Below, in pieces: positions 1 to 49,084 of a DNA stretch of 49,084 nucleotides. The position numbers and the translations under genes are program-made. The DNA comes from a virus. The DNA is taken from IMG/VR virus record IMGVR_UViG_3300036801_000234, positions 1-49,084 of that record, one strand, 5' to 3'. The notes under the pieces are model-generated. The model had not been told where the DNA came from, ran no database searches, and saw only the letters and a program-made list of their open reading frames with translations. The stretch's first letter is position 1; the number at the start of each line of letters is the position of its first letter.

Positions 1-127
1 CTCGTGCCGCGTCCCGTGCCGAAGATGGGCGAGGCGGAGGCCCAGGGCGTCGTGGGCATGGCGATCGCCGGCGACGAAGAGGGCCTCGAGGCGCTGCTGG
101 CCGCCGAGCGCGCGGGCTTTGACCGCC
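1..127. repeat. terminal direct repeat, left copy
   Basis: The first 127 bases are identical to 48958-49084. The reading frame of the gene that starts at 48613 continues in phase from the right copy into the left copy. The sequence therefore closes to a circle of 48,957 bp. A 127-base overlap is also a common k-mer length in de Bruijn assembly, so it may reflect assembly of a circularly permuted genome rather than a true physical terminal repeat. Confidence 0.97.
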
Positions 128-198
128 CCGAACTCACCGAGCTCGTGACCGACACGCTGGAGAAAGTGCGTGCGGCGCGGGCGGCGCCGAGCGACTGA
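1..198 (+). CDS. virion-region protein, 3' part (starts at 48613)
   Basis: This is the C-terminal 65 codons of the gene cut by the window edge. The frame is open from base 1 (CTC GTG CCG) to the TGA at 196-198 and matches the frame of the 48613 gene. The tail contains an acidic helix-like stretch (GDEEGLEALLAAERAG). The next gene begins 3 bases after the stop. I do not recognise the family. Confidence 0.85.
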   Translation, partial: LVPRPVPKMGEAEAQGVVGMAIAGDEEGLEALLAAERAGFDRPELTELVTDTLEKVRAARAAPSD

Positions 199-201
199 TC
201 T

Positions 202-1116
202 GTGGCGCGCGTCCAGCACACCGACGTCGTCATCGGTGCGGGCGCTGGCGTTGTCGTCTCGATCTCCAAAAAGAGCAACGGGGCGCCAGCGGCGCTGTTC
301 TCGGATGAAGCTGGCGCGCCGCTGGCCAAAGTCGAAACCAACGACGTCGGCTTCTACTCGGTCTGGCTCAACGAGGGCGAATACATCGAGAAAGTCGCCG
401 GCTCGCCCCAGGAGGATCGCCAGATCCAGGTGGTCGCCCAGGCCACCGTGGTCGCCGCTGGTGAACACACCACAGGTGAAAAAGGCGAAAAAGGCGAAAA
501 AGGTGAAAAGGGCGACCCCGGCACCAACGGCGCTCCTGGTGAACCGGGCGAAGCGGTGGGCGGCTACCAGACCGGCGACTTTCGCTTCACGGCGATCGCC
601 GGGGCGCCCGAAGCGGGATTCCTCGCCGCTGACGGCGCGTCGTATCTGCGCGCCACCTACCCGGCGCTGTTCGCCGCGCTCGGCGGCGAAGCCTCGCCGT
701 GGGGTCTGCCGGACGGCACGCACTTCAACGTGCCCAACTACTCCGAACGGGTGCCGATGGGTCCGGGTGGCACAAACGCACGTGGGGCGCAGGTCGGCGC
801 GGCGACCAAAGCCATATCCGTCGCCGAGATGCCCGCTCACTCTCACACGGGCAAAACGGCGGCCGGCACCACGGGCGTCGAATCGCGGACGCACGTGCAC
901 GAATTCGGCGGCAACTCCGTGATGATTAACGCGGTGCCCGTCGCGCCGGCGGGCGGCGGCGCCGGCTGCAACACCAACAACATCACCGCCACGGGCCCCA
1001 ACCGCGAGAATCACACCCACACCGTCCCCGGCCTGACGATCCCCTCCGAAGGCGCGGGCACCCCGCGCAGCAACATGCAGCCGACCACGGTCTGTCCCGT
1101 GTGGATAAAGACCTGA
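202..1116 (+). CDS. collagen-like tail fibre with phage tail collar domain
   Basis: Starts with GTG directly after the preceding stop; 304 residues. Three parts are visible. Residues 1-90 form a small beta-rich module with the pattern also seen at the start of the other fibres here. Residues 90-118 are Gly-X-Y repeats (GEKGEKGEKG, then GDPGTNGAPGEPGE), a collagen-like stalk. From about 125 there is a phage tail-collar type domain with the hallmark FLAADGASYLRATYPALF and a PNYSERVPMG turn. The C-terminal part has three HxH motifs (HSHTG, HVHEF, HTHTV), as in metal-bound tips of some phage fibres. Likely role: host receptor contact. It is placed between head and tail-adaptor genes, away from the other fibres at 27.6-32.4 kb. 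Confidence 0.85.
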   Translation: MARVQHTDVVIGAGAGVVVSISKKSNGAPAALFSDEAGAPLAKVETNDVGFYSVWLNEGEYIEKVAGSPQEDRQIQVVAQATVVAAGEHTTGEKGEKGEKGEKGDPGTNGAPGEPGEAVGGYQTGDFRFTAIAGAPEAGFLAADGASYLRATYPALFAALGGEASPWGLPDGTHFNVPNYSERVPMGPGGTNARGAQVGAATKAISVAEMPAHSHTGKTAAGTTGVESRTHVHEFGGNSVMINAVPVAPAGGGAGCNTNNITATGPNRENHTHTVPGLTIPSEGAGTPRSNMQPTTVCPVWIKT

Positions 1117-1117
1117 G

Positions 1118-1774
1118 ATGCCCTTCGTAATCGAAACCGGCGAAGAGGTTCAGGCCCTCGTCAACGCCGTGATCGAAGACGGAGAGTTCGATGCCACGCC
1201 GGCGCAGGCGCTGCGCTGGCTGAGCTCGCGGCAGAAGAAGATGACCGCGCGCACGGCCTGCTACTGCAAGACGCTCTCGCTGGGCAATACCGTCGCTGGC
1301 CAGGACACCTACTCGCTTCCGGCGGAGATCGTGCGCGTGCTGCAGGTGACGGTCGGCACCTTCCCGCTCACCCAGGCGCGCCACGACGACTTCGCCAAGC
1401 TCGCCGCGCATTGGGAGATCCTGCTGGGCGAAGGCGGCATCGTCGGGCGCGAGGATTCCGCCGGCGGCGCGGCGCAGCTGCGCATCGCGCCGACGCCCGG
1501 CGACGCGCTCAGCTCGATCGCCGTCTACGCCGCGATGCTCTCGCCCGGGCTGGTGATTGGCGACGACGCGACGCTCGTGATCCCCGCCGACTACTACGAC
1601 GCGCTCATCAGCGGGGCGATCGCCACGGGCTCCGAGCGCACCGAAGCGCGCTATGACATCGCCGCCCAGGCCGAGGGGAAGTTCGATGCGGCCTGCCAGG
1701 AGCTCGCGGCGGCGACGACACGGCGCTTTCGCCCCGTCGGCCAGCAGAAGGCCCGCGTCTCCGGGTACTGGTGA
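1118..1774 (+). CDS. head-tail adaptor, P22 gp4-like
   Basis: ATG start, 218 residues. The middle carries a signature of podovirus adaptor proteins (QDTYSLPAEIVRVLQV): a YxLP turn followed by a conserved Arg and hydrophobic strand. Helical segments precede and follow it, and the chain ends in an R/Q-rich segment. Family members sit under the portal ring and close the head after packaging. The next gene overlaps by 4 bases (ATGA) and is a tail-hub candidate, the same order as gp4-gp10 in P22-like phages. The assignment rests on motif and position, not a database match. Confidence 0.65.
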   Translation: MPFVIETGEEVQALVNAVIEDGEFDATPAQALRWLSSRQKKMTARTACYCKTLSLGNTVAGQDTYSLPAEIVRVLQVTVGTFPLTQARHDDFAKLAAHWEILLGEGGIVGREDSAGGAAQLRIAPTPGDALSSIAVYAAMLSPGLVIGDDATLVIPADYYDALISGAIATGSERTEARYDIAAQAEGKFDAACQELAAATTRRFRPVGQQKARVSGYW

Positions 1775-3303
1775 TGGCCTTCGGGCTCTCGCGGCTGACG
1801 CAGGAAGATTTCTCGGGCGGCATGTTCCGGTCGGGACCGCCTCAGCGCATACCGTCCGGCGGCGCCTATGACCTCGGCAACACGCTGATCGACCGCAACG
1901 GCGGGATCTTCAAGCGCGGCGGCTCGGAGTACCGCGCCACGGCGTTCGGCGCCGGGCTGCGCCTGATCTGGGACGGCTGGCTGGCCAGCGGCCAGACGAC
2001 CCTCGTGGCTTCCACCACTGCGTTTGGCAAGCTCGCCGCCGGCGCCGTGACCAACCTCGGCGGCCCAGGCTTGTCACAGGCGGGCCGTCCAGCGGCCTAC
2101 GAAGGCAAGGTTTACATGCCGGGGGGATTCACCTACGACGGCACGACCGTGGGCGCAGCGGCCGTCACAGCGCCCTATTACGCGGTCGTCGCCAACCGCC
2201 TGCTCGCGGCCAGCGGCTCGCGCGTGCAGTTCTCGGTCATCGGCGACCCGACGAAATTTGAAGCGCTCGACTTCCACGAGCTGCCCGGCGGCGTCGAAAT
2301 CCTCGGCATCGAGGGCCTGCGCGCGAGCGCCGCGGTGTTCACCACCGCCGGCGTCTGGGTGATCGGCGGCCTGGCGCGCAACCTCGTCGACGCTGAAGGC
2401 AACGTGCAGCAGTCGCTTGACCTCTACAGCCAGGATCTCGTGCTCTGGGGCTCGGGCGGCATCGCTGCATGGGAGGGCGCGCTGATCGTGCCGAGCACCG
2501 AAGCGGTCTACCTGCTCTCGCTGGGCGTCAGCTCCGAACACGCGCAGTCCTTCGTGCGGATCTCAGACCCGATCGTCGACCTCTACCAGGACTACGTCCG
2601 CAGCGGCTACGCGCCCGGCCAGGCTGCTGTTCACCAGAACCACTACCTGCTGCCGATCATCGGGGCCGGCGACGTGATCGACGTGCTCGTCTGCCGCCTG
2701 GACGCGACCAACAGCCGCGGCCAGCGCACCTATCCGTGGACGCACCTCGGTGGCTCGGCGGCCAAGCTCGCCGCGCTCACCACGCGCATCATCTCGGGCT
2801 TCTCGCGCACGCCCGAACTGCTCGGCGCGCTCTACGGGGTGGACTCGCGCCCGGTGACGCTCTACTACTTTCAGCCGACGGCCAACTCAGAGCTCGACCA
2901 CGATGGCACGATCCCCAACTGGACGATCACCACGCGCGCCTACCCGACGGGCAACAACGTGCCCAACACGGTGACGAAGCTGAAGGTCCGCTACCAGCTG
3001 ACCGGCCCGAACGACCCGACGCTCAGCTGCGGCGTCTCCACGGAATCGCCGGTCGGGGCCAAAGGCGCGGCCACGTGGGGCAACGTCTCATGGGGCCAGT
3101 TCTCCTGGGCGACGCCGAGCGCGCAGACGTTTGAGCTGCTGGCCGGCGAGGCTCCCGAGGATCACGACGGCAGCGCGCCGTACTCTTGGCACCCAAGGAA
3201 GAAAGTGCGATACATCCAGTTCCGGCTCTCAAGCCACGACGCGACCTCACAGCTCGCGATCCGCTCGCTCGAGGTGTCGGTCAGACTGCAGGGGAGGACC
3301 TAA
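1771..3303 (+). CDS. tail hub/nozzle protein, P22 gp10-like
   Basis: 510 residues, overlapping the adaptor gene by 4 bases. The N-terminus has the pattern common in podovirus nozzle or stabilisation proteins (DFSGGMFRS, then RNGGIFKRGGSEY). A long beta-propeller-like run of short strands follows, with repeated GVWVIGG or YLLSLG type blades. The C-terminal part (about 430-510) is a beta-sandwich. In P22-like phages the equivalent protein forms the tube below the adaptor ring. No catalytic motif is evident. Confidence 0.65.
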   Translation: MMAFGLSRLTQEDFSGGMFRSGPPQRIPSGGAYDLGNTLIDRNGGIFKRGGSEYRATAFGAGLRLIWDGWLASGQTTLVASTTAFGKLAAGAVTNLGGPGLSQAGRPAAYEGKVYMPGGFTYDGTTVGAAAVTAPYYAVVANRLLAASGSRVQFSVIGDPTKFEALDFHELPGGVEILGIEGLRASAAVFTTAGVWVIGGLARNLVDAEGNVQQSLDLYSQDLVLWGSGGIAAWEGALIVPSTEAVYLLSLGVSSEHAQSFVRISDPIVDLYQDYVRSGYAPGQAAVHQNHYLLPIIGAGDVIDVLVCRLDATNSRGQRTYPWTHLGGSAAKLAALTTRIISGFSRTPELLGALYGVDSRPVTLYYFQPTANSELDHDGTIPNWTITTRAYPTGNNVPNTVTKLKVRYQLTGPNDPTLSCGVSTESPVGAKGAATWGNVSWGQFSWATPSAQTFELLAGEAPEDHDGSAPYSWHPRKKVRYIQFRLSSHDATSQLAIRSLEVSVRLQGRT

Positions 3304-3309
3304 CCACCG

Positions 3310-3759
3310 ATGGCGATCATCCTGCCGCACATCTTCCAAGACGGCGTTGACGAAAACGCCTCCGGGGTCCAGGTCGACGAAAACCTCAACGTGCTGAAGT
3401 CGGCCATCGAACTCCTCGAAGCGAGGGTCGCGGGCCTCGAGGCGACCAACGCCAACCGCTCTAAAGACTTCGCCCTCGCCGAAGTGCTCACCGGCCGCGC
3501 CCTGAGCACCAACTACACGCCGAGCGCCACCCGCGCGGCGATGGTCTTGCTGTCGGTGCGCGCGAACCCGACCGACGCGCGTGCGCAGGTCTACATCGAC
3601 GGCACGGCCGTGATCGCCAACGGTGGCGTCGACCTCGTCGCCGGCAAGGTGAACATGCTCTCCTTCGAGGTCAAAGCCGGTGGCACCTGGCAGTGCGTCG
3701 CGGCAGCTGGCCCGATGGACCTGCTCACGTCGACCTACGTGCTGCTCCCGAAAGCCTGA
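3310..3759 (+). CDS. probable short tail fibre or plug protein
   Basis: 149 residues with an ATG at 3310. It opens with PHIFQDGVDENASGVQVDENL, a pattern frequent at the start of small virion proteins. A predicted coiled coil covers residues 27-50 (LNVLKSAIELLEARVAGLEA), and a beta-rich C-terminal domain follows. The length and coiled-coil-plus-beta layout fit a trimeric tail accessory such as a needle or plug. It sits between the hub and the ejection genes and shares one base with the next gene (TGATG). Confidence 0.5.
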   Translation: MAIILPHIFQDGVDENASGVQVDENLNVLKSAIELLEARVAGLEATNANRSKDFALAEVLTGRALSTNYTPSATRAAMVLLSVRANPTDARAQVYIDGTAVIANGGVDLVAGKVNMLSFEVKAGGTWQCVAAAGPMDLLTSTYVLLPKA

Positions 3760-4532
3760 TGTTCGGGGCACGCACGACGCTCACCCGCCGCCCGCCGCTC
3801 GTGACGGCCGTGCGCAAGCAGGCCAACTCGGGCTCGGGGGGCGCGCGCCAGCGCAGCTCCAGCTCGAGCAGCTCCTCACCGGGCTATCTGCCGCCTCCGC
3901 CCGGGGGCGCGTACAAGCCCTACCAGCCCGTCGTGCCGTCGGCGGCCTACAACCCGACGCTCGACATCGAACTCGAGGCGGGCAAGCGCGGGACCGCCAA
4001 CACGATCGAGGATCTGCTCACGAAGCGCTCGCGCGGCGACGCGGGCTTCGCGATCGACCAGGGCGAACTGCAGCGCGAGGAAGGTGAACAGAGCGCGGCG
4101 CACGATCGCGCCCTGAAGTCGATCGCGCAGGGCTTTCAGCGCCTCGGCGTGCGCCAGACCGAGGGCGCCAACGCCGCCGGCGTGCTGCACAGCGGCGCGC
4201 TGGCGCAGGCCGCCCAGAAGCGCGCGGCCAACGAGGCGACGGCGCGCGAACCCGTCGACGTCGCCTACGCCCAGCAGCAGGGCGCCAACAAGCGCGCGCT
4301 CGCGCGCCTGGCGCTCGCCCATCAGCAGGAAGGTGAAGACACCGGCACGGGGATCAGCCGCGCCGAGCGCGAACAGGCGCAGTTCGGCATCGACACGCGC
4401 ACCGTGGAGAACCGTGAAGCCACCAACAACGGCTACCTGGACTCCGGCGGCGTGATCGCGCGCACCTCCCAGCAGCGCGGCGCCGGCTTCGTGAAGGTCG
4501 GCCAGCCGCTGCGGCCGTGGGGCAGGCGCTGA
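3759..4532 (+). CDS. probable internal/ejection protein
   Basis: 257 residues if it starts at the ATG at 3759, which overlaps the upstream stop (TGATG). An earlier in-frame start at 3693 would lie inside the upstream gene and is less likely. The N-terminus is basic and Ser-rich (SSSSSSSS near residue 35). The rest is Ala/Arg/Gln-rich helix with almost no Cys or Trp. Together with the next two genes it forms a cluster at the place where podoviruses encode DNA-ejection proteins. No sequence family is recognised. Confidence 0.6.
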   Translation: MFGARTTLTRRPPLVTAVRKQANSGSGGARQRSSSSSSSSPGYLPPPPGGAYKPYQPVVPSAAYNPTLDIELEAGKRGTANTIEDLLTKRSRGDAGFAIDQGELQREEGEQSAAHDRALKSIAQGFQRLGVRQTEGANAAGVLHSGALAQAAQKRAANEATAREPVDVAYAQQQGANKRALARLALAHQQEGEDTGTGISRAEREQAQFGIDTRTVENREATNNGYLDSGGVIARTSQQRGAGFVKVGQPLRPWGRR

Positions 4533-5653
4533 TGGCCGTCCCGCGCACCGCTCGTCGCCAGCCCCAGCTCTCCTCCCAGGCGCAGATCAACGCCGTGCTG
4601 CGCTACGCGCCCCAGCGCCAGGCGCTCGCCCAGGCCGCCAGCGAAGCGCGCGAACAGCACGACGCGGCGATCGCGGGCGCTCAGTCAGAGGCGCGCCTGA
4701 ACCAGGCCAACGTGACCAACGCCGCGCCGACGGTGCAGGGGATCTACGACCGCGCCGCGGGCGCGAGTTCGGCGGCACGCGACAAGCTGGCCAGCGTGCT
4801 GCAGGGCCTCGGCCCCAGCGCCTCGAACTTCCAAGCAGCTGCGGCCACGGAGGGCGCGCAGGGCGCCGAACGGACCGCGCGCGAGGGCGCAGCTGCCACG
4901 AGCGCGCTGCGCTCGCAGTCGCTGGCGGTCGCCGCGGCGCCGGCGTTCGCGCGCACGCTCGCCGATCAGCAGCTGGCCAAGACGCTCTCAAAGCTCGTCA
5001 GCACCCAGCAGGGCATCGACTCCCAGCAGGGCCTGGCCACGTCCTCCGAACAGGCGCGCGAAGACAAGGAAAACCGCGCCGCAGCGCTCACAAAGCGCGG
5101 GCAGGACATCACCGCCACGAGCGACAAGGAAGGCCACGAAGCCACGCGCGAAGGCAACCGGATCACGGCCAAGCACTACGCCAACGCCGACAAACCGGGC
5201 GGTGGCAAACCGCTCTCGCCCGACAAGCAGCGCGGCGCCTCAGAAACGATCCGCTCGCTCGAAGGCAAGGCACGTCTGCTGCGCCAGCACGGCCTCGGCC
5301 CCCAGCAGGTCTACGCCGAACTCACGCGCGAACACCCCGAGGCCAACCACACCGTCAACGTCGTCAAGCGCGACGAAAAGGGCAAGCCGATCCTCAACAG
5401 CAAAAACGAAGTCCAGTACGAATCTCAGACGACGAAGCACCCCAAGATCGCCGCCTCAGACACGCTGCTCTCGCAGGCCGCGATCGACTCCGTCTACGGC
5501 TACGGGCGCGTCTCCAAGCAGACGATGGAAAAGCTGCACAAGGCCGGCTACTCCCTCGAAGAGCTCGAACTGCAGGCGCCTCCCCCGGGCGGATGGAAAC
5601 CCGCTGCCAAGGCGCCTGCGCCGAACATCGGCTCACGACGCAACGCGCGGTAG
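4532..5653 (+). CDS. probable internal/ejection protein
   Basis: 373 residues from the ATG at 4532, which overlaps the upstream stop (TGATG). A GTG at 4517 is possible but needs a 16-base overlap. The first 220 residues are Ala/Gln-rich helical sequence. The C-terminal third is more globular, with HPKIAASDTLLSQAAID and SLEELELQAPPPGGWKPA. It is a candidate pilot or ejection-complex subunit by position and composition. No motif fixes the function. Confidence 0.6.
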   Translation: MAVPRTARRQPQLSSQAQINAVLRYAPQRQALAQAASEAREQHDAAIAGAQSEARLNQANVTNAAPTVQGIYDRAAGASSAARDKLASVLQGLGPSASNFQAAAATEGAQGAERTAREGAAATSALRSQSLAVAAAPAFARTLADQQLAKTLSKLVSTQQGIDSQQGLATSSEQAREDKENRAAALTKRGQDITATSDKEGHEATREGNRITAKHYANADKPGGGKPLSPDKQRGASETIRSLEGKARLLRQHGLGPQQVYAELTREHPEANHTVNVVKRDEKGKPILNSKNEVQYESQTTKHPKIAASDTLLSQAAIDSVYGYGRVSKQTMEKLHKAGYSLEELELQAPPPGGWKPAAKAPAPNIGSRRNAR

Positions 5654-5656
5654 CTG

Positions 5657-8600
5657 ATGCCCGCCTCCGGCCGCGGCGCCAATCTCGACACGAGCCGCCG
5701 CGTCGGCGCGCGGCGTAAGCCGCCGCCAGCTCCCTCACCGCTGCAGAAAGTCGTCGCTGCTGCGCCGCCGGTGAACCTGCGCGCGCCGGCGGTGACGCCG
5801 CACTCAAGCGAACCGTTCCGCCCGGCCCAGCAGCAGGCCCAGCGCAAGGTGGTCAAGGCGCAGAAGGCGCTCCCGCGCGAACCGACGCCGCACATCCCGC
5901 GCCTGCCCAACCCGACGCCGGCGCAGTCCCACGCGGCGCTGGGGATCGCTCAGGCGGCCCAGAAAGCCTCGGGCAAGCCGCCTCAGACCTACTGGCGCGA
6001 AGCGGCCAACGACCCGCGCCTGAAGGACTACATCGCCACGATCACCCACTACGCAAACGCCGCCCAGGGTCACCTCGCCGCGACCGCCGGGCGCGCGCAG
6101 GATCCGGCGCTGGCCAACGTCTCGCCGGCGGCGATGCTGCAGGCGCGCCGCGAGGCCGTGGCGATCGGGCGTGGCTTCCTGGCCCAGACGCACGTCACCG
6201 CCTCACCGCAGGCGCCGCCGAAGGACATCGGCCTGCCCCTCTTCGGCCTGGCCGACATCCGCGTGCCCGGCACCTCTCACCTGGCCTCGGGGATCTCGAG
6301 CGCGCTGAAGACGCTCGCGCCCGGGCTGGCCTCGGCGACGCCGGAAACGAAGTTCGTCAAGGGCGCCCTCGGCGACGTCAAAGCGATCGGGACCTTCCCG
6401 TTCGTGGGCGGATACGAGGCCGCCAACGCCGTCGGGCACGCGGTCACGGGCGACCTGCAGCCCGCGGGCAAGCTGCTCTCGGGCGTGGCCAGCTCTCTGA
6501 AGCACGGCGCCGCCGGCGAACTGCTGCAGGGCCACCTCTCCGGCGCCGCGCGCGCCTTCCGCGAACACCCGGTCTTCACGGCGCTCGAAGCCGAGGCTGG
6601 GCTCGGCGCGGCCGAGCGCGTGGCCGCCGGCGTCGCTCGAGCGGGGGCCACAGGCGCCGCCGAGGGCAGCGCCCGTGCAGCGCTGCGCTCGTCGAACGTG
6701 CGCCCAGCGATCGGGCTGACGGGCGACGCTGGCCACGCGCGCCAGGGCGTCGGCGTCAAGCAGCGCACGTTCTCCAAGATCCCGCATCGTCGCTTCGCCC
6801 AGCAGATCGCCGATAGCCGCCGCGAGCCGATCACCGACGCGCGCGGCAACCCGATCCAGATCAAAGACCGCAACCAGACGGTCCCGGTCCTCAAGCCCTC
6901 CGACCGCCAGGCGTCGCGCTACCAGAAGCAACGCGCGAACTACGACTCGATGCGGGCGGTCAACGCCAACCGCACCGCGCGCGAAGCGGCGATGCACGCC
7001 GGCGCCGAGGCCGCGACGCGCCCGGGCAGGCTGCCGCTCGCGCTGCGCCGCGCGAACGTCGCCGGCGGTGGGCGCCATCTGCGCGCCGGCGGCCAGCTGA
7101 CGACCGTCGCCGAGCTGAGCGATCGCCTCGCTCGTCTGCACGCCGACGGCACGATCCTCTCGGCCGACCCCAAAGGCTTCGTGCGCGAGCTCGATAAGCG
7201 CATCGCCGTGATCCGCGGCGCCCTGGCGCGCCACGAGGCGCTGAAGGCCGAGGGCGGCAGCCTCTACCGCACGAAGGACGACCTGGCGGCCGCCCAGGGT
7301 GAGCTGAAGACCCTGCAGGCGGCGCGCGCGAACAAGCGCGTCATGGCGCAGATCCCGCAGATCGTGCAGCGCGGGCAGGCGTACGGCCGGGCCCTGAACG
7401 CCGCCGACAAGCCCCAGGTGCAGCTGCGCCTGCGCCCGCTCGAGCAGGTCGAACGCTCGCGGCTGATGACCTCTGCGCTGGCGCACATCCCCGGCGTGCG
7501 CCACGTGACCGAGGAGGAGCACGCCAAGCTCGAGCAGCAGGTCAAGGAGGCCGGCGGCAGCCGCACCGAACAGATCCTCGCCTCTGGCCGTCACCCCGGG
7601 CGCACCGCCGCGCACGAGCGCGCCACGCTCATCAAAGGCAAGGTGGAACTGCGCCAGCGCCAGACCAACGCGCGCGTCGCGGGCCTCGAGCGGCGCCTGG
7701 CGGCCAAGAAGGGCGCCGCACGGCGCTCCCAAGGCGGCGGCCCCGGGCGCGCGGTCGAGCCGATGCGCCGCGCCGACGTGAAGGTGATCCGCGACCTGCA
7801 GGGCAAGCTGGACAGCGCGCGCGCCGAGCAGAAGGGCCTGAAGACCGAGCACAACAAGGCCAAGCAGGCGCTGCGCGAGAACCCGCTGCCGCCGCGCGAG
7901 TCTGCCCTGCGCCACCCCAACGGCCACTTCCTCTCCACGCGCCATATCGAGGACGTGATCCGCCAGCACAACCGCGACCCGGCGACCGTCGGCTTCCTGC
8001 CCCACCGCATCGACGTCGGGCGCCAGGGCGACTACTACCAGCAGTTCCGCCCCGAGGCGCGCCCGAACCCCAAGGACGAGGTGAAAACGGGCGCGCTCTA
8101 CCAGCGCGGATCCACGAGCACCTCCGGCCAAGCGGTGTTCGACGAGCTCGCCGGCAAAGGCACGATGGCGGCCCGGACGATGTCCTACGACCAGCTGATC
8201 CAGGAGAACGGCCTGCTCAGCCCGGTCGTCGAGAAGGCCCGCAACGGCGAGGATCTGACCAACGCCGAGCAGCGGCTGCTCGACAAGTACGGCGGCTACA
8301 TGACCGGCAAGGAAGGCCACGAGCTCGCCGACCGCCTGCAGCGCGACACCGGCGAAGCGTGGATCCCCGTGCGCGCCTTCGCCGCGGCGCTGAAGAAGGA
8401 GGACCGCGAAGCCGTCCAGGCGGCGCAGTCGCCGGCGGCCGCGATGGAGACGGCCCAGCAGGGGCTGCTCAACAGCCGCTTCGTCGACAAGACCGACACC
8501 GGCGCGCACAACGTCGTGCTGATGCCGGCCCAGCAGATCCAGCGCCTGGCCGACCACCTGCAGCCCGCCGGCGAACTGCGCAAGTTCGCGCAGCTGCTCA

Positions 8601-9961
8601 ACGGCCCCTTCCGCATGGCGGTGCTCTCCCAGCCGCGCTGGCTGACCGGCAACTTCCTCGAGCCGTGGGTCGTGCGCCTGCCGCTCTCGGGCTCGGGCGC
8701 GATCCTGCCCGGCGCCTACCTGGACGTGCGCGCCGCGCAGAAGCTGCTGAAGACGCTCGACGGCGGCGGCGAGCGCCAGAAACGAGCGGCCGAACAGATC
8801 CGCGACACGTTCCTCTCCGGGCGCTACGTCGGCGGCAAGGGCGCGTCGATCCGCCGCACCCACACTGACTTCCCGGGGGCTCTCGGCAAGAGCGTTGACT
8901 TCGCCCACGTGGTCCGCAACCTGCCGGTGCTCAAACAGCTCGGCACGATCCTGCTGGCCTACCCCAAGTCCTTCTTTGCCGTCAACCGCGTGCTGATCGA
9001 GAACCCGACGGCGATGATGGCGCTGGGCAAACAGTTCCGCGACGACATCCAGTCGTGGTCGGGCTCCTACTCCCACACGGTGCTGCTCGGGCAGAAGGCC
9101 GTCGCCGAGGCCGCCTCCGGGCTCGTCGACACCGCGACCCAGCACCGCTACGCCGAGCGCTATTGGGAACTGCTGGGCCAGTACGACGGCTTCAACCCCC
9201 AGCTCAAACGGATGATCCAGAGCTACACGCCGTTCCTGCCGTGGACGCTGGCTTCGATGCGCTTCGTCTACTGGACGCTCCCGGCGCATCACACCGTGGC
9301 GTTCACCGCGCTCGTCAAGGCCGGCCAGTCGGTCATGCCCGAATGGGAAGCCCAGCACACGGGCCTGCCGCCCGGCACGCTGCGCTACGCCCAGCTGGCC
9401 AAGGACGGCGGCGTGCGCGACCTGGCGCACTACACCCCGTTTGACATCTCGATCCAGGCCAGCGAGGTCGGCGAAAAGGGCGTGCCGCTGCGCCAGGCCG
9501 TCAGCCCCTTCATGGCGACGCTCGCGCCGCAGTTCAGCGGCCTGCGCTCAGCACTCGAAGGCAGGGACCCGTTCGGGCGCGAACTGCAGTACTCCGGCGG
9601 CAAGGAACCGAGCTTGGGCGAAGAAGCCATCGCCATCGGCGGCCCGCTCGCTGAGACGTTCCTGCCGGTGATCGCCCAGCTGCGCCGCCTGCGCGAGGGC
9701 GGCGGGACCGCCTACGCCAACAGCTCGATCTTCGCGCCGAAGGTCAAGCCGGGCACGAAGCATCAGAGCGCGCTGAACCGCACCCTGAACCCGTTCCGCG
9801 AGACCTACCTCAAAGGCAAGCGCCCGAGCGTCCCCACGGTCGCGCCGGCGCCGAGCCAGCAAGAAGCGCCCAGCGCCCTGCAGCAGCTGGAATCCGAAGC
9901 GGCCTCCTCAGAAGAGCAGCAGCCGAGCGCGCTGCAGCTGCTCGAAAGCGAAGGCCGCTGA
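5657..9961 (+). CDS. giant virion protein, probable ejection-complex core
   Basis: 1434 residues, the longest gene. Residues 1-120 are basic and Pro/Ala-rich. Residues 200-700 are mostly helical with long charged segments. Residues 985-1330 form a Trp- and Phe-rich region with membrane-seeking stretches (LSQPRWLTGNFLEPWVVRL; SYTPFLPWTLASMRFVYWTL). The size and the lipophilic C-terminal region resemble the largest ejection proteins of podoviruses (T7 gp16 is about 1.3 kb codons) or phage polyvalent proteins. The C-terminus carries two near-copies of SALQxLESE at about 1404-1432. No transglycosylase Glu motif is obvious. The gene ends one base into the next (TGATG). A tape measure is less likely because no tail-tube genes exist. 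Confidence 0.6.
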   Translation: MPASGRGANLDTSRRVGARRKPPPAPSPLQKVVAAAPPVNLRAPAVTPHSSEPFRPAQQQAQRKVVKAQKALPREPTPHIPRLPNPTPAQSHAALGIAQAAQKASGKPPQTYWREAANDPRLKDYIATITHYANAAQGHLAATAGRAQDPALANVSPAAMLQARREAVAIGRGFLAQTHVTASPQAPPKDIGLPLFGLADIRVPGTSHLASGISSALKTLAPGLASATPETKFVKGALGDVKAIGTFPFVGGYEAANAVGHAVTGDLQPAGKLLSGVASSLKHGAAGELLQGHLSGAARAFREHPVFTALEAEAGLGAAERVAAGVARAGATGAAEGSARAALRSSNVRPAIGLTGDAGHARQGVGVKQRTFSKIPHRRFAQQIADSRREPITDARGNPIQIKDRNQTVPVLKPSDRQASRYQKQRANYDSMRAVNANRTAREAAMHAGAEAATRPGRLPLALRRANVAGGGRHLRAGGQLTTVAELSDRLARLHADGTILSADPKGFVRELDKRIAVIRGALARHEALKAEGGSLYRTKDDLAAAQGELKTLQAARANKRVMAQIPQIVQRGQAYGRALNAADKPQVQLRLRPLEQVERSRLMTSALAHIPGVRHVTEEEHAKLEQQVKEAGGSRTEQILASGRHPGRTAAHERATLIKGKVELRQRQTNARVAGLERRLAAKKGAARRSQGGGPGRAVEPMRRADVKVIRDLQGKLDSARAEQKGLKTEHNKAKQALRENPLPPRESALRHPNGHFLSTRHIEDVIRQHNRDPATVGFLPHRIDVGRQGDYYQQFRPEARPNPKDEVKTGALYQRGSTSTSGQAVFDELAGKGTMAARTMSYDQLIQENGLLSPVVEKARNGEDLTNAEQRLLDKYGGYMTGKEGHELADRLQRDTGEAWIPVRAFAAALKKEDREAVQAAQSPAAAMETAQQGLLNSRFVDKTDTGAHNVVLMPAQQIQRLADHLQPAGELRKFAQLLNGPFRMAVLSQPRWLTGNFLEPWVVRLPLSGSGAILPGAYLDVRAAQKLLKTLDGGGERQKRAAEQIRDTFLSGRYVGGKGASIRRTHTDFPGALGKSVDFAHVVRNLPVLKQLGTILLAYPKSFFAVNRVLIENPTAMMALGKQFRDDIQSWSGSYSHTVLLGQKAVAEAASGLVDTATQHRYAERYWELLGQYDGFNPQLKRMIQSYTPFLPWTLASMRFVYWTLPAHHTVAFTALVKAGQSVMPEWEAQHTGLPPGTLRYAQLAKDGGVRDLAHYTPFDISIQASEVGEKGVPLRQAVSPFMATLAPQFSGLRSALEGRDPFGRELQYSGGKEPSLGEEAIAIGGPLAETFLPVIAQLRRLREGGGTAYANSSIFAPKVKPGTKHQSALNRTLNPFRETYLKGKRPSVPTVAPAPSQQEAPSALQQLESEAASSEEQQPSALQLLESEGR

Positions 9962-10155
9962 TGGCTCCTCCCAAAGGCTTCAAGCACTCCGCGGCCACTA
10001 GGGCGAAAATGAGCGCGTCGCGACGTGGCAAATCGCCGTCGCCCGAGACACGGGCGAAGATCAGTGCGTCGCTGATGGGACACCCGGTCGCAAATACGAC
10101 GCGCCTGAAGCTGCGTCGGCAGCGCGGTTTCCTGCGCTCTCGGGGGCACGTGTGA
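9961..10155 (+). CDS. free-standing NUMOD3-like DNA-binding mini-protein
   Basis: 64 residues. The body is two tandem copies of the NUMOD3 pattern known from GIY-YIG and HNH homing endonucleases: GFKHSAATRAKMSASRRGK, then SPETRAKISASLMGH. NUMOD3 modules bind DNA in the minor groove. Here there is no nuclease domain before or after, so the protein looks like an orphan binding module. It is wedged by 1-base and 4-base overlaps between the giant virion gene and the lysin. It could be the remnant of a homing endonuclease or a small DNA-binding protein in its own right. Confidence 0.75.
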   Translation: MAPPKGFKHSAATRAKMSASRRGKSPSPETRAKISASLMGHPVANTTRLKLRRQRGFLRSRGHV

Positions 10156-11387
10156 GCCTCCTCGGTCCCAAGCAGGCGCAGTTCGTCAGCACCCTCGCAG
10201 CCGAGACGGGGCTGAATCCGCGTGTGATCGGCTCCTGGGCCGTGGCGGAGCAGTCGGGCTCGGCCGCGCGGAACTACGAAGGCAAACGGTACTTCAACTT
10301 CCTCAACATCGCCCGCACCGACTCGGGCGACGCCGGCGGCGCGCATTCGGGCGTTTGGGCGGATCCGGTCACCGCCGCGAAGGCGACCGCCGAATGGCTC
10401 AAAGGCCAGGGCCGCATCGCCCACGAATACGGCAAGCCGGCGGGCGGCATCATGGCGATCCTGCGCACGGCCGGCGCGAGCCCCAACGCGCAGATCGCGG
10501 CGATCTCCAGCTCGGGTTGGGCCTCGAGCGGCTACAACGGCGGCTCGACGCTGCGCTCGCTCTACGGCCAGCTCGGCGGCGAGAAGCTGCCCCAGCCCGC
10601 AAGCGCCGCGGCGCACGCCTCCGCCGCCGGCGCGCTGGCCGGGGAAATCGCTCCGCACCTGCCCGAAACGGCCGGCCCCAACGCTGCGCAGAGCGCCGAC
10701 CTCGTCTCCGCGCTGCAGGCGGCGCTCGGTTCTGGCGCGTCTGCGCCCGCTGTGACGGCGCCTGCGCGACCGCAGAGCGCTGGAGGGGCGGAACAGGCTC
10801 CGGGCACTCCGCGCGTCCCACAGGCCCCTCAGCAGCCCGCTCAGAAGGATCCCACGGCGGTGCTGTCGCTGCTGAGCAAGCTGGCGTCGGAGGCGAGCCC
10901 GCTGCCGACCGCCCAGGAAGGCGAACCCGTGCACCACATGGCGGCCTACGAAGAAGCTGGCGGCGCCGATGGCCACTACGTCAACCCGCTCCCGGGCTTC
11001 ACCAAAGGCCGCACCGACCAGGGCGTCGACTACTCGGGCAAGCCCGGGATGCCGATCCGCGCGATCGGCGACGGCGTCGTGCTGCCCGGCCAGTCGAACT
11101 GGTACGAAGGCCAGCCCTACGTCCAGTATCGCCTGACCAGCGGGCCGCAGAAGGGCAAAGTGATCTTCGTCGCCGAGCAGATCGCGCCGCAGGTCAAGCC
11201 CGGCCAGCGCATCCGCGCCGGCCAGCGCATCGGCGTCTACGCGCCCAGCGGCACGGCGCTCGAGACGGGCTACGGCTCGGGCACGCCCGGGGTCCCGATC
11301 GACCCCTACAACGGGCGCCCCGACGGCACGGAAACCGGCGGAGGTAAGCGCGCCCGCAGTTTCCTCGAGCGCCTCGGCGCCCGCTGA
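10152..11387 (+). CDS. virion-associated lysin: lysozyme-like plus degenerate M23-like domain
   Basis: 411 residues, GTG start overlapping the upstream stop (GTGA). Residues 1-145 resemble phage lysozyme/glucosaminidase-fold domains (SWAVAEQSG with a candidate catalytic Glu, FNFLNIA, SGYNGGSTL). An Ala/Pro/Gln linker follows. Residues 275-385 follow the M23 peptidase fold (RTDQGVDYSGKPGMPIRAIG, then VKPGQRIRAGQRIGVY). The zinc ligands are not conserved: the HxGxD motif reads DQGVD (Asp289, Asp293) and the usual HLHF segment reads LETGYG. The M23 part is therefore probably a binding domain or catalytically inactive. It is likely a tail lysin for entry, although it lies beside the lysis genes. 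Confidence 0.7.
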   Translation: MSLLGPKQAQFVSTLAAETGLNPRVIGSWAVAEQSGSAARNYEGKRYFNFLNIARTDSGDAGGAHSGVWADPVTAAKATAEWLKGQGRIAHEYGKPAGGIMAILRTAGASPNAQIAAISSSGWASSGYNGGSTLRSLYGQLGGEKLPQPASAAAHASAAGALAGEIAPHLPETAGPNAAQSADLVSALQAALGSGASAPAVTAPARPQSAGGAEQAPGTPRVPQAPQQPAQKDPTAVLSLLSKLASEASPLPTAQEGEPVHHMAAYEEAGGADGHYVNPLPGFTKGRTDQGVDYSGKPGMPIRAIGDGVVLPGQSNWYEGQPYVQYRLTSGPQKGKVIFVAEQIAPQVKPGQRIRAGQRIGVYAPSGTALETGYGSGTPGVPIDPYNGRPDGTETGGGKRARSFLERLGAR

Positions 11388-11413
11388 CCGCTCTGTCTGC
11401 AACGCTCCGGCTC

Positions 11414-11710
11414 GTGGGCGACATCGGAACGCAGTGGCCTGACGGCCGTCTCAACGAACTCGCCGGCCGCGTCAGAGACGCCGCTTCCAAGGCCGAAATG
11501 GAGAACCTGCGCCGCGACCTGCGCGAGAAGATCGACAGCGTCAACGGCAACGTCAACGGCCTGCGCACGGAGGTCCGCAGCCTCGCTGGCGATCCGGTGG
11601 CCGAAGGGCGCCAGAAACGCACGGCGATCGTCGTCGCTGTGGTGGCCGCGCTGAGCGGGGTGGGCGCGACCTCGATGCTCTACTTCCTCGCCGGGGCGGC
11701 CATACATTGA
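11414..11710 (+). CDS. small membrane protein, coiled coil plus C-terminal TM (holin-like)
   Basis: 98 residues from a GTG at 11414. A helical coiled-coil region (EMENLRRDLREKIDSVNGNV) is followed by one hydrophobic segment at about 72-95 (AIVVAVVAALSGVGATSML). The layout is seen in phage haemolysin XhlA-like holins and other single-span lysis accessories. It precedes another membrane gene and the endolysin, so a lysis role is likely. The exact role (holin, antiholin or spanin partner) cannot be set from sequence alone. Confidence 0.6.
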   Translation: MGDIGTQWPDGRLNELAGRVRDAASKAEMENLRRDLREKIDSVNGNVNGLRTEVRSLAGDPVAEGRQKRTAIVVAVVAALSGVGATSMLYFLAGAAIH

Positions 11711-12141
11711 TCCGCGCGATCGGCACGAGCAACGGCCACCCGCCGGTCTACGGCCTGACCGTCCGCGGACTAGCCGTCCTCGCCGGCGCGCTGGGCGTGC
11801 TGCTCGCCGCGATCGTGCTGAGCGTCCTGGCCTTCCGCGCTACGGGGGAATCGACTCGCAACCGCATCGAGACGGCCTGTCGCGAATCCAACCGCCGCCA
11901 CGTCGAAGCGATCCCCGTCGTGATCGGCTTGGCGAAGGCCCCGCAGCCCGGCTCGAGCTCCGCTGAACGCGCTGCGACGGTCGAGGCCATCAAGGTGCTC
12001 GAAGCGCGACTCCTGCGCCGGCCGTCACCGAAGCTGAGCGCCGAGGGCAAGGTGGTCCTCGACCGCATCGAAGCCTTTGCGCAGGTTCTCGCCCCGGCCT
12101 ACAACTGCGCCGATCGCGTCGCACAACTGTCGAAGACCTGA
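11707..12141 (+). CDS. membrane protein in lysis cassette
   Basis: 144 residues. The start is a TTG that overlaps the upstream stop (TTGA). One strong transmembrane helix spans about residues 21-46 (GLAVLAGALGVLLAAIVLSV), followed by a charged helical domain with two Cys. The topology, N-in with a large outer domain, resembles an inner-membrane spanin or a lysis regulator. Gene order and tight coupling to the 11414 gene support co-expression. Confidence 0.55.
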   Translation: MIRAIGTSNGHPPVYGLTVRGLAVLAGALGVLLAAIVLSVLAFRATGESTRNRIETACRESNRRHVEAIPVVIGLAKAPQPGSSSAERAATVEAIKVLEARLLRRPSPKLSAEGKVVLDRIEAFAQVLAPAYNCADRVAQLSKT

Positions 12142-12143
12142 TC

Positions 12144-12165
12144 TGTCCGGCGCCGGCGGGACTAT
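12144..12165 (+). promoter_or_regulatory. candidate promoter of the CGTCCG-N10 class
   Basis: TGTCCG at 12144-12149, ten bases, then GACTAT at 12160-12165, then seven bases to the ATG at 12173. It fits the motif repeated elsewhere in this genome and would give a leaderless endolysin transcript. Confidence 0.5.
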
Positions 12166-12172
12166 GCCGCGC

Positions 12173-12850
12173 ATGTCCCGCGCCGCGCTCCTGGCAGTGA
12201 AAGTCCGCTGGCAGGCCAAACGCAACTTCCGCCTACGGCGTTGGCGCTACTGGCGCAGACGCCCCAAGCAGACCGCCAAGACGGTCGCGCTGCGGCGCAA
12301 GTGGTGGGGGCTCTACCAGGAGTCCGAGCGCGTGCTCAAGCGCGTCAACGCCTCCTACGCGGCCAAAGCGCCGGTGGACAAGCCGGGGCGCGCGATCGCC
12401 TTCGGCAAGCACTACATCGGCGTCCACGAGTCGCCGGCGGGCTCCAACCGCGGCCCGCTGATCGACCGCTGGCAGGCGCGCTTTGGCTTCCGCGGCGCCC
12501 CGTGGTGCGGGCTCTTCCTCGGCAACGAGCTCCTGGCCGGCGGCGTGCACGGCGTCACTTCGCGCATCGCGTCCGTCTCGGCGATCGAGGACGACGCGCG
12601 CGCGCACCGCGGCTGCTTCGTCGGCTGGACCCCGGGCTTCGGCCAGCACGCGCGCCGCGGCGACGGCGTTGTGCTCTTCGGGCGCGGCATCCACGTCGAG
12701 CTGATCGTGGAGGTGCTCAACGGCGCCTACGTCACGATCGGCGGCAACACGAGCGCGAGCAAAGCTGGCAATCAGAGCGCCGGCGGCTGCGTCGCCGAAC
12801 ACATCCGATCCGCGGGCGAGGTTCACGGCGTCGCCCACGTCCGCTACTAG
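12173..12850 (+). CDS. endolysin, CHAP/NlpC-like cysteine amidase
   Basis: 225 residues from the ATG at 12173, chosen because a promoter-like motif ends seven bases upstream; ATG 12164 is the alternative. The first 60 residues are very basic and rich in Arg and Trp (RRWRYWRRRP), perhaps binding wall polymers or membrane. The catalytic domain shows the Cys-His-Asn order of small CHAP-like amidases: Cys112 in GAPWCGLFLGN, His174 in GIHVELIVEV and Asn192 in IGGNTS. It would cut peptidoglycan peptide or amide bonds at the end of infection. A holin candidate follows 12 bases later behind a strong AGGAGG site. There is no signal peptide, so it needs a holin. Confidence 0.75.
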   Translation: MSRAALLAVKVRWQAKRNFRLRRWRYWRRRPKQTAKTVALRRKWWGLYQESERVLKRVNASYAAKAPVDKPGRAIAFGKHYIGVHESPAGSNRGPLIDRWQARFGFRGAPWCGLFLGNELLAGGVHGVTSRIASVSAIEDDARAHRGCFVGWTPGFGQHARRGDGVVLFGRGIHVELIVEVLNGAYVTIGGNTSASKAGNQSAGGCVAEHIRSAGEVHGVAHVRY

Positions 12851-12862
12851 GAGGTCTGCACC

Positions 12863-13180
12863 ATGGAGGCATCATCGACGGTCGGTCCCAGCAACGACGA
12901 GCTGCTCGCGCAGCAGGGCGTCGAGATCCCCGGTGCCGACGCGGCTGCGGAAGTCTCGCCCGACGCCCCGCCGCAGGTGCTCGCCACCCCGGACATCACG
13001 AAGGCGCAGATGATCGGCGCCGTCCCCGTGATCGCCAAGCTGCTCGCGGCCTTCCACGTCTACACCCTCAGTGCCGACCAGCAGGAAGCGCTGACGCTGG
13101 CCGTGGGCGGGGGCGTGGCGCTGTGGGCCGCTGACGCCGTGATCCGCTTCGGGCGCAGCGTCAACAAGCAGAAGGCATGA
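12863..13180 (+). CDS. holin candidate
   Basis: 105 residues with a strong ribosome site (AGGAGG, 12849-12854). The N-terminal 45 residues are acidic and Pro-rich. Two hydrophobic segments follow, about 50-70 (MIGAVPVIAKLLAAF) and 80-97 (LTLAVGGGVALWAADAVI), with a short basic tail. This two-helix layout and position directly after the endolysin fit an actinophage holin. It overlaps the next gene by 4 bases. Confidence 0.6.
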   Translation: MEASSTVGPSNDELLAQQGVEIPGADAAAEVSPDAPPQVLATPDITKAQMIGAVPVIAKLLAAFHVYTLSADQQEALTLAVGGGVALWAADAVIRFGRSVNKQKA

Positions 13181-13443
13181 CGGTCGACGGGATGACAACC
13201 ACGTCGAACACCGGCAGCCCGCTCGTCACCTACGCCCGCGCGGCCCGCAAGAAGAAGAAGCCGCGCAACTTCATCAAGGGCGCGATCAAGCACCCGGGCG
13301 CGCTGCACCGCGCGCTCGGGGTCCCCCAAGGGCAGACGATCCCGCCGGCGAAGGTCGCCGCTGCGGCCGCCAGCGACAACCCAGACCTGCGCCGCAAAGC
13401 GCAGTTCGCGCGCACGCTGGGCAAGCTGTCCAAGAAGAAATAG
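13177..13443 (+). CDS. small basic conserved phage protein
   Basis: 88 residues. The core (KKKKPRNFIKGAIKHPGAL ... NPDLRRKAQFARTLGKL) resembles a widespread family of small Lys/Arg-rich phage proteins with the FIKxAIKHPGAL signature. Its function is not established; DNA or virion association has been assumed from charge and location. It ends the lysis block and is followed by a hairpin. Confidence 0.65.
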   Translation: MTVDGMTTTSNTGSPLVTYARAARKKKKPRNFIKGAIKHPGALHRALGVPQGQTIPPAKVAAAAASDNPDLRRKAQFARTLGKLSKKK

Positions 13444-13448
13444 CCGGT

Positions 13449-13477
13449 AGTTGCGGCGTGAGCAGCGCCGCTCAACT
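13449..13477 (+). terminator. hairpin after lysis block
   Basis: AGTTGCGGCG pairs with CGCCG(CT)CAACT around a 7-base loop, starting 6 bases after the stop at 13443. There is no T-run, so it is a possible GC-rich intrinsic terminator or RNA-end stabiliser. Confidence 0.5.
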
Positions 13478-13493
13478 CCCCTGAGCGAAGTTC

Positions 13494-13515
13494 CGTCCGA
13501 CGAAGGTGTAGTCTC
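13494..13515 (+). promoter_or_regulatory. candidate promoter for the recombination block
   Basis: CGTCCG at 13494-13499 followed at nine or ten bases by TAGTCT/AGTCTC. It lies in the 144-base gap upstream of the long rightward block from 13588 and fits the recurring motif. The box at 13509-13514 is one base off the usual spacing. Confidence 0.35.
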
Positions 13516-13545
13516 GCCAACGTCGAATAGAGTCCGACCGGAACG

Positions 13546-13563
13546 CCGTAGGGCTTCCTACGG
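13546..13563 (+). other. perfect 7-bp hairpin in 5' leader
   Basis: CCGTAGG-GCTT-CCTACGG is a perfect stem-loop located 25 bases upstream of the ATG at 13588. If transcription begins at the motif at 13494-13515, it sits in the leader RNA and could affect stability or translation. Confidence 0.5.
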
Positions 13564-13587
13564 GAACTGAGTGAAAGGGGCAGCAGT

Positions 13588-13823
13588 ATGAGCGTTGAGT
13601 CCGTCGTGGACGAGGTCAAGGCCGCCTGGCGCGCAAGCGCGGCGAGCGCCAGGCGATCGACTGGCACTGGCACCCCGAGCAGGAGTCGCCAGACTTCGGA
13701 GCGCAGGGTCTGCAGCTCGACCTGCAGGATCTCGACGCGATCGCCCGGCGTCATCACAGCGACGGCTTCCGCGCCGGCCAGGCCGTCGGCTACAAGGACG
13801 GCAAGCAGCAGGGCGCTTGCTGA
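13588..13823 (+). CDS. small gene with apparent frameshift
   Basis: The ATG at 13588 has an upstream AAAGGGG. The first 15 codons look real (MSVESVVDEVKAAWR). The same frame then turns into Ser/Thr/Arg-rich sequence typical of a shadow. Convincing, balanced protein continues instead in the -1 frame (RKRGERQAIDWHWHPEQ, then GFRAGQAVGYKDGKQQGAC) up to the TGA at 13821-13823. That frame has no ATG or GTG start of its own. The likely product is about 78 residues across a frame change near 13630. No classical slippery heptamer is visible, so a single-base sequencing or assembly error, a true mutation or an unusual programmed shift are all possible. Confidence 0.5.
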
Positions 13824-13830
13824 AGGCGCG

Positions 13831-14061
13831 ATGGTGCGCCACGCCACCGACATGCAGACCCTCACCGCGGTGGCCGAGGTGCTACGCGAGCGCCTGGAGC
13901 GCATCCCCGACCGCCTGTCGGCGCCGGCGAACGGCGAGCGCGACCGCCGCTCCAAGAGCGCGCTGCGCGAGGAGGCGCTGCAGCTGGTCGACGAGATCCG
14001 GGCGTGCTTCGGCGTGCTGCTCGCCGCGGTCGTGCAGGGCGAGTTCGACCAGGCGTCCTGA
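13831..14061 (+). CDS. hypothetical helical protein
   Basis: 76 residues from the ATG at 13831. It is helical and charged (VAEVLRERLERIPDRL; REEALQLVDEIRACFGVLLA). The frame is open far upstream, but the region before 13831 is better explained by the frameshifted gene. It overlaps the next gene by one base (TGATG) at the head of the recombination block. No family is recognised. Confidence 0.6.
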   Translation: MVRHATDMQTLTAVAEVLRERLERIPDRLSAPANGERDRRSKSALREEALQLVDEIRACFGVLLAAVVQGEFDQAS

Positions 14062-14582
14062 TGCCCCAGATCACAATCGACTTCAGCGACCAGGAGCGCG
14101 ACGCGCTCACCTTCGACACCGTGCTCGACCGGATCGCCCTGATCGTGATGACGGAGTGGGACGTCCCTGCGAGCGTGGCCCTCGACGGCGACAGCGAGAA
14201 CCCCACGAAGATCGTGCTGGCGATCAACAGCAAGATCGAAAAGGTGATCCGCCAGGAAGCGGCGGACGCCGCCGAGGGTATTGCCCAGCGCATCCTCGAC
14301 AAAGGCGTCATCCAGGTCGACGAGTACGGCTACCGCAGGGGCAAGGAGATCCCCGTCGCCGAGATCATCGCCAACCAGGTCAAGGAAGAGCTGAGCACGC
14401 ATGGCGGCAACCGCCGCGGCGCCGGCGCGCTGCAGGAGCTGATCCGCACGGAAGTCTCGCGCGAGCTCAAAGGCGAGCTGAAGGAGACGCTGGACGAGGC
14501 CAAGCGCACCGTCATGGACGCGGTCGGCAGCACGGCGATCGCCGAGCTGCGTAAGGCCCTCGCCGACGGGGTGCAGTTCTGA
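14061..14582 (+). CDS. hypothetical protein next to ERF
   Basis: 173 residues from ATG 14061 (TGATG overlap). An earlier GTG at 14004 would sit inside the upstream gene. The protein is acidic and mostly helical, with a short beta start (PQITIDFSDQERDALTF) and a central RILDKGVIQVDEYGYRRGKE. Its coupling to the annealing protein suggests an accessory in recombination or replication, which is inference only. Confidence 0.7.
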   Translation: MPQITIDFSDQERDALTFDTVLDRIALIVMTEWDVPASVALDGDSENPTKIVLAINSKIEKVIRQEAADAAEGIAQRILDKGVIQVDEYGYRRGKEIPVAEIIANQVKEELSTHGGNRRGAGALQELIRTEVSRELKGELKETLDEAKRTVMDAVGSTAIAELRKALADGVQF

Positions 14583-15283
14583 TGGCCGAGCAGATCGCCA
14601 AGGACACGGTCGCCGAGATCGCCGGCGACGACGAGTGGGTGCCCCCCGAGTGGGTGCCCCCGGTGAACCTCGTCGAGGCCCTGCTGCGCATCCAGGAAGA
14701 GCTGCCCAAGGTCGAGCGCACGGGCGAAAACCCGGGCTTCAAGCGCGACGGAAAGCCCTCGAAGTACATGACGATCGACGCGGTGATGGAGGCCGCGCTG
14801 CCGGTGCTCAGCCGCAACGGCGTCGTCTGGATCGCCGCGCCAGGCTACGCCGAGCACGAGGGACGCCGCGAGGCGGTCCTGAACTACACCGTGACGCACG
14901 TGCTCAGCGGGGAGAAGATGCAGGGCCACATGCTGCTGCTGAGCGCCAGAGACGACCCGCAGGGCCAGGGAGCGGCGATCACCTACGCTCGCCGCCAGAC
15001 GTTCACCTCGCTCTTCAACATCACCGCCGACGAAGACGACGACGGCGAGCGCGCGGCCGGCGCCAAGCGAGCGGCCGACGAGCGCCAGCGCGAGGCCCGC
15101 GCCGGCGCGCGTGTGCTCTCTGCCGAGCAGCGCGAGTCGATGATGACCGCCGTGCGCGAGGCTGACCTCGACGTCGCTGAGACGCTCGAGCGCGCGGGCA
15201 TCGACCCTGACGGCGACGTCACCGCGGCGCAGTCGCGCCAGGTCCGGGCGATGATCGAGGCCACGAAGGAGGCGGCGTCGTGA
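14582..15283 (+). CDS. erf: ERF-family single-strand annealing protein
   Basis: 233 residues. The ERF superfamily core is clear: KYMTIDAVMEAALPVLSRNG at about 60-79 and the signature DDPQGQGAAITYARRQTF at 124-141, followed by FNITADEDDDG. These proteins form rings that anneal complementary single strands during phage recombination and circularisation. The N-terminus has a duplicated EWVPP encoded by a 15-bp tandem repeat (about 14633-14662). Together with the nuclease at 15921 it would form a phage recombination pair. Confidence 0.9.
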   Translation: MAEQIAKDTVAEIAGDDEWVPPEWVPPVNLVEALLRIQEELPKVERTGENPGFKRDGKPSKYMTIDAVMEAALPVLSRNGVVWIAAPGYAEHEGRREAVLNYTVTHVLSGEKMQGHMLLLSARDDPQGQGAAITYARRQTFTSLFNITADEDDDGERAAGAKRAADERQREARAGARVLSAEQRESMMTAVREADLDVAETLERAGIDPDGDVTAAQSRQVRAMIEATKEAAS

Positions 15284-15561
15284 TAACGATGGAGCAGGCC
15301 GAGGAGTCGGTCAACAGGCGCTTGGGAGGGCTCATCCCGGACGGCGAGTCCCACCAGATGCACGACGTGTCGGCGGCGGCGCTGACGTGCTCGGGCACGA
15401 ACATCCTGGGGGCGGAGCTCGTCGAGCGGCTCACCGCCGACACGCTCGAAACGCTCATGCGGACCGCGACGAGCGGGGACATGCAGGGCGCGGTCGCCGG
15501 CTCGCTCATACGGATCTTCTGGCTGGGCTATGCGTTCGGAGAGGCGGGCGATGATGCTTGA
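15280..15561 (+). CDS. hypothetical protein
   Basis: 93 residues, GTG start overlapping the upstream stop (GTGA); ATG 15289 is an alternative. The sequence is compact and acidic with HDVSAAALTCSGTNILGAEL and a hydrophobic C-terminal stretch (LIRIFWLGYAFGEA). No known family. Confidence 0.6.
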   Translation: MITMEQAEESVNRRLGGLIPDGESHQMHDVSAAALTCSGTNILGAELVERLTADTLETLMRTATSGDMQGAVAGSLIRIFWLGYAFGEAGDDA

Positions 15562-15769
15562 GTTCGCGACAGTACTGCTGACCATCGCGGCGATCGTCGG
15601 CGTCTACGAAGTGCTCGAGTGGCGCCGGCAGGCGCGCGCGTGGCGCCGCTCAGCCGAAGCCGCAGCCTTCCTCGCCGAGACGCTGATCCAGCAGCTCGCG
15701 CCCAACGACGACAGCCTGCTCGAGGCGCGCGCCGAGCTGGCCAAGATCCGCAAAGGCGTGGCGACATGA
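15551..15769 (+). CDS. small membrane protein
   Basis: 72 residues from ATG 15551 (ATG 15554 also possible). One N-terminal transmembrane helix (LEFATVLLTIAAIVGVYEVL) is followed by a basic then amphipathic helix. It overlaps the genes on both sides. Function unknown. Confidence 0.6.
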   Translation: MMLEFATVLLTIAAIVGVYEVLEWRRQARAWRRSAEAAAFLAETLIQQLAPNDDSLLEARAELAKIRKGVAT

Positions 15770-15924
15770 GCCCGCTGCTGATCGGCCTCTGCGCCTACGT
15801 GGGCTTCAACCTGGCGTTCCTGCTCGTGCGGCTGTGGCGTGGGCGCGAGAGGGCGCCTGCGCGCCGTGTGACGGTCCAGGAGCTGCGCGACGTGGGCGAG
15901 GATTGGAACTGGCCAGCGCTGTGA
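15766..15924 (+). CDS. small membrane protein
   Basis: 52 residues from ATG 15766 (ATGA overlap). A transmembrane helix covers about residues 4-23 (LLIGLCAYVGFNLAFLLVRL), followed by a basic patch and a VTVQELRDVGEDWNWPAL tail. It is translationally coupled to its neighbours; function unknown. Confidence 0.6.
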   Translation: MSPLLIGLCAYVGFNLAFLLVRLWRGRERAPARRVTVQELRDVGEDWNWPAL

Positions 15925-17207
15925 GCCGCTTCGCCCCCGTCCAGCTGAGCCGCCCGCTCGAGCGCCGCGCCTCGCAGACCTTCCTGCGCCACATGAGTCG
16001 CTGCCCGCGCTCGGCCTACCTCTACGCCCAGCACAAGGGCGAGGCCCAGAACGACGCGATGGCGCGCGGGACGGCGATGCACGCCGGCGCTGAGCGGTCG
16101 ATCAAGCTGGCGATCGAGCACGGCGAGCAGATGATCCCGCCCGAACTCGTGCGCGACGTGCTGACCGAGGTGCTGGCCGAGTACCCGGTGCCCTTCGAGG
16201 AACACGACTTCCTGCGCGAGATGATGTGGCGGTGGTCGAGCGAGTGGACGATCGACCCCAAACAGGTCGTCGCCTGCGAGACGCTCTTCGTGCTGAAGGT
16301 GGGCGGCTGGGAGATCCGCGCCAAGGTCGACTTCGGCGAACTGCGCGGGCCGACGCTCTACGTCGCCGATTGGAAGAGCGGCCGCGGAGCCTTCAGCTAC
16401 GACGACATCGCGCGCAAGCGCTCAGACGGCACCTTCCTGCCGCGCACATTCCAGCTCGTGCTCTACGCCCTGGCGGTCAAGTACGGGCGCCCCGTCGAGG
16501 TGACAGAAGGCGAGTGCGACAGCTGCGGCGGCAACGGGATCGCCACCAACACCGACCTGCCCAAGGCGCCGTGTGAACAGTGCGGCGGCCGCGGCGTCTA
16601 CCGCGAAGAGCGCGAGCTCGAGGCCGTGGCCACGCGCGCCCAGGACGTGATCGCCGAGTTCATCTACCCCGCGATCGAGAACGCCGAGGGGCGGATGCTG
16701 CGCCGCACGATGGGCCTGACGTCGATGGAGCTCGCCGAGTCCCTGGAATCGCTGAAGGCGCTCGTCGACCGCCTGGCGAGCTCCGAGCGCACGGGCGACT
16801 GGCCGGCGATCGTCTCCACGGCAGCCTGCAACGAGTGCCCGAGCCCGTCTGAGTGCCCGATCCCCGCCGAGCTGCGCGACCACGCCGGCGAGATCCGCAC
16901 CGTCGAGCAGGCGGCCGAAGCGCTCGAACGCCTGGAGATCCGCCGCGAGGACGACGCGAAGATCCGCCGCGAGGTCAAGGCCCTGGCCAAAGAGCTCGAC
17001 GTCGAGATCCGCTTCGGCGCCGATAAAGCTGCCCGCTTCGTCTACTCCAAGGTGGAGAAGCTGGACAAGAAGAAAGTGCTGGCGGCCGTGAGCGCCGGCG
17101 CCGCGCTCTCCCACGACGAGGCATTCGCCAGCGTCGAGAGCACCAACTTCGTCGACGTCAAGCTGACCGAGGACGAGCTAGCCGATCAACCAAAGGAGTC
17201 CGCATGA
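15921..17207 (+). CDS. Cas4/AddB-like PD-(D/E)XK nuclease with Fe-S cysteines and zinc knuckle
   Basis: 428 residues from GTG 15921 (GTGA overlap). The nuclease core has the Cas4/RecB layout: CPRSAYLY at 28, a conserved GTAMHAG, then KVDFG and VADWKSG as the metal-binding Asp and Asp-x-Lys, and FQLVLYALAVKYG as the QxxxY helix. Cys28 with Cys303, Cys306 and Cys312 (CNECPSPSEC, C-x2-C-x5-C) reproduces the Fe-S cluster arrangement of AddB and Cas4. Between the core and the Fe-S tail are two CxxCGGxG repeats at 199-205 and 218-224, like a DnaJ zinc finger. The likely role is end resection for the ERF annealing protein. Confidence 0.85.
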   Translation: MSRFAPVQLSRPLERRASQTFLRHMSRCPRSAYLYAQHKGEAQNDAMARGTAMHAGAERSIKLAIEHGEQMIPPELVRDVLTEVLAEYPVPFEEHDFLREMMWRWSSEWTIDPKQVVACETLFVLKVGGWEIRAKVDFGELRGPTLYVADWKSGRGAFSYDDIARKRSDGTFLPRTFQLVLYALAVKYGRPVEVTEGECDSCGGNGIATNTDLPKAPCEQCGGRGVYREERELEAVATRAQDVIAEFIYPAIENAEGRMLRRTMGLTSMELAESLESLKALVDRLASSERTGDWPAIVSTAACNECPSPSECPIPAELRDHAGEIRTVEQAAEALERLEIRREDDAKIRREVKALAKELDVEIRFGADKAARFVYSKVEKLDKKKVLAAVSAGAALSHDEAFASVESTNFVDVKLTEDELADQPKESA

Positions 17208-17470
17208 AGCTCACCACCACAGTCACCCTCAACCCGGGAGGCTTCTCCGATGTCGATGTGTTCGCGCATCGCGTCGAGGTGTCGATGCCGGAGTTGGCCC
17301 ACTTCAAATCGGGTGAACACCTGAGCAGCGCCCAGGTGGCCATCGTGCGCGAGCGCGCCGAGGCCCACCTGAACGAGATCGGTGGCAAGGTCGCCCGCGA
17401 GCTAAACGCGCTGGGCGCGATAGCCGCCGAGCACGAGCCACGGACGGGCGTCGAGGAGGAGGTGAGCTGA
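17204..17470 (+). CDS. hypothetical protein
   Basis: 88 residues with an AAAGGAG ribosome site and an ATGA overlap. It has a beta-strand start (KLTTTVTLNPGGFSDVDVF) and a helical end (ERAEAHLNEIGGKVAREL). It is part of the recombination block. No family is recognised. Confidence 0.65.
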   Translation: MKLTTTVTLNPGGFSDVDVFAHRVEVSMPELAHFKSGEHLSSAQVAIVRERAEAHLNEIGGKVARELNALGAIAAEHEPRTGVEEEVS

Positions 17471-17698
17471 ATGCACCCCGCCACAGAGCAGCTGATCCAG
17501 CACTTCAGCTACGAACACCTGCCCGAGCACCTGCAGGAGGTCAGCAAGCACTTCCACGCGCTGGCGATCGAGATGGCCGCGACGCTCGTCGGCCCGGAGG
17601 TGACGGTCGGCCTGCGCAAGCTGCTCGAGGCCAAGGACTGCGCCGTGCGCGCGGCCGTGGCCACGCCCAAGACGACGCAGGGCGGTGGTGAGCAATGA
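17471..17698 (+). CDS. small conserved phage protein, possible Acb2/Tad1-type hairpin
   Basis: 75 residues, directly abutting the upstream stop. The helical core (LPEHLQEVSKHFHALAIEM, then VGLRKLLEAKDCAVRAAV) matches a very common small phage protein. The two-helix pattern, with a Pro-Glu stretch in the loop and a K-LLEAKD-AVRA second helix, is reminiscent of the Acb2/Tad1 hairpin domain, whose members sponge cyclic nucleotides and block CBASS or Thoeris defence. I cannot verify this by search. A plain structural or regulatory role is also possible. Confidence 0.4.
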   Translation: MHPATEQLIQHFSYEHLPEHLQEVSKHFHALAIEMAATLVGPEVTVGLRKLLEAKDCAVRAAVATPKTTQGGGEQ

Positions 17699-18012
17699 AG
17701 CCGACCATCGGCAGGATCGTCATCTACCGCTCGCACATCGGCGACTACGACTTGCCGGCGATCGTCACCGCCACGGTCGAGACGCCCAACCGCGCCGACG
17801 TCGAGAAGGGCTACGTGCCGGAGCTCAGCAGCGCCGAGCACGTTCACCTCACGGTGTTCACGCCCGCCGTCCCGGGCGTCGGGAGCATCTATCAGGGGTG
17901 GGACGTCCCGCCCGCAGCGCCGGTCGAAGGCAAGGGCTTCATCGAGAGCCAGGCCACGCCCGCCGGCGAGCCCGGCCCGGGCACCTGGCGCTGGCCGGAG
18001 CGTGTGTCGTGA
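17695..18012 (+). CDS. conserved small phage protein with WRWPER end
   Basis: 105 residues (ATGA overlap). It opens with KPTIGRIVIYRSHIGDYDLPAIVTA and ends TWRWPERV. This beta-barrel-like pattern (start MKPTxGRIV, end WxWPE) recurs in many phages and prophages of unrelated hosts. Its function is unknown. Its neighbours here are the possible nucleotide sponge and a RyR-domain protein. Confidence 0.65.
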   Translation: MKPTIGRIVIYRSHIGDYDLPAIVTATVETPNRADVEKGYVPELSSAEHVHLTVFTPAVPGVGSIYQGWDVPPAAPVEGKGFIESQATPAGEPGPGTWRWPERVS

Positions 18013-18428
18013 GCGCCGGCGAGAGCGCGCGCGAGATGCAGCCCGACGAGAAGGTCACGGCGATCGCGCGGGTCTGTCACGAAGCCAACCGCGCCTGGTG
18101 TGAGATCCACGGCGACACCTCGCAGTTCGCCTGGGAGGAGGCCGAAGCCTGGCAGCGCGAGAGCGCGATCAAAGGCGTGGCCACGGCGCTCGCCGGCGCC
18201 ACGCCCGAGGAGCAGCACGAGGCGTGGTGCACCGACAAGCGCCACGAAGGCTGGAGCCACGGCCCGGTGAAGGACCCCGAGGCCCGCACGCACCCGTGCC
18301 TGGTGGCCTACGAGAAGCTGCCGCCGATGCAGCGCTGCAAGGACGCGCTGTTTGGCTCGGTCGTGCAGGGCCTGGCGCCGGCGCTCGGGCTTGCAATCGA
18401 CAAGGAGGGATCAGATGGAGGGAGCTAG
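18009..18428 (+). CDS. RyR-domain protein
   Basis: 139 residues from GTG 18009 (GTGA overlap); ATG 18036 is an alternative start. The RyR repeat is clear: ARVCHEANRAWCEIHGD, AWEEAEAWQRESAIKGV, then GWSHGPVKDPEARTHPCLV and KDALFGSVV. In prokaryotes and phages this domain has been proposed to bind small molecules or nucleotides in conflict systems. No enzyme domain is fused to it. Its place beside the possible Acb2-like gene makes a counter-defence or sensing role plausible, which is inference. Confidence 0.8.
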   Translation: MSAGESAREMQPDEKVTAIARVCHEANRAWCEIHGDTSQFAWEEAEAWQRESAIKGVATALAGATPEEQHEAWCTDKRHEGWSHGPVKDPEARTHPCLVAYEKLPPMQRCKDALFGSVVQGLAPALGLAIDKEGSDGGS

Positions 18429-18762
18429 CACAGAGCCGACCCCAGCGGAGACGCTGCGGTCGCAGTCAGAGAAGGTCGAGTACGTCGTACAGCGGCTGGG
18501 TTTCTTCGACCCCGCAGTGGAGGAGTGGGTCGATGGCCTGCGCGATACGACGAACGCGGTCTGGCAGGACATCGCCAAGGTGACGGTGCCCAAGCGCACG
18601 CAGACGCGCACGATCGTGCTGCAGGCGCTCAGCGACGCCGGTATCGACGTCAAGGACGCGCTCGAGGAGGGGATGCGCTTCAGGATCCTCGACGAAGAGC
18701 ACGCCTACGCGCACGGCCTGAAAGTCAAGGAGCCGCGCGAGCCGGAGATCGAGCTGGCATGA
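18415..18762 (+). CDS. hypothetical protein
   Basis: 115 residues from ATG 18415 with a strong AAGGAGG site. It is mixed helical, with EKVEYVVQRLGFFDPAVEEWV and LQALSDAGIDVKDALEEGM. It overlaps the RyR gene by 14 bases and the integrase by 4. No family is recognised. Confidence 0.65.
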   Translation: MEGASTEPTPAETLRSQSEKVEYVVQRLGFFDPAVEEWVDGLRDTTNAVWQDIAKVTVPKRTQTRTIVLQALSDAGIDVKDALEEGMRFRILDEEHAYAHGLKVKEPREPEIELA

Positions 18763-19742
18763 GCACGCTGCCGCGAGCGTTCTACGACCGTCAGCAGAAG
18801 GCTCGCGCGCAGACGCTCGTGCTGCGCAGGCTCAAGCCCGAGCAGATCAAGGTCGACACGTGGCTCGGCGGCTATCGCGGACTGATGCCCGACGAGCGCA
18901 CCGACCGGACGAAGAATCAGCAGTACCACCAACTGCTGCCGTTTCGCCGTGCCTACGCCGAGCGCCTGCTGCGCTCGATCACCGCGATCGAGGCGCAGGC
19001 GTGGGCGCTCAAGCACCCGGACCACGTCGGCTACCTGCGCAGCGCGTGGGACGCGGCGGTGCGCCTCGAAGTCGCGCCGATCAACGTGTGGAAGCTCGTC
19101 GTGCTGCCGCGTCGCACCGGCGCGAGGGTCCGGCCGCCGACCGACGAAGAGCTGATGCGGATCGTGTTCGAGGCGCGCGAGCGTAACTGGATGGGCTTGG
19201 CCAACATGATCGGCGTCGCCGCCTACACCGGCGCGCGCGAGGGCGGCCTGCTCAGTCTCTACCGCAACAACGTCGACCTGCAGGCCCGACGCATGACCGT
19301 GACCGAGAAGGGCAACAAGACGCGCACGATCGCGCTCGCCGGCGCCGGCCTTGAAGCGATGCTCGAGCAGCACGAGCTGCGCGAGCGCCACGGCTGGCAG
19401 CAGAAGGGCGGCAAGCTCGGGCGCGGTGGCCAGGGCGGCGCGCGCCTGGTGTTCGTCAACTCCGAAGCGCCGGCCGACGCGCACCGTCACCGCCCGCTGG
19501 GCGACCGCACGCTGCAGGAGCGCTGGGCGACGATCCGCGGCGACTTCCCGCACGGCTTTCACTCGCTGAAGCACTACGCGGCGACGTGGCTGGCTGCGCA
19601 GGGCATCAGCGACCTGGACGTCGCCGTGCAGCTGGGCCACGTGGACTCAGAGGGCCGCCCCTACCCCGAGCTCGTGCAGCGCGTCTACAACCACCACGAC
19701 AACGGCGCCGCGCTCGAGCGGATCGCAAGGCAGCTGGGCTGA
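18759..19742 (+). CDS. int: tyrosine recombinase (integrase)
   Basis: 327 residues. Residues 40-120 form an N-terminal core-binding domain. The catalytic domain follows with Arg160 (AYTGAREGGLLSL), a beta-hairpin Lys (EKGNKTRTI), His268 (FHSLKHYAATWL), His294 (QLGHVD) and the nucleophile Tyr310 (RVYNHHD). The second catalytic Arg of the usual HxLRH motif is Lys271 here. The enzyme would integrate the phage into the host chromosome, implying a temperate lifestyle. The gene sits inside a tight operon with no intergenic space, so the attachment site is not next to it. Confidence 0.85.
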   Translation: MSTLPRAFYDRQQKARAQTLVLRRLKPEQIKVDTWLGGYRGLMPDERTDRTKNQQYHQLLPFRRAYAERLLRSITAIEAQAWALKHPDHVGYLRSAWDAAVRLEVAPINVWKLVVLPRRTGARVRPPTDEELMRIVFEARERNWMGLANMIGVAAYTGAREGGLLSLYRNNVDLQARRMTVTEKGNKTRTIALAGAGLEAMLEQHELRERHGWQQKGGKLGRGGQGGARLVFVNSEAPADAHRHRPLGDRTLQERWATIRGDFPHGFHSLKHYAATWLAAQGISDLDVAVQLGHVDSEGRPYPELVQRVYNHHDNGAALERIARQLG

Positions 19743-19975
19743 TGCCCGACTTCTGCCGCAGCTGCAAAGCGCCGGTCAAGTGGGTGCTGACGCAGGCGGG
19801 CAAGCGGATGCCCGTCGACGCCGAGCCGGTCGAGGGCGGCAACATCATGCTCGTGCGCTCGGCGAGGACCGACGGGACCCCGCTGGCGGCCTACGTGCCG
19901 GTCGACCCGGGCGTCATGCGCTACGTCTCGCACTTCGCCACGTGTGAGTTCGCGGACCAGCACCGCAAGCGATGA
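19742..19975 (+). CDS. small zinc-ribbon-like protein
   Basis: 77 residues from ATG 19742 (TGATG overlap with the integrase). It shows CRSCKAPVKWVLTQAGKRMP and a later HFATC, a Cys/His set common in actinobacterial and phage mini-proteins. It probably binds zinc; function unknown. Confidence 0.65.
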   Translation: MPDFCRSCKAPVKWVLTQAGKRMPVDAEPVEGGNIMLVRSARTDGTPLAAYVPVDPGVMRYVSHFATCEFADQHRKR

Positions 19976-20067
19976 GCGAAGCCGCGATCGTCACCGTCTC
20001 CTGCACCGGCGCCTGGGTGCTCTTCGAGCTGGCGGCCTTTGCCGTGAGACGCTGGGGCGCCCGCTGA
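19972..20067 (+). CDS. 31-residue membrane peptide
   Basis: A very short ATG ORF with ATGA and TGATG overlaps to both neighbours. Most of the chain is one hydrophobic helix (AAIVTVSCTGAWVLFELAAF) followed by RRWGAR. Overlap spacing and composition support translation. Function unknown. Confidence 0.5.
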   Translation: MSEAAIVTVSCTGAWVLFELAAFAVRRWGAR

Positions 20068-20384
20068 TGGCCCAGCAGAGCGACGTCATCCTGCCGCCCG
20101 GGCTCGAGCGCGAGCCCTCCCGCGGCGAGCACCACTGGATCCTCGTGATCGTCTCCAGCCGGCGCACCACGCGCGAGGTCAAGCGCTTCCTGAAGGGCGA
20201 GCGCAAAGTGTTTCGCAAGCTCGACCTGGCCTCGCCCGAGGACGTCAGCGGCGTGGCCGTCATGTGCGCGGTCTGCAAAATGGCCGCCCAGGCCCCCGAC
20301 GACCTGTTCACCGACTGCGCCGGCGAGCCGCTGCCGGGCAAGGGCGAGCGCGACGCCTTCCCCCACGGCGAGCCCGATGCCTGA
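20067..20384 (+). CDS. hypothetical protein
   Basis: 105 residues from ATG 20067 (TGATG overlap). It contains a beta-strand segment (HHWILVIVSSRRTTREVKRF) and a VMCAVCKMAAQ pair of Cys. No family is recognised. Confidence 0.6.
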   Translation: MAQQSDVILPPGLEREPSRGEHHWILVIVSSRRTTREVKRFLKGERKVFRKLDLASPEDVSGVAVMCAVCKMAAQAPDDLFTDCAGEPLPGKGERDAFPHGEPDA

Positions 20385-20583
20385 CGGCGTCACCCGCTGG
20401 ACCCTGTCGGAGCAGCTGCTGGCGGCACGCCTGTCCCGCAACCTGCCCAGCAAGGGCGTCGTGTTCAGCAGCACGACAGCAGACGACGAGCCCTGCGAGT
20501 TCGCTGGGCACTGCTGGGAGGACGCGGGCGGCGGCATGGAGATCTGCGCCGAGTGCCAAGCGGAACGGTGGGCCGAGCCGTGA
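20377..20583 (+). CDS. hypothetical Cys-rich protein
   Basis: 68 residues. The C-terminal half holds CEFAGHCWEDAGGGMEICAEC, four Cys and one His that could bind zinc. It overlaps the upstream gene by 8 bases. Confidence 0.55.
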   Translation: MPDGVTRWTLSEQLLAARLSRNLPSKGVVFSSTTADDEPCEFAGHCWEDAGGGMEICAECQAERWAEP

Positions 20584-20607
20584 TCGCAGCCCGTGAGGAG
20601 AGACAAC

Positions 20608-20820
20608 ATGGCACCTGACCCCTACTGGGACCGCATCTGCGCTGTGTGCAGGTTGAGCTTCGGCGCGCATAGGGCCGACGCGATATGTAGGAACCAATGC
20701 CCCGGGCATGAGGGGCGAATGGACTGGCCGTCTAACGGCATTACGACCTTCGTTGATAGCGGCGAGGCCTACGCAGTCCCACCGGGCACGCCGTCAGGGA
20801 GACAACATGACACCGACTGA
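20608..20820 (+). CDS. hypothetical zinc-knuckle protein
   Basis: 70 residues from ATG 20608, behind GAGGAGA. It contains CAVCRLSFGAHRADAICRNQC, a likely zinc knuckle. The leader GAGACAACATG also precedes the next gene. Codon choice here is less GC-biased than in the flanking genes, which suggests a later insertion. Confidence 0.6.
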   Translation: MAPDPYWDRICAVCRLSFGAHRADAICRNQCPGHEGRMDWPSNGITTFVDSGEAYAVPPGTPSGRQHDTD

Positions 20821-21163
20821 GAGGGAGGCGATGGAGGCCGCGTGGACTAAGCGAGACGTTCCGCCCGATATTCCCGGCAGCCCGTGGCGGGTGGGCGGAG
20901 CGCTCCGCGACGAGTTCGAGGCGGGTTGGCAAGCTCGCGCCGCCTTCTCCTCCCCTACAGGAGCACCGGAGCGAGAGGCGCTAAGGCGGGAGGCAAAAGA
21001 CGCTGCGGCTGCCGCTTACCACCAAATGCAGCGAGCACGCGTCGCTGAGGACGCCCTGCAATGCATCCTCATACTCGTCGAACAGTACGACGACCCAATC
21101 TGCAACCCGATCGCTGATATGGCCTCCTCCGCTCTCGCAGCAAGGGGCACACAAGATGGGTGA
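20807..21163 (+). CDS. hypothetical phage protein
   Basis: 118 residues from ATG 20807. The segment DEFEAGWQARAAF is common in small phage proteins of unknown role, and the second half is helical. It shares the GAGACAACATG leader of the upstream gene and similar, less GC-biased codons. Confidence 0.6.
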   Translation: MTPTEREAMEAAWTKRDVPPDIPGSPWRVGGALRDEFEAGWQARAAFSSPTGAPEREALRREAKDAAAAAYHQMQRARVAEDALQCILILVEQYDDPICNPIADMASSALAARGTQDG

Positions 21164-21584
21164 GCAGGACCCCACCTGCTGGCTGGCGCGCTTCAGCGAC
21201 GCGCCGTGTGAGGGCGCTCTCGTGCGCTGTCACCTGCTCGACCAGCAAGTCCTGGCCAAGACCTACCCGGAGGGCGCCGTGTGGCTCCCAGACGCGCCTG
21301 GGGCCATCTCAGCCCGTGCCCTGCGTCGGCTGCACGTGGTCTACGACGACACGGCGCGCGAGATGACGCTGCACGAGCTGCGCCTGCACCCGGCGCTGTG
21401 GGAGGCCGGCTGCGGCGGAATCACGGGCATCGGTGGCCACCACGGCGCCTTCGACCACTACAAACTGCCGGTCCCGCGCTCGGCGGTGTCTCAGCGCACG
21501 CTGACCTTCGTCCATGAACTCGGCCTGAGCGCACGGTGGGGGCGCGACCGGCGGTTCTCGGAGAATGGCGCACATGCCCGCTGA
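21156..21584 (+). CDS. conserved phage protein, possibly a degenerate HNH-like fold
   Basis: 142 residues. The features (CWLARFSDAPCEGALVRCHLL; GCGGITGIGGHHGAFDHYKL) match a family seen in many actinophages, with conserved Cys and a GHHG motif. The Cys/His pattern suggests zinc binding and recalls HNH-type folds, but no complete nuclease motif is visible. Confidence 0.55.
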   Translation: MGEQDPTCWLARFSDAPCEGALVRCHLLDQQVLAKTYPEGAVWLPDAPGAISARALRRLHVVYDDTAREMTLHELRLHPALWEAGCGGITGIGGHHGAFDHYKLPVPRSAVSQRTLTFVHELGLSARWGRDRRFSENGAHAR

Positions 21585-21780
21585 GCAGGAGCTCGTGCGC
21601 CAACGCGAAAGCGCCGCGACGGCGCGCAACATCGCGGTCGGCGCGCTGCACTCGATCGTCGCCGGCGCCTCTGATCCCAAGGCGGTCGCAGTGCGAGCGC
21701 TGAACGAGCTCAAGCAGGTGTACGACCTGGGCATCGACTACGCCGACGAGTGCGACGATGGGGAGGCTCGAAATGGCTGA
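21574..21780 (+). CDS. small hypothetical protein
   Basis: 68 residues from ATG 21574, preferred over ATG 21565 because GGAG lies at a proper distance from it. Helical; no motif. Confidence 0.55.
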   Translation: MPAEQELVRQRESAATARNIAVGALHSIVAGASDPKAVAVRALNELKQVYDLGIDYADECDDGEARNG

Positions 21781-22084
21781 CGACAACACGATCAGGTTCA
21801 CGCTCCGCGAGGAGCATGTGAAGCTCCTGCGCGCGGCCTACGTCAGCTGGGAGGGCCGCGAGTATGGCGCGCCCGCCATCGACTGCAAGCGCCCGTACGG
21901 CAACAACGACGTCCCGGACGACATCCGCCGGGTGCTGAGCCTGCCCCACCTCAGCGACGACGACTGCCGCGCCCTGCATGAGGAGACGCAGACGGCGCTG
22001 CAGATCATCCTGCGAACGGGCGCCTTCGGGCCCGGGGCGTACGAAGCCAACCGCTATCGCCGGGACTGGCACGTGGCGCTGTGA
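21773..22084 (+). CDS. conserved small phage protein
   Basis: 103 residues from ATG 21773 with GGGAGG upstream. The stretch REEHVKLLRAAYVSWEGRE, then GAPAIDCKRPYGNNDV, is a recognisable pattern of a widespread phage family of unknown function. It overlaps both neighbours. Confidence 0.65.
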   Translation: MADDNTIRFTLREEHVKLLRAAYVSWEGREYGAPAIDCKRPYGNNDVPDDIRRVLSLPHLSDDDCRALHEETQTALQIILRTGAFGPGAYEANRYRRDWHVAL

Positions 22085-22647
22085 GCCTGGGCCAGAGCGA
22101 GCTGTTCGTCCCGCAGCCCACGAAGAAGCTGAGCGTGGCGAGCGGGCACGACGCCTGGTGGGGCGTAGATAGCTCGACCAAACGGGTCGCGATCGGCGCC
22201 ATCAACGCCGAGGGCGAGCGCTACGGCAGCATCGCCTCGATCGCGCCGGTCGAAGGGGCCGAGCGCCTGGCGATGATCTACCAGCGCACGGGAGGGCTCT
22301 GTCAGTACGTACTGGATGCGGGTTGGCCCGGCGTGATCGTGGTCGAGGCCGCGGCCGGCTTCGGCAAGCGCCCCAACCCCGAGCTCGCCTACGCGGTCGG
22401 CGCGGTCCTCGCCGGCGTCGGCGCGGCGTGCCCGGGCGTCTGCGTGCAGATGGTGGTCGGCTCCAAGTGGAAGCTCGAGGTCTGCGGCTTCGGCGGCATC
22501 AAAAAGCCCAAGCCCACTGACAAAGAGGAGTACGCGGTGCTGAAGTGGGCGCGCGAGGCGGGCTATGACGGCTCCTCCTGGGACGAGGCTGACGCCTGGG
22601 CAATCGCCGATTACGCTCGGCGCACCTACGCGCTGGAGCAGCGATGA
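22081..22647 (+). CDS. RuvC-like Holliday-junction resolvase/nuclease
   Basis: 188 residues from GTG 22081. The RNase H fold acidic set is visible: GVDSSTKRVAIGAI (first Asp), VVEAAAGFGKRPNPEL (Glu), and DEADAWAIADYA (two C-terminal Asp). The arrangement matches RuvC-like phage resolvases, which trim recombination or replication junctions before packaging. Context with ERF and the Fe-S nuclease supports a recombination role. Confidence 0.75.
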   Translation: MSLGQSELFVPQPTKKLSVASGHDAWWGVDSSTKRVAIGAINAEGERYGSIASIAPVEGAERLAMIYQRTGGLCQYVLDAGWPGVIVVEAAAGFGKRPNPELAYAVGAVLAGVGAACPGVCVQMVVGSKWKLEVCGFGGIKKPKPTDKEEYAVLKWAREAGYDGSSWDEADAWAIADYARRTYALEQR

Positions 22648-23141
22648 GCGACATCGAGATCAGCCGGGACAAGCAGATCATCGTCGGGCCGTCGACTGTG
22701 CTCTGCAAGGTGCACGGCGAGCACCTGCGCGCGCACTGGCCCAACGGCTTCGGGATGGTGGGCATCGAGTGCGTCAGAGCGGCGCTGGCCAACCCGGTGC
22801 TGCTGCGGGCCGTCGGCCTCGACCCCGACAGCTCCGAGCACGACGGCGAGCTGCCGATCGCGGCCGTCAACGAGGTGTTCGCGCAGCGCCCGATGTGCTA
22901 CTGGATCGAGGCCGACGTCATACGCAAAGCCCTGGTCGCCCACGTGCTCGACAAGCATCAGCGGTGCGAGATCTGCGGGCATATCGGCCACGTCGGCGCG
23001 TACGCCACGCTCGACCCGCTGGGCGTGCCCGTCGTCAAGGACACCTGCGTGGAGTGCGCCATCGCCGGCGGTGAACGCTTCCACCGGCTCTTCCCGGGTG
23101 GGCCGCCGCCCGGCATGGCGATCCCGCCAGAGAAGCTGTGA
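22644..23141 (+). CDS. hypothetical zinc-binding protein
   Basis: 165 residues (ATGA overlap). Two CxxC pairs (CEICGHIGH and CVECAIAGGERFH) suggest a zinc site in the C-terminal half. The N-terminal half is unassigned. Function unknown. Confidence 0.6.
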   Translation: MSDIEISRDKQIIVGPSTVLCKVHGEHLRAHWPNGFGMVGIECVRAALANPVLLRAVGLDPDSSEHDGELPIAAVNEVFAQRPMCYWIEADVIRKALVAHVLDKHQRCEICGHIGHVGAYATLDPLGVPVVKDTCVECAIAGGERFHRLFPGGPPPGMAIPPEKL

Positions 23142-23157
23142 AGCGACTCGCCGGGCG

Positions 23158-23349
23158 GTGAAGCGCCTCGTGCCCAGCAGCAAGCCGTGCCCGTCGGGCA
23201 AGATCCGCTACCGCAGCGAGCTCAACGCCGAGCGGGCGCTGGCCAAAGCGCTGCTGGACAACTGGTCGGGCCGCCGGCCCTGGCGCAAGGAGCAGCGCGT
23301 CTATCGCTGCCCGAAGTGCACCTACTGGCACCTGACGTCCCGCTGCTAG
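23158..23349 (+). CDS. small zinc-ribbon phage protein
   Basis: 63 residues from GTG 23158, the first plausible start after the previous stop. It follows the common phage pattern KxxYRSELNAERAL, then RVYRCPKCTYWHLTS. The CPKC plus H form a zinc ribbon. Likely nucleic-acid binding; role unknown. Confidence 0.6.
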   Translation: MKRLVPSSKPCPSGKIRYRSELNAERALAKALLDNWSGRRPWRKEQRVYRCPKCTYWHLTSRC

Positions 23350-23353
23350 CTGC

Positions 23354-23390
23354 CTCGGACGCCGCTCTCCCCCCAGCGAAGGCGTCCGAG
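23354..23390 (+). terminator. 10-bp hairpin after 23349 gene
   Basis: CTCGGACGCC and GGCGTCCGAG form a perfect 10-bp stem with a 17-base loop, 4 bases after the upstream stop. There is no T-run. It probably ends the long rightward block or protects its RNA end. Confidence 0.55.
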
Positions 23391-23451
23391 CGGCGGGGAG
23401 GCGGCGGGGTAGCCGCGGGGAGCGCCGATGTCCAGCCGCCAGAAGGGTAGC

Positions 23452-23473
23452 CGTCCGCCCCCGCGAACAGTAT
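23452..23473 (+). promoter_or_regulatory. candidate promoter of the CGTCCG-N10 class
   Basis: CGTCCG 23452-23457, ten bases, CAGTAT 23468-23473. The gene start is at 23514, with an AGGAAAGGGG ribosome site in a short leader. This is one of the best motif matches outside the structural genes. Confidence 0.5.
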
Positions 23474-23513
23474 GGGCGAGGTCAATCTCACCACACGAGG
23501 AAAGGGGCAATAA

Positions 23514-24104
23514 GTGCCACCCACCGCTGTAGCGGATCCCACGACTGACACCTCGATCGACGACGACGCGACCGTCGGCGGGTTCGACGAGAACCCAGAG
23601 GTCGCGCGCCACGAAAAGCTCGCCGAGCAGAAGGACGCCCAGGCGGACGAGCTCGTCGATCAGGGCGACGAGGAGGGCGCGAACATCGCGCGCATCGAGG
23701 CCGATGAGGAGCGATCCAAAGCGGCCGAGCTCAAGGAGAACGCCGGCGAGGCCACCGGCCAGGGCGACCCGGCCACCGAGGCTGCCGCACGCGCGGTCGC
23801 CGACGCCGAAGGTCAGCAGCTCGCCCCCGAGGAGATCATCGTCTCGGGCGTGAAGATGCCCTACGGCAAGCTCGGCGGCAAGGCGCCCACGGGCGGCACG
23901 CTGAGCTTCTCCGGCGGCAAGATCGAACTCGAGCAGGGGACGGCCTACAAGAAGGGCCAGACGATCCGCGGGAGCTTCGTCGCGGTCGTCAGGGAGGTGG
24001 CCCAGGTCGATACCCACGACTCGGCCACCCAGCAGGTCAGCTCCTCCGAGCAGCGCCACGTCGCCCGCTTCATCGACTTGACCGTCGAGGTGCCGGCCGA
24101 GTAG
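23514..24104 (+). CDS. conserved phage protein, coiled coil plus beta domain
   Basis: 196 residues, GTG start. Residues 25-100 are highly acidic and helical (HEKLAEQKDAQADELVDQGD). Residues 105-196 form a beta domain (GTLSFSGGKIELEQGTAYKKG, then FVAVVREVAQVDTHDS) like the C-terminal domain of a family common in actinophage replication regions. Its role is undefined. It has its own promoter-like motif and terminator, so it is a single-gene transcription unit. Confidence 0.6.
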   Translation: MPPTAVADPTTDTSIDDDATVGGFDENPEVARHEKLAEQKDAQADELVDQGDEEGANIARIEADEERSKAAELKENAGEATGQGDPATEAAARAVADAEGQQLAPEEIIVSGVKMPYGKLGGKAPTGGTLSFSGGKIELEQGTAYKKGQTIRGSFVAVVREVAQVDTHDSATQQVSSSEQRHVARFIDLTVEVPAE

Positions 24105-24145
24105 TCTGTAGGAGCACGGCAGACCTCGTCCGTCTGACGTTCGCT

Positions 24146-24180
24146 GAGGGTCCTCGGGAAACCGGGGGCCCTCGCTCTTT
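24146..24180 (+). terminator. strong intrinsic terminator
   Basis: A 12-bp stem (GAGGGTCCTCGG with its complement, two G-T pairs) is closed by a GAAA tetraloop and followed by GCTCTTT. This is the clearest rho-independent terminator in the window. Confidence 0.8.
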
Positions 24181-24183
24181 AAC

Positions 24184-24205
24184 CGTCCGCCTGAGCAGGC
24201 ATCTT
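24184..24205 (+). promoter_or_regulatory. candidate promoter of the CGTCCG-N10 class
   Basis: CGTCCG 24184-24189, ten bases, CATCTT 24200-24205, directly after the terminator at 24146-24180. It lies 45 bases ahead of the GTG at 24251, which has a GAGGAAGGGG site. Placement between a terminator and a gene start supports promoter function. Confidence 0.5.
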
Positions 24206-24250
24206 GTGCCCCACGGCGAATAAGCAGCCAGCGGACGAGGAAGGGGTGAA

Positions 24251-24541
24251 GTGGCAGCTGACGAGAAGCACGACCTGCCGGCAGCGTGGTACATGGCGCT
24301 GCGGTTCTGCCCCTACTGCTCAGGCACGGGTAAGCGCGAACGCCCGCCAGAAGACGAGTGCGGCTTCTGCGGTGCCACCGGCGACCTGTTCGGCCACATG
24401 CTCGAGGAGGTCTACGCAATGGGCCGAGACGAGGGCGTGCGCGCGCTACGGGCGCTCTACGCCGACCTGGTGCTCGCCGGCGGCTCGACCGCCCGGCACA
24501 CGGTCCCTGCGGCGCAGCTGAAGGCACGGCTGGGCCTGTGA
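24251..24541 (+). CDS. DnaJ-like zinc-knuckle protein
   Basis: 96 residues. Two CxxCxGxG units (CPYCSGTG and CGFCGATG) form a zinc finger like that of DnaJ, followed by a helical tail with LKARLGL. There is no J domain, so a small nucleic-acid- or protein-binding zinc protein is likely. It overlaps the methylase gene (GTGA). Confidence 0.65.
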   Translation: MAADEKHDLPAAWYMALRFCPYCSGTGKRERPPEDECGFCGATGDLFGHMLEEVYAMGRDEGVRALRALYADLVLAGGSTARHTVPAAQLKARLGL

Positions 24542-25035
24542 GCCTCGTTCGCTTCGGCGCGCGCAACCACCCGCAGCAGATCGCGATGCGCGGTGCCAAC
24601 CCCGACGTCGACGAGCGCGCGACGAGCCCCGAGCTGTTCGCCGAGCTCGACGCGCGCTTCGGGTTCTCGATCGACGTCTGCGCGCTGGAGCGCAACGCCA
24701 AATGCGAGCGCTTCTACTCGCCGGCGGAGGACGGCCTGGCGCAGAGCTGGCGCGACGAGCGCGTCTGGTGCAATCCGCCCTTCTCGGACATCGAGCCGTG
24801 GGTCGTCAAGGCGGCGATCAGCTGCGCCGAGCTCGTGGTGATGCTCGTGCCGGCCAACCGCACCGAGCAGGGCTGGTGGCAGCGCCACGTTGAGCCCGTC
24901 CGTGACCGCCAGGGGGGGCTCAAGGTGGAGTTCCTTGCGGGGCGCACGCGCTTCATCAGGTCCGGGGCTGAGAAGGTGGGCGTCAACGAGCGACCACCGT
25001 TCGGCTGTGCGCTGCTGGTCTGGGGCGAGCTGTGA
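24538..25035 (+). CDS. phage DNA N-6-adenine methyltransferase (Dam-like)
   Basis: 165 residues from GTG 24538. It has the pattern of phage Dam-type enzymes: FSIDVCALERNAKCERFYS, then WCNPPFSDIEPWVVKA (the NPPF catalytic loop), LVVMLVPANRTEQGWW, and FLAGRTRFI. These methylate adenine in phage DNA, which can protect against host restriction or mark DNA for packaging. It pairs functionally with the ArdC-like gene on the opposite strand as defence avoidance. Confidence 0.8.
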   Translation: MSLVRFGARNHPQQIAMRGANPDVDERATSPELFAELDARFGFSIDVCALERNAKCERFYSPAEDGLAQSWRDERVWCNPPFSDIEPWVVKAAISCAELVVMLVPANRTEQGWWQRHVEPVRDRQGGLKVEFLAGRTRFIRSGAEKVGVNERPPFGCALLVWGEL

Positions 25036-25673
25036 GCGCACCGCGCGTGGCGATCACCAACGCCGGCGCGATCGCCGAGCTCGCCTTCGCGGTCGGCTAC
25101 AACGGCGGGCACCTGCCGGTCTACCTCAACGGCAAGCCCAACCCCGAGCACATGCTGTCCTGCGAGCCGCCCCGCGCCCGCGCCGGCGAGCGCCTGGGGC
25201 GCATCGCCGCCAACGCCGACCTCGAGCACTCAGCCGAGGTGGCGATCGGGCTGCCGACGATCAAGGAGTTCGTCTTCAACTCGACGATCCTGTGGGCGTG
25301 GGTCAGGAGCGGTGAACAGGTCGAACGCGCGGCCGCCTTCAAGCCCCGGCCCTCGATCGTGCTGAAGATCGGCGGGCAGTCCAACGAGCGGCTGCTGATC
25401 TGGGTGCTGCGCCAGCCGATCGCCGCCGAGCTCGTCATGCCTCACAACGCGCGGATCTCCTACTGCCTGCACGCGCCGCGGACGCGCTCGAGGCCGGAGG
25501 CCCTGCGGATCCCGCTGCCGGGCACGTTCATGCGCGTCGGGCGCTCGGTGCCGGCGGCGATCCTCGTCACGCGCCTGGAGATCGGCCCCAAGCTGCACAC
25601 GTTTGAACAGATCACCGGCAAGCTGAAGGACCCGCCGCCGGCCGACGCGTGGAAGGACGCCAAGAAGCGGTGA
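25032..25673 (+). CDS. conserved phage protein of unknown function
   Basis: 213 residues, GTG start. The middle (VLKIGGQSNERLLIWVLRQP, then NARISYCLHAPRTRSRPEA, IPLPGTFMRVGRSVP) recalls a family found in replication or accessory regions of high-GC phages. Alternating strands with conserved Arg and His might indicate nucleic-acid binding. I cannot assign a reaction. Confidence 0.6.
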   Translation: MSAPRVAITNAGAIAELAFAVGYNGGHLPVYLNGKPNPEHMLSCEPPRARAGERLGRIAANADLEHSAEVAIGLPTIKEFVFNSTILWAWVRSGEQVERAAAFKPRPSIVLKIGGQSNERLLIWVLRQPIAAELVMPHNARISYCLHAPRTRSRPEALRIPLPGTFMRVGRSVPAAILVTRLEIGPKLHTFEQITGKLKDPPPADAWKDAKKR

Positions 25674-25888
25674 ACGGCGAGCAGCTGGACCGCGCGTACG
25701 AGGAACGCGTCGACGGCTGGGCCGAACGCCTGCAGCGCGACCACTACCTGCGTCTCGGCCGCGGCAGCGTGCTCGAGCGCGACGTGAACGTCTACCGCTG
25801 GCGCACGCCCGGGCTCGGCGCCGGCGACGCGGACACCGCGCGCGACTGCGTGGCTGCGGTCCTGCACGCGCTGACCGACGAGCTCTAG
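25670..25888 (+). CDS. small hypothetical protein
   Basis: 72 residues from GTG 25670, overlapping the upstream stop. Acidic and Arg-rich; no motif. It is the last gene of the rightward accessory block. Confidence 0.55.
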   Translation: MNGEQLDRAYEERVDGWAERLQRDHYLRLGRGSVLERDVNVYRWRTPGLGAGDADTARDCVAAVLHALTDEL

Positions 25889-25954
25889 CGAGCGGGGCCA
25901 CGGCCGGCGCGCTCTGCGGGGCCGCAGCCCCACGTCGACCATACGCCTCGCTAG

Positions 25955-26017
25955 GCTGCTGCGCAACCGGCGAAGCCAGCCGAAGGCGCCACAGGAGCAC
26001 TCACAGGGCGCAGCAGC
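25955..26017 (+). promoter_or_regulatory. structured 5' leader of the Rpf-like gene
   Basis: GCTGCTGCGC (25955-25964) and GCGCAGCAGC (26008-26017) form a perfect 10-bp stem enclosing 43 bases that contain further GC-rich inverted segments. Just 3' is CAGCTATCC...GGTCGCG, which resembles the CAGCUAACC...GUxxGCG end of the ydaO (c-di-AMP) riboswitch, a known regulator of rpf-type genes in actinobacteria. The GGGGGA core of ydaO is not seen, so the class is uncertain. The rest of the gap 25889-26065 holds a GGGGC/GCCCC hairpin near 25920 and no gene. Confidence 0.35.
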
Positions 26018-26065
26018 TATCCAGGGGTCGCGCTCGCGGCTCGCAACGGATCAGGAGGGTTCTCT

Positions 26066-26557
26066 ATCCGCTCGACGTCCCTAGCCGCTCTGGCGGCGAT
26101 TCTGTGCCTCTCAGCCGTACCTGCAGCGCAAGCCGATCAAGTGCCGTTCAGCGCCTGGACTAAATCCAGTCTCGGCGCTCAGCATCAGACCCACCGAAAG
26201 TCACGCCATCGCCGCGGCTGCGCCTCGCGGCGCTGTGACCGAGCTGCCGACCGCGCGTTCGCGCGCCGGCACCGCCCCAAGGTCACGATCACGCGCTTCG
26301 ACCTCTGCGTCGCCAACCGCGAGAACGGTGAACCGGGCTCGACCGAATACCACTTCATCGACTGGCACGCCCGCAACGCCTACGACGGCGCCTTCAGCTG
26401 GGAACAGAGCAAATGGGAAGCCGGCGGCGGCCTGCGCTACGCCAAGCACGCCTACGAAGCCAAGCCGCTGCAGCAGGTCGCGGTGTTCCACACCAACGGC
26501 CGGCGCGGCGAATGGACGCCGGGCAACTGGCCGACGATCCCGCCCTGTCTAAGCTGA
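26066..26557 (+). CDS. secreted Rpf-like transglycosylase, apparent ATC start
   Basis: 163 residues if translation starts at ATC 26066, seven bases after a strong AGGAGG (26053-26058). No ATG or GTG lies upstream in frame, and the GTG at 26141 would delete the signal peptide. Residues 1-23 form a Sec signal (RSTSLAALAAILCLSAVPAA) with an AQA cleavage site. The mature part resembles the Rpf transglycosylase-like domain: CVANRENGE with candidate catalytic Glu86, YDGAFSWEQSKWEAGGGL, and PLQQVAVFH, ending with a Cys near the C-terminus. A secreted muralytic enzyme could aid lysis or wake dormant hosts. It looks like a moron acquired from an actinobacterium. Confidence 0.7.
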   Translation: MRSTSLAALAAILCLSAVPAAQADQVPFSAWTKSSLGAQHQTHRKSRHRRGCASRRCDRAADRAFARRHRPKVTITRFDLCVANRENGEPGSTEYHFIDWHARNAYDGAFSWEQSKWEAGGGLRYAKHAYEAKPLQQVAVFHTNGRRGEWTPGNWPTIPPCLS

Positions 26558-26600
26558 GCCGGGGCGCCGTCAGGAGGATTAGCACGGCGCCCCGGCTTTG
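26557..26600. terminator. perfect 14-bp bidirectional terminator
   Basis: AGCCGGGGCGCCGT (26557-26570) and ACGGCGCCCCGGCT (26584-26597) form a perfect stem with a 13-base loop and a short T-run on the plus strand. It lies between the Rpf-like gene and the leftward small gene, so it can serve both. Confidence 0.8.
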
Positions 26601-26604
26601 GCAG

Positions 26605-26643
26605 CGGGTTACCCGAAAGCAGGGGGTCGCTTCGGGTTACCCG
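26605..26643. promoter_or_regulatory. pair of CGGGTTACCCG operator-like palindromes
   Basis: CGGGTTACCCG occurs at 26605-26615 and again at 26633-26643, 28 bp apart. The same 11-mer lies upstream of the RHH gene at 37157 (37117-37127). The right copy overlaps the stop codon of the leftward small gene. They are probably sites for the 37157 repressor. Confidence 0.55.
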
Positions 26644-26774
26644 GTGATCGCCAGCACAGCGCTGACGATCAGGTAGGCCACCACGATCCCGAAGCCGAAC
26701 AGGACCATGAGGCAGAAGGCGATCGTTGCGAGGCCCTCGAGCACGGTGACGATTTCGTCCATAGCAGTTCGCAT
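26637..26774 (-). CDS. small leftward membrane protein
   Basis: 45 residues from the ATG at 26774 (ATG 26762 possible). Nearly the whole chain is one long hydrophobic helix (GLATIAFCLMVLFGFGIVVA). It is convergent to the Rpf-like gene across a perfect terminator, and its 3' end overlaps an operator-like palindrome. It may be a superinfection or lysis modulator; function unknown. Confidence 0.5.
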   Translation of the reverse strand: MRTAMDEIVTVLEGLATIAFCLMVLFGFGIVVAYLIVSAVLAITG

Positions 26775-26862
26775 GGACGGTAGGCTACTGCAGTTGGCCG
26801 CCCCGGGCAAGCACGGTGGCGCGAGACACGGCCGAGCGCTCGTCAAAGGGCAGGATCGGTCA

Positions 26863-26893
26863 GGGGGAGCGGTGACCGGCCACCGCAGCCCCC
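26863..26893. terminator. 11-bp hairpin in intergenic region
   Basis: GGGGG-A-GCGGTG pairs with CACCGC-AG-CCCCC around a 6-base loop. It sits in the 220-base gap between the leftward small gene and the gene at 26995. No ORF of note lies in the gap. A weak AGTCCG-N10 promoter-like element is at 26935-26956. Confidence 0.45.
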
Positions 26894-26994
26894 GTTAACC
26901 GCGACGACCCGCCGGAGAGCGGGCCGTGCGCAGGAGTCCGCCGATCGGAGCGGAATACTCAGCGAGTGTTCAGATCGCTGCCTCAGCTTAGCCA

Positions 26995-27420
26995 GTGAGC
27001 GGGACGTGCCGCGGTTGCGGCCGCCCCGTACGCCGCCGGAGCAAGTACGGCAGGCCGCCCGAGTGGTGCTCGGAACGCTGTCGTAAGTCCGCGCTCTACG
27101 GCGCCAGCTGCCCAAGCTGCGGCGCGCGGATGCATGGCTCCGACGGTCGCGGCCCGAACGCCCCGCGTCACTGCCCGTCCTGTGCTGCCGACGAGCGCCG
27201 AGTGTGGACGGCGGAGGCGATCATCGCCGCGATCCAGCGCTTCGTGCGCGAGAACGGGCGCCTCCCTGGCGCCACCGAATGGTCGCAAACGAGCGAGCGC
27301 GCCAGCTACGCGCCGCCCTCCATCTTCGTGCAGCGACGGTTCGGCAGTTGGAACGCCGGCGTCGCAGCTGCCGGCTTCACGCCCAGGAAGGTTGGTCAGC
27401 GCGGACCTGCTCGAAGCTGA
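26995..27420 (+). CDS. zinc-finger protein with homing-endonuclease-associated repeat
   Basis: 141 residues from GTG 26995. The N-terminal 65 residues hold several Cys pairs (CRGCGRPVRRRSK, WCSERCRK, CPSCGARMH, CPSCAADE). Residues 68-128 match the HNH-associated repeat (WTAEAIIAAIQRFVRENGRLP, then FVQRRFGSWNAGVAAAGF), normally found next to HNH homing nucleases. There is no HNH catalytic motif, so this is probably a DNA-binding protein or a nuclease relic. Confidence 0.7.
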   Translation: MSGTCRGCGRPVRRRSKYGRPPEWCSERCRKSALYGASCPSCGARMHGSDGRGPNAPRHCPSCAADERRVWTAEAIIAAIQRFVRENGRLPGATEWSQTSERASYAPPSIFVQRRFGSWNAGVAAAGFTPRKVGQRGPARS

Positions 27421-27472
27421 CAACCCCGTCGGGGGCGATCCGCGGTAGCTCGGCCGAAGCCTAGTAGGACCG

Positions 27473-27553
27473 ATGGCCAGCGGGCAACCGTCCTAGCCGA
27501 GTGGCCATGCTGGAGCAGCGCTGAGGGGGAACCTCTCTAGGAGGGGGTCCCTC
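27473..27553. other. inverted repeats in 216-bp intergenic region
   Basis: The gap 27421-27636 contains ATGGCCA (27473-27479) with TGGCCAT (27502-27508), and a two-part hairpin at 27523-27553 (GAGGG/CCCTC and CCTC/GAGG). No gene is evident. It separates accessory genes from the fibre genes and could hold a terminator or, less likely, the attachment site. Confidence 0.4.
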
Positions 27554-27605
27554 GTCCGTCGCTCGGGCGCTCCGCGCTTACGGCAGCACTGAGGGGCGGT
27601 GGCTT

Positions 27606-27627
27606 CGTCCGCTGCACCGGCCATCAT
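27606..27627 (+). promoter_or_regulatory. candidate promoter, best consensus match
   Basis: CGTCCG 27606-27611, ten bases, CATCAT 27622-27627, then nine bases to the GTG of the tailspike gene at 27637. No ribosome site lies between, so the transcript is probably leaderless. Confidence 0.6.
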
Positions 27628-27636
27628 CGCTCGCCG

Positions 27637-30285
27637 GTGGCCAGCTTCCTCTTCACGGGCCAATACCCGCAAGGAACGGTCGTCTCGGCCTACGCGGCGC
27701 ACAGCTATCCCGGCCCGGCGCCCAAGGTCGGCGACGCGCCCGCCGGCACGCCCGTCGTGTCAGCGGCCACCGGCGTCAACGGCGCGCTGCTGACGGGCCT
27801 GACCGACGACACCGACTACTACGTCGCCGCCAACCCGGACGGCGTCTGGCGGTGGTCACACATCCGCGCCGAAGAAGCCAAAAGCCCGGCCGGCGTCCCC
27901 GTCAACGTCGCCCTGCTCGGCACCGACGGCACGGTGGGCGGCCCGACCGGCTCGCCGCTGAGCCCCGACATCGAGAGGATCGTCTCCAAGGCCCTCGGCA
28001 ACGTCACCGGCACCGTCACCCCGGACCTCGACGAAGGCAACTACTTCACCGCGACCGTCACCGGCGACCTGGTCGTCAAAAAGCCGATCAACTGGCCGGC
28101 GGGCGCCAACGAGGCGATCATCCAGCTCACCCAGAACGGCGCCGGCGGCCACGCGGTCACCACCGAAGGCGTCGTGTGGCTCGGCGGGACGCTGAACTCC
28201 AACCCCGAACCGGGCGCCGTGACACTTATCTCGCTCGTCTCCCCCGACGCCGGCGCGCACGTCTACGCGATCGAGACGACCACCGGCGCGGAAGGCCCGG
28301 AAGGTCCCAAGGGCGACCCGGGCGCGCAGGGCCCGCCGTTCATCGGCCTGACCGACCCGCGCTCGGCGCCCTACAACGCCAAACTCGACGGCGTCACCAA
28401 CGACGCCGCGGCCTTCACGACGCTGCACGAAGCGATCAACGCGGGCGAAGTCAACGGCTACTACCTGACCGCCACGGCGAAGATCAACAGCGCGCTCCCG
28501 GCGCTCACGCGCGCCGTCGAGATCAAATGCTTCAACGGCGCCAAGTTCGACTTCTCGGGCGTCACCGGCGAACCGTTCTCCTGCCTGGCGCTCGAAGGCG
28601 CAGCTGGCGCCAGCGCGGTCCTCACCGCCGACGCCAACGACGGCGATTACCTCCTGAAAGTCGCCACCGCCTATGCCGACGGCACGCTGCTGAAGCTGAC
28701 CGACCCCACGACGATCTGGGACCCAGCTGGGCAGAAAGCCAAGGTCGGCGAGATCGTCGAGGTGGGCGTCCCCGACGGCGCGCTCGCGGGCATCAACGGC
28801 TCGCAGAACACCGCGGCGGGGATCAAAGTCGGCGACAAACTCAAAACGGTGTCGATGACGAACCTCAACCCGGTCGACACCGCCGGCGCGAGCATCGTCC
28901 CGGCGGCGGGCACGATCAAGATCGGCGCCGACGAATGGGCCTACTCGAGCTGGGAAAGCAAAAACACCTGCGCGCAGTTCACCCTGACCGAAGAACAGAC
29001 CGCCGGCACGGCCCACACGCAGGGCACGCGCGTCTCGATCGTCGCGCCGGCGGGGACCGTGTTCCTGCGCACGCCGGTGACACACGAGTTCGGCTTCACC
29101 CTTGCGCAGGGCTCGAAAGTCACCCCGATCACGCCGGTCGGGCGCAGCCTGCTCGACAACATCTGGGTTCTCGGCCCGGGCGAGCAGACCACCTCGACGG
29201 GGATCAAACTGCAGCGCTGTCGCGACGTGCGCGTGCGCAACCCGACCGTCGACAGCTGCTGGGCTCGGGCGATCCAGTTCGACGACACGATCTACTCGCG
29301 GATCGACTCGCCGCTGCTCTCCAACGCGCGCCGCGTCTTCTACGGCTCGAGCGGGCTTGAAGGCTACGGGATCGCGTTCGTCAACTCCACGCAGGACTGC
29401 ACCGTGGTCGGCGGGCGATCGACGCGCACCCGCCACGCGTTTACACAGGGCTCGGCCGAAGGGCTGCCGCGCCGCAACACCGTCACCGACCTGACCGCGG
29501 AGTCCACGTTCGCCGACGGCTTTGACTCCCACGGCGGCGCCAACGACATGACGCTCATCAACTGCACGTCGATCAACGCCAACGGGCAAGGCTTCTTCAT
29601 CGGCTGCCCCAAAGCCAACCTCACCAAATGCCGCGCGATCCGCCCCAACGGCGGCGGGATCTCCTGCTCCAACGAGGGCATCGGCACAACGATGTACGAC
29701 ATCGACGTCGTCGTCGACACGCCGCGCACCGGCAGCGGGATCCAGGTCGCCTTTGCGAGCTCGACGACGGGCATGGCGCAGGGCTTCGTGCGCCTGCGCG
29801 GCGAGGTCTTCAATGCGCCTCAGTACGGCGTCCGTGTCGCCGGCTCAGGCGAAGGCGGCGCGGTCAACTGGTACATGAAGAACGTGGACATCGACGTGGC
29901 CACGACCGGCTGCGCGCTGAGCTCGCCCTACGCCTCGATCTTCTGCTCGGCGGTGGAAGGGCTGAAGATCCGCTCGGGCGGGATCGCTGGCGCCAAAGCG
30001 CGCCCGATCGTCGCGCTGCGCGACGTGATCGGCTTCAGCGTCGACATGGGCGCGTGCGGCTGGACGGAAGCCTCGACCGGCGTGGGCTGTGAAGTCACGG
30101 TCGGCGCCGGCGGCGCAGAAGGCGGCTCGACCAAAGGCGTGATCCGCGAGGGACCGCTCATCAACCGCGGCGCGGCCTCGACCAAACTGGACAACAACAC
30201 CACGCACACCTACGTCTACCCGGGCCCCGACGAATCGGTGACGCTGGGCTCAGGCACCGGCAACCAGAAGTGCGCTGTGCCGTGA
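27637..30285 (+). CDS. tailspike with collagen-like neck and beta-helix
   Basis: 882 residues. Residues 1-85 are the shared fibre N-domain (FPxGT-like start, DDTDYYVAANPDGVWRW). Residues 218-235 are a short Gly-X-Y neck (GAEGPEGPKGDPGAQGPP). From about 240 the pattern YNAKLDGVTNDAAAF introduces a pectate-lyase-like right-handed beta-helix. Its rungs are rich in Asn and Gly (LINCTSINANGQGFF, LTKCRAIRPNGGGISC). Such spikes bind and often cut host surface polysaccharide, as in P22. The N-domain probably attaches the spike to the tail. Confidence 0.8.
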   Translation: MASFLFTGQYPQGTVVSAYAAHSYPGPAPKVGDAPAGTPVVSAATGVNGALLTGLTDDTDYYVAANPDGVWRWSHIRAEEAKSPAGVPVNVALLGTDGTVGGPTGSPLSPDIERIVSKALGNVTGTVTPDLDEGNYFTATVTGDLVVKKPINWPAGANEAIIQLTQNGAGGHAVTTEGVVWLGGTLNSNPEPGAVTLISLVSPDAGAHVYAIETTTGAEGPEGPKGDPGAQGPPFIGLTDPRSAPYNAKLDGVTNDAAAFTTLHEAINAGEVNGYYLTATAKINSALPALTRAVEIKCFNGAKFDFSGVTGEPFSCLALEGAAGASAVLTADANDGDYLLKVATAYADGTLLKLTDPTTIWDPAGQKAKVGEIVEVGVPDGALAGINGSQNTAAGIKVGDKLKTVSMTNLNPVDTAGASIVPAAGTIKIGADEWAYSSWESKNTCAQFTLTEEQTAGTAHTQGTRVSIVAPAGTVFLRTPVTHEFGFTLAQGSKVTPITPVGRSLLDNIWVLGPGEQTTSTGIKLQRCRDVRVRNPTVDSCWARAIQFDDTIYSRIDSPLLSNARRVFYGSSGLEGYGIAFVNSTQDCTVVGGRSTRTRHAFTQGSAEGLPRRNTVTDLTAESTFADGFDSHGGANDMTLINCTSINANGQGFFIGCPKANLTKCRAIRPNGGGISCSNEGIGTTMYDIDVVVDTPRTGSGIQVAFASSTTGMAQGFVRLRGEVFNAPQYGVRVAGSGEGGAVNWYMKNVDIDVATTGCALSSPYASIFCSAVEGLKIRSGGIAGAKARPIVALRDVIGFSVDMGACGWTEASTGVGCEVTVGAGGAEGGSTKGVIREGPLINRGAASTKLDNNTTHTYVYPGPDESVTLGSGTGNQKCAVP

Positions 30286-31436
30286 GGCTGCGCCCGCACG
30301 CGCCGTCGCGCCCGCAGCTGCCGTTCGCGCCGTTTCACCCCAGCAACATCTTCAGCCGCGACAACACCGCGAGCACGCGCAACGGCGACCAGTCCGAAGC
30401 CAAAAAGCTCGCCAACCAGCTCAATTACGGCAACCCCGCCTACGCGTTCAGCGGCTACGCCGGCATCGGGTGGGGGATCCCCGCGTTCGGCTTTCAGACC
30501 GTCGCCAACATTCGCGAATACGCGACGACGATCTTCTACATGCCGCCCGGCTATCCGCGCCGCAAAGTGCTCTACGTCGACGGCTCGCTGAGTGCGCAGC
30601 CGGTGGGCTGGGCGAACAACCTGCAGGCGCCGTTCAATTCGGTGCCGGTGCCCGACCCGGCGGCCGTGCGCTCCACCGTCGTGCCCTACGAATCGCCCGA
30701 CACCGACAAACAGACGGTGATCTTCGACCTGGGGACCGGCGAGATGTGGGAGATGTTCCGCTTCAAACTCCCCTACTTCAAGCCCACATTCCAGTACGGC
30801 GGCTACCTCGCCTCGGCCGCCGCCGGCAAAGGCATCTACCCCTTCAACGCCGAAGGCACCTGGGGCGCCGGCGCGACGAGCCTCTACGCCCTGGGCGGCA
30901 CGATCACCGCGCAAGACCTGGTCGAAGTGCTGCGCGGCGGCAAGATCAAACACGCGCTCTGCGTCGCCTGCCCGGCGGTGAAGGGTCCGGCGCAGCTGCC
31001 CTCGACGCGCTTTGACGCCTTCCACAACCTCCCGGCGCTGGATCCCGAAGGCAACCCCAACCCCGCCTACCCCGAAGTTGACGCCGTGCGCGAGGGCTCG
31101 TGGTTCATGTTCCCAGCGGCCGCCAAACCGAGTGACTTCGGCATGACCGGGCGCATCGAGATCGCGATCTTCGAGGCGATCCAGACCTACGGCCTGTTCG
31201 TCAACAACGCCTCGGGCAACTGCTCCTTCTACGTCGAGCGCCCGGCGACGCTGGGCACGCCCTACTCCTGGGCGCGCGTCAACCCGTGGGCCGGCTACGT
31301 GACCGACATGGGGCTGCCGGCGTCGCTGACCGACTGGTCGCTGCCGCCGATCGACGAGCTCTTCAGCGGCACGGCCAGCGTGTTCGCCAAGCAGCCGTGG
31401 GGCCAGCTGGAGCAGCTCGAACCGTTCGCGTCCTAG
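30282..31436 (+). CDS. unknown virion-region protein resembling actinobacterial secreted proteins
   Basis: 384 residues from GTG 30282 (GTGA overlap). Features are FGWGIPAFGF-like aromatic turns, EMWEMFRFKLPYF, GAGATSLYALGGTITAQDL, and IKHALCVACP, then FEAIQTYGLFVNNASGN. These resemble a family of actinobacterial secreted proteins whose function I do not know. Location between the spike and a fibre suggests a receptor-binding or surface-degrading protein. No N-terminal signal peptide is seen. Confidence 0.55.
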   Translation: MRLRPHAPSRPQLPFAPFHPSNIFSRDNTASTRNGDQSEAKKLANQLNYGNPAYAFSGYAGIGWGIPAFGFQTVANIREYATTIFYMPPGYPRRKVLYVDGSLSAQPVGWANNLQAPFNSVPVPDPAAVRSTVVPYESPDTDKQTVIFDLGTGEMWEMFRFKLPYFKPTFQYGGYLASAAAGKGIYPFNAEGTWGAGATSLYALGGTITAQDLVEVLRGGKIKHALCVACPAVKGPAQLPSTRFDAFHNLPALDPEGNPNPAYPEVDAVREGSWFMFPAAAKPSDFGMTGRIEIAIFEAIQTYGLFVNNASGNCSFYVERPATLGTPYSWARVNPWAGYVTDMGLPASLTDWSLPPIDELFSGTASVFAKQPWGQLEQLEPFAS

Positions 31437-31450
31437 CCGTCCGCCATCAT
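31429..31450 (+). promoter_or_regulatory. candidate promoter of the CGTCCG-N10 class
   Basis: CGTCCT 31429-31434, ten bases, CATCAT 31445-31450, then seven bases to GTG 31458. It overlaps the stop of the upstream gene. It gives a leaderless start for the fibre gene. Confidence 0.5.
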
Positions 31451-31457
31451 CGCGGCC

Positions 31458-32408
31458 GTGGCTACTGCGGTGCTCCATCCCGATCCGGCCAAGTGGCCCG
31501 TCGGGAGCACGATCAAAGTCTTCGCCCGCTCGAGGACGCCCTGGAGCAACGAAGGCAAACCGCCCGGCGCTGAAGTCACCTCGGCGGAAGTCAAAACGGT
31601 CGAAGGCGCCGCCACCGTCACGTTCGCGGGCCTGAGCAACGACGTCGATTACGTCGGCTGGACGAGCGGCAACGGCTACCTCAGCTTCTCGGTGCCCTCG
31701 GCGACGGGCGTGGGCGTCGAAGGACCGCCAGGCCCTGAAGGTCCGGCCGGCCCCAAAGGCGCCGACGGCGCTGCGGGCGCCAAAGGTGCTGACGGAGCAG
31801 CTGGAGCTGCGGGCGCAGCGGGCGCCGCAGGCGCGAAAGGCGCCAACGGGCTCAGCGACTACACGAAGCTGATGACGCCCTACCTCGTCGGCCCTCCGCG
31901 CGTCGGCCTGTCGGCCGCGCTGGCGGTTATCAACAAGGCGTGGTTCGCGATGTGTGTGGCCGAGGCCAGCGGCACGATCAAAAAACTCTACGCCTACGCC
32001 GCGGAACCGCAGACTGGTGAAGGCCGCATGGCGCTGCTCGACATGGGCCAGGCGAGCAACACGAACTACACGCTGCTCGCCCAGAGCGCTGCGACGGCCA
32101 CGGCCGCCACCAACAAATGGAAACTCTTTGAACTCGAATCCGGGATCGCCGTCGTGGCGGGCGAACCCTTCATGCTCGGCATCATGCACTCGACGACGAC
32201 CGCCAAGTTCGGCTTCTCGGCGGCGCTGCAGGGCAACTCGGCGGCCTCGATGACAGGCGTGCTGCCGTTCGCCAACATCCCGATCGCCGTGCCGGTTATG
32301 TCCGGGACGCGGGAATACGGCGCCTTCGCGTTCACGACGCTCGAAAAAGAATTGATCCTCGCGCAGGGCGTCGCGGGCGTCCCGATCCTCTGCGCCAAGA
32401 TCGAATAG
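31458..32408 (+). CDS. collagen-like tail fibre
   Basis: 316 residues, GTG start. Residues 1-85 are the shared fibre N-domain (WPVGSTIKVFARS, LSNDVDYVGWTSGNGYLSF). Residues 88-132 are about 15 Gly-X-Y triplets (GPPGPEGPAGPKG, then GAAGAAGAAGAAG). The remaining 180 residues are a beta-rich tip with YAYAAEPQTGEGRMAL and FSAALQGNSAASMTGV. A trimeric host-binding fibre is likely. Confidence 0.75.
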   Translation: MATAVLHPDPAKWPVGSTIKVFARSRTPWSNEGKPPGAEVTSAEVKTVEGAATVTFAGLSNDVDYVGWTSGNGYLSFSVPSATGVGVEGPPGPEGPAGPKGADGAAGAKGADGAAGAAGAAGAAGAKGANGLSDYTKLMTPYLVGPPRVGLSAALAVINKAWFAMCVAEASGTIKKLYAYAAEPQTGEGRMALLDMGQASNTNYTLLAQSAATATAATNKWKLFELESGIAVVAGEPFMLGIMHSTTTAKFGFSAALQGNSAASMTGVLPFANIPIAVPVMSGTREYGAFAFTTLEKELILAQGVAGVPILCAKIE

Positions 32409-32409
32409 C

Positions 32410-32431
32410 CGTCCGCAGGGCGCGGCATCAT
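32410..32431 (+). promoter_or_regulatory. candidate promoter of the CGTCCG-N10 class
   Basis: CGTCCG 32410-32415, ten bases, CATCAT 32426-32431, then seven bases to GTG 32439. The spacing to the start is identical to that at 31450 and 12165. Confidence 0.5.
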
Positions 32432-32438
32432 GCCCAGC

Positions 32439-32561
32439 GTGCCGGTCTACTGTGAATTCTGGGAGCCCACGCCGCCGCAGCCCAAGCGCCGGCGCAAGCT
32501 GACCGCCAAGCAGCGCAGGGCGCGTAAGGCCCAGCGCATCGCCCGGAAGCGGGCTCGCTAG
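32439..32561 (+). CDS. 40-residue basic peptide
   Basis: Starts at GTG 32439 by the promoter-distance rule; ATG 32430 in the same frame overlaps the motif. The chain is VYCEFWEPTPPQPK followed by a strongly basic tail (KRRRKLTAKQRRARKAQRIA). It overlaps the next gene by one base. Possibly DNA- or RNA-binding; function unknown. Confidence 0.5.
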   Translation: MPVYCEFWEPTPPQPKRRRKLTAKQRRARKAQRIARKRAR

Positions 32562-32863
32562 TGGCCATCACGGTCAACCGCTCCGACCGCTTCCCGGTGG
32601 GCACGAGCGTTGGCGCCTACCCTCGAGCAGCGCACGTCGTCGGCGGTCACCCCGTCGGAGCTGCAGTCGAGACGCACGTGGTCGCGGCGGACGGCAGCGT
32701 CGGTCCGTTCACGCTGCTCACGGCCGATCAGCAGTACCTGCTCTACGGCGAAGTCGAAGGCGCTCACCGCTACATCGACGTCGAGGACTCAAGCTTTACG
32801 GCGCCGCCCACGGGCCTGATCGAACGCATCGACGAACGCCGCGTAGCAGCTGGGATCGAATAG
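32561..32863 (+). CDS. stand-alone fibre N-domain protein
   Basis: 100 residues, GTG start. It has the same pattern as the fibre N-domains: FPVGTSVGAYPRA, then LLTADQQYLLYGEVEGAHRYI. There is no stalk or tip. It could be a tail adaptor or decoy module that binds the same tail site. Confidence 0.6.
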   Translation: MAITVNRSDRFPVGTSVGAYPRAAHVVGGHPVGAAVETHVVAADGSVGPFTLLTADQQYLLYGEVEGAHRYIDVEDSSFTAPPTGLIERIDERRVAAGIE

Positions 32864-32870
32864 GCGCCCG

Positions 32871-33128
32871 ATGGGCGCCGTGCTGCTAACAGCTGCGCCG
32901 CTGTTCCCGCAGGACACGATCGTCGGCGCCTACCGCAAGCGCCACTTCGCCGGCGGGGCGCCGCAGCCGGGTGACGAGCCGCGAGGCCCCGTCACCGAGA
33001 CGGCCACGGTCGACGCCCTCGGCGACCTGGCCTTCGAGGAGCTGCTCGACGACGAGCGCTACTACGTGGGCGCCGAGGTGAGCGGCGCCTGGCGGTGGAA
33101 GTCCTTCACCACGCCGCCAGGCCCCTAG
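32871..33128 (+). CDS. stand-alone fibre N-domain protein
   Basis: 85 residues. FPQDTIVGAYRKRHFAGGAPQPGD and LLDDERYYVGAEVSGAWRW match the tailspike N-domain almost motif for motif. It ends right after the module. It is the last rightward gene before the convergent leftward operon, whose last gene ends 7 bases away. Confidence 0.65.
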   Translation: MGAVLLTAAPLFPQDTIVGAYRKRHFAGGAPQPGDEPRGPVTETATVDALGDLAFEELLDDERYYVGAEVSGAWRWKSFTTPPGP

Positions 33129-33135
33129 CAGGTCG

Positions 33136-33429
33136 TCACTTACGCGCTGCCAGCCAGGACTCGACCTGGCTGCGCGACCACAGCTCAAGCTCGCCCCGCG
33201 CGGCCTTGAAGCGCAGGACGGGCTCGGGGAAGTCGCGCTCGCGCCAGCGCAGCAGCGTCGAGCGCGGGACGCCGCCGCAGAGCTCGCGCACGGCGGCGCC
33301 CGGCATCAGCTCCGCCTCACAGACCGCCCACAGACCCGTCAGGTCGCCGGAGGCTGTATCGACGGTCAGAACCCCTCGGTTCGTCTCGATGCGGGTGAGA
33401 GGGGCGCCTGTGACGCTCTCAGCGGGCAT
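33136..33429 (-). CDS. AlpA/MerR-like HTH protein, possible excisionase
   Basis: 97 residues from the ATG at 33429 (TAATG overlap). The C-terminal 60 residues follow the small winged-helix pattern of excisionases and AlpA: ELCGGVPRSTLLRWRERDFPEPV, then ELELWSRSQVESWLAARK. The N-terminal 35 residues are unassigned. It is the last gene of the leftward operon. A role in excision with the integrase or as a regulator is likely. Confidence 0.65.
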   Translation of the reverse strand: MPAESVTGAPLTRIETNRGVLTVDTASGDLTGLWAVCEAELMPGAAVRELCGGVPRSTLLRWRERDFPEPVLRFKAARGELELWSRSQVESWLAARK

Positions 33430-33575
33430 TACTTGCGGCCACCTTTGCGGAAGCTGACCGCCAGGCCCACGAGCCCGGCCATGATGCTGCGCCCGAGCTC
33501 GCGCGTGCGCTCGTGCTCGGACAGCTTCGCGGCGCCGAAGATCAGCACCGCCCAGATCACCACGAGCGTCAGCAT
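33429..33575 (-). CDS. small membrane protein
   Basis: 48 residues from ATG 33575, overlapping both neighbours. An N-terminal helix (MLTLVVIWAVLIFGAAKL) spans the membrane and a short basic tail follows. Function unknown. Confidence 0.55.
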   Translation of the reverse strand: MLTLVVIWAVLIFGAAKLSEHERTRELGRSIMAGLVGLAVSFRKGGRK

Positions 33576-33880
33576 GTCGCACCGCGCTCTTCTGCCTCGT
33601 TGGCGGCCTGCTCGCGTTGCGCATCTTCGCGGCCGTCCTGGGCGTGCTCGAGCCGGCGCTCGAGCGCGGCCTCGGATGCCCGCGCCCGTGGCCGGTAGCT
33701 GGCCCGGATGCGCTTGCGCGCGATCCACGCCGCGGTGCCGGAGTGCTCATAGATCACCTTGCAGAGGTGCGGGCGCTGCTCGTCAACGGCGTCGACGCGC
33801 GCCCACGCCGCCGAGCTGGCGCCGCTCTCGACGAGCACGCGCCAGCCGACGGGAGCGGCTGTCAGGTCTATCGTGGTCAT
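33569..33880 (-). CDS. hypothetical protein
   Basis: 103 residues from ATG 33880, behind the CGAACGAA leader shared with two other genes of this operon. It has a beta-rich start (VGWRVLVESGASSAAWARVDAV) and an Ala/Arg/Glu helical end. No family. Confidence 0.6.
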   Translation of the reverse strand: MTTIDLTAAPVGWRVLVESGASSAAWARVDAVDEQRPHLCKVIYEHSGTAAWIARKRIRASYRPRARASEAALERRLEHAQDGREDAQREQAANEAEERGATC

Positions 33881-33949
33881 GCTGCTCTCTTTCGTTCGTT
33901 GGACACTGCAGGGCCGCGCGCCGATCCGCGAGCGCACGCGCGGCCGGCC

Positions 33950-34195
33950 CTACGCTGCGACCTTCTCGCGCCGTTCGAGCCGGCGCACCTTCTGCTGCAG
34001 CGCCGCGGCCACGTGGGGCTGGCAGAAGCGCCGCACGAACGTGCGCGAGCGGGGCGCCACCCGCACTTCGCCCATCCACGAGCCATACCGGCGATCGACG
34101 TCGACGGGGATCCCCAGCGGGCCGGTGACGCGCGCCCGCCACACGCCGAGCTCGTCGCGGCGCAGCTTCGTGATCGTGAGCTCTCGCGCGCTCAT
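33950..34195 (-). CDS. hypothetical basic protein
   Basis: 81 residues from ATG 34195 (ATGA overlap with the ArdC-like gene). Beta-rich with many Arg (YGSWMGEVRVAPRSRTFVRRF) and a basic C-terminal helix. No family. The 69 bases that follow on this strand carry only the leader of the next gene. Confidence 0.6.
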   Translation of the reverse strand: MSARELTITKLRRDELGVWRARVTGPLGIPVDVDRRYGSWMGEVRVAPRSRTFVRRFCQPHVAAALQQKVRRLERREKVAA

Positions 34196-35025
34196 GCCTC
34201 GACCGCGCTTTCGATCTTGCGCGCGAGCTCGTCCACCGTGGCGGCGTGCTTGCGGATCGCGTCTAGGTTGCTCTCCTCGCCCCAGCCGGCGACGTAAGGC
34301 ACGCTCTCGCCGGAGGTGTCGAGCCCGATTGCGCCGCAGACGATGTAAGCGGCCGTCTCTACGATCACCTCGGCGTCGTCGCGCCCGTACTCGACGCACG
34401 AGACGCCCAGCGCGTGCGCGATCTCGTGAACCAGCACGCGAACGTGGCGGTTAGGACATCCAACGTTCGTCGAGACGACGATGCGCTTGGACTTCGCGCT
34501 GCAGTAGCCGCCGACCTCGGTCAGTGGCTCGTACTCGACCGTAAAGCCGAGCTCGACGCGTGCGAAGCGCTCCAGGCGCCCGACGTAGGCGGCGTGGGAG
34601 TCTCCCTCGATCGGCTCGCGTGGCGCCTCGGGCAGATCCTCGCCGTCGGTCTGCGCGACATCGAACACCGAGACGCTGCGAAAGAACGTGCGCACCTCGC
34701 CCGTCTCCTCGCCGACGGCGTCGCGGTCCTTGACGGACATCGGCGCCATGATCTTGATTGAGCGCTCGCCCTTGCGCACCTGGCGCCCGAGCTCCTGCCA
34801 CTTGCGAAAGCCGGCCACCTGCGACGCGTCCGGCGCCTGCAGTGCGATCAGCATGGTGTTGCCCATCGAGTACTTGTGGAAGCTCGCGCGCGTCTGCGCC
34901 CAGCGCTGCCACCCGTCGGACGTCAGGAGCTCGCGCGCGGCGCTCTCCATCTGCTCGCGCTGCTCGGAACGCTTGTTCGCCCGGTAGGCGGCGCGCTCCT
35001 CGGGGGTAAATGTCTTGCTTGGCAT
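34192..35025 (-). CDS. ardC: ArdC-like antirestriction protein
   Basis: 277 residues. The N-terminal domain matches ArdC (GWQRWAQTRASFHKYSMGN, then RKGERSIKIMAPM), which binds single-stranded DNA. The C-terminal domain is a zincin-like metalloprotease with His200-Glu201-x-x-His204 (LVHEIAHALG) and Glu223 (VIVETAAYIV) as the third ligand. ArdC proteins shield incoming DNA from type I and II restriction. Length and domain order are normal for the family. It is the largest gene of the leftward operon, probably expressed early or in lysogeny. Confidence 0.85.
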   Translation of the reverse strand: MPSKTFTPEERAAYRANKRSEQREQMESAARELLTSDGWQRWAQTRASFHKYSMGNTMLIALQAPDASQVAGFRKWQELGRQVRKGERSIKIMAPMSVKDRDAVGEETGEVRTFFRSVSVFDVAQTDGEDLPEAPREPIEGDSHAAYVGRLERFARVELGFTVEYEPLTEVGGYCSAKSKRIVVSTNVGCPNRHVRVLVHEIAHALGVSCVEYGRDDAEVIVETAAYIVCGAIGLDTSGESVPYVAGWGEESNLDAIRKHAATVDELARKIESAVEA

Positions 35026-35054
35026 GTTCGTCCCTTCGTTCGCTTTAGCTCGTG

Positions 35055-35156
35055 CTAGCCGGGGATCTCCCGCTCGCCGGCGTCGAGCTCTCGCCCGGCG
35101 CCGGCGGCCAGGTCGATCAGCTTGGCTCGGTCGCGGATACCTGCTCGGGCGCCCAT
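35055..35156 (-). CDS. possible 33-residue peptide
   Basis: ATG 35156 to TAG at 35055. Sequence GARAGIRDRAKLIDLAAGAG is helical and charged. It overlaps the 3' end of the upstream gene and lies just ahead of the ArdC leader. Support is limited to composition and spacing. Confidence 0.35.
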   Translation of the reverse strand: MGARAGIRDRAKLIDLAAGAGRELDAGEREIPG

Positions 35157-35296
35157 TCGGTGCGCATCGCGTCGTCGTCGAGGTAGGTCTGGCCCTGCAG
35201 CTGCGCCGGCGCGGGCTCGAAGAGCCGCATACGCTCAGTCGCGGGGGCCAGGTCCTTCGAGCCGCCGAACACGTCGAGCTGTCTCAGCAGGCGCAT
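35117..35296 (-). CDS. small hypothetical protein
   Basis: 59 residues, ATG overlapping the upstream stop (TAATG at 35294-35298). It reads RLLRQLDVFGGSKDLAPATE and then LQGQTYLDDDAMRTEWAP. Overlap coupling supports it as real. Function unknown. Confidence 0.55.
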   Translation of the reverse strand: MRLLRQLDVFGGSKDLAPATERMRLFEPAPAQLQGQTYLDDDAMRTEWAPEQVSATEPS

Positions 35297-35685
35297 TAGA
35301 ACGGCACCTCTTGCCCGTGGTCGGCGCAGAAGTCAGAGAGCGGGACGCGCAGGCGCTTGCAGCCCCGGTCCTTGCACTGGCGCGAGCCGCGGCTGTTCGG
35401 GCTGATCGTCGCGTCGTGGTAGCCGAGCACCCGCATGGTCGCGTTGTACTCGCCGCCCCGGTTAGGCGCCCCGGTCGTGCCGAGCTGCGCGAGCTCTAGC
35501 GCGGCCTCGAACGCGTCGGGGTCGATCACTGCCAGGTCGCCTAGGTTGGCGACGATGAACGGGTCGCCGCACGCGCACGTGGGCAGCCCGCTCGCGATGG
35601 TCGCGGCTGACCCGTACAGGATCGCCCCGCAGCCCTCGCATTCGATCTTACGTTGCCGGCTCTTCGTCGGCGGCTTGACTGTCAT
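35296..35685 (-). CDS. zinc-ribbon protein, first gene of leftward operon
   Basis: 129 residues from ATG 35685. The N-terminal zinc ribbon (CEGCGAILYG ... CACGDP) and a second Cys set near the C-terminus (CKDRGCKRLRVPLSDFCADH) flank a helical middle. It is the first gene after the TTGACA promoter, with a leader containing the repeated GCGAACGAAGGGA element. Possible nucleic-acid-binding regulator. Confidence 0.65.
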   Translation of the reverse strand: MTVKPPTKSRQRKIECEGCGAILYGSAATIASGLPTCACGDPFIVANLGDLAVIDPDAFEAALELAQLGTTGAPNRGGEYNATMRVLGYHDATISPNSRGSRQCKDRGCKRLRVPLSDFCADHGQEVPF

Positions 35686-35740
35686 TCGTCCGTTCCCTTC
35701 GTTCGCTTGCTCGGCCGGCCTCGACTGCGCCAGCGGGGCG

Positions 35741-35769
35741 AGCGTACTACGCCTACGTCGCGATGTCAA
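35741..35769 (-). promoter_or_regulatory. consensus sigma-70-type promoter, leftward
   Basis: Reading leftward: TTGACA (35769-35764), 17 bases, TACGCT (35746-35741). The start of the operon ATG is 56 bases downstream. The -10 region overlaps an odd palindrome, GCGTA-C-TACGC (35742-35752), a candidate operator. It differs entirely from the rightward CGTCCG-type motifs. Confidence 0.7.
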
Positions 35770-35798
35770 GGGGCGTGGCCGGATCGTTTACACGCTCG

Positions 35799-35820
35799 CC
35801 GCCGACGGCGCCCCGACAAT
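35799..35820 (+). promoter_or_regulatory. weak match to the CGTCCG-N10 class
   Basis: CCGCCG, ten bases, GACAAT (35815-35820), then eight bases to ATG 35829. Only the second box and the distance to the start fit well. It is divergent from the leftward TTGACA promoter. Confidence 0.35.
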
Positions 35821-35828
35821 GCCCGGGC

Positions 35829-36566
35829 ATGGGATGGGGCGAACGCAAGTACACCGACGGCCAGCGCGCGGCCGTGATCTATCACCGCAACGTGCGCAAG
35901 CTGTCGGGGAAGGTGATCTCAGACCTCGCGCGCCGCGGCGAGCTCGAAAGCGTTGCGGGCGAGCCGCTGGGAGCGTTTGAGATCCCCAAGGACAGCGTCT
36001 ACTCACTCGGCCGAGACGACATCGCACGAGCTCGCCGCACAGAAGTCTCGAAGCTCGTGACGGCGCTGCCCGCGGACGCTAACGAGGCGATACGCCGGCG
36101 TCTGGTGGAGATCGTCGACCGGCGCACTGCCAAGCTACTCGAAGTCGCGCGACGGGGCAAAGAGGTCGACCCCGAAGAGCTGCGCAAGCTGGCGCGCGCG
36201 GCCCGCGAGATCGCCGCACTTCCCGCCTACGGGATGCAAGCTCCGCAACCTGGCCGCCAAGCTGCAGGCGCCCCGGAGGGAGAGACGCCGACGAAGTCAA
36301 GCGCCGCGGCCGGCGCGATCTTCGACGCCGCGCGTGGTGGCGCGATCGCCGAGCGTATAAACGGGCCCGCCCAGGACGACGCCCAAGAGAGCGCAGGGGA
36401 ACACGGAGAGCAGGCGCCAGCGACCACGGAGACGGGCAGCGATGGCGCCCACGGCGGCGACGGACAGGAGAGCGACGGCGACCACGAGCAGGACACGGGC
36501 GAGGGAGACGGCGCCGGTACCCACGCACACAGCCAGCTCGCCCCGATCTCAGCCCGCATCGCATAG
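35829..36566 (+). CDS. HTH protein with acidic tail, candidate small terminase
   Basis: 245 residues from ATG 35829. Residues 1-65 (KYTDGQRAAVIYHRNVRKLSG, then FEIPKDSVYSLGRDDI) look like the helix-turn-helix start of phage small terminases or transposase-type HTH proteins. Residues 70-135 are helical (IRRRLVEIVDRRTAKLLEVA). The last 100 residues are Gly/Asp/Glu/Gln-rich and probably disordered. Position ahead of the packaging genes supports a small terminase. The large terminase is 4 kb downstream, so a regulator is an alternative. Confidence 0.5.
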   Translation: MGWGERKYTDGQRAAVIYHRNVRKLSGKVISDLARRGELESVAGEPLGAFEIPKDSVYSLGRDDIARARRTEVSKLVTALPADANEAIRRRLVEIVDRRTAKLLEVARRGKEVDPEELRKLARAAREIAALPAYGMQAPQPGRQAAGAPEGETPTKSSAAAGAIFDAARGGAIAERINGPAQDDAQESAGEHGEQAPATTETGSDGAHGGDGQESDGDHEQDTGEGDGAGTHAHSQLAPISARIA

Positions 36567-36607
36567 CCCCGCGCGTGGGGTACCCGATACACACACACGT
36601 ATAAACG
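36354..36607. repeat. two copies of CGTATAAACG
   Basis: CGTATAAACG is at 36354-36363, inside the tail of the candidate small terminase gene, and at 36598-36607, in the gap after it. The second lies in the hairpin CACGT-ATAA-ACGTG. These are rare AT-rich blocks in this genome and could be packaging (pac) or regulator sites. Confidence 0.45.
36578..36585. promoter_or_regulatory. isolated GGGTACCC palindrome
   Basis: GGGTACCC lies in the 275-base gap 36567-36841 and is the half-pair form of the operator found upstream of 37157. The gap has no gene. It also holds the CGTATAAACG copy and, at its right end, the operator pair of the 36842 gene. Confidence 0.35.
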
Positions 36608-36795
36608 TGGGGATCACGATCTCTCACGGGCACGAGCTCGAAGATCGGGCGCACGACATAGACCCCGAGTAAGACGAAGCTCCGACGGCCCCCGGAAACG
36701 CTGGGAAACTGGGCAAAACGGCCCCCTCGCACCCCCTGAGCGCGCCCGGGTCCCATCGAGCGCGTTGAGACTCCGGTACCCCGCACCACACCCAC

Positions 36796-36833
36796 TGGAT
36801 ATCCACTGCTCCGTCCGCCCCAGTGGATATCCA
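36796..36833 (+). promoter_or_regulatory. promoter with two TGGATATCCA operators (RHH gene 36842)
   Basis: The perfect palindrome TGGATATCCA occurs at 36796-36805 and 36824-36833, 28 bp apart. Between them is CGTCCG (36812-36817); the second box, TATCCA (36828-36833), lies inside the right palindrome. The ATG follows eight bases later. A repressor on these sites would cover the promoter, as expected for autoregulation. Confidence 0.6.
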
Positions 36834-36841
36834 TTCAGGCC

Positions 36842-37102
36842 ATGCCCGAGAAGCGAGTCCTGCGGACCATCAGCCTGCGCCTGACGCGCGCCGAACTGGC
36901 GGCGATCGACGACGCCCGCGGAGAGGCTGCCCGCAACGCGTGGGTCCGCGGGGCGATCCGCACCCGGCTGGGCAACCACGCGCCGGTCGCCGACGCCGTG
37001 GCGCTGCAGCAGCCAACGATCTCGGGTACCCAGCCGGTGCCGGGACAGGCCCAGCGCGAGCTCGCCGTGGTCCCTGGAGTCCGGCGGGGCGTGGCCGCGT
37101 AG
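36842..37102 (+). CDS. ribbon-helix-helix repressor
   Basis: 86 residues. Residues 4-45 show the RHH fold: a strand (RVLRTISLRL), helix A (TRAELAAIDDARGE), a turn and helix B (RNAWVRGAIRTRLGN). The C-terminal half is Pro/Val-rich and unassigned. Arc/Mnt-type proteins in P22 use this fold to set immunity. The gene has its own palindromic operators at the promoter, so it probably represses itself and perhaps neighbours. Confidence 0.75.
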   Translation: MPEKRVLRTISLRLTRAELAAIDDARGEAARNAWVRGAIRTRLGNHAPVADAVALQQPTISGTQPVPGQAQRELAVVPGVRRGVAA

Positions 37103-37116
37103 GTCGCGGGGTACCG

Positions 37117-37154
37117 CGGGTTACCCGACTTCCGGCGCTCGTGCTAGGGTACCC
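37117..37154 (+). promoter_or_regulatory. promoter with GGGT(T)ACCC operators (RHH gene 37157)
   Basis: CGGGTTACCCG at 37117-37127 and GGGTACCC at 37147-37154, centres about 28 bp apart. CTTCCG (37129-37134), ten bases and TAGGGT (37145-37150) form the promoter-like motif, and the ATG follows six bases later. The layout is the same as at 36796-36833 with a different operator sequence. A related GGGTACC-C block is at 37106-37117. Confidence 0.6.
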
Positions 37155-37156
37155 GG

Positions 37157-37339
37157 ATGGCGCTGAAGGCCGACCGGGCGAGTGAGCAGGTGATGCTCAA
37201 GCTGACGCCGTCACAGCTGGCCGGCGTGGACAGGATGTGCGAGCGCCTGGGCGAGCCCCGCCGAGCGGTGACGATCAAGCGGCTGCTGGACGCGGTCGTC
37301 AAACGGTCAGACGAGGAAAGCGGGGTAGGCGATGACTGA
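37157..37339 (+). CDS. ribbon-helix-helix repressor
   Basis: 60 residues. The RHH pattern is compact: strand EQVMLKLTPSQL, helix A AGVDRMCERLGEP, helix B AVTIKRLLDAVVKR. The length is typical of Arc/MetJ-type proteins. Its operator 11-mer recurs at 26605 and 26633, so it may control a distant locus as well as itself. It overlaps the next gene by 8 bases. Confidence 0.7.
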   Translation: MALKADRASEQVMLKLTPSQLAGVDRMCERLGEPRRAVTIKRLLDAVVKRSDEESGVGDD

Positions 37340-37511
37340 CACGGTCCAGGAGTTCCTCTCAGAGGCGGCCAAACGGCGGATGGCCCACGCCACGCCGGCG
37401 CAGCTGCAGCGCCGCCGGCGCGTGACGGCGCGCAACCGCCAGATCGCCGAGGGCGTAAAGCGCGGGCCCAACGCCCACAAGGACGGCACCTTCGGCAAGG
37501 TGAAGCCATGA
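37332..37511 (+). CDS. small basic hypothetical protein
   Basis: 59 residues from ATG 37332, overlapping the genes on both sides. It is helical and very basic (AAKRRMAHATPAQLQRRRR, then GVKRGPNAHKDGTFGKVKP). Likely nucleic-acid binding; no family. Confidence 0.6.
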   Translation: MTDTVQEFLSEAAKRRMAHATPAQLQRRRRVTARNRQIAEGVKRGPNAHKDGTFGKVKP

Positions 37512-37795
37512 GCTGGCTCCTGGACAAGCTCACCGGGCGCAAGCCCGAGACGCAGATCGCGCGCGCCAGCGACGCGCACGACACGATAATGATGCTGAGC
37601 GGGCCGCGCGACTTCGTCCCCTACGACCTGCTGATGATCGAACGCACAAACGAGATGGTGCGCCTCGACGAGGTCCTCAGCGAGGGCACGAAGCACACCA
37701 CCGTCGCGGTGACGCGTGGGCTGGGCTCGACGCCCTGGCCGGTGGAGGTCGGCGACGTCGTGCTGAAGGTCGGCTGCAGCGACCCCGATAGCTGA
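37508..37795 (+). CDS. hypothetical protein
   Basis: 95 residues (ATGA overlap). A short helix (SWLLDKLTGRKPE) precedes a beta-rich domain (TVAVTRGLGSTPWPVEVGDVV). It shares one base with the next gene. No family. Confidence 0.6.
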   Translation: MSWLLDKLTGRKPETQIARASDAHDTIMMLSGPRDFVPYDLLMIERTNEMVRLDEVLSEGTKHTTVAVTRGLGSTPWPVEVGDVVLKVGCSDPDS

Positions 37796-38382
37796 TGGAC
37801 AAGTCGCTGAAGGAGCTCCAGGCCGACGGCGCGATCCACGCGAACCTGTCGGGTACCGAGCAGAACATCCTGCGCATGGCCGGCAACGGCAAGTCGCCGG
37901 AGTCGATCGCCAAGCTCTACGGCTGCTCAGAGGCCGAGGTGCAGCGCATCATCGCCGACATCCGCGCCCGCGTGGCGTCTGCCACGGGCGGCACGATGAC
38001 GGCGGGCGCCGAGCCAAAGCCGTCGACCGGCGACTCCTCCCAGGCTCGGCGCCCGCCTGAGAGTTCGTCGCGACCCAGCGGACCTCCTGCCAAAGACCGC
38101 ATCGTTGCGTACCTGCGCGAGCACGGCGAGACGCGCCAGAGCGCACTCTCGCGCCTGGAGGGCCGCGCCAAGTTCCTGTGCCTGAGCAGTCTCATTCTGC
38201 GCCCACCGCCCGAGGCGCCAAAATCGGAACCGGATGACGACGCCTGGATCGACGCGTACGTCAACCGCGAGGCCCTGCGCGAGCGCATCGCCGAGGGCCG
38301 CGAGCAGCTGCAGGCGCTGACGGCCGAGGTCGACCAGCTCGAGCAGCTGGCGTCGGTGCTCGGCGGCGTGGGCGTGCTCTAG
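37795..38382 (+). CDS. LuxR/sigma-region-4-like HTH protein
   Basis: 195 residues. Residues 18-62 match the HTH of sigma-70 region 4 or LuxR proteins (LSGTEQNILRMAGNGKSPESIAKLYGCSEAEVQ, read as two pieces around the turn). Residues 70-110 are a Ser/Pro-rich linker. The C-terminal part ends in a coiled coil (REQLQALTAEVDQLEQLASV). It could be a late-gene activator, a sigma-like factor or a small terminase. Its position just upstream of the structural transcription units makes a late regulator attractive. Confidence 0.5.
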   Translation: MDKSLKELQADGAIHANLSGTEQNILRMAGNGKSPESIAKLYGCSEAEVQRIIADIRARVASATGGTMTAGAEPKPSTGDSSQARRPPESSSRPSGPPAKDRIVAYLREHGETRQSALSRLEGRAKFLCLSSLILRPPPEAPKSEPDDDAWIDAYVNREALRERIAEGREQLQALTAEVDQLEQLASVLGGVGVL

Positions 38383-38389
38383 CGCACCC

Positions 38390-38411
38390 CGTCTGAGCCC
38401 CGCGCTACTCT
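38390..38411 (+). promoter_or_regulatory. candidate promoter of the CGTCCG-N10 class
   Basis: CGTCTG 38390-38395, ten bases, TACTCT 38406-38411. The next gene starts at 38450 behind GGAGG, so here the transcript would have a short leader. Confidence 0.45.
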
Positions 38412-38449
38412 CGCGGCCAGATGACGGCGAACTCGAAACGGGAGGCGTG

Positions 38450-40141
38450 ATGGAGGCCAGCGGCGCAGGGCAGGCGCAGGCGGATCAGGTAGCACCGGCC
38501 GCCGATCAGGCGCCAGTTGACGCCCAGCCGACCGGCACGGGGGTCGTCGTGATCTGCGGACAGTACGAGCCCGGCTCGATCGTCACGCTGCGCCACGTCG
38601 CCAACGAGGGAGTACTCCGCGCCGAGGGCAGCCCGATCGTCGGCCAGCGCGTCGTTGACGACGCCGAAGAGGTCGGCTTTGACAGCCTGGACGTCGGCGA
38701 GCGCTACATCGCCGCCGGCTACACCCGCGGGCGCTATGAGGAGGTCAGCATCACCGCCCACGACATCAACGCCAACGTCGAGCTGATGCAGCCGCCCGAG
38801 CGCCCGACCCCAGCCACGCTGGGTACGCAGGGCACGAGCGTCGTCAGCTCGCCGGCGGCCCCGTCAGAGGGCGCCGCAGACCTCGAGGTGGGCCTGCCCG
38901 AGGGCGTCACCTCGCCGATGCTCGGCGACCGCGAAGTTGGCGACACCGCGAACAAGCGCGACGACGCCAACGTCTCACCCGGCGACGTCGACGGCGTCGC
39001 GACTCCGGCCGCGCCCGCTGAGCAGGCGCCCGAGCTCTACCTGCACCTCACCGCCGACGCGGTGGAACCGGCCTACGAGCTGACCGGGCTGCAGACGCCG
39101 GCGGAAACGGCCGCCGACGGCTCGACGAAGGACCCGCAGAGCCTCTATCGCCACGTCGGCGCCGGCGACGTCAACCCGGCCGAGTGGCAGCGCTATGAGG
39201 GCGCGACCGAGCCGGTGCCCGGGCCGACGGCTGACGAACACCTGGCCGTCGAAGCCGAAGCCCTGAAGGCCAAGCAGGACGCCGAAGCGGCCGCTGCCAA
39301 GGCCGCCGACGAAGCCGCTGAAGCCGCCAAGGCCGAAGCCGACGCCAAGGCCGCCGAGGACCAGGCCGCCGCGGAGGCTGCCGCCAAGCAGAAAGCCGAC
39401 GCTGAAGCCGCTGAAGCGCAGGCCAAGATTGATGCCGAACTGGCCGCCACCCAGGCCGCCGAAGCGGCGAAGGCCGCCGAAGCTGCCGCTGACGCTCAGG
39501 CTGCCGCGGACGCTCAGGCTGCCGCGGACGCCAAGGCCGCCGAAGACGCCGCCGCGGCCGCAGCTGCGCCGGACCCCGCCGCGGAGGCTCCAGCGGCCAG
39601 CTCGACTCCCGAGGCGCCGGGAGATGGAGCAGCAGCCGGCACGGACGTCGCTGCTGCTCCCATCGACCAGGCCAACCCGCCGGCGCCCACGGCCGGCACG
39701 CCCGACGCCAGCGAGTCCTCCGGGACCGGCGCGGCCAACGGGGGCGCGGTCGAACAAGCGACGGCGGACCCTTCCGCACCCGCGTCCAGCGCGGCGCCTG
39801 GGGCGGCGGATGGATCAGCGTCCACGGCCGCGGCGACGGATGGGGCGCCCGCGGCTGACACTGCGCCGGCGGCTGACGCTGCCCCGGTCGCGGACACCGC
39901 GCCGGCGGCTGACGCAGCACCGGCCGACGCAGCGCCTGCAGCCGACGCGGCTCCGGTCGACGCCGCGCCCGCGGACGCTGCGCCCGCAGTTGACGCCGCC
40001 CCCGCGGCCGACGCTGGGCCGACTGCGTGGGACCAGCTTGTGCAGCAGGCGGAGGCCGCTGGCGTGGACGGCGCCAAAGAACTCTCCGACGCCGAGCTGC
40101 GCCAGGCAATCACCGAAAAGGGCCTAACGCCGGTCGTCTGA
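38450..40141 (+). CDS. Ala/Pro-rich virion-like protein
   Basis: 563 residues. Residues 30-105 form a beta module (YEPGSIVTLRHVANEG, DSLDVGERYIAAGYTRG) like the fibre N-domains. Residues 255-375 are an almost pure Ala/Glu/Lys/Asp/Gln helix, as in TolA. Residues 440-525 are Ala-Pro-Ala-Asp repeats. The last 40 residues (GVDGAKELSDAELRQAITEKG) look like a small SAP/HeH-type helical domain. It may be a long flexible head fibre or a scaffold-like linker. DNA repeats in the Ala region make it prone to length change. Confidence 0.55.
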   Translation: MEASGAGQAQADQVAPAADQAPVDAQPTGTGVVVICGQYEPGSIVTLRHVANEGVLRAEGSPIVGQRVVDDAEEVGFDSLDVGERYIAAGYTRGRYEEVSITAHDINANVELMQPPERPTPATLGTQGTSVVSSPAAPSEGAADLEVGLPEGVTSPMLGDREVGDTANKRDDANVSPGDVDGVATPAAPAEQAPELYLHLTADAVEPAYELTGLQTPAETAADGSTKDPQSLYRHVGAGDVNPAEWQRYEGATEPVPGPTADEHLAVEAEALKAKQDAEAAAAKAADEAAEAAKAEADAKAAEDQAAAEAAAKQKADAEAAEAQAKIDAELAATQAAEAAKAAEAAADAQAAADAQAAADAKAAEDAAAAAAAPDPAAEAPAASSTPEAPGDGAAAGTDVAAAPIDQANPPAPTAGTPDASESSGTGAANGGAVEQATADPSAPASSAAPGAADGSASTAAATDGAPAADTAPAADAAPVADTAPAADAAPADAAPAADAAPVDAAPADAAPAVDAAPAADAGPTAWDQLVQQAEAAGVDGAKELSDAELRQAITEKGLTPVV

Positions 40142-40160
40142 CCGGGAAGGAGCAGATGAC

Positions 40161-40511
40161 ATGGCGGTAGCAGTAGGAGAAGCGCAGGTCACCATCATGA
40201 AGAAGACCCTCCTGCCCACAGGCGGGTCGCTCTACCAGGGCACGATCACCGGCGGGACGGAATACCCGACGGGCGGCCTGACGCTGGGCACCAACCCGGA
40301 ATCGCGCTACACGCTGCCGGAAAAGCTCGACTTCCTGTCGGTCCAGCCGCTCGGGCTCGGGGCGCAGTTCGTCGCTCCGAACAAGCTCAAGCTGCTCGCC
40401 GAGACGACGGTGGCCGAATCAACCGTCACGGGCCTGTCCGAGCTCAAATCGAAAGCCGACACGAAAACGGCTCTCGCCGCAGCGCCGTTCGTCGCCATCG
40501 GCCCGAGCTAG
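40161..40511 (+). CDS. decoration/head protein-like
   Basis: 116 residues with a GGAAGGAG site. EYPTGGLTLGT, LDFLSVQPLGLGAQFVAP, KLKLLAET and the Leu-Ser-Glu-Leu turn follow a common small phage virion protein pattern (beta-sandwich, often a capsid decoration protein). The large terminase gene follows directly. Confidence 0.55.
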   Translation: MAVAVGEAQVTIMKKTLLPTGGSLYQGTITGGTEYPTGGLTLGTNPESRYTLPEKLDFLSVQPLGLGAQFVAPNKLKLLAETTVAESTVTGLSELKSKADTKTALAAAPFVAIGPS

Positions 40512-42509
40512 GTGGACGGGCTCCTCACTGAGGAGCAGCTAGAGCTTCAGCAGCGGCTCCGCTTCGACACCCCGTTCTGGGCGGGCGGAGTCACTAAGGA
40601 CGCAACTGGGCGCTGGGTAACTCCGGCGCCCAGCGCGCCCTTCAGGGGCTGCGCGAAGATCCTCGACAAGCGCAAGGTGATCGTCCCCGCGATCGCCAAG
40701 CCGTGGCAGCTGGAGCTCGACGAGATCCTCGAGGGCCAGCGCGCGCGCGGCCTGCCGATGCGCGTCATCATCCTCAAGGCGCGAAAGCTCGGCTTCTCGA
40801 CGTGGATAGCGCTGAAGTTCCTGCAGCGCTGCACGCAGCTGCCCGACCAGGCGGCCGTGGTCGTCGCCCAGGACACCGACACGGCGGGCTCGATCCTCGA
40901 TATCGGCCGGCGCGCCTACTCGCACCTGCCATCGGCGATAGAGCTGCCGATCGGCTTCTCGATCAAGCCCGACCTGATCCACGTCGGCGAGTCCAAGAAC
41001 GGCCGCAAGCACATGATCTTCGGCGAGCGCTCCAAGCAGTTCAGGTACTCGGGCGCCACGGGCGACTCGATCTTCGAGATCGACACCGCGGGCTCGCCGA
41101 GCGCCGGCCGTGGCACCACGCCGAACCTGCTGCACCTCTCAGAGATCGCCTTCTGGGAGTCCGAACAGGCGCGCGAAAAGATGCTCGCCATGCTCGAAGC
41201 GCTGCCCTACGAGCAGGAGACGATCTGCGCGATGGAGTCCACCGCCAACGGGCTCAACCACTTCTACAAGCGCTGGGTGAGCGCGCGCGAAGGCAGCGCG
41301 GATCCCGACCGCTCGGGCGAGGTCTACGCGCCGCTGTTCGTGCCGTGGTGGCGCGACGGGACCTGCTCGATCCAGTTCTCCACCGACGAGGGGCGTGAAC
41401 GCTTCCTCGCGTCGATCGGCAACACCCGCGAACTGGGCGAGATCGTCGAGGACGAGCCGATGCTGCAGGAGCTCTACGACGTCACGCCCGAGCAACTGCT
41501 GTGGCGGCGCATGAAGATCCAGGAGCAGCCCGACAAGTCGGTGCAGACCTTCAACCAGGAGAACCCGCACTCCGACGAGGTGGCGTTCATCGGCTCGGGC
41601 CACACCGTCTACTCGGGGATCCTGATCGCCCGCGCGATCAAGCAGACCGAGGCGGCGGCAGAGCCGGTGGGCGGGACGTTGCGCGTGCCCGCCGACGCCT
41701 GGGAAGAGCGGCGCACGCGCTCGGGCACGCGGCTGATCCCGACGTCGGCGGTCTGGGCCCCGCGCGAGGTCAAGAGCCACGACGAGCACCTGCTCGAGGT
41801 CTGGGAGCACCCGCTAAAGGCCGCCAACGCGCCGCTGACGGTCGTGCAGGACGGCGTCGAGCGCCCGAGCACCGAGGTCGAGCGGCGCACCGGCGCCTAC
41901 GTGCTCTTCTGCGACGTCGCCGGCGGTGAGGGCAGCACGCTCTCCGAGGGCGACTACCACGCCGTCAAGGTCTTCGACCACCACACCCGCGTCGAAGTGG
42001 CGATGCACAACTCGCGCATGGAACTGCAGCTGCTGCCGCTGTGGCTGCTGCAGATCGCGCTCTACTACAACGAAGCCCGGCTCGCCGTCGAGGTCAACAA
42101 CATGGGGATCCACGTCGTCGAGGTGCTGCACAAGGAGTACCGCTATCGCCGCATGTACCGGCGCGAGGCGATCGGCGTCGTCGAGGACCAGGAGTCCAAC
42201 AGAGCGGGCTGGGAGACGAACAGAGCCACGAAGCCGGCGATGGAGGGCACCTTCATGGAGATGCTCGGCTCTGACCTGCACGGGGGCCTACGCGACCCGC
42301 AGACGGCACGCCAGCTCTCCACCTACGTCGTCGTGCAGAAGACGCCCAGCTCGACGCCCAAACACGAAGCCCAGGCCGGCGAGTACGACGACCGCCTGAT
42401 GGCCGCGATGGGCGCCCAGCAGATCATGTCGATGCGCCGCCCGCCCAAGATCGGCGACAAGCGCGTGGATCCGCTCTCCTTCCTGCCCGACTCCGTCACT
42501 GGCTACTGA
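40512..42509 (+). CDS. terL: terminase large subunit
   Basis: 665 residues, GTG start. The ATPase has a degenerate Walker A (KARKLGFST, 89-97), a Walker B (LLHLSEIAF, about 204-212, with Glu211) and a coupling-type ESTANG. The RNase H-like nuclease domain begins near Asp468 (LFCDVAGGEG) with AVEVNNMG further on. It powers DNA packaging through the portal. The length is normal. The type of end (headful or cos) cannot be told from sequence, though the circular map suggests headful. Confidence 0.9.
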   Translation: MDGLLTEEQLELQQRLRFDTPFWAGGVTKDATGRWVTPAPSAPFRGCAKILDKRKVIVPAIAKPWQLELDEILEGQRARGLPMRVIILKARKLGFSTWIALKFLQRCTQLPDQAAVVVAQDTDTAGSILDIGRRAYSHLPSAIELPIGFSIKPDLIHVGESKNGRKHMIFGERSKQFRYSGATGDSIFEIDTAGSPSAGRGTTPNLLHLSEIAFWESEQAREKMLAMLEALPYEQETICAMESTANGLNHFYKRWVSAREGSADPDRSGEVYAPLFVPWWRDGTCSIQFSTDEGRERFLASIGNTRELGEIVEDEPMLQELYDVTPEQLLWRRMKIQEQPDKSVQTFNQENPHSDEVAFIGSGHTVYSGILIARAIKQTEAAAEPVGGTLRVPADAWEERRTRSGTRLIPTSAVWAPREVKSHDEHLLEVWEHPLKAANAPLTVVQDGVERPSTEVERRTGAYVLFCDVAGGEGSTLSEGDYHAVKVFDHHTRVEVAMHNSRMELQLLPLWLLQIALYYNEARLAVEVNNMGIHVVEVLHKEYRYRRMYRREAIGVVEDQESNRAGWETNRATKPAMEGTFMEMLGSDLHGGLRDPQTARQLSTYVVVQKTPSSTPKHEAQAGEYDDRLMAAMGAQQIMSMRRPPKIGDKRVDPLSFLPDSVTGY

Positions 42510-42522
42510 CACACTGGCGCCT

Positions 42523-42765
42523 GTGGACACCGTCGCCCCGCCGCCGATCTTCTGCCGCTGCTACGACCTGGCCCGCGCGCACGGCGCCCACGTGGGGCTC
42601 ACGATCGGCGGCCAGGTCACATCGACTAAGCGCGGCGACCAGTGGGACCTGCGCGAGCTCGGCGAGCTGCGCATCGAAGCCGGCGACGAGGTGGTCGCCT
42701 GCGCGCCGGCGCACGACCTCGAGCGCGCGAGCCTCGAGCTGATCGAACAGATGGGCTGGGCATGA
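42523..42765 (+). CDS. small hypothetical protein
   Basis: 80 residues, GTG start. It has CRCYDLARAHGAHVGLTIGG and an acidic C-terminus, and overlaps the next gene by 4 bases. No family. It lies between terminase and portal. Confidence 0.55.
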   Translation: MDTVAPPPIFCRCYDLARAHGAHVGLTIGGQVTSTKRGDQWDLRELGELRIEAGDEVVACAPAHDLERASLELIEQMGWA

Positions 42766-43124
42766 ACATCAGCGGCGCAGTACTCCTCGGCAACACCGAG
42801 AAGCCGCGCAAGCGCCTGATGGTGCCCAAGGGCCTCGAGGACGACCGGCCGCCGCTCGTCGGTCACTGCCTCGTGCCCGGCTGCGGGGCGAAGTTCTATC
42901 GCGGCGAAGAGGCCGACTACCAGCGCCACGCCGAGTATCACGTGAAACACGACCTGGACGACCTGCGCGCGCTGGCGCCCAGCGAGACGAAGCGCGGCAC
43001 GGTCTTCGATCCGGCCGACGTCGACCCCGAGGTGCGCGCCCACTGGCGCAAGGTGCGCGCCGACATGGAGCGCGAGGGCCGTACCGAGGTTCGCCCCAAC
43101 GAGACGGCCGAACGCGGTAGCTGA
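42762..43124 (+). CDS. C2H2-type zinc-finger protein
   Basis: 120 residues from ATG 42762. A clear C-x4-C-x14-H-x3-H finger (CLVPGCGAKF, then DYQRHAEYH) lies at about residues 36-60, followed by an acidic/basic helix. Such fingers are uncommon in phages and may bind DNA near the packaging machine. Confidence 0.65.
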   Translation: MNISGAVLLGNTEKPRKRLMVPKGLEDDRPPLVGHCLVPGCGAKFYRGEEADYQRHAEYHVKHDLDDLRALAPSETKRGTVFDPADVDPEVRAHWRKVRADMEREGRTEVRPNETAERGS

Positions 43125-43143
43125 CCGCTGTGGCTGTGACAAT
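43122..43143 (+). promoter_or_regulatory. candidate promoter of the CGTCCG-N10 class
   Basis: TGACCG 43122-43127, ten bases, GACAAT 43138-43143. It starts at the stop of the upstream gene. A GGAGGAG site and ATG 43174 follow. Confidence 0.4.
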
Positions 43144-43173
43144 CGCGGCCAACCCGAGTCGGAGGAGCTGAGC

Positions 43174-43587
43174 ATGGCCGTACGGACAGTCAGGGTCGGA
43201 CCCGACCAGATCTTCACCACGCGCTTCGGGCAGGAGATCCCCGTCGTCAGCCATGAGCGCCAGGTCTGGGCCGCCGCCCGCATGGCCACCGTCGTTGACA
43301 TCTGCGGAGGCGCCTACAGCGTGCTCTACGGCCGGCAGAACACCGGCATCGAGGGCGAATTCGTGACCACCGAACTGCTCCTGCACTGGCGCGATCGTGG
43401 CGACGCGAAGGCCCAGCACGAGGAGGCCGTCAGCTTCGAGGACGTCAACGGCGTCTCGATCTTCGGCGAGAGCGAGGAGCCCGTCGAGCAGGCGGATCCC
43501 GACGTCGAGATCGAGTACGTCGAGCGCGACCCGCACGTCGACGGCAACGGCGTCGTGCACCACGCCGAGGACGCCGTCTCCGCGTAA
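43174..43587 (+). CDS. hypothetical virion-region protein
   Basis: 137 residues with GGAGGAG upstream. Beta-rich first part (VRTVRVGPDQIFTTRFGQEI) and a very acidic second half. It lies just before the portal, where some phages keep a portal chaperone or small head protein. No family. Confidence 0.6.
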   Translation: MAVRTVRVGPDQIFTTRFGQEIPVVSHERQVWAAARMATVVDICGGAYSVLYGRQNTGIEGEFVTTELLLHWRDRGDAKAQHEEAVSFEDVNGVSIFGESEEPVEQADPDVEIEYVERDPHVDGNGVVHHAEDAVSA

Positions 43588-43602
43588 GGGGCTACTCGCT
43601 CG

Positions 43603-45495
43603 ATGCCCACGCTCTATCCCGGCGTTCCCGATCAGGAGAACGCGATCGTCGAAAGCATCGTCAAGCGCGCGAGGCTGTGGGAGGACAGCGTCGGCAAAGA
43701 CTTCAAGCGCAAGTACGAGGACCTCTACCAGCAATATCGGGGCTTCAAGGAGTGGAAAGCCGACTGGCTCAACGCCACCTCGGAGAACGACCGCGACGTC
43801 AAGTACTCCGAACTGAAGAAACGCTGGGGCGCGCGCCTGCACATCCCGCTCAGCTTCATGGCGGTCGAGGCGATCTTGCCGCGCATGATCGCCAACTCGC
43901 CGCACCTGACCTACCTGCCGCGCGACGAACGCTGGCAGGACAACGTGCGCGCGGTGCAGCAGCTCGTCGACTGGCAACAGGAAGCGATCTCGATCGAGCT
44001 GCCCTTCCAACGCGTCGGGCGCGCTGGACTCACGTACGGCCTCGGCGTCGGCAAGACCTTCTGGGACCGCAAAACGCGCTCGCGCTCGCGGATGGAGGAA
44101 CGGCCGATCCCGCTGCCTAGCGTGCTCGGCGGCCGCTACCGGCTCTCTGAACGCAAGCCCGAGGTCTACTTCGACGGCCCGCGCTTTGAGAGCGTCGACG
44201 TCGGCGACTTCATCTGGGACCCCTACGGCTATGACATGGCCAGCTGCGACTGGACCGCCCAGCGGATCTGGCTGAGCCTGGAGAAGGTGCTCGAACGGAT
44301 GCAAAACGGCTCCTGGCAGAGCGTCAGCGCCAAGACGCTGACCGAGGACGACGTCCGCCAGCTGCCCGGCTCGAACATGCGCTACGACGAACTGTGGCAG
44401 GCCCGGATGCGCGAATCGGGCTTCACCACGCAGGCGTTCTCCCAGCGCGGCGAGCAGATCCACGAACTCATCGAGTACCACAACGGCGACCAGGTCTTCG
44501 CCATCCTCGACCGCCAGCTGCTCGTGAACGTCTCGGACAACCCCTGCGGCGAGATGCCCTACCAGGTCTATCGCCCGGTGGAGCTCGAGCACCAAATGGT
44601 CGGGATCGGCGTGCTCGAGCCGCTGACCCACCTGCAGCGTGAGTTCGACACGATGCGCTCGCAGCGCCGCGACGCCACGACGCTCTCGCTGAAGGCGCCG
44701 ACCGCCTACGACGACACGCGCGTGCGCGCCGACGAGATCGACTTCGACCCCACGGGCCTGATCCCGATCGAGGGCGACCCGCGCGCGGCGATCCTGCAGT
44801 TTGCGCCCAAAGAGGTGCCCGGCACGAGCTTCGAGGAAGAGGCGTCGATGCGCGGCGACATCAAGGAAGTGGCGGGCCTGGCCGACGCCGCCGAACAGAC
44901 GCCGGCGACCGCCACCGAGGCCCAGCTCGCCCAGGCGCAGACCAGCCTGCGGATAGAGCTGCTGAGTGAGCGCTTTGCGTCGGAGATCGTGCACCCCGTC
45001 GCCTGCCAGTTCCTGTGGCATGACCAGCGCGAAATCCGCGCCGCGCGCACGATGACCGCGCCGACCGAGCCCGGCGAGCAGCAGCAGGAAGCCGAAGATC
45101 CCGAGTACCGGGCGCCCTACAAGAGCATCCAGGTGGATCCGGGCGTGCTTGAAGGCGACTACGAGATCAAGGTGGCCAAGGGCTCCCTGGCGGCCAAGAA
45201 CGTGCCCCAGGAACGCTCCGACGCCCAGATCCTGCTCAACTCGCTCGCCCACGACTGGTACATCGACCCGCTCAAGCCGCGCCTGGAGGCGATGCGCAAA
45301 CTCGGGATCGAGCGCCCGCAGGACTGGCTGCGCCCGCCCCAGCCGGCGCTGCCGATGGGCACGCTGCGCCTGCTGCTCAAGGCCGGTGTCCCGGCCGAGC
45401 TCATCCAGCGTGCCGTCATCACCGCGCGTACGATCGAAGAGCCCCAGCGCGCCGGCGCCGACCAGGTCGCTGACATGGGGCAGCCCGCACAATGA
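43603..45495 (+). CDS. portal protein, P22-like
   Basis: 630 residues. The long acidic/helical start (IVKRARLWEDSVGKDFKRKY), GRAGLTYGLGVGKTFWDRK clip region, GDFIWDPYGYDMASCDW and the long C-terminal helical part (ATEAQLAQAQTSLRIELL) fit P22/SU10-like portals. The dodecamer would be the gate for DNA and seat for terminase. Four-base overlap to the next gene. Gene order terL - portal - scaffold - capsid is standard. Confidence 0.8.
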   Translation: MPTLYPGVPDQENAIVESIVKRARLWEDSVGKDFKRKYEDLYQQYRGFKEWKADWLNATSENDRDVKYSELKKRWGARLHIPLSFMAVEAILPRMIANSPHLTYLPRDERWQDNVRAVQQLVDWQQEAISIELPFQRVGRAGLTYGLGVGKTFWDRKTRSRSRMEERPIPLPSVLGGRYRLSERKPEVYFDGPRFESVDVGDFIWDPYGYDMASCDWTAQRIWLSLEKVLERMQNGSWQSVSAKTLTEDDVRQLPGSNMRYDELWQARMRESGFTTQAFSQRGEQIHELIEYHNGDQVFAILDRQLLVNVSDNPCGEMPYQVYRPVELEHQMVGIGVLEPLTHLQREFDTMRSQRRDATTLSLKAPTAYDDTRVRADEIDFDPTGLIPIEGDPRAAILQFAPKEVPGTSFEEEASMRGDIKEVAGLADAAEQTPATATEAQLAQAQTSLRIELLSERFASEIVHPVACQFLWHDQREIRAARTMTAPTEPGEQQQEAEDPEYRAPYKSIQVDPGVLEGDYEIKVAKGSLAAKNVPQERSDAQILLNSLAHDWYIDPLKPRLEAMRKLGIERPQDWLRPPQPALPMGTLRLLLKAGVPAELIQRAVITARTIEEPQRAGADQVADMGQPAQ

Positions 45496-46025
45496 GCGCC
45501 CAGCAGGGACAGCCCCCGGTACCGCCAGGCCCCGCGCTCTCCGCGCAGGCCGGCCCACCCCAGCAGCTCTCAGACGCCCAGATCAACGAATTCCTGGAGA
45601 ACCTGCTCGGCGGCGACCTGCCCGGCGAAGGCTTCCTCAACCCGGCCGCCCCCGGCGAGAACGAACCGCGGATCACGCCGACGCCCGACCAGGTGCGCGA
45701 CGAGCTGCTGCGCGCGGTGCGCGTCATGGCGATGGCGCTGCAGCTGCCCTACTCCGAAGAGAAGAAAGCCGATCTCGGCCACGCGCTGCTGGCCGCCTCG
45801 CAGTCCTACCTGCTGCTGGACCCGTCGCTCGACGAAGAAGGGCTCCCCGCAGAAGGCCCGGGCTCCAAAGCCCACTCCCAGGCCGCGGCCGCGCTCGCGC
45901 ACCCGACCGTCGCGCCCAACGCGGCTGAGGAAAAGCTGAACTCGCGCACGAAGACGATGCAGCAGGCGATCAAGGGTGCGCGCGGGCAGTCGCCCAAGCC
46001 GCGGCCGCGTGTGAGCGGCGGATGA
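45492..46025 (+). CDS. hypothetical head protein
   Basis: 177 residues. A Pro/Gln-rich start precedes a helical domain (DAQINEFLENLLGG, VRDELLRAVRVMAMALQLP). It could be a head-assembly accessory. Overlaps portal and the next gene by 4 bases each. Confidence 0.6.
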   Translation: MSAQQGQPPVPPGPALSAQAGPPQQLSDAQINEFLENLLGGDLPGEGFLNPAAPGENEPRITPTPDQVRDELLRAVRVMAMALQLPYSEEKKADLGHALLAASQSYLLLDPSLDEEGLPAEGPGSKAHSQAAAALAHPTVAPNAAEEKLNSRTKTMQQAIKGARGQSPKPRPRVSGG

Positions 46026-46201
46026 GCACGCGCCAGACCCAGCCCTACCGCGCCACGGGCTCGCGCGCGCCCTCTCAGACGCTGTCGAAGATGCAGGCCG
46101 GCCGCGCCGCAGGCGCCCCCTCAGCGGGCCCCCAGAGCCCCCAGAAGCGCCCCACAGGCGTCCGCGTGCCCCGGCACGTCCTTGCGCGCCGACGCGGCTA
46201 G
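46022..46201 (+). CDS. small basic hypothetical protein
   Basis: 59 residues (ATGA overlap). Low-complexity Ser/Pro/Arg sequence (TGSRAPSQTLSKMQAGRAAG) ending RRRG. Possibly disordered and DNA-binding. It ends at a TAG directly upstream of a promoter-like motif. Confidence 0.5.
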   Translation: MSTRQTQPYRATGSRAPSQTLSKMQAGRAAGAPSAGPQSPQKRPTGVRVPRHVLARRRG

Positions 46202-46202
46202 C

Positions 46203-46224
46203 AGTCCGCCTCGTCGCCTACTAT
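46203..46224 (+). promoter_or_regulatory. candidate promoter of the CGTCCG-N10 class
   Basis: AGTCCG 46203-46208, ten bases, TACTAT 46219-46224, then nine bases to ATG 46234. No ribosome site lies between, so it is probably leaderless. Confidence 0.5.
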
Positions 46225-46233
46225 CGCCGCGTA

Positions 46234-46569
46234 ATGGGCCAGGACGCGCCGACCGCGCTTTACAACCACGTAGATCGGGTCTTCCCCGAGCTGCAGACGC
46301 TGAGCGAGTCAGCGGAGGCTGTCAAGCGCATCGCCGGCGATCCGGGCTTTCAGGCGATCCGGCAGCTGCTCCACGCGGAGGTCGAGCGACTCGACCGCAG
46401 CTTGGACAACGCGCCGCTTCGCGAGGCGACCGAATACGCCCACGCCCACGGTCGGCGAGGGGCGCTTCTCGCCTTTGAGGACGCAGTGACGGCGATCGTC
46501 GAGCGCGCGACAGCGCGTGAGCGCGAGGCCGAAAACGAGGCTGCGGGCGAGTCCGCGGCAGAGAGGTAG
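46234..46569 (+). CDS. hypothetical protein
   Basis: 111 residues, all helical and acidic (TLSESAEAVKRIAGDPGFQ, LLAFEDAVTAIVERATARE). It sits before the scaffold gene behind its own promoter-like motif. It may assist capsid assembly; no family. Confidence 0.6.
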   Translation: MGQDAPTALYNHVDRVFPELQTLSESAEAVKRIAGDPGFQAIRQLLHAEVERLDRSLDNAPLREATEYAHAHGRRGALLAFEDAVTAIVERATAREREAENEAAGESAAER

Positions 46570-46576
46570 GTCCGAG

Positions 46577-47326
46577 GTGGAGGGTTCAGTAGCAGCCGCA
46601 CCGGCAGCGCCCGCAGCAGGCGACGCAGCTCAGCAGCAGCAGCAGCAGGCAGACGGGACCGAGTCCCAGAGCCAGCAGCAGCAGCAGGCCGAGCCGACGC
46701 TCGCCGACATCCACTCGACGCTGCAGCAGTTCGGTTCAGACGTCGAGTCGATGCGCGACCACCTCGCGACGGAACCGTGGAAGCCCGCGGATGGCCAGGA
46801 GGGCCAGCAGCAGCAGCAACAGCAGCAGCAGGCGCCCGAGGATCTGGACTTCAGCTTCCTCGACGAGAACGCGCCGACCTACCAGGGGCCAGAGGCTGCG
46901 ATGCAGCAGCTGGGCGAGCTGATCCGCGGCGAGGCTCAGAAGATCGCCACGGATCAGGTGGCGCCGCTCAAGCAGGAGATCCAGCAGGAACGCCACGATC
47001 GCCAGTTTGAGGCCCTGTCTGACAAGTACCCGCAGCTGCAGGATGAGGCCGTGGCCCAGGAGCTGCTCAAGGTGACCGCGCAGGTCGTCGAGCAGGAAGG
47101 GTTCCCGAAGGAGCTCGCTCTCCACCCCGGCTTCGTCGAGAGGATCTACTTGGCCTCTCGTGCACAGGAGCAAAACCAGGACGGCGGCGACGCCGGCGCA
47201 GCATCGCTCGAGGGCGCAGGCGGGGCGAGTCCCGGCGGCGCAGGTCAGGGCGCAGAGCAACCAACAGCAGCCGACTGGGCCAAGGGGGTCGCGCCGAAGC
47301 GACTCGGGCTCTTCACCGGCGGCTGA
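46577..47326 (+). CDS. scaffolding protein
   Basis: 249 residues from GTG 46577. It has three Gln runs encoded by CAG repeats (six, five and nine Gln), an acidic helical centre (FEALSDKYPQLQDEAVAQEL), and a Gly/Ala tail ending WAKGVAPKRLGLFTGG, a typical basic capsid-binding end. Position directly before the capsid gene fits a scaffold. The CAG runs could change length by slippage. Confidence 0.7.
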   Translation: MEGSVAAAPAAPAAGDAAQQQQQQADGTESQSQQQQQAEPTLADIHSTLQQFGSDVESMRDHLATEPWKPADGQEGQQQQQQQQQAPEDLDFSFLDENAPTYQGPEAAMQQLGELIRGEAQKIATDQVAPLKQEIQQERHDRQFEALSDKYPQLQDEAVAQELLKVTAQVVEQEGFPKELALHPGFVERIYLASRAQEQNQDGGDAGAASLEGAGGASPGGAGQGAEQPTAADWAKGVAPKRLGLFTGG

Positions 47327-47361
47327 TCCCTGAATCCCGCACCGCATAAGGAGTAGCCGAC

Positions 47362-48501
47362 ATGGCCACGATCACCGGACAGACAAGCACCACCAACATC
47401 CTCAGCACGCAGCTGCCGGTCGAAATCGGCAGCGAAATCAAGCTGCTGGACCCCAACATCCAGGCGCTCACGGTCTTCACCCGCGAAGCGTCGAGCAAAG
47501 AGGTCGGGGTCCCGAAGTTCAAATGGCTCGAGGACGAAGCCAAGCCGCGCTTCGACACGACGACGGCAGCCGTCGCCTCGACCACCACGCAGGACATCCC
47601 CGTCGCTCACGGGACCTACTTTCAGCAGTGGGACCTCGTGCTCGACACGCGCACCGGCGAGCTCATGCGCGTCGACAGCGTGACGGGCAACACGCTCAGC
47701 GTGACCCGGGGGATCGGCTCGACGGCCGCCAACCTCAACGAAACCGACGAGCTCATGCTGATCTCGACGGCCCAGCCCGAGGGCGACACGTCCAAGACGC
47801 CTCGCTCGCTCGTGCCGACGCAGTTTGAAAACTACACGGAGATCTTCCGTGAGCCCTTCGAACTGTCGGAGACGGCCGCCAACGCCAACTACCAGGTCAA
47901 CCCGCACGAGTGGGACCGCAAACAGCAGCGGTCGGCGGTGGAGCACGCGAAGAACATCGAGTACGCCAACCTCTTCGGGCGCAAATCGGCGACGACGCCG
48001 GGCACCGCTGAGGTCCGCACGACAGGCGGCGCGCTGTCCTTCATCACCACCAACCAAACCGACGCCGGCGGGTCGCTCTCCGAATCAGAGTTCGGGAGCT
48101 TCCTGAAGTCGACGATGCGGTTCCCGGGCACCTCCGAGGACAAGATCATGTTCGCCTCGGGGACCGTGCTGCAGGCGCTCAACAAGTTCCCGAGCTCCAA
48201 GCAGGTGACCAAAAACGACGACAAGACGTACGGGATGAACGTCACCCGCTACGAAGGCCCCTTCGGCGCGATCCACACCGTGTGGGACAAGCTGCTGGAG
48301 GGCAACAAGTACGACGGCTACGGCATCGTGATCGACATGCAGCAGGTGGCATTTCGCCCCTTCCGCAACCGCGACACGAAACTGCTCCTCAACCGCCAGC
48401 CGAACAACCAGGACGCCAAACTGGCCGAGTACCTGACCGAGCAGGGTCTGGAATTCGGCCTGCAGCGCGCGCACGGCGTGCTCAGCGGCGTCACCGGCTA
48501 G
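47362..48501 (+). CDS. major capsid protein, SU10/DUF5309-like
   Basis: 379 residues behind AAGGAG. Features are the N-arm (TGQTSTTNILSTQLPVEIG), an E-loop-like VGVPKFKWLEDEA, the spine helix region (EWDRKQQRSAVEHAKNIEYA, GRKSATTPG), and AEYLTEQGLEFGLQRAHGV at the end. The pattern is that of HK97-fold capsids of the SU10-like family. It is placed after the scaffold and before a hairpin plus a new promoter-like motif. Confidence 0.8.
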   Translation: MATITGQTSTTNILSTQLPVEIGSEIKLLDPNIQALTVFTREASSKEVGVPKFKWLEDEAKPRFDTTTAAVASTTTQDIPVAHGTYFQQWDLVLDTRTGELMRVDSVTGNTLSVTRGIGSTAANLNETDELMLISTAQPEGDTSKTPRSLVPTQFENYTEIFREPFELSETAANANYQVNPHEWDRKQQRSAVEHAKNIEYANLFGRKSATTPGTAEVRTTGGALSFITTNQTDAGGSLSESEFGSFLKSTMRFPGTSEDKIMFASGTVLQALNKFPSSKQVTKNDDKTYGMNVTRYEGPFGAIHTVWDKLLEGNKYDGYGIVIDMQQVAFRPFRNRDTKLLLNRQPNNQDAKLAEYLTEQGLEFGLQRAHGVLSGVTG

Positions 48502-48529
48502 GGGCCCTTCCCGGACCTACGGCAAGGGC

Positions 48530-48545
48530 GGCGCCTACGGGCGCC
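48530..48545 (+). terminator. hairpin after capsid gene
   Basis: GGCGCC-TACG-GGCGCC stem-loop, 28 bases after the capsid stop. It abuts the CGTCCG motif, so it may attenuate read-through so that the capsid is made in excess. Confidence 0.45.
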
Positions 48546-48566
48546 GTCCGCCGTTGTGGGCATCAT
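48545..48566 (+). promoter_or_regulatory. candidate promoter of the CGTCCG-N10 class
   Basis: CGTCCG 48545-48550, ten bases, CATCAT 48561-48566. The gene start is at 48613 with an AAAGGA site. Exact match to the consensus. Confidence 0.55.
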
Positions 48567-48612
48567 GCGCCCATCGCCCGCGCGAGTGCGGGCTCTCACG
48601 AAAGGAACCTCG

Positions 48613-49084
48613 ATGTCTGCAGTCGCCGAGCAGCCCGCCGTCACCGTCCCCAAGCCGTCTGGCGACCGTGTCTACGCCGCCAAACGCGACGACCTGCTGC
48701 TGATCCTCGAGCGCGAGCGCCGCAGGGTCGATGCAGGGACCGGCGAGATCATCGAGACGGTGCTCGGCAAGCGCCTGCAGTTCACAGACGGGCAGCTGGT
48801 CGTGCCCGAGCGGGGCGCCGTGCGGGGAGCGCCGGGAGGCGTCGCACGCCTGCCGCGCCAGTACGTGATCGACCACCTCGAGGGCCGCGGCGAGCCCGGC
48901 GACAAGAACTACGTCGAGCCCCACGCGCTCTTCGGCGACTCAGAGGAAGGCTTTGTCCTCGTGCCGCGTCCCGTGCCGAAGATGGGCGAGGCGGAGGCCC
49001 AGGGCGTCGTGGGCATGGCGATCGCCGGCGACGAAGAGGGCCTCGAGGCGCTGCTGGCCGCCGAGCGCGCGGGCTTTGACCGCC
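48613..49084 (+). CDS. virion-region protein, 5' part (continues at 1-198)
   Basis: The ATG at 48613 has a good ribosome site (AAAGGA) upstream. The frame runs to the window edge and, after removing the 127-base overlap, continues to the stop at 196-198, giving about 180 residues. The product is acidic with a K/R-rich start (YAAKRDDLLLILERERRR) and carries no motif I recognise. It sits between the major capsid gene and the collar-domain fibre, so a head-completion or capsid accessory role is plausible but unproven. A hairpin and a promoter-like motif (48545-48566) precede it, which suggests its own transcript start after the capsid gene. Confidence 0.85.
   Translation, partial: MSAVAEQPAVTVPKPSGDRVYAAKRDDLLLILERERRRVDAGTGEIIETVLGKRLQFTDGQLVVPERGAVRGAPGGVARLPRQYVIDHLEGRGEPGDKNYVEPHALFGDSEEGFVLVPRPVPKMGEAEAQGVVGMAIAGDEEGLEALLAAERAGFDR
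48958..49084. repeat. terminal direct repeat, right copy
   Basis: Identical to positions 1-127. Both copies lie inside the coding sequence of the gene just downstream of the major capsid gene, which is an unusual place for a natural packaging terminus. This favours a circular or circularly permuted map. Confidence 0.97.

Follow-up and report, generated by a model that had tools for sequence, protein, structure and literature searches.

A recurrent two-part sequence, CGTCCG-N10-(C/T)ANNNT, precedes genes across the 49,084-nucleotide stretch of phage DNA analysed here (the window) and among about 16 related phage contigs. On balance we regard it as probably a genuine promoter class of this phage clade, in which the downstream hexamer (box 2) would serve as the -10 element of a primary sigma factor and the upstream hexamer (box 1) as the site of a predicted activator replacing the -35 element. 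The -10 assignment and the absence of a -35 element draw on sequence statistics rather than on biochemistry.

Motif copies in the window

The first-pass annotation had listed 13 copies, and reading of all coordinates retained ten as good sites, defined by a box 1 near CGTCCG or the variant TGACCG together with NANNNT at exactly N10, plus 37129 as an acceptable weak site, while 13494 and 36812 failed. These sites, a tentative further member and two features of the leftward operon are as follows.

11385..11406, plus strand: TGACCG-N10-AACGCT, tentative member; 7 nt to GTG 11414
12144..12165, plus strand: TGTCCG-N10-GACTAT; 7 nt to ATG 12173, predicted leaderless; endolysin-like gene 12173-12850
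23452..23473, plus strand: CGTCCG-N10-CAGTAT; leadered (SD GAGGAAAGG); upstream of 23514-24104
24184..24205, plus strand: CGTCCG-N10-CATCTT; leadered; upstream of zinc-finger gene 24251-24541 and the Dam methylase gene
27606..27627, plus strand: CGTCCG-N10-CATCAT; 9 nt to GTG 27637, tail-spike-like gene
31429..31450, plus strand: CGTCCT-N10-CATCAT; 7 nt to GTG 31458
32410..32431, plus strand: CGTCCG-N10-CATCAT; 7 nt to GTG 32439
33136..33432, minus strand: winged-helix protein of Xis/AlpA type, encoded by the final gene of the leftward operon; candidate box reader or excisionase
35741..35769, minus strand: canonical TTGACA-N17-TACGCT without box, promoter of the leftward ArdC operon; contrast class
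37129..37150, plus strand: CTTCCG-N10-TAGGGT, probable weak member; N6 to ATG 37157
38390..38411, plus strand: CGTCTG-N10-TACTCT; leadered (GGGAGG); upstream of 38450-40141
43122..43143, plus strand: TGACCG-N10-GACAAT; leadered (GGAGG); upstream of 43174-43587 and the portal gene
46203..46224, plus strand: AGTCCG-N10-TACTAT; 9 nt to ATG 46234, gene preceding the capsid genes
48545..48566, plus strand: CGTCCG-N10-CATCAT; leadered with hairpin; 3' of the major capsid gene; kept in L005

Site 37129 matches the earlier CGTCCG/CATCAT consensus poorly, yet it fits box 1-N10-TANNNT with a start codon six bases on. The discarded sites are 13494, where box 2 at N10 reads AGTCTC and TAGTCT sits at N9, and 36812, which has TATCCA as box 2, is flanked by two TGGATATCCA palindromes and has a background-level score.

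The bipartite motif, its plus-strand placement in gaps ahead of genes and its exact ten-base spacing stood well above chance. With at least five of six matches in both boxes, N10 gave eight copies on the plus strand versus two on the minus strand, and other spacings mostly gave 0–2 on the plus strand (five at N16 and four at N19). The pattern [CTA]GTCCG-N10-NANNNT occurred seven times on the plus strand and never on the minus strand, with 1.6 expected and a maximum of six in 200 dinucleotide shuffles, and a pattern of this type followed 5–9 bases on by a start codon, which takes in variants picked after the window had been viewed, occurred eight times versus 0.66 in shuffled sequence (maximum 3). 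All ten good sites fall largely outside called genes, versus 10.7% of positions in general. The annotation had also placed several copies directly after terminators, a claim that found no support: terminator-like sites matched shuffled numbers (10 versus 9.4 and 8 versus 8.3), and the terminator scan of the window found no plus-strand hairpin adjoining a motif.

Conservation in related phages

The decisive out-of-sample test came from the approximately 16 related contigs, in which exact CGTCCG with NANNNT at N10 was found 24 times on the coding strand versus four times on the opposite strand, with about 3–4 copies at other spacings, and the count with a start codon 6–9 bases on was 31 versus one. 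The spacing and strand specificity survived the search with shuffled controls and related phages that the first-pass annotation had proposed, and the motif is not equally common on the minus strand either here or in the window. A syntenic box precedes the same capsid-region gene (the 46203 site) in seven of nine relatives at 31–61% protein identity, the other two clade members being without it, and the G007 homologue of the endolysin-like gene has its own box promoter (39990) 6 nt ahead of its start. Streptomyces phage phiC31, taken as a control, carries no excess of the GTCCG motif. A composition effect of GC-rich intergenic DNA could appeal to the shuffled windows, which reach six copies of the loosest pattern versus the seven observed; strand, spacing and start-codon specificity in the other contigs, syntenic conservation and the silent phiC31 control speak against chance, which the relatives' data already refute and to which we assign a negligible probability.

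An IMG/VR-wide scan for CGTCCG-N10-TACTNT-N7-ATG returned 74 stretches versus 71 for the N11 control, and its hits held almost no additional motif copies. Given this lack of excess over the spacing control, the promoter class seems confined to one clade of uncultured phages. A link to an unrelated 49%-GC phage (L054/L062/G030) was considered and rejected: the pattern hits there are a palindromic operator, GTTA(G/C)-N6-(C/G)TAAC, inside TTGTTA-N18-TAAGNT promoters, and the CGTCCG position varies among the copies (CGTGCG, CGCCCG, CGGTCG). In the part of the literature covered by our search, no description of a GTCCG-box motif was found.

Non-coding copies of GTCCG numbered 151 versus 103 on the other strand, an excess that approximates the number of promoter copies. 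This bears on whether the box is an operator for the immunity repressor of a temperate phage, overlying its promoters. The phage has an integrase gene, and multi-copy operators over promoters occur elsewhere, as with the palindromic GTTAC-N6-GTAAC in G030; against this, the box is non-palindromic, keeps a single orientation and a single exact distance with no -35 beside it, and is in excess only to about the promoter copy number, making an operator quite improbable. The stoperators of cluster A mycobacteriophages are likewise a short asymmetric site repeated across a temperate phage genome, but they lie also away from promoters, whereas the box here is coupled to a -10 exactly 10 bp away; stoperator-like placement, whether at a distance from promoters or on both strands, was not in evidence, the excess being confined to N10 from the -10 on one strand.

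Box 2 and the missing -35 element

Start codons are most frequent 6 and 7 nt past box 2 (7 and 16 of 53, over a background of about 1–2), on the coding strand only, which indicates that box 2 is a -10 element and that many of the genes would be leaderless; roughly half the copies in the window are leadered. With non-coding GTCCG as the sole condition, A occupies the second position of box 2 in 36% of cases and T the last position in 39%, each about twice background. The NANNNT columns and the start-codon register uphold the earlier description of box 2 as -10-like, and they point to an ordinary actinobacterial ANNNT -10 and to the primary sigma factor. In Mycobacterium smegmatis, both ANNNT within -13 to -6 and leaderless transcripts are common (PMC6448022), and the promoters described here resemble actinobacterial primary-sigma leaderless promoters in their ANNNT -10 and in the start codon 6–7 nt downstream. 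They differ in that T precedes ANNNT in 63% of the M. smegmatis ANNNT promoters (PMC6448022) versus 10 of 39 here.

TTGACA at a spacing of 16–18 from the -10, scored at a match of at least four of six bases, was found at 0 of 39 sites, with 7% expected. The only promoter with a -35 hexamer 16–18 bp from its -10 is the leftward one at 35769, where a perfect TTGACA-N17-TACGCT without box precedes the anti-restriction operon and has counterparts in L005 and G008. The phage is thus best read as having two promoter classes, a box class and a canonical class. The annotation had set the motif apart from normal sigma-70 -35/-10 promoters, and this is well supported by the fixed spacing, strand, pre-gene position, leaderless -10 distance, absence of a -35 and conservation.

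Candidate readers of the box

The suggestion of an alternative sigma factor or a phage-modified polymerase stands as one of several readings, and is weakened by the primary-sigma-like box 2 and by the absence of a sigma or polymerase family from the searches given below. An alternative sigma factor, of host or phage, that recognises CGTCCG in the manner of a -35, only ten bases from the -10, would explain why the two boxes keep a fixed spacing, a trait of sigma-factor promoters. Box 2 is nevertheless a primary-sigma ANNNT, and the window yielded no hit to sigma-70 region 4 (PF04545) at E <= 10. In sigma-70 and ECF factors alike, the distance bridged by regions 2 and 4 is about 16–18 bp, not 10, and we consider this reading improbable. 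No sigma or RNA polymerase family was among the Pfam families listed for the small proteins of four clade genomes (one list giving 25 of 37), and neither was MotA or AsiA, of which unrelated analogues may be present. A DNA-binding activator standing in for the -35 contact fits better than an alternative sigma factor, and the box promoters are probably read by host polymerase helped by a DNA-binding protein.

Such a reader could instead be host-encoded, with GTCCG at about -25 serving the host holoenzyme or an activator of the host, and the phages following host practice. The searches above brought up no conserved phage sigma factor or RNA polymerase, the box precedes genes of all functions, and G001 has the box without the winged-helix candidate described below, all consistent with a host reader. 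The leftward operon of the same phage, however, uses a perfect canonical promoter without box, so that the normal promoter of the host is apparently different from the box class, and a host reader appears fairly unlikely.

The Xis/AlpA-type winged-helix protein at 33136-33432 is a candidate only. It is absent from G001, a contig that may be incomplete, and Foldseek of its model gave no significant match, with CarA and the RdfS excisionase among the weak hits. The HTH protein at 37795-38382 was rejected as a common reader, having no homologue in other members at E < 1e-4.

Under the activator reading, the host primary sigma factor would use box 2 (NANNNT) as its -10, and transcription would begin 6–7 bases past it, often at the start codon's A or G, which would make many box-class mRNAs leaderless. 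Box 1 (GTCCG, about -28 to -23) would be bound by an accessory DNA-binding activator that takes over the role of the -35 contact and keeps RNA polymerase on a promoter that is weak in itself. An ordinary TTGACA/TANNNT promoter would drive the leftward anti-restriction operon, and the box class may in turn activate the genes for replication, head, tail and lysis, which run rightward. The computations show the motif with its spacing, strand, start-codon register and conservation, the lack of a -35 and the presence of a canonical second class, whereas dependence on an activator, the timing and the origin of the reader, phage or host, are what we infer. In a more specific version, a small phage-encoded winged-helix protein of the Xis/AlpA type, expressed early from a canonical promoter, would bind GTCCG around -25 and bring the actinobacterial primary-sigma polymerase to promoters that lack a -35 and are often leaderless, acting as an independently evolved actinophage counterpart of MotA; this is speculative and in our view rather doubtful.

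Comparison with known systems and host

T4 middle promoters do without a -35, its place being taken by a MotA box located 12 +/- 1 bp upstream of the -10 (PMC2988021). This mode, sigma appropriation, relies on phage-encoded MotA as activator and AsiA as sigma remodeller. The likeness lies in a short non-palindromic box about 10–13 bp upstream of an ordinary -10 with no -35, and in a separate canonical early class within the same phage. The differences are the box, TGCTT within (a/t)(a/t)(a/t)TGCTTtA versus GTCCG here, the spacing of 12 +/- 1 versus a fixed 10, and the many leaderless starts and weak -10 here (T at -12 is often missing), whereas T4 needs a strong -10. Here the box itself would perform the -35 replacement; if an activator were confirmed, it would extend MotA-like substitution for the -35 contact beyond T4. 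phiC31 also has a repeated promoter-like sequence ahead of many genes (CGGGTTGCCGACTCCCTTAC copies), and its repeated promoters are phage-specific; it differs in sequence, in its leadered genes and in lacking the GTCCG excess. We know of no GTCCG box in actinobacterial ANNNT promoters.

Two scans of bacterial genomes that took the capsid protein as query turned up no relative. The best ArdC matches on plasmids are from Rhodococcus and Cutibacterium, and for this reason the host of this virus of high-GC bacteria is most likely an actinobacterium.

The motif may represent a promoter class that is defined by its sequence and shared across a clade of phages without a cultured member, with precise predictions of spacing, start site and leaderless genes. 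In the window, five or six genes have predicted starts at the transcript end or no more than 3 nt from it, and gene calling guided by ribosome-binding sites would set some of these starts wrongly.

Occurrence of the box motif in the window and in related phages

The motif, a CGTCCG-like box with a GTCCG core (box 1) followed ten bases on by NANNNT (box 2), appears from sequence comparison to be a real, clade-specific promoter class. Ten of the thirteen sites listed in the first-pass annotation fit this definition and that at 37129 fits as CTTCCG-N10-TAGGGT, while those at 13494 and 36812 do not. When both boxes were held to at least five of six matches, spacing 10 gave eight matches on the plus strand and two on the minus strand, with mostly 0–2 plus-strand matches at other spacings, and shuffled window sequence gave 1.6 motif copies in comparison to 7 observed. 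In leave-one-out position-matrix scoring, eight of ten sites exceeded the best minus-strand position (11.3), the sites at 31429 (10.7) and 38390 (5.8) falling slightly and far below it, respectively. The evidence from the window by itself is good but not overwhelming.

Searches with capsid, terminase and portal identified about 16 related contigs, among them four of 43–48 kb and one of 21 kb. At spacing 10, exact CGTCCG with NANNNT occurred 24 times on their coding strand and 4 times on the other (about 3–4 pairs at other spacings), the looser [CTA]GTCCG gave 48 versus 11, and requiring a start codon 6–9 bases past box 2, with the window included, gave 31 versus 1; these counts are not independent events, as the contigs include two near-copy pairs and related phages have common ancestors. 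The syntenic comparison that follows bears on this non-independence. Upstream of homologues of the window gene at 46234–46569, seven of nine clade members (the window, L005, L006, G001, G006, G007 and G008) carry a GTCCG-type box (CGACCG in G001) separated by ten bases from TANNNT, with a start codon 6–9 bases further on, the box being kept even though protein identity is only 31–61%. At this site G002 and L019 have TAACAT with no box at N10. The motif copy downstream of the capsid gene is also kept in L005.

The leader of the gene following the major capsid gene contains a hairpin with conserved GCGAGTGCGGG (48574–48600; also in L005, L006 and L008), which L006 and L008 keep without the promoter box.

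Box 2 and a second promoter class

[AG]TG lay 7 bases past box 2 in 16 of 53 coding-strand copies and 6 bases past it in 7 (other offsets 0–4), with no such peak on the other strand. Such a register is what an ANNNT -10 element would show ahead of a leaderless start codon. Among non-coding GTCCG copies selected irrespective of box 2, only two columns were prominent, A at offset 17 (36%) and T at offset 21 (39%), in comparison to 17% and 19% on the opposite strand; box 2 does not need an initial T, which 10 of 39 promoters have. None of these 39 promoters had at least four matches to TTGACA at spacing 16–18 (background about 7%). The earlier claim of a special promoter class therefore holds, on the fixed spacing and strand in relatives, the start-codon register and the missing TTGACA.

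The anti-restriction operon is preceded by a different promoter:

35685 down to 33136, minus strand: leftward operon containing ArdC; promoter TTGACA-N17-TACGCT, without the box

The corresponding place in L005 and G008 has TTGACG-N17-TANNNT. Since the leftward operon lacks the box, one phage carries two predicted promoter classes, a box type and a TTGACA type.

Proposed mechanism and candidate reader

Sigma regions 4 and 2 contact DNA either side of -25/-26, and unaided RNA polymerase would not be expected to recognize a site there. Fixed spacing, fixed orientation, a weak -10 and no -35 fit an activator that would bind box 1, centred near -25/-26, and stand in for the -35 contact, much like MotA of phage T4. 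T4 middle promoters carry their MotA box at 12 ± 1 bp from the -10, where it takes the place of the -35 (PMC2988021). These promoters are closest in architecture, but the box class stands outside their family on sequence and spacing, and no MotA or AsiA relative appeared among the Pfam families listed for small proteins of four members. From the elements and their constraints, which were observed, we infer that such an activator exists and that the box class would be switched on later than the leftward operon.

The initially proposed reading, by an alternative sigma factor or a modified polymerase, was not supported over an activator. The Pfam families listed for small proteins of four members (25 of 37 in the third list) included none of sigma factor, RNA polymerase or WhiB type. 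A candidate reader is a small winged-helix protein, encoded by the leftward operon's last gene and conserved among the window, G002, G006 and G007. Its PHROG matches are to families of excisionase/transcriptional regulators and its AlphaFold model (pLDDT 75) has a helix-turn-helix-and-wing layout, but the model gave no significant PDB match and the protein is absent from G001, although G001 has the box, so it is kept as a candidate and not as a settled answer.

Comparison with other phages

G030, from a 49%-GC phage group outside the clade, was considered as a further, unrelated carrier of the box promoter and rejected, as more copies showed a palindromic operator and CGTCCG was not constant. 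This group (L054, L062, L066, L069; G030 [L071-L073]) has at least about 18 copies of TTGTTA(G/C)TCGNNCGTAACG-N5-TAAGNT, mostly 6–7 nt ahead of a start codon; the operator, GTTAC-N6-GTAAC, sits in the spacer of leaderless promoters and looks like a genome-wide set of repressor or activator sites. In phiC31, CGGGTTGCCGACTCCCTTAC-like repeats precede genes at 22722, 25107, 27630, 29958, 31242 and 36291, and are presumably its known phage-specific promoters.

Window genome and host

The window is a complete IMG/VR virus record of 49,084 bases (70% GC) and codes for large terminase, portal/head-tail adaptor, endolysins, tail spike, ERF annealase, PD-(D/E)XK nuclease, tyrosine integrase, ArdC and Dam. 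No close cultured relative was found, megablast with 22 kb of the window giving no match, and terminase and capsid resemble phage proteins at only about 22–35%. The best ArdC matches, Rhodococcus and Cutibacterium plasmids, together with high GC and ANNNT -10 boxes, suggest an actinobacterial host.

Two TGGATATCCA palindromes 18 bases apart (36796–36833) flank CGTCCG immediately before the gene at 36842 and look like a separate operator. A 1075-aa minus-strand open frame (6203–9430), antisense to a 1434-aa gene, is likely a high-GC artefact because codon-position GC favours the plus strand. A small gene at 18009–18428 has an RyR domain (Pfam E 7.6e-11), uncommon for a phage, and a conserved 188-aa protein (WGVDSSTKRVAIG; 22081–22647) reads like a candidate RuvC/RNase H-fold Holliday-junction resolvase.
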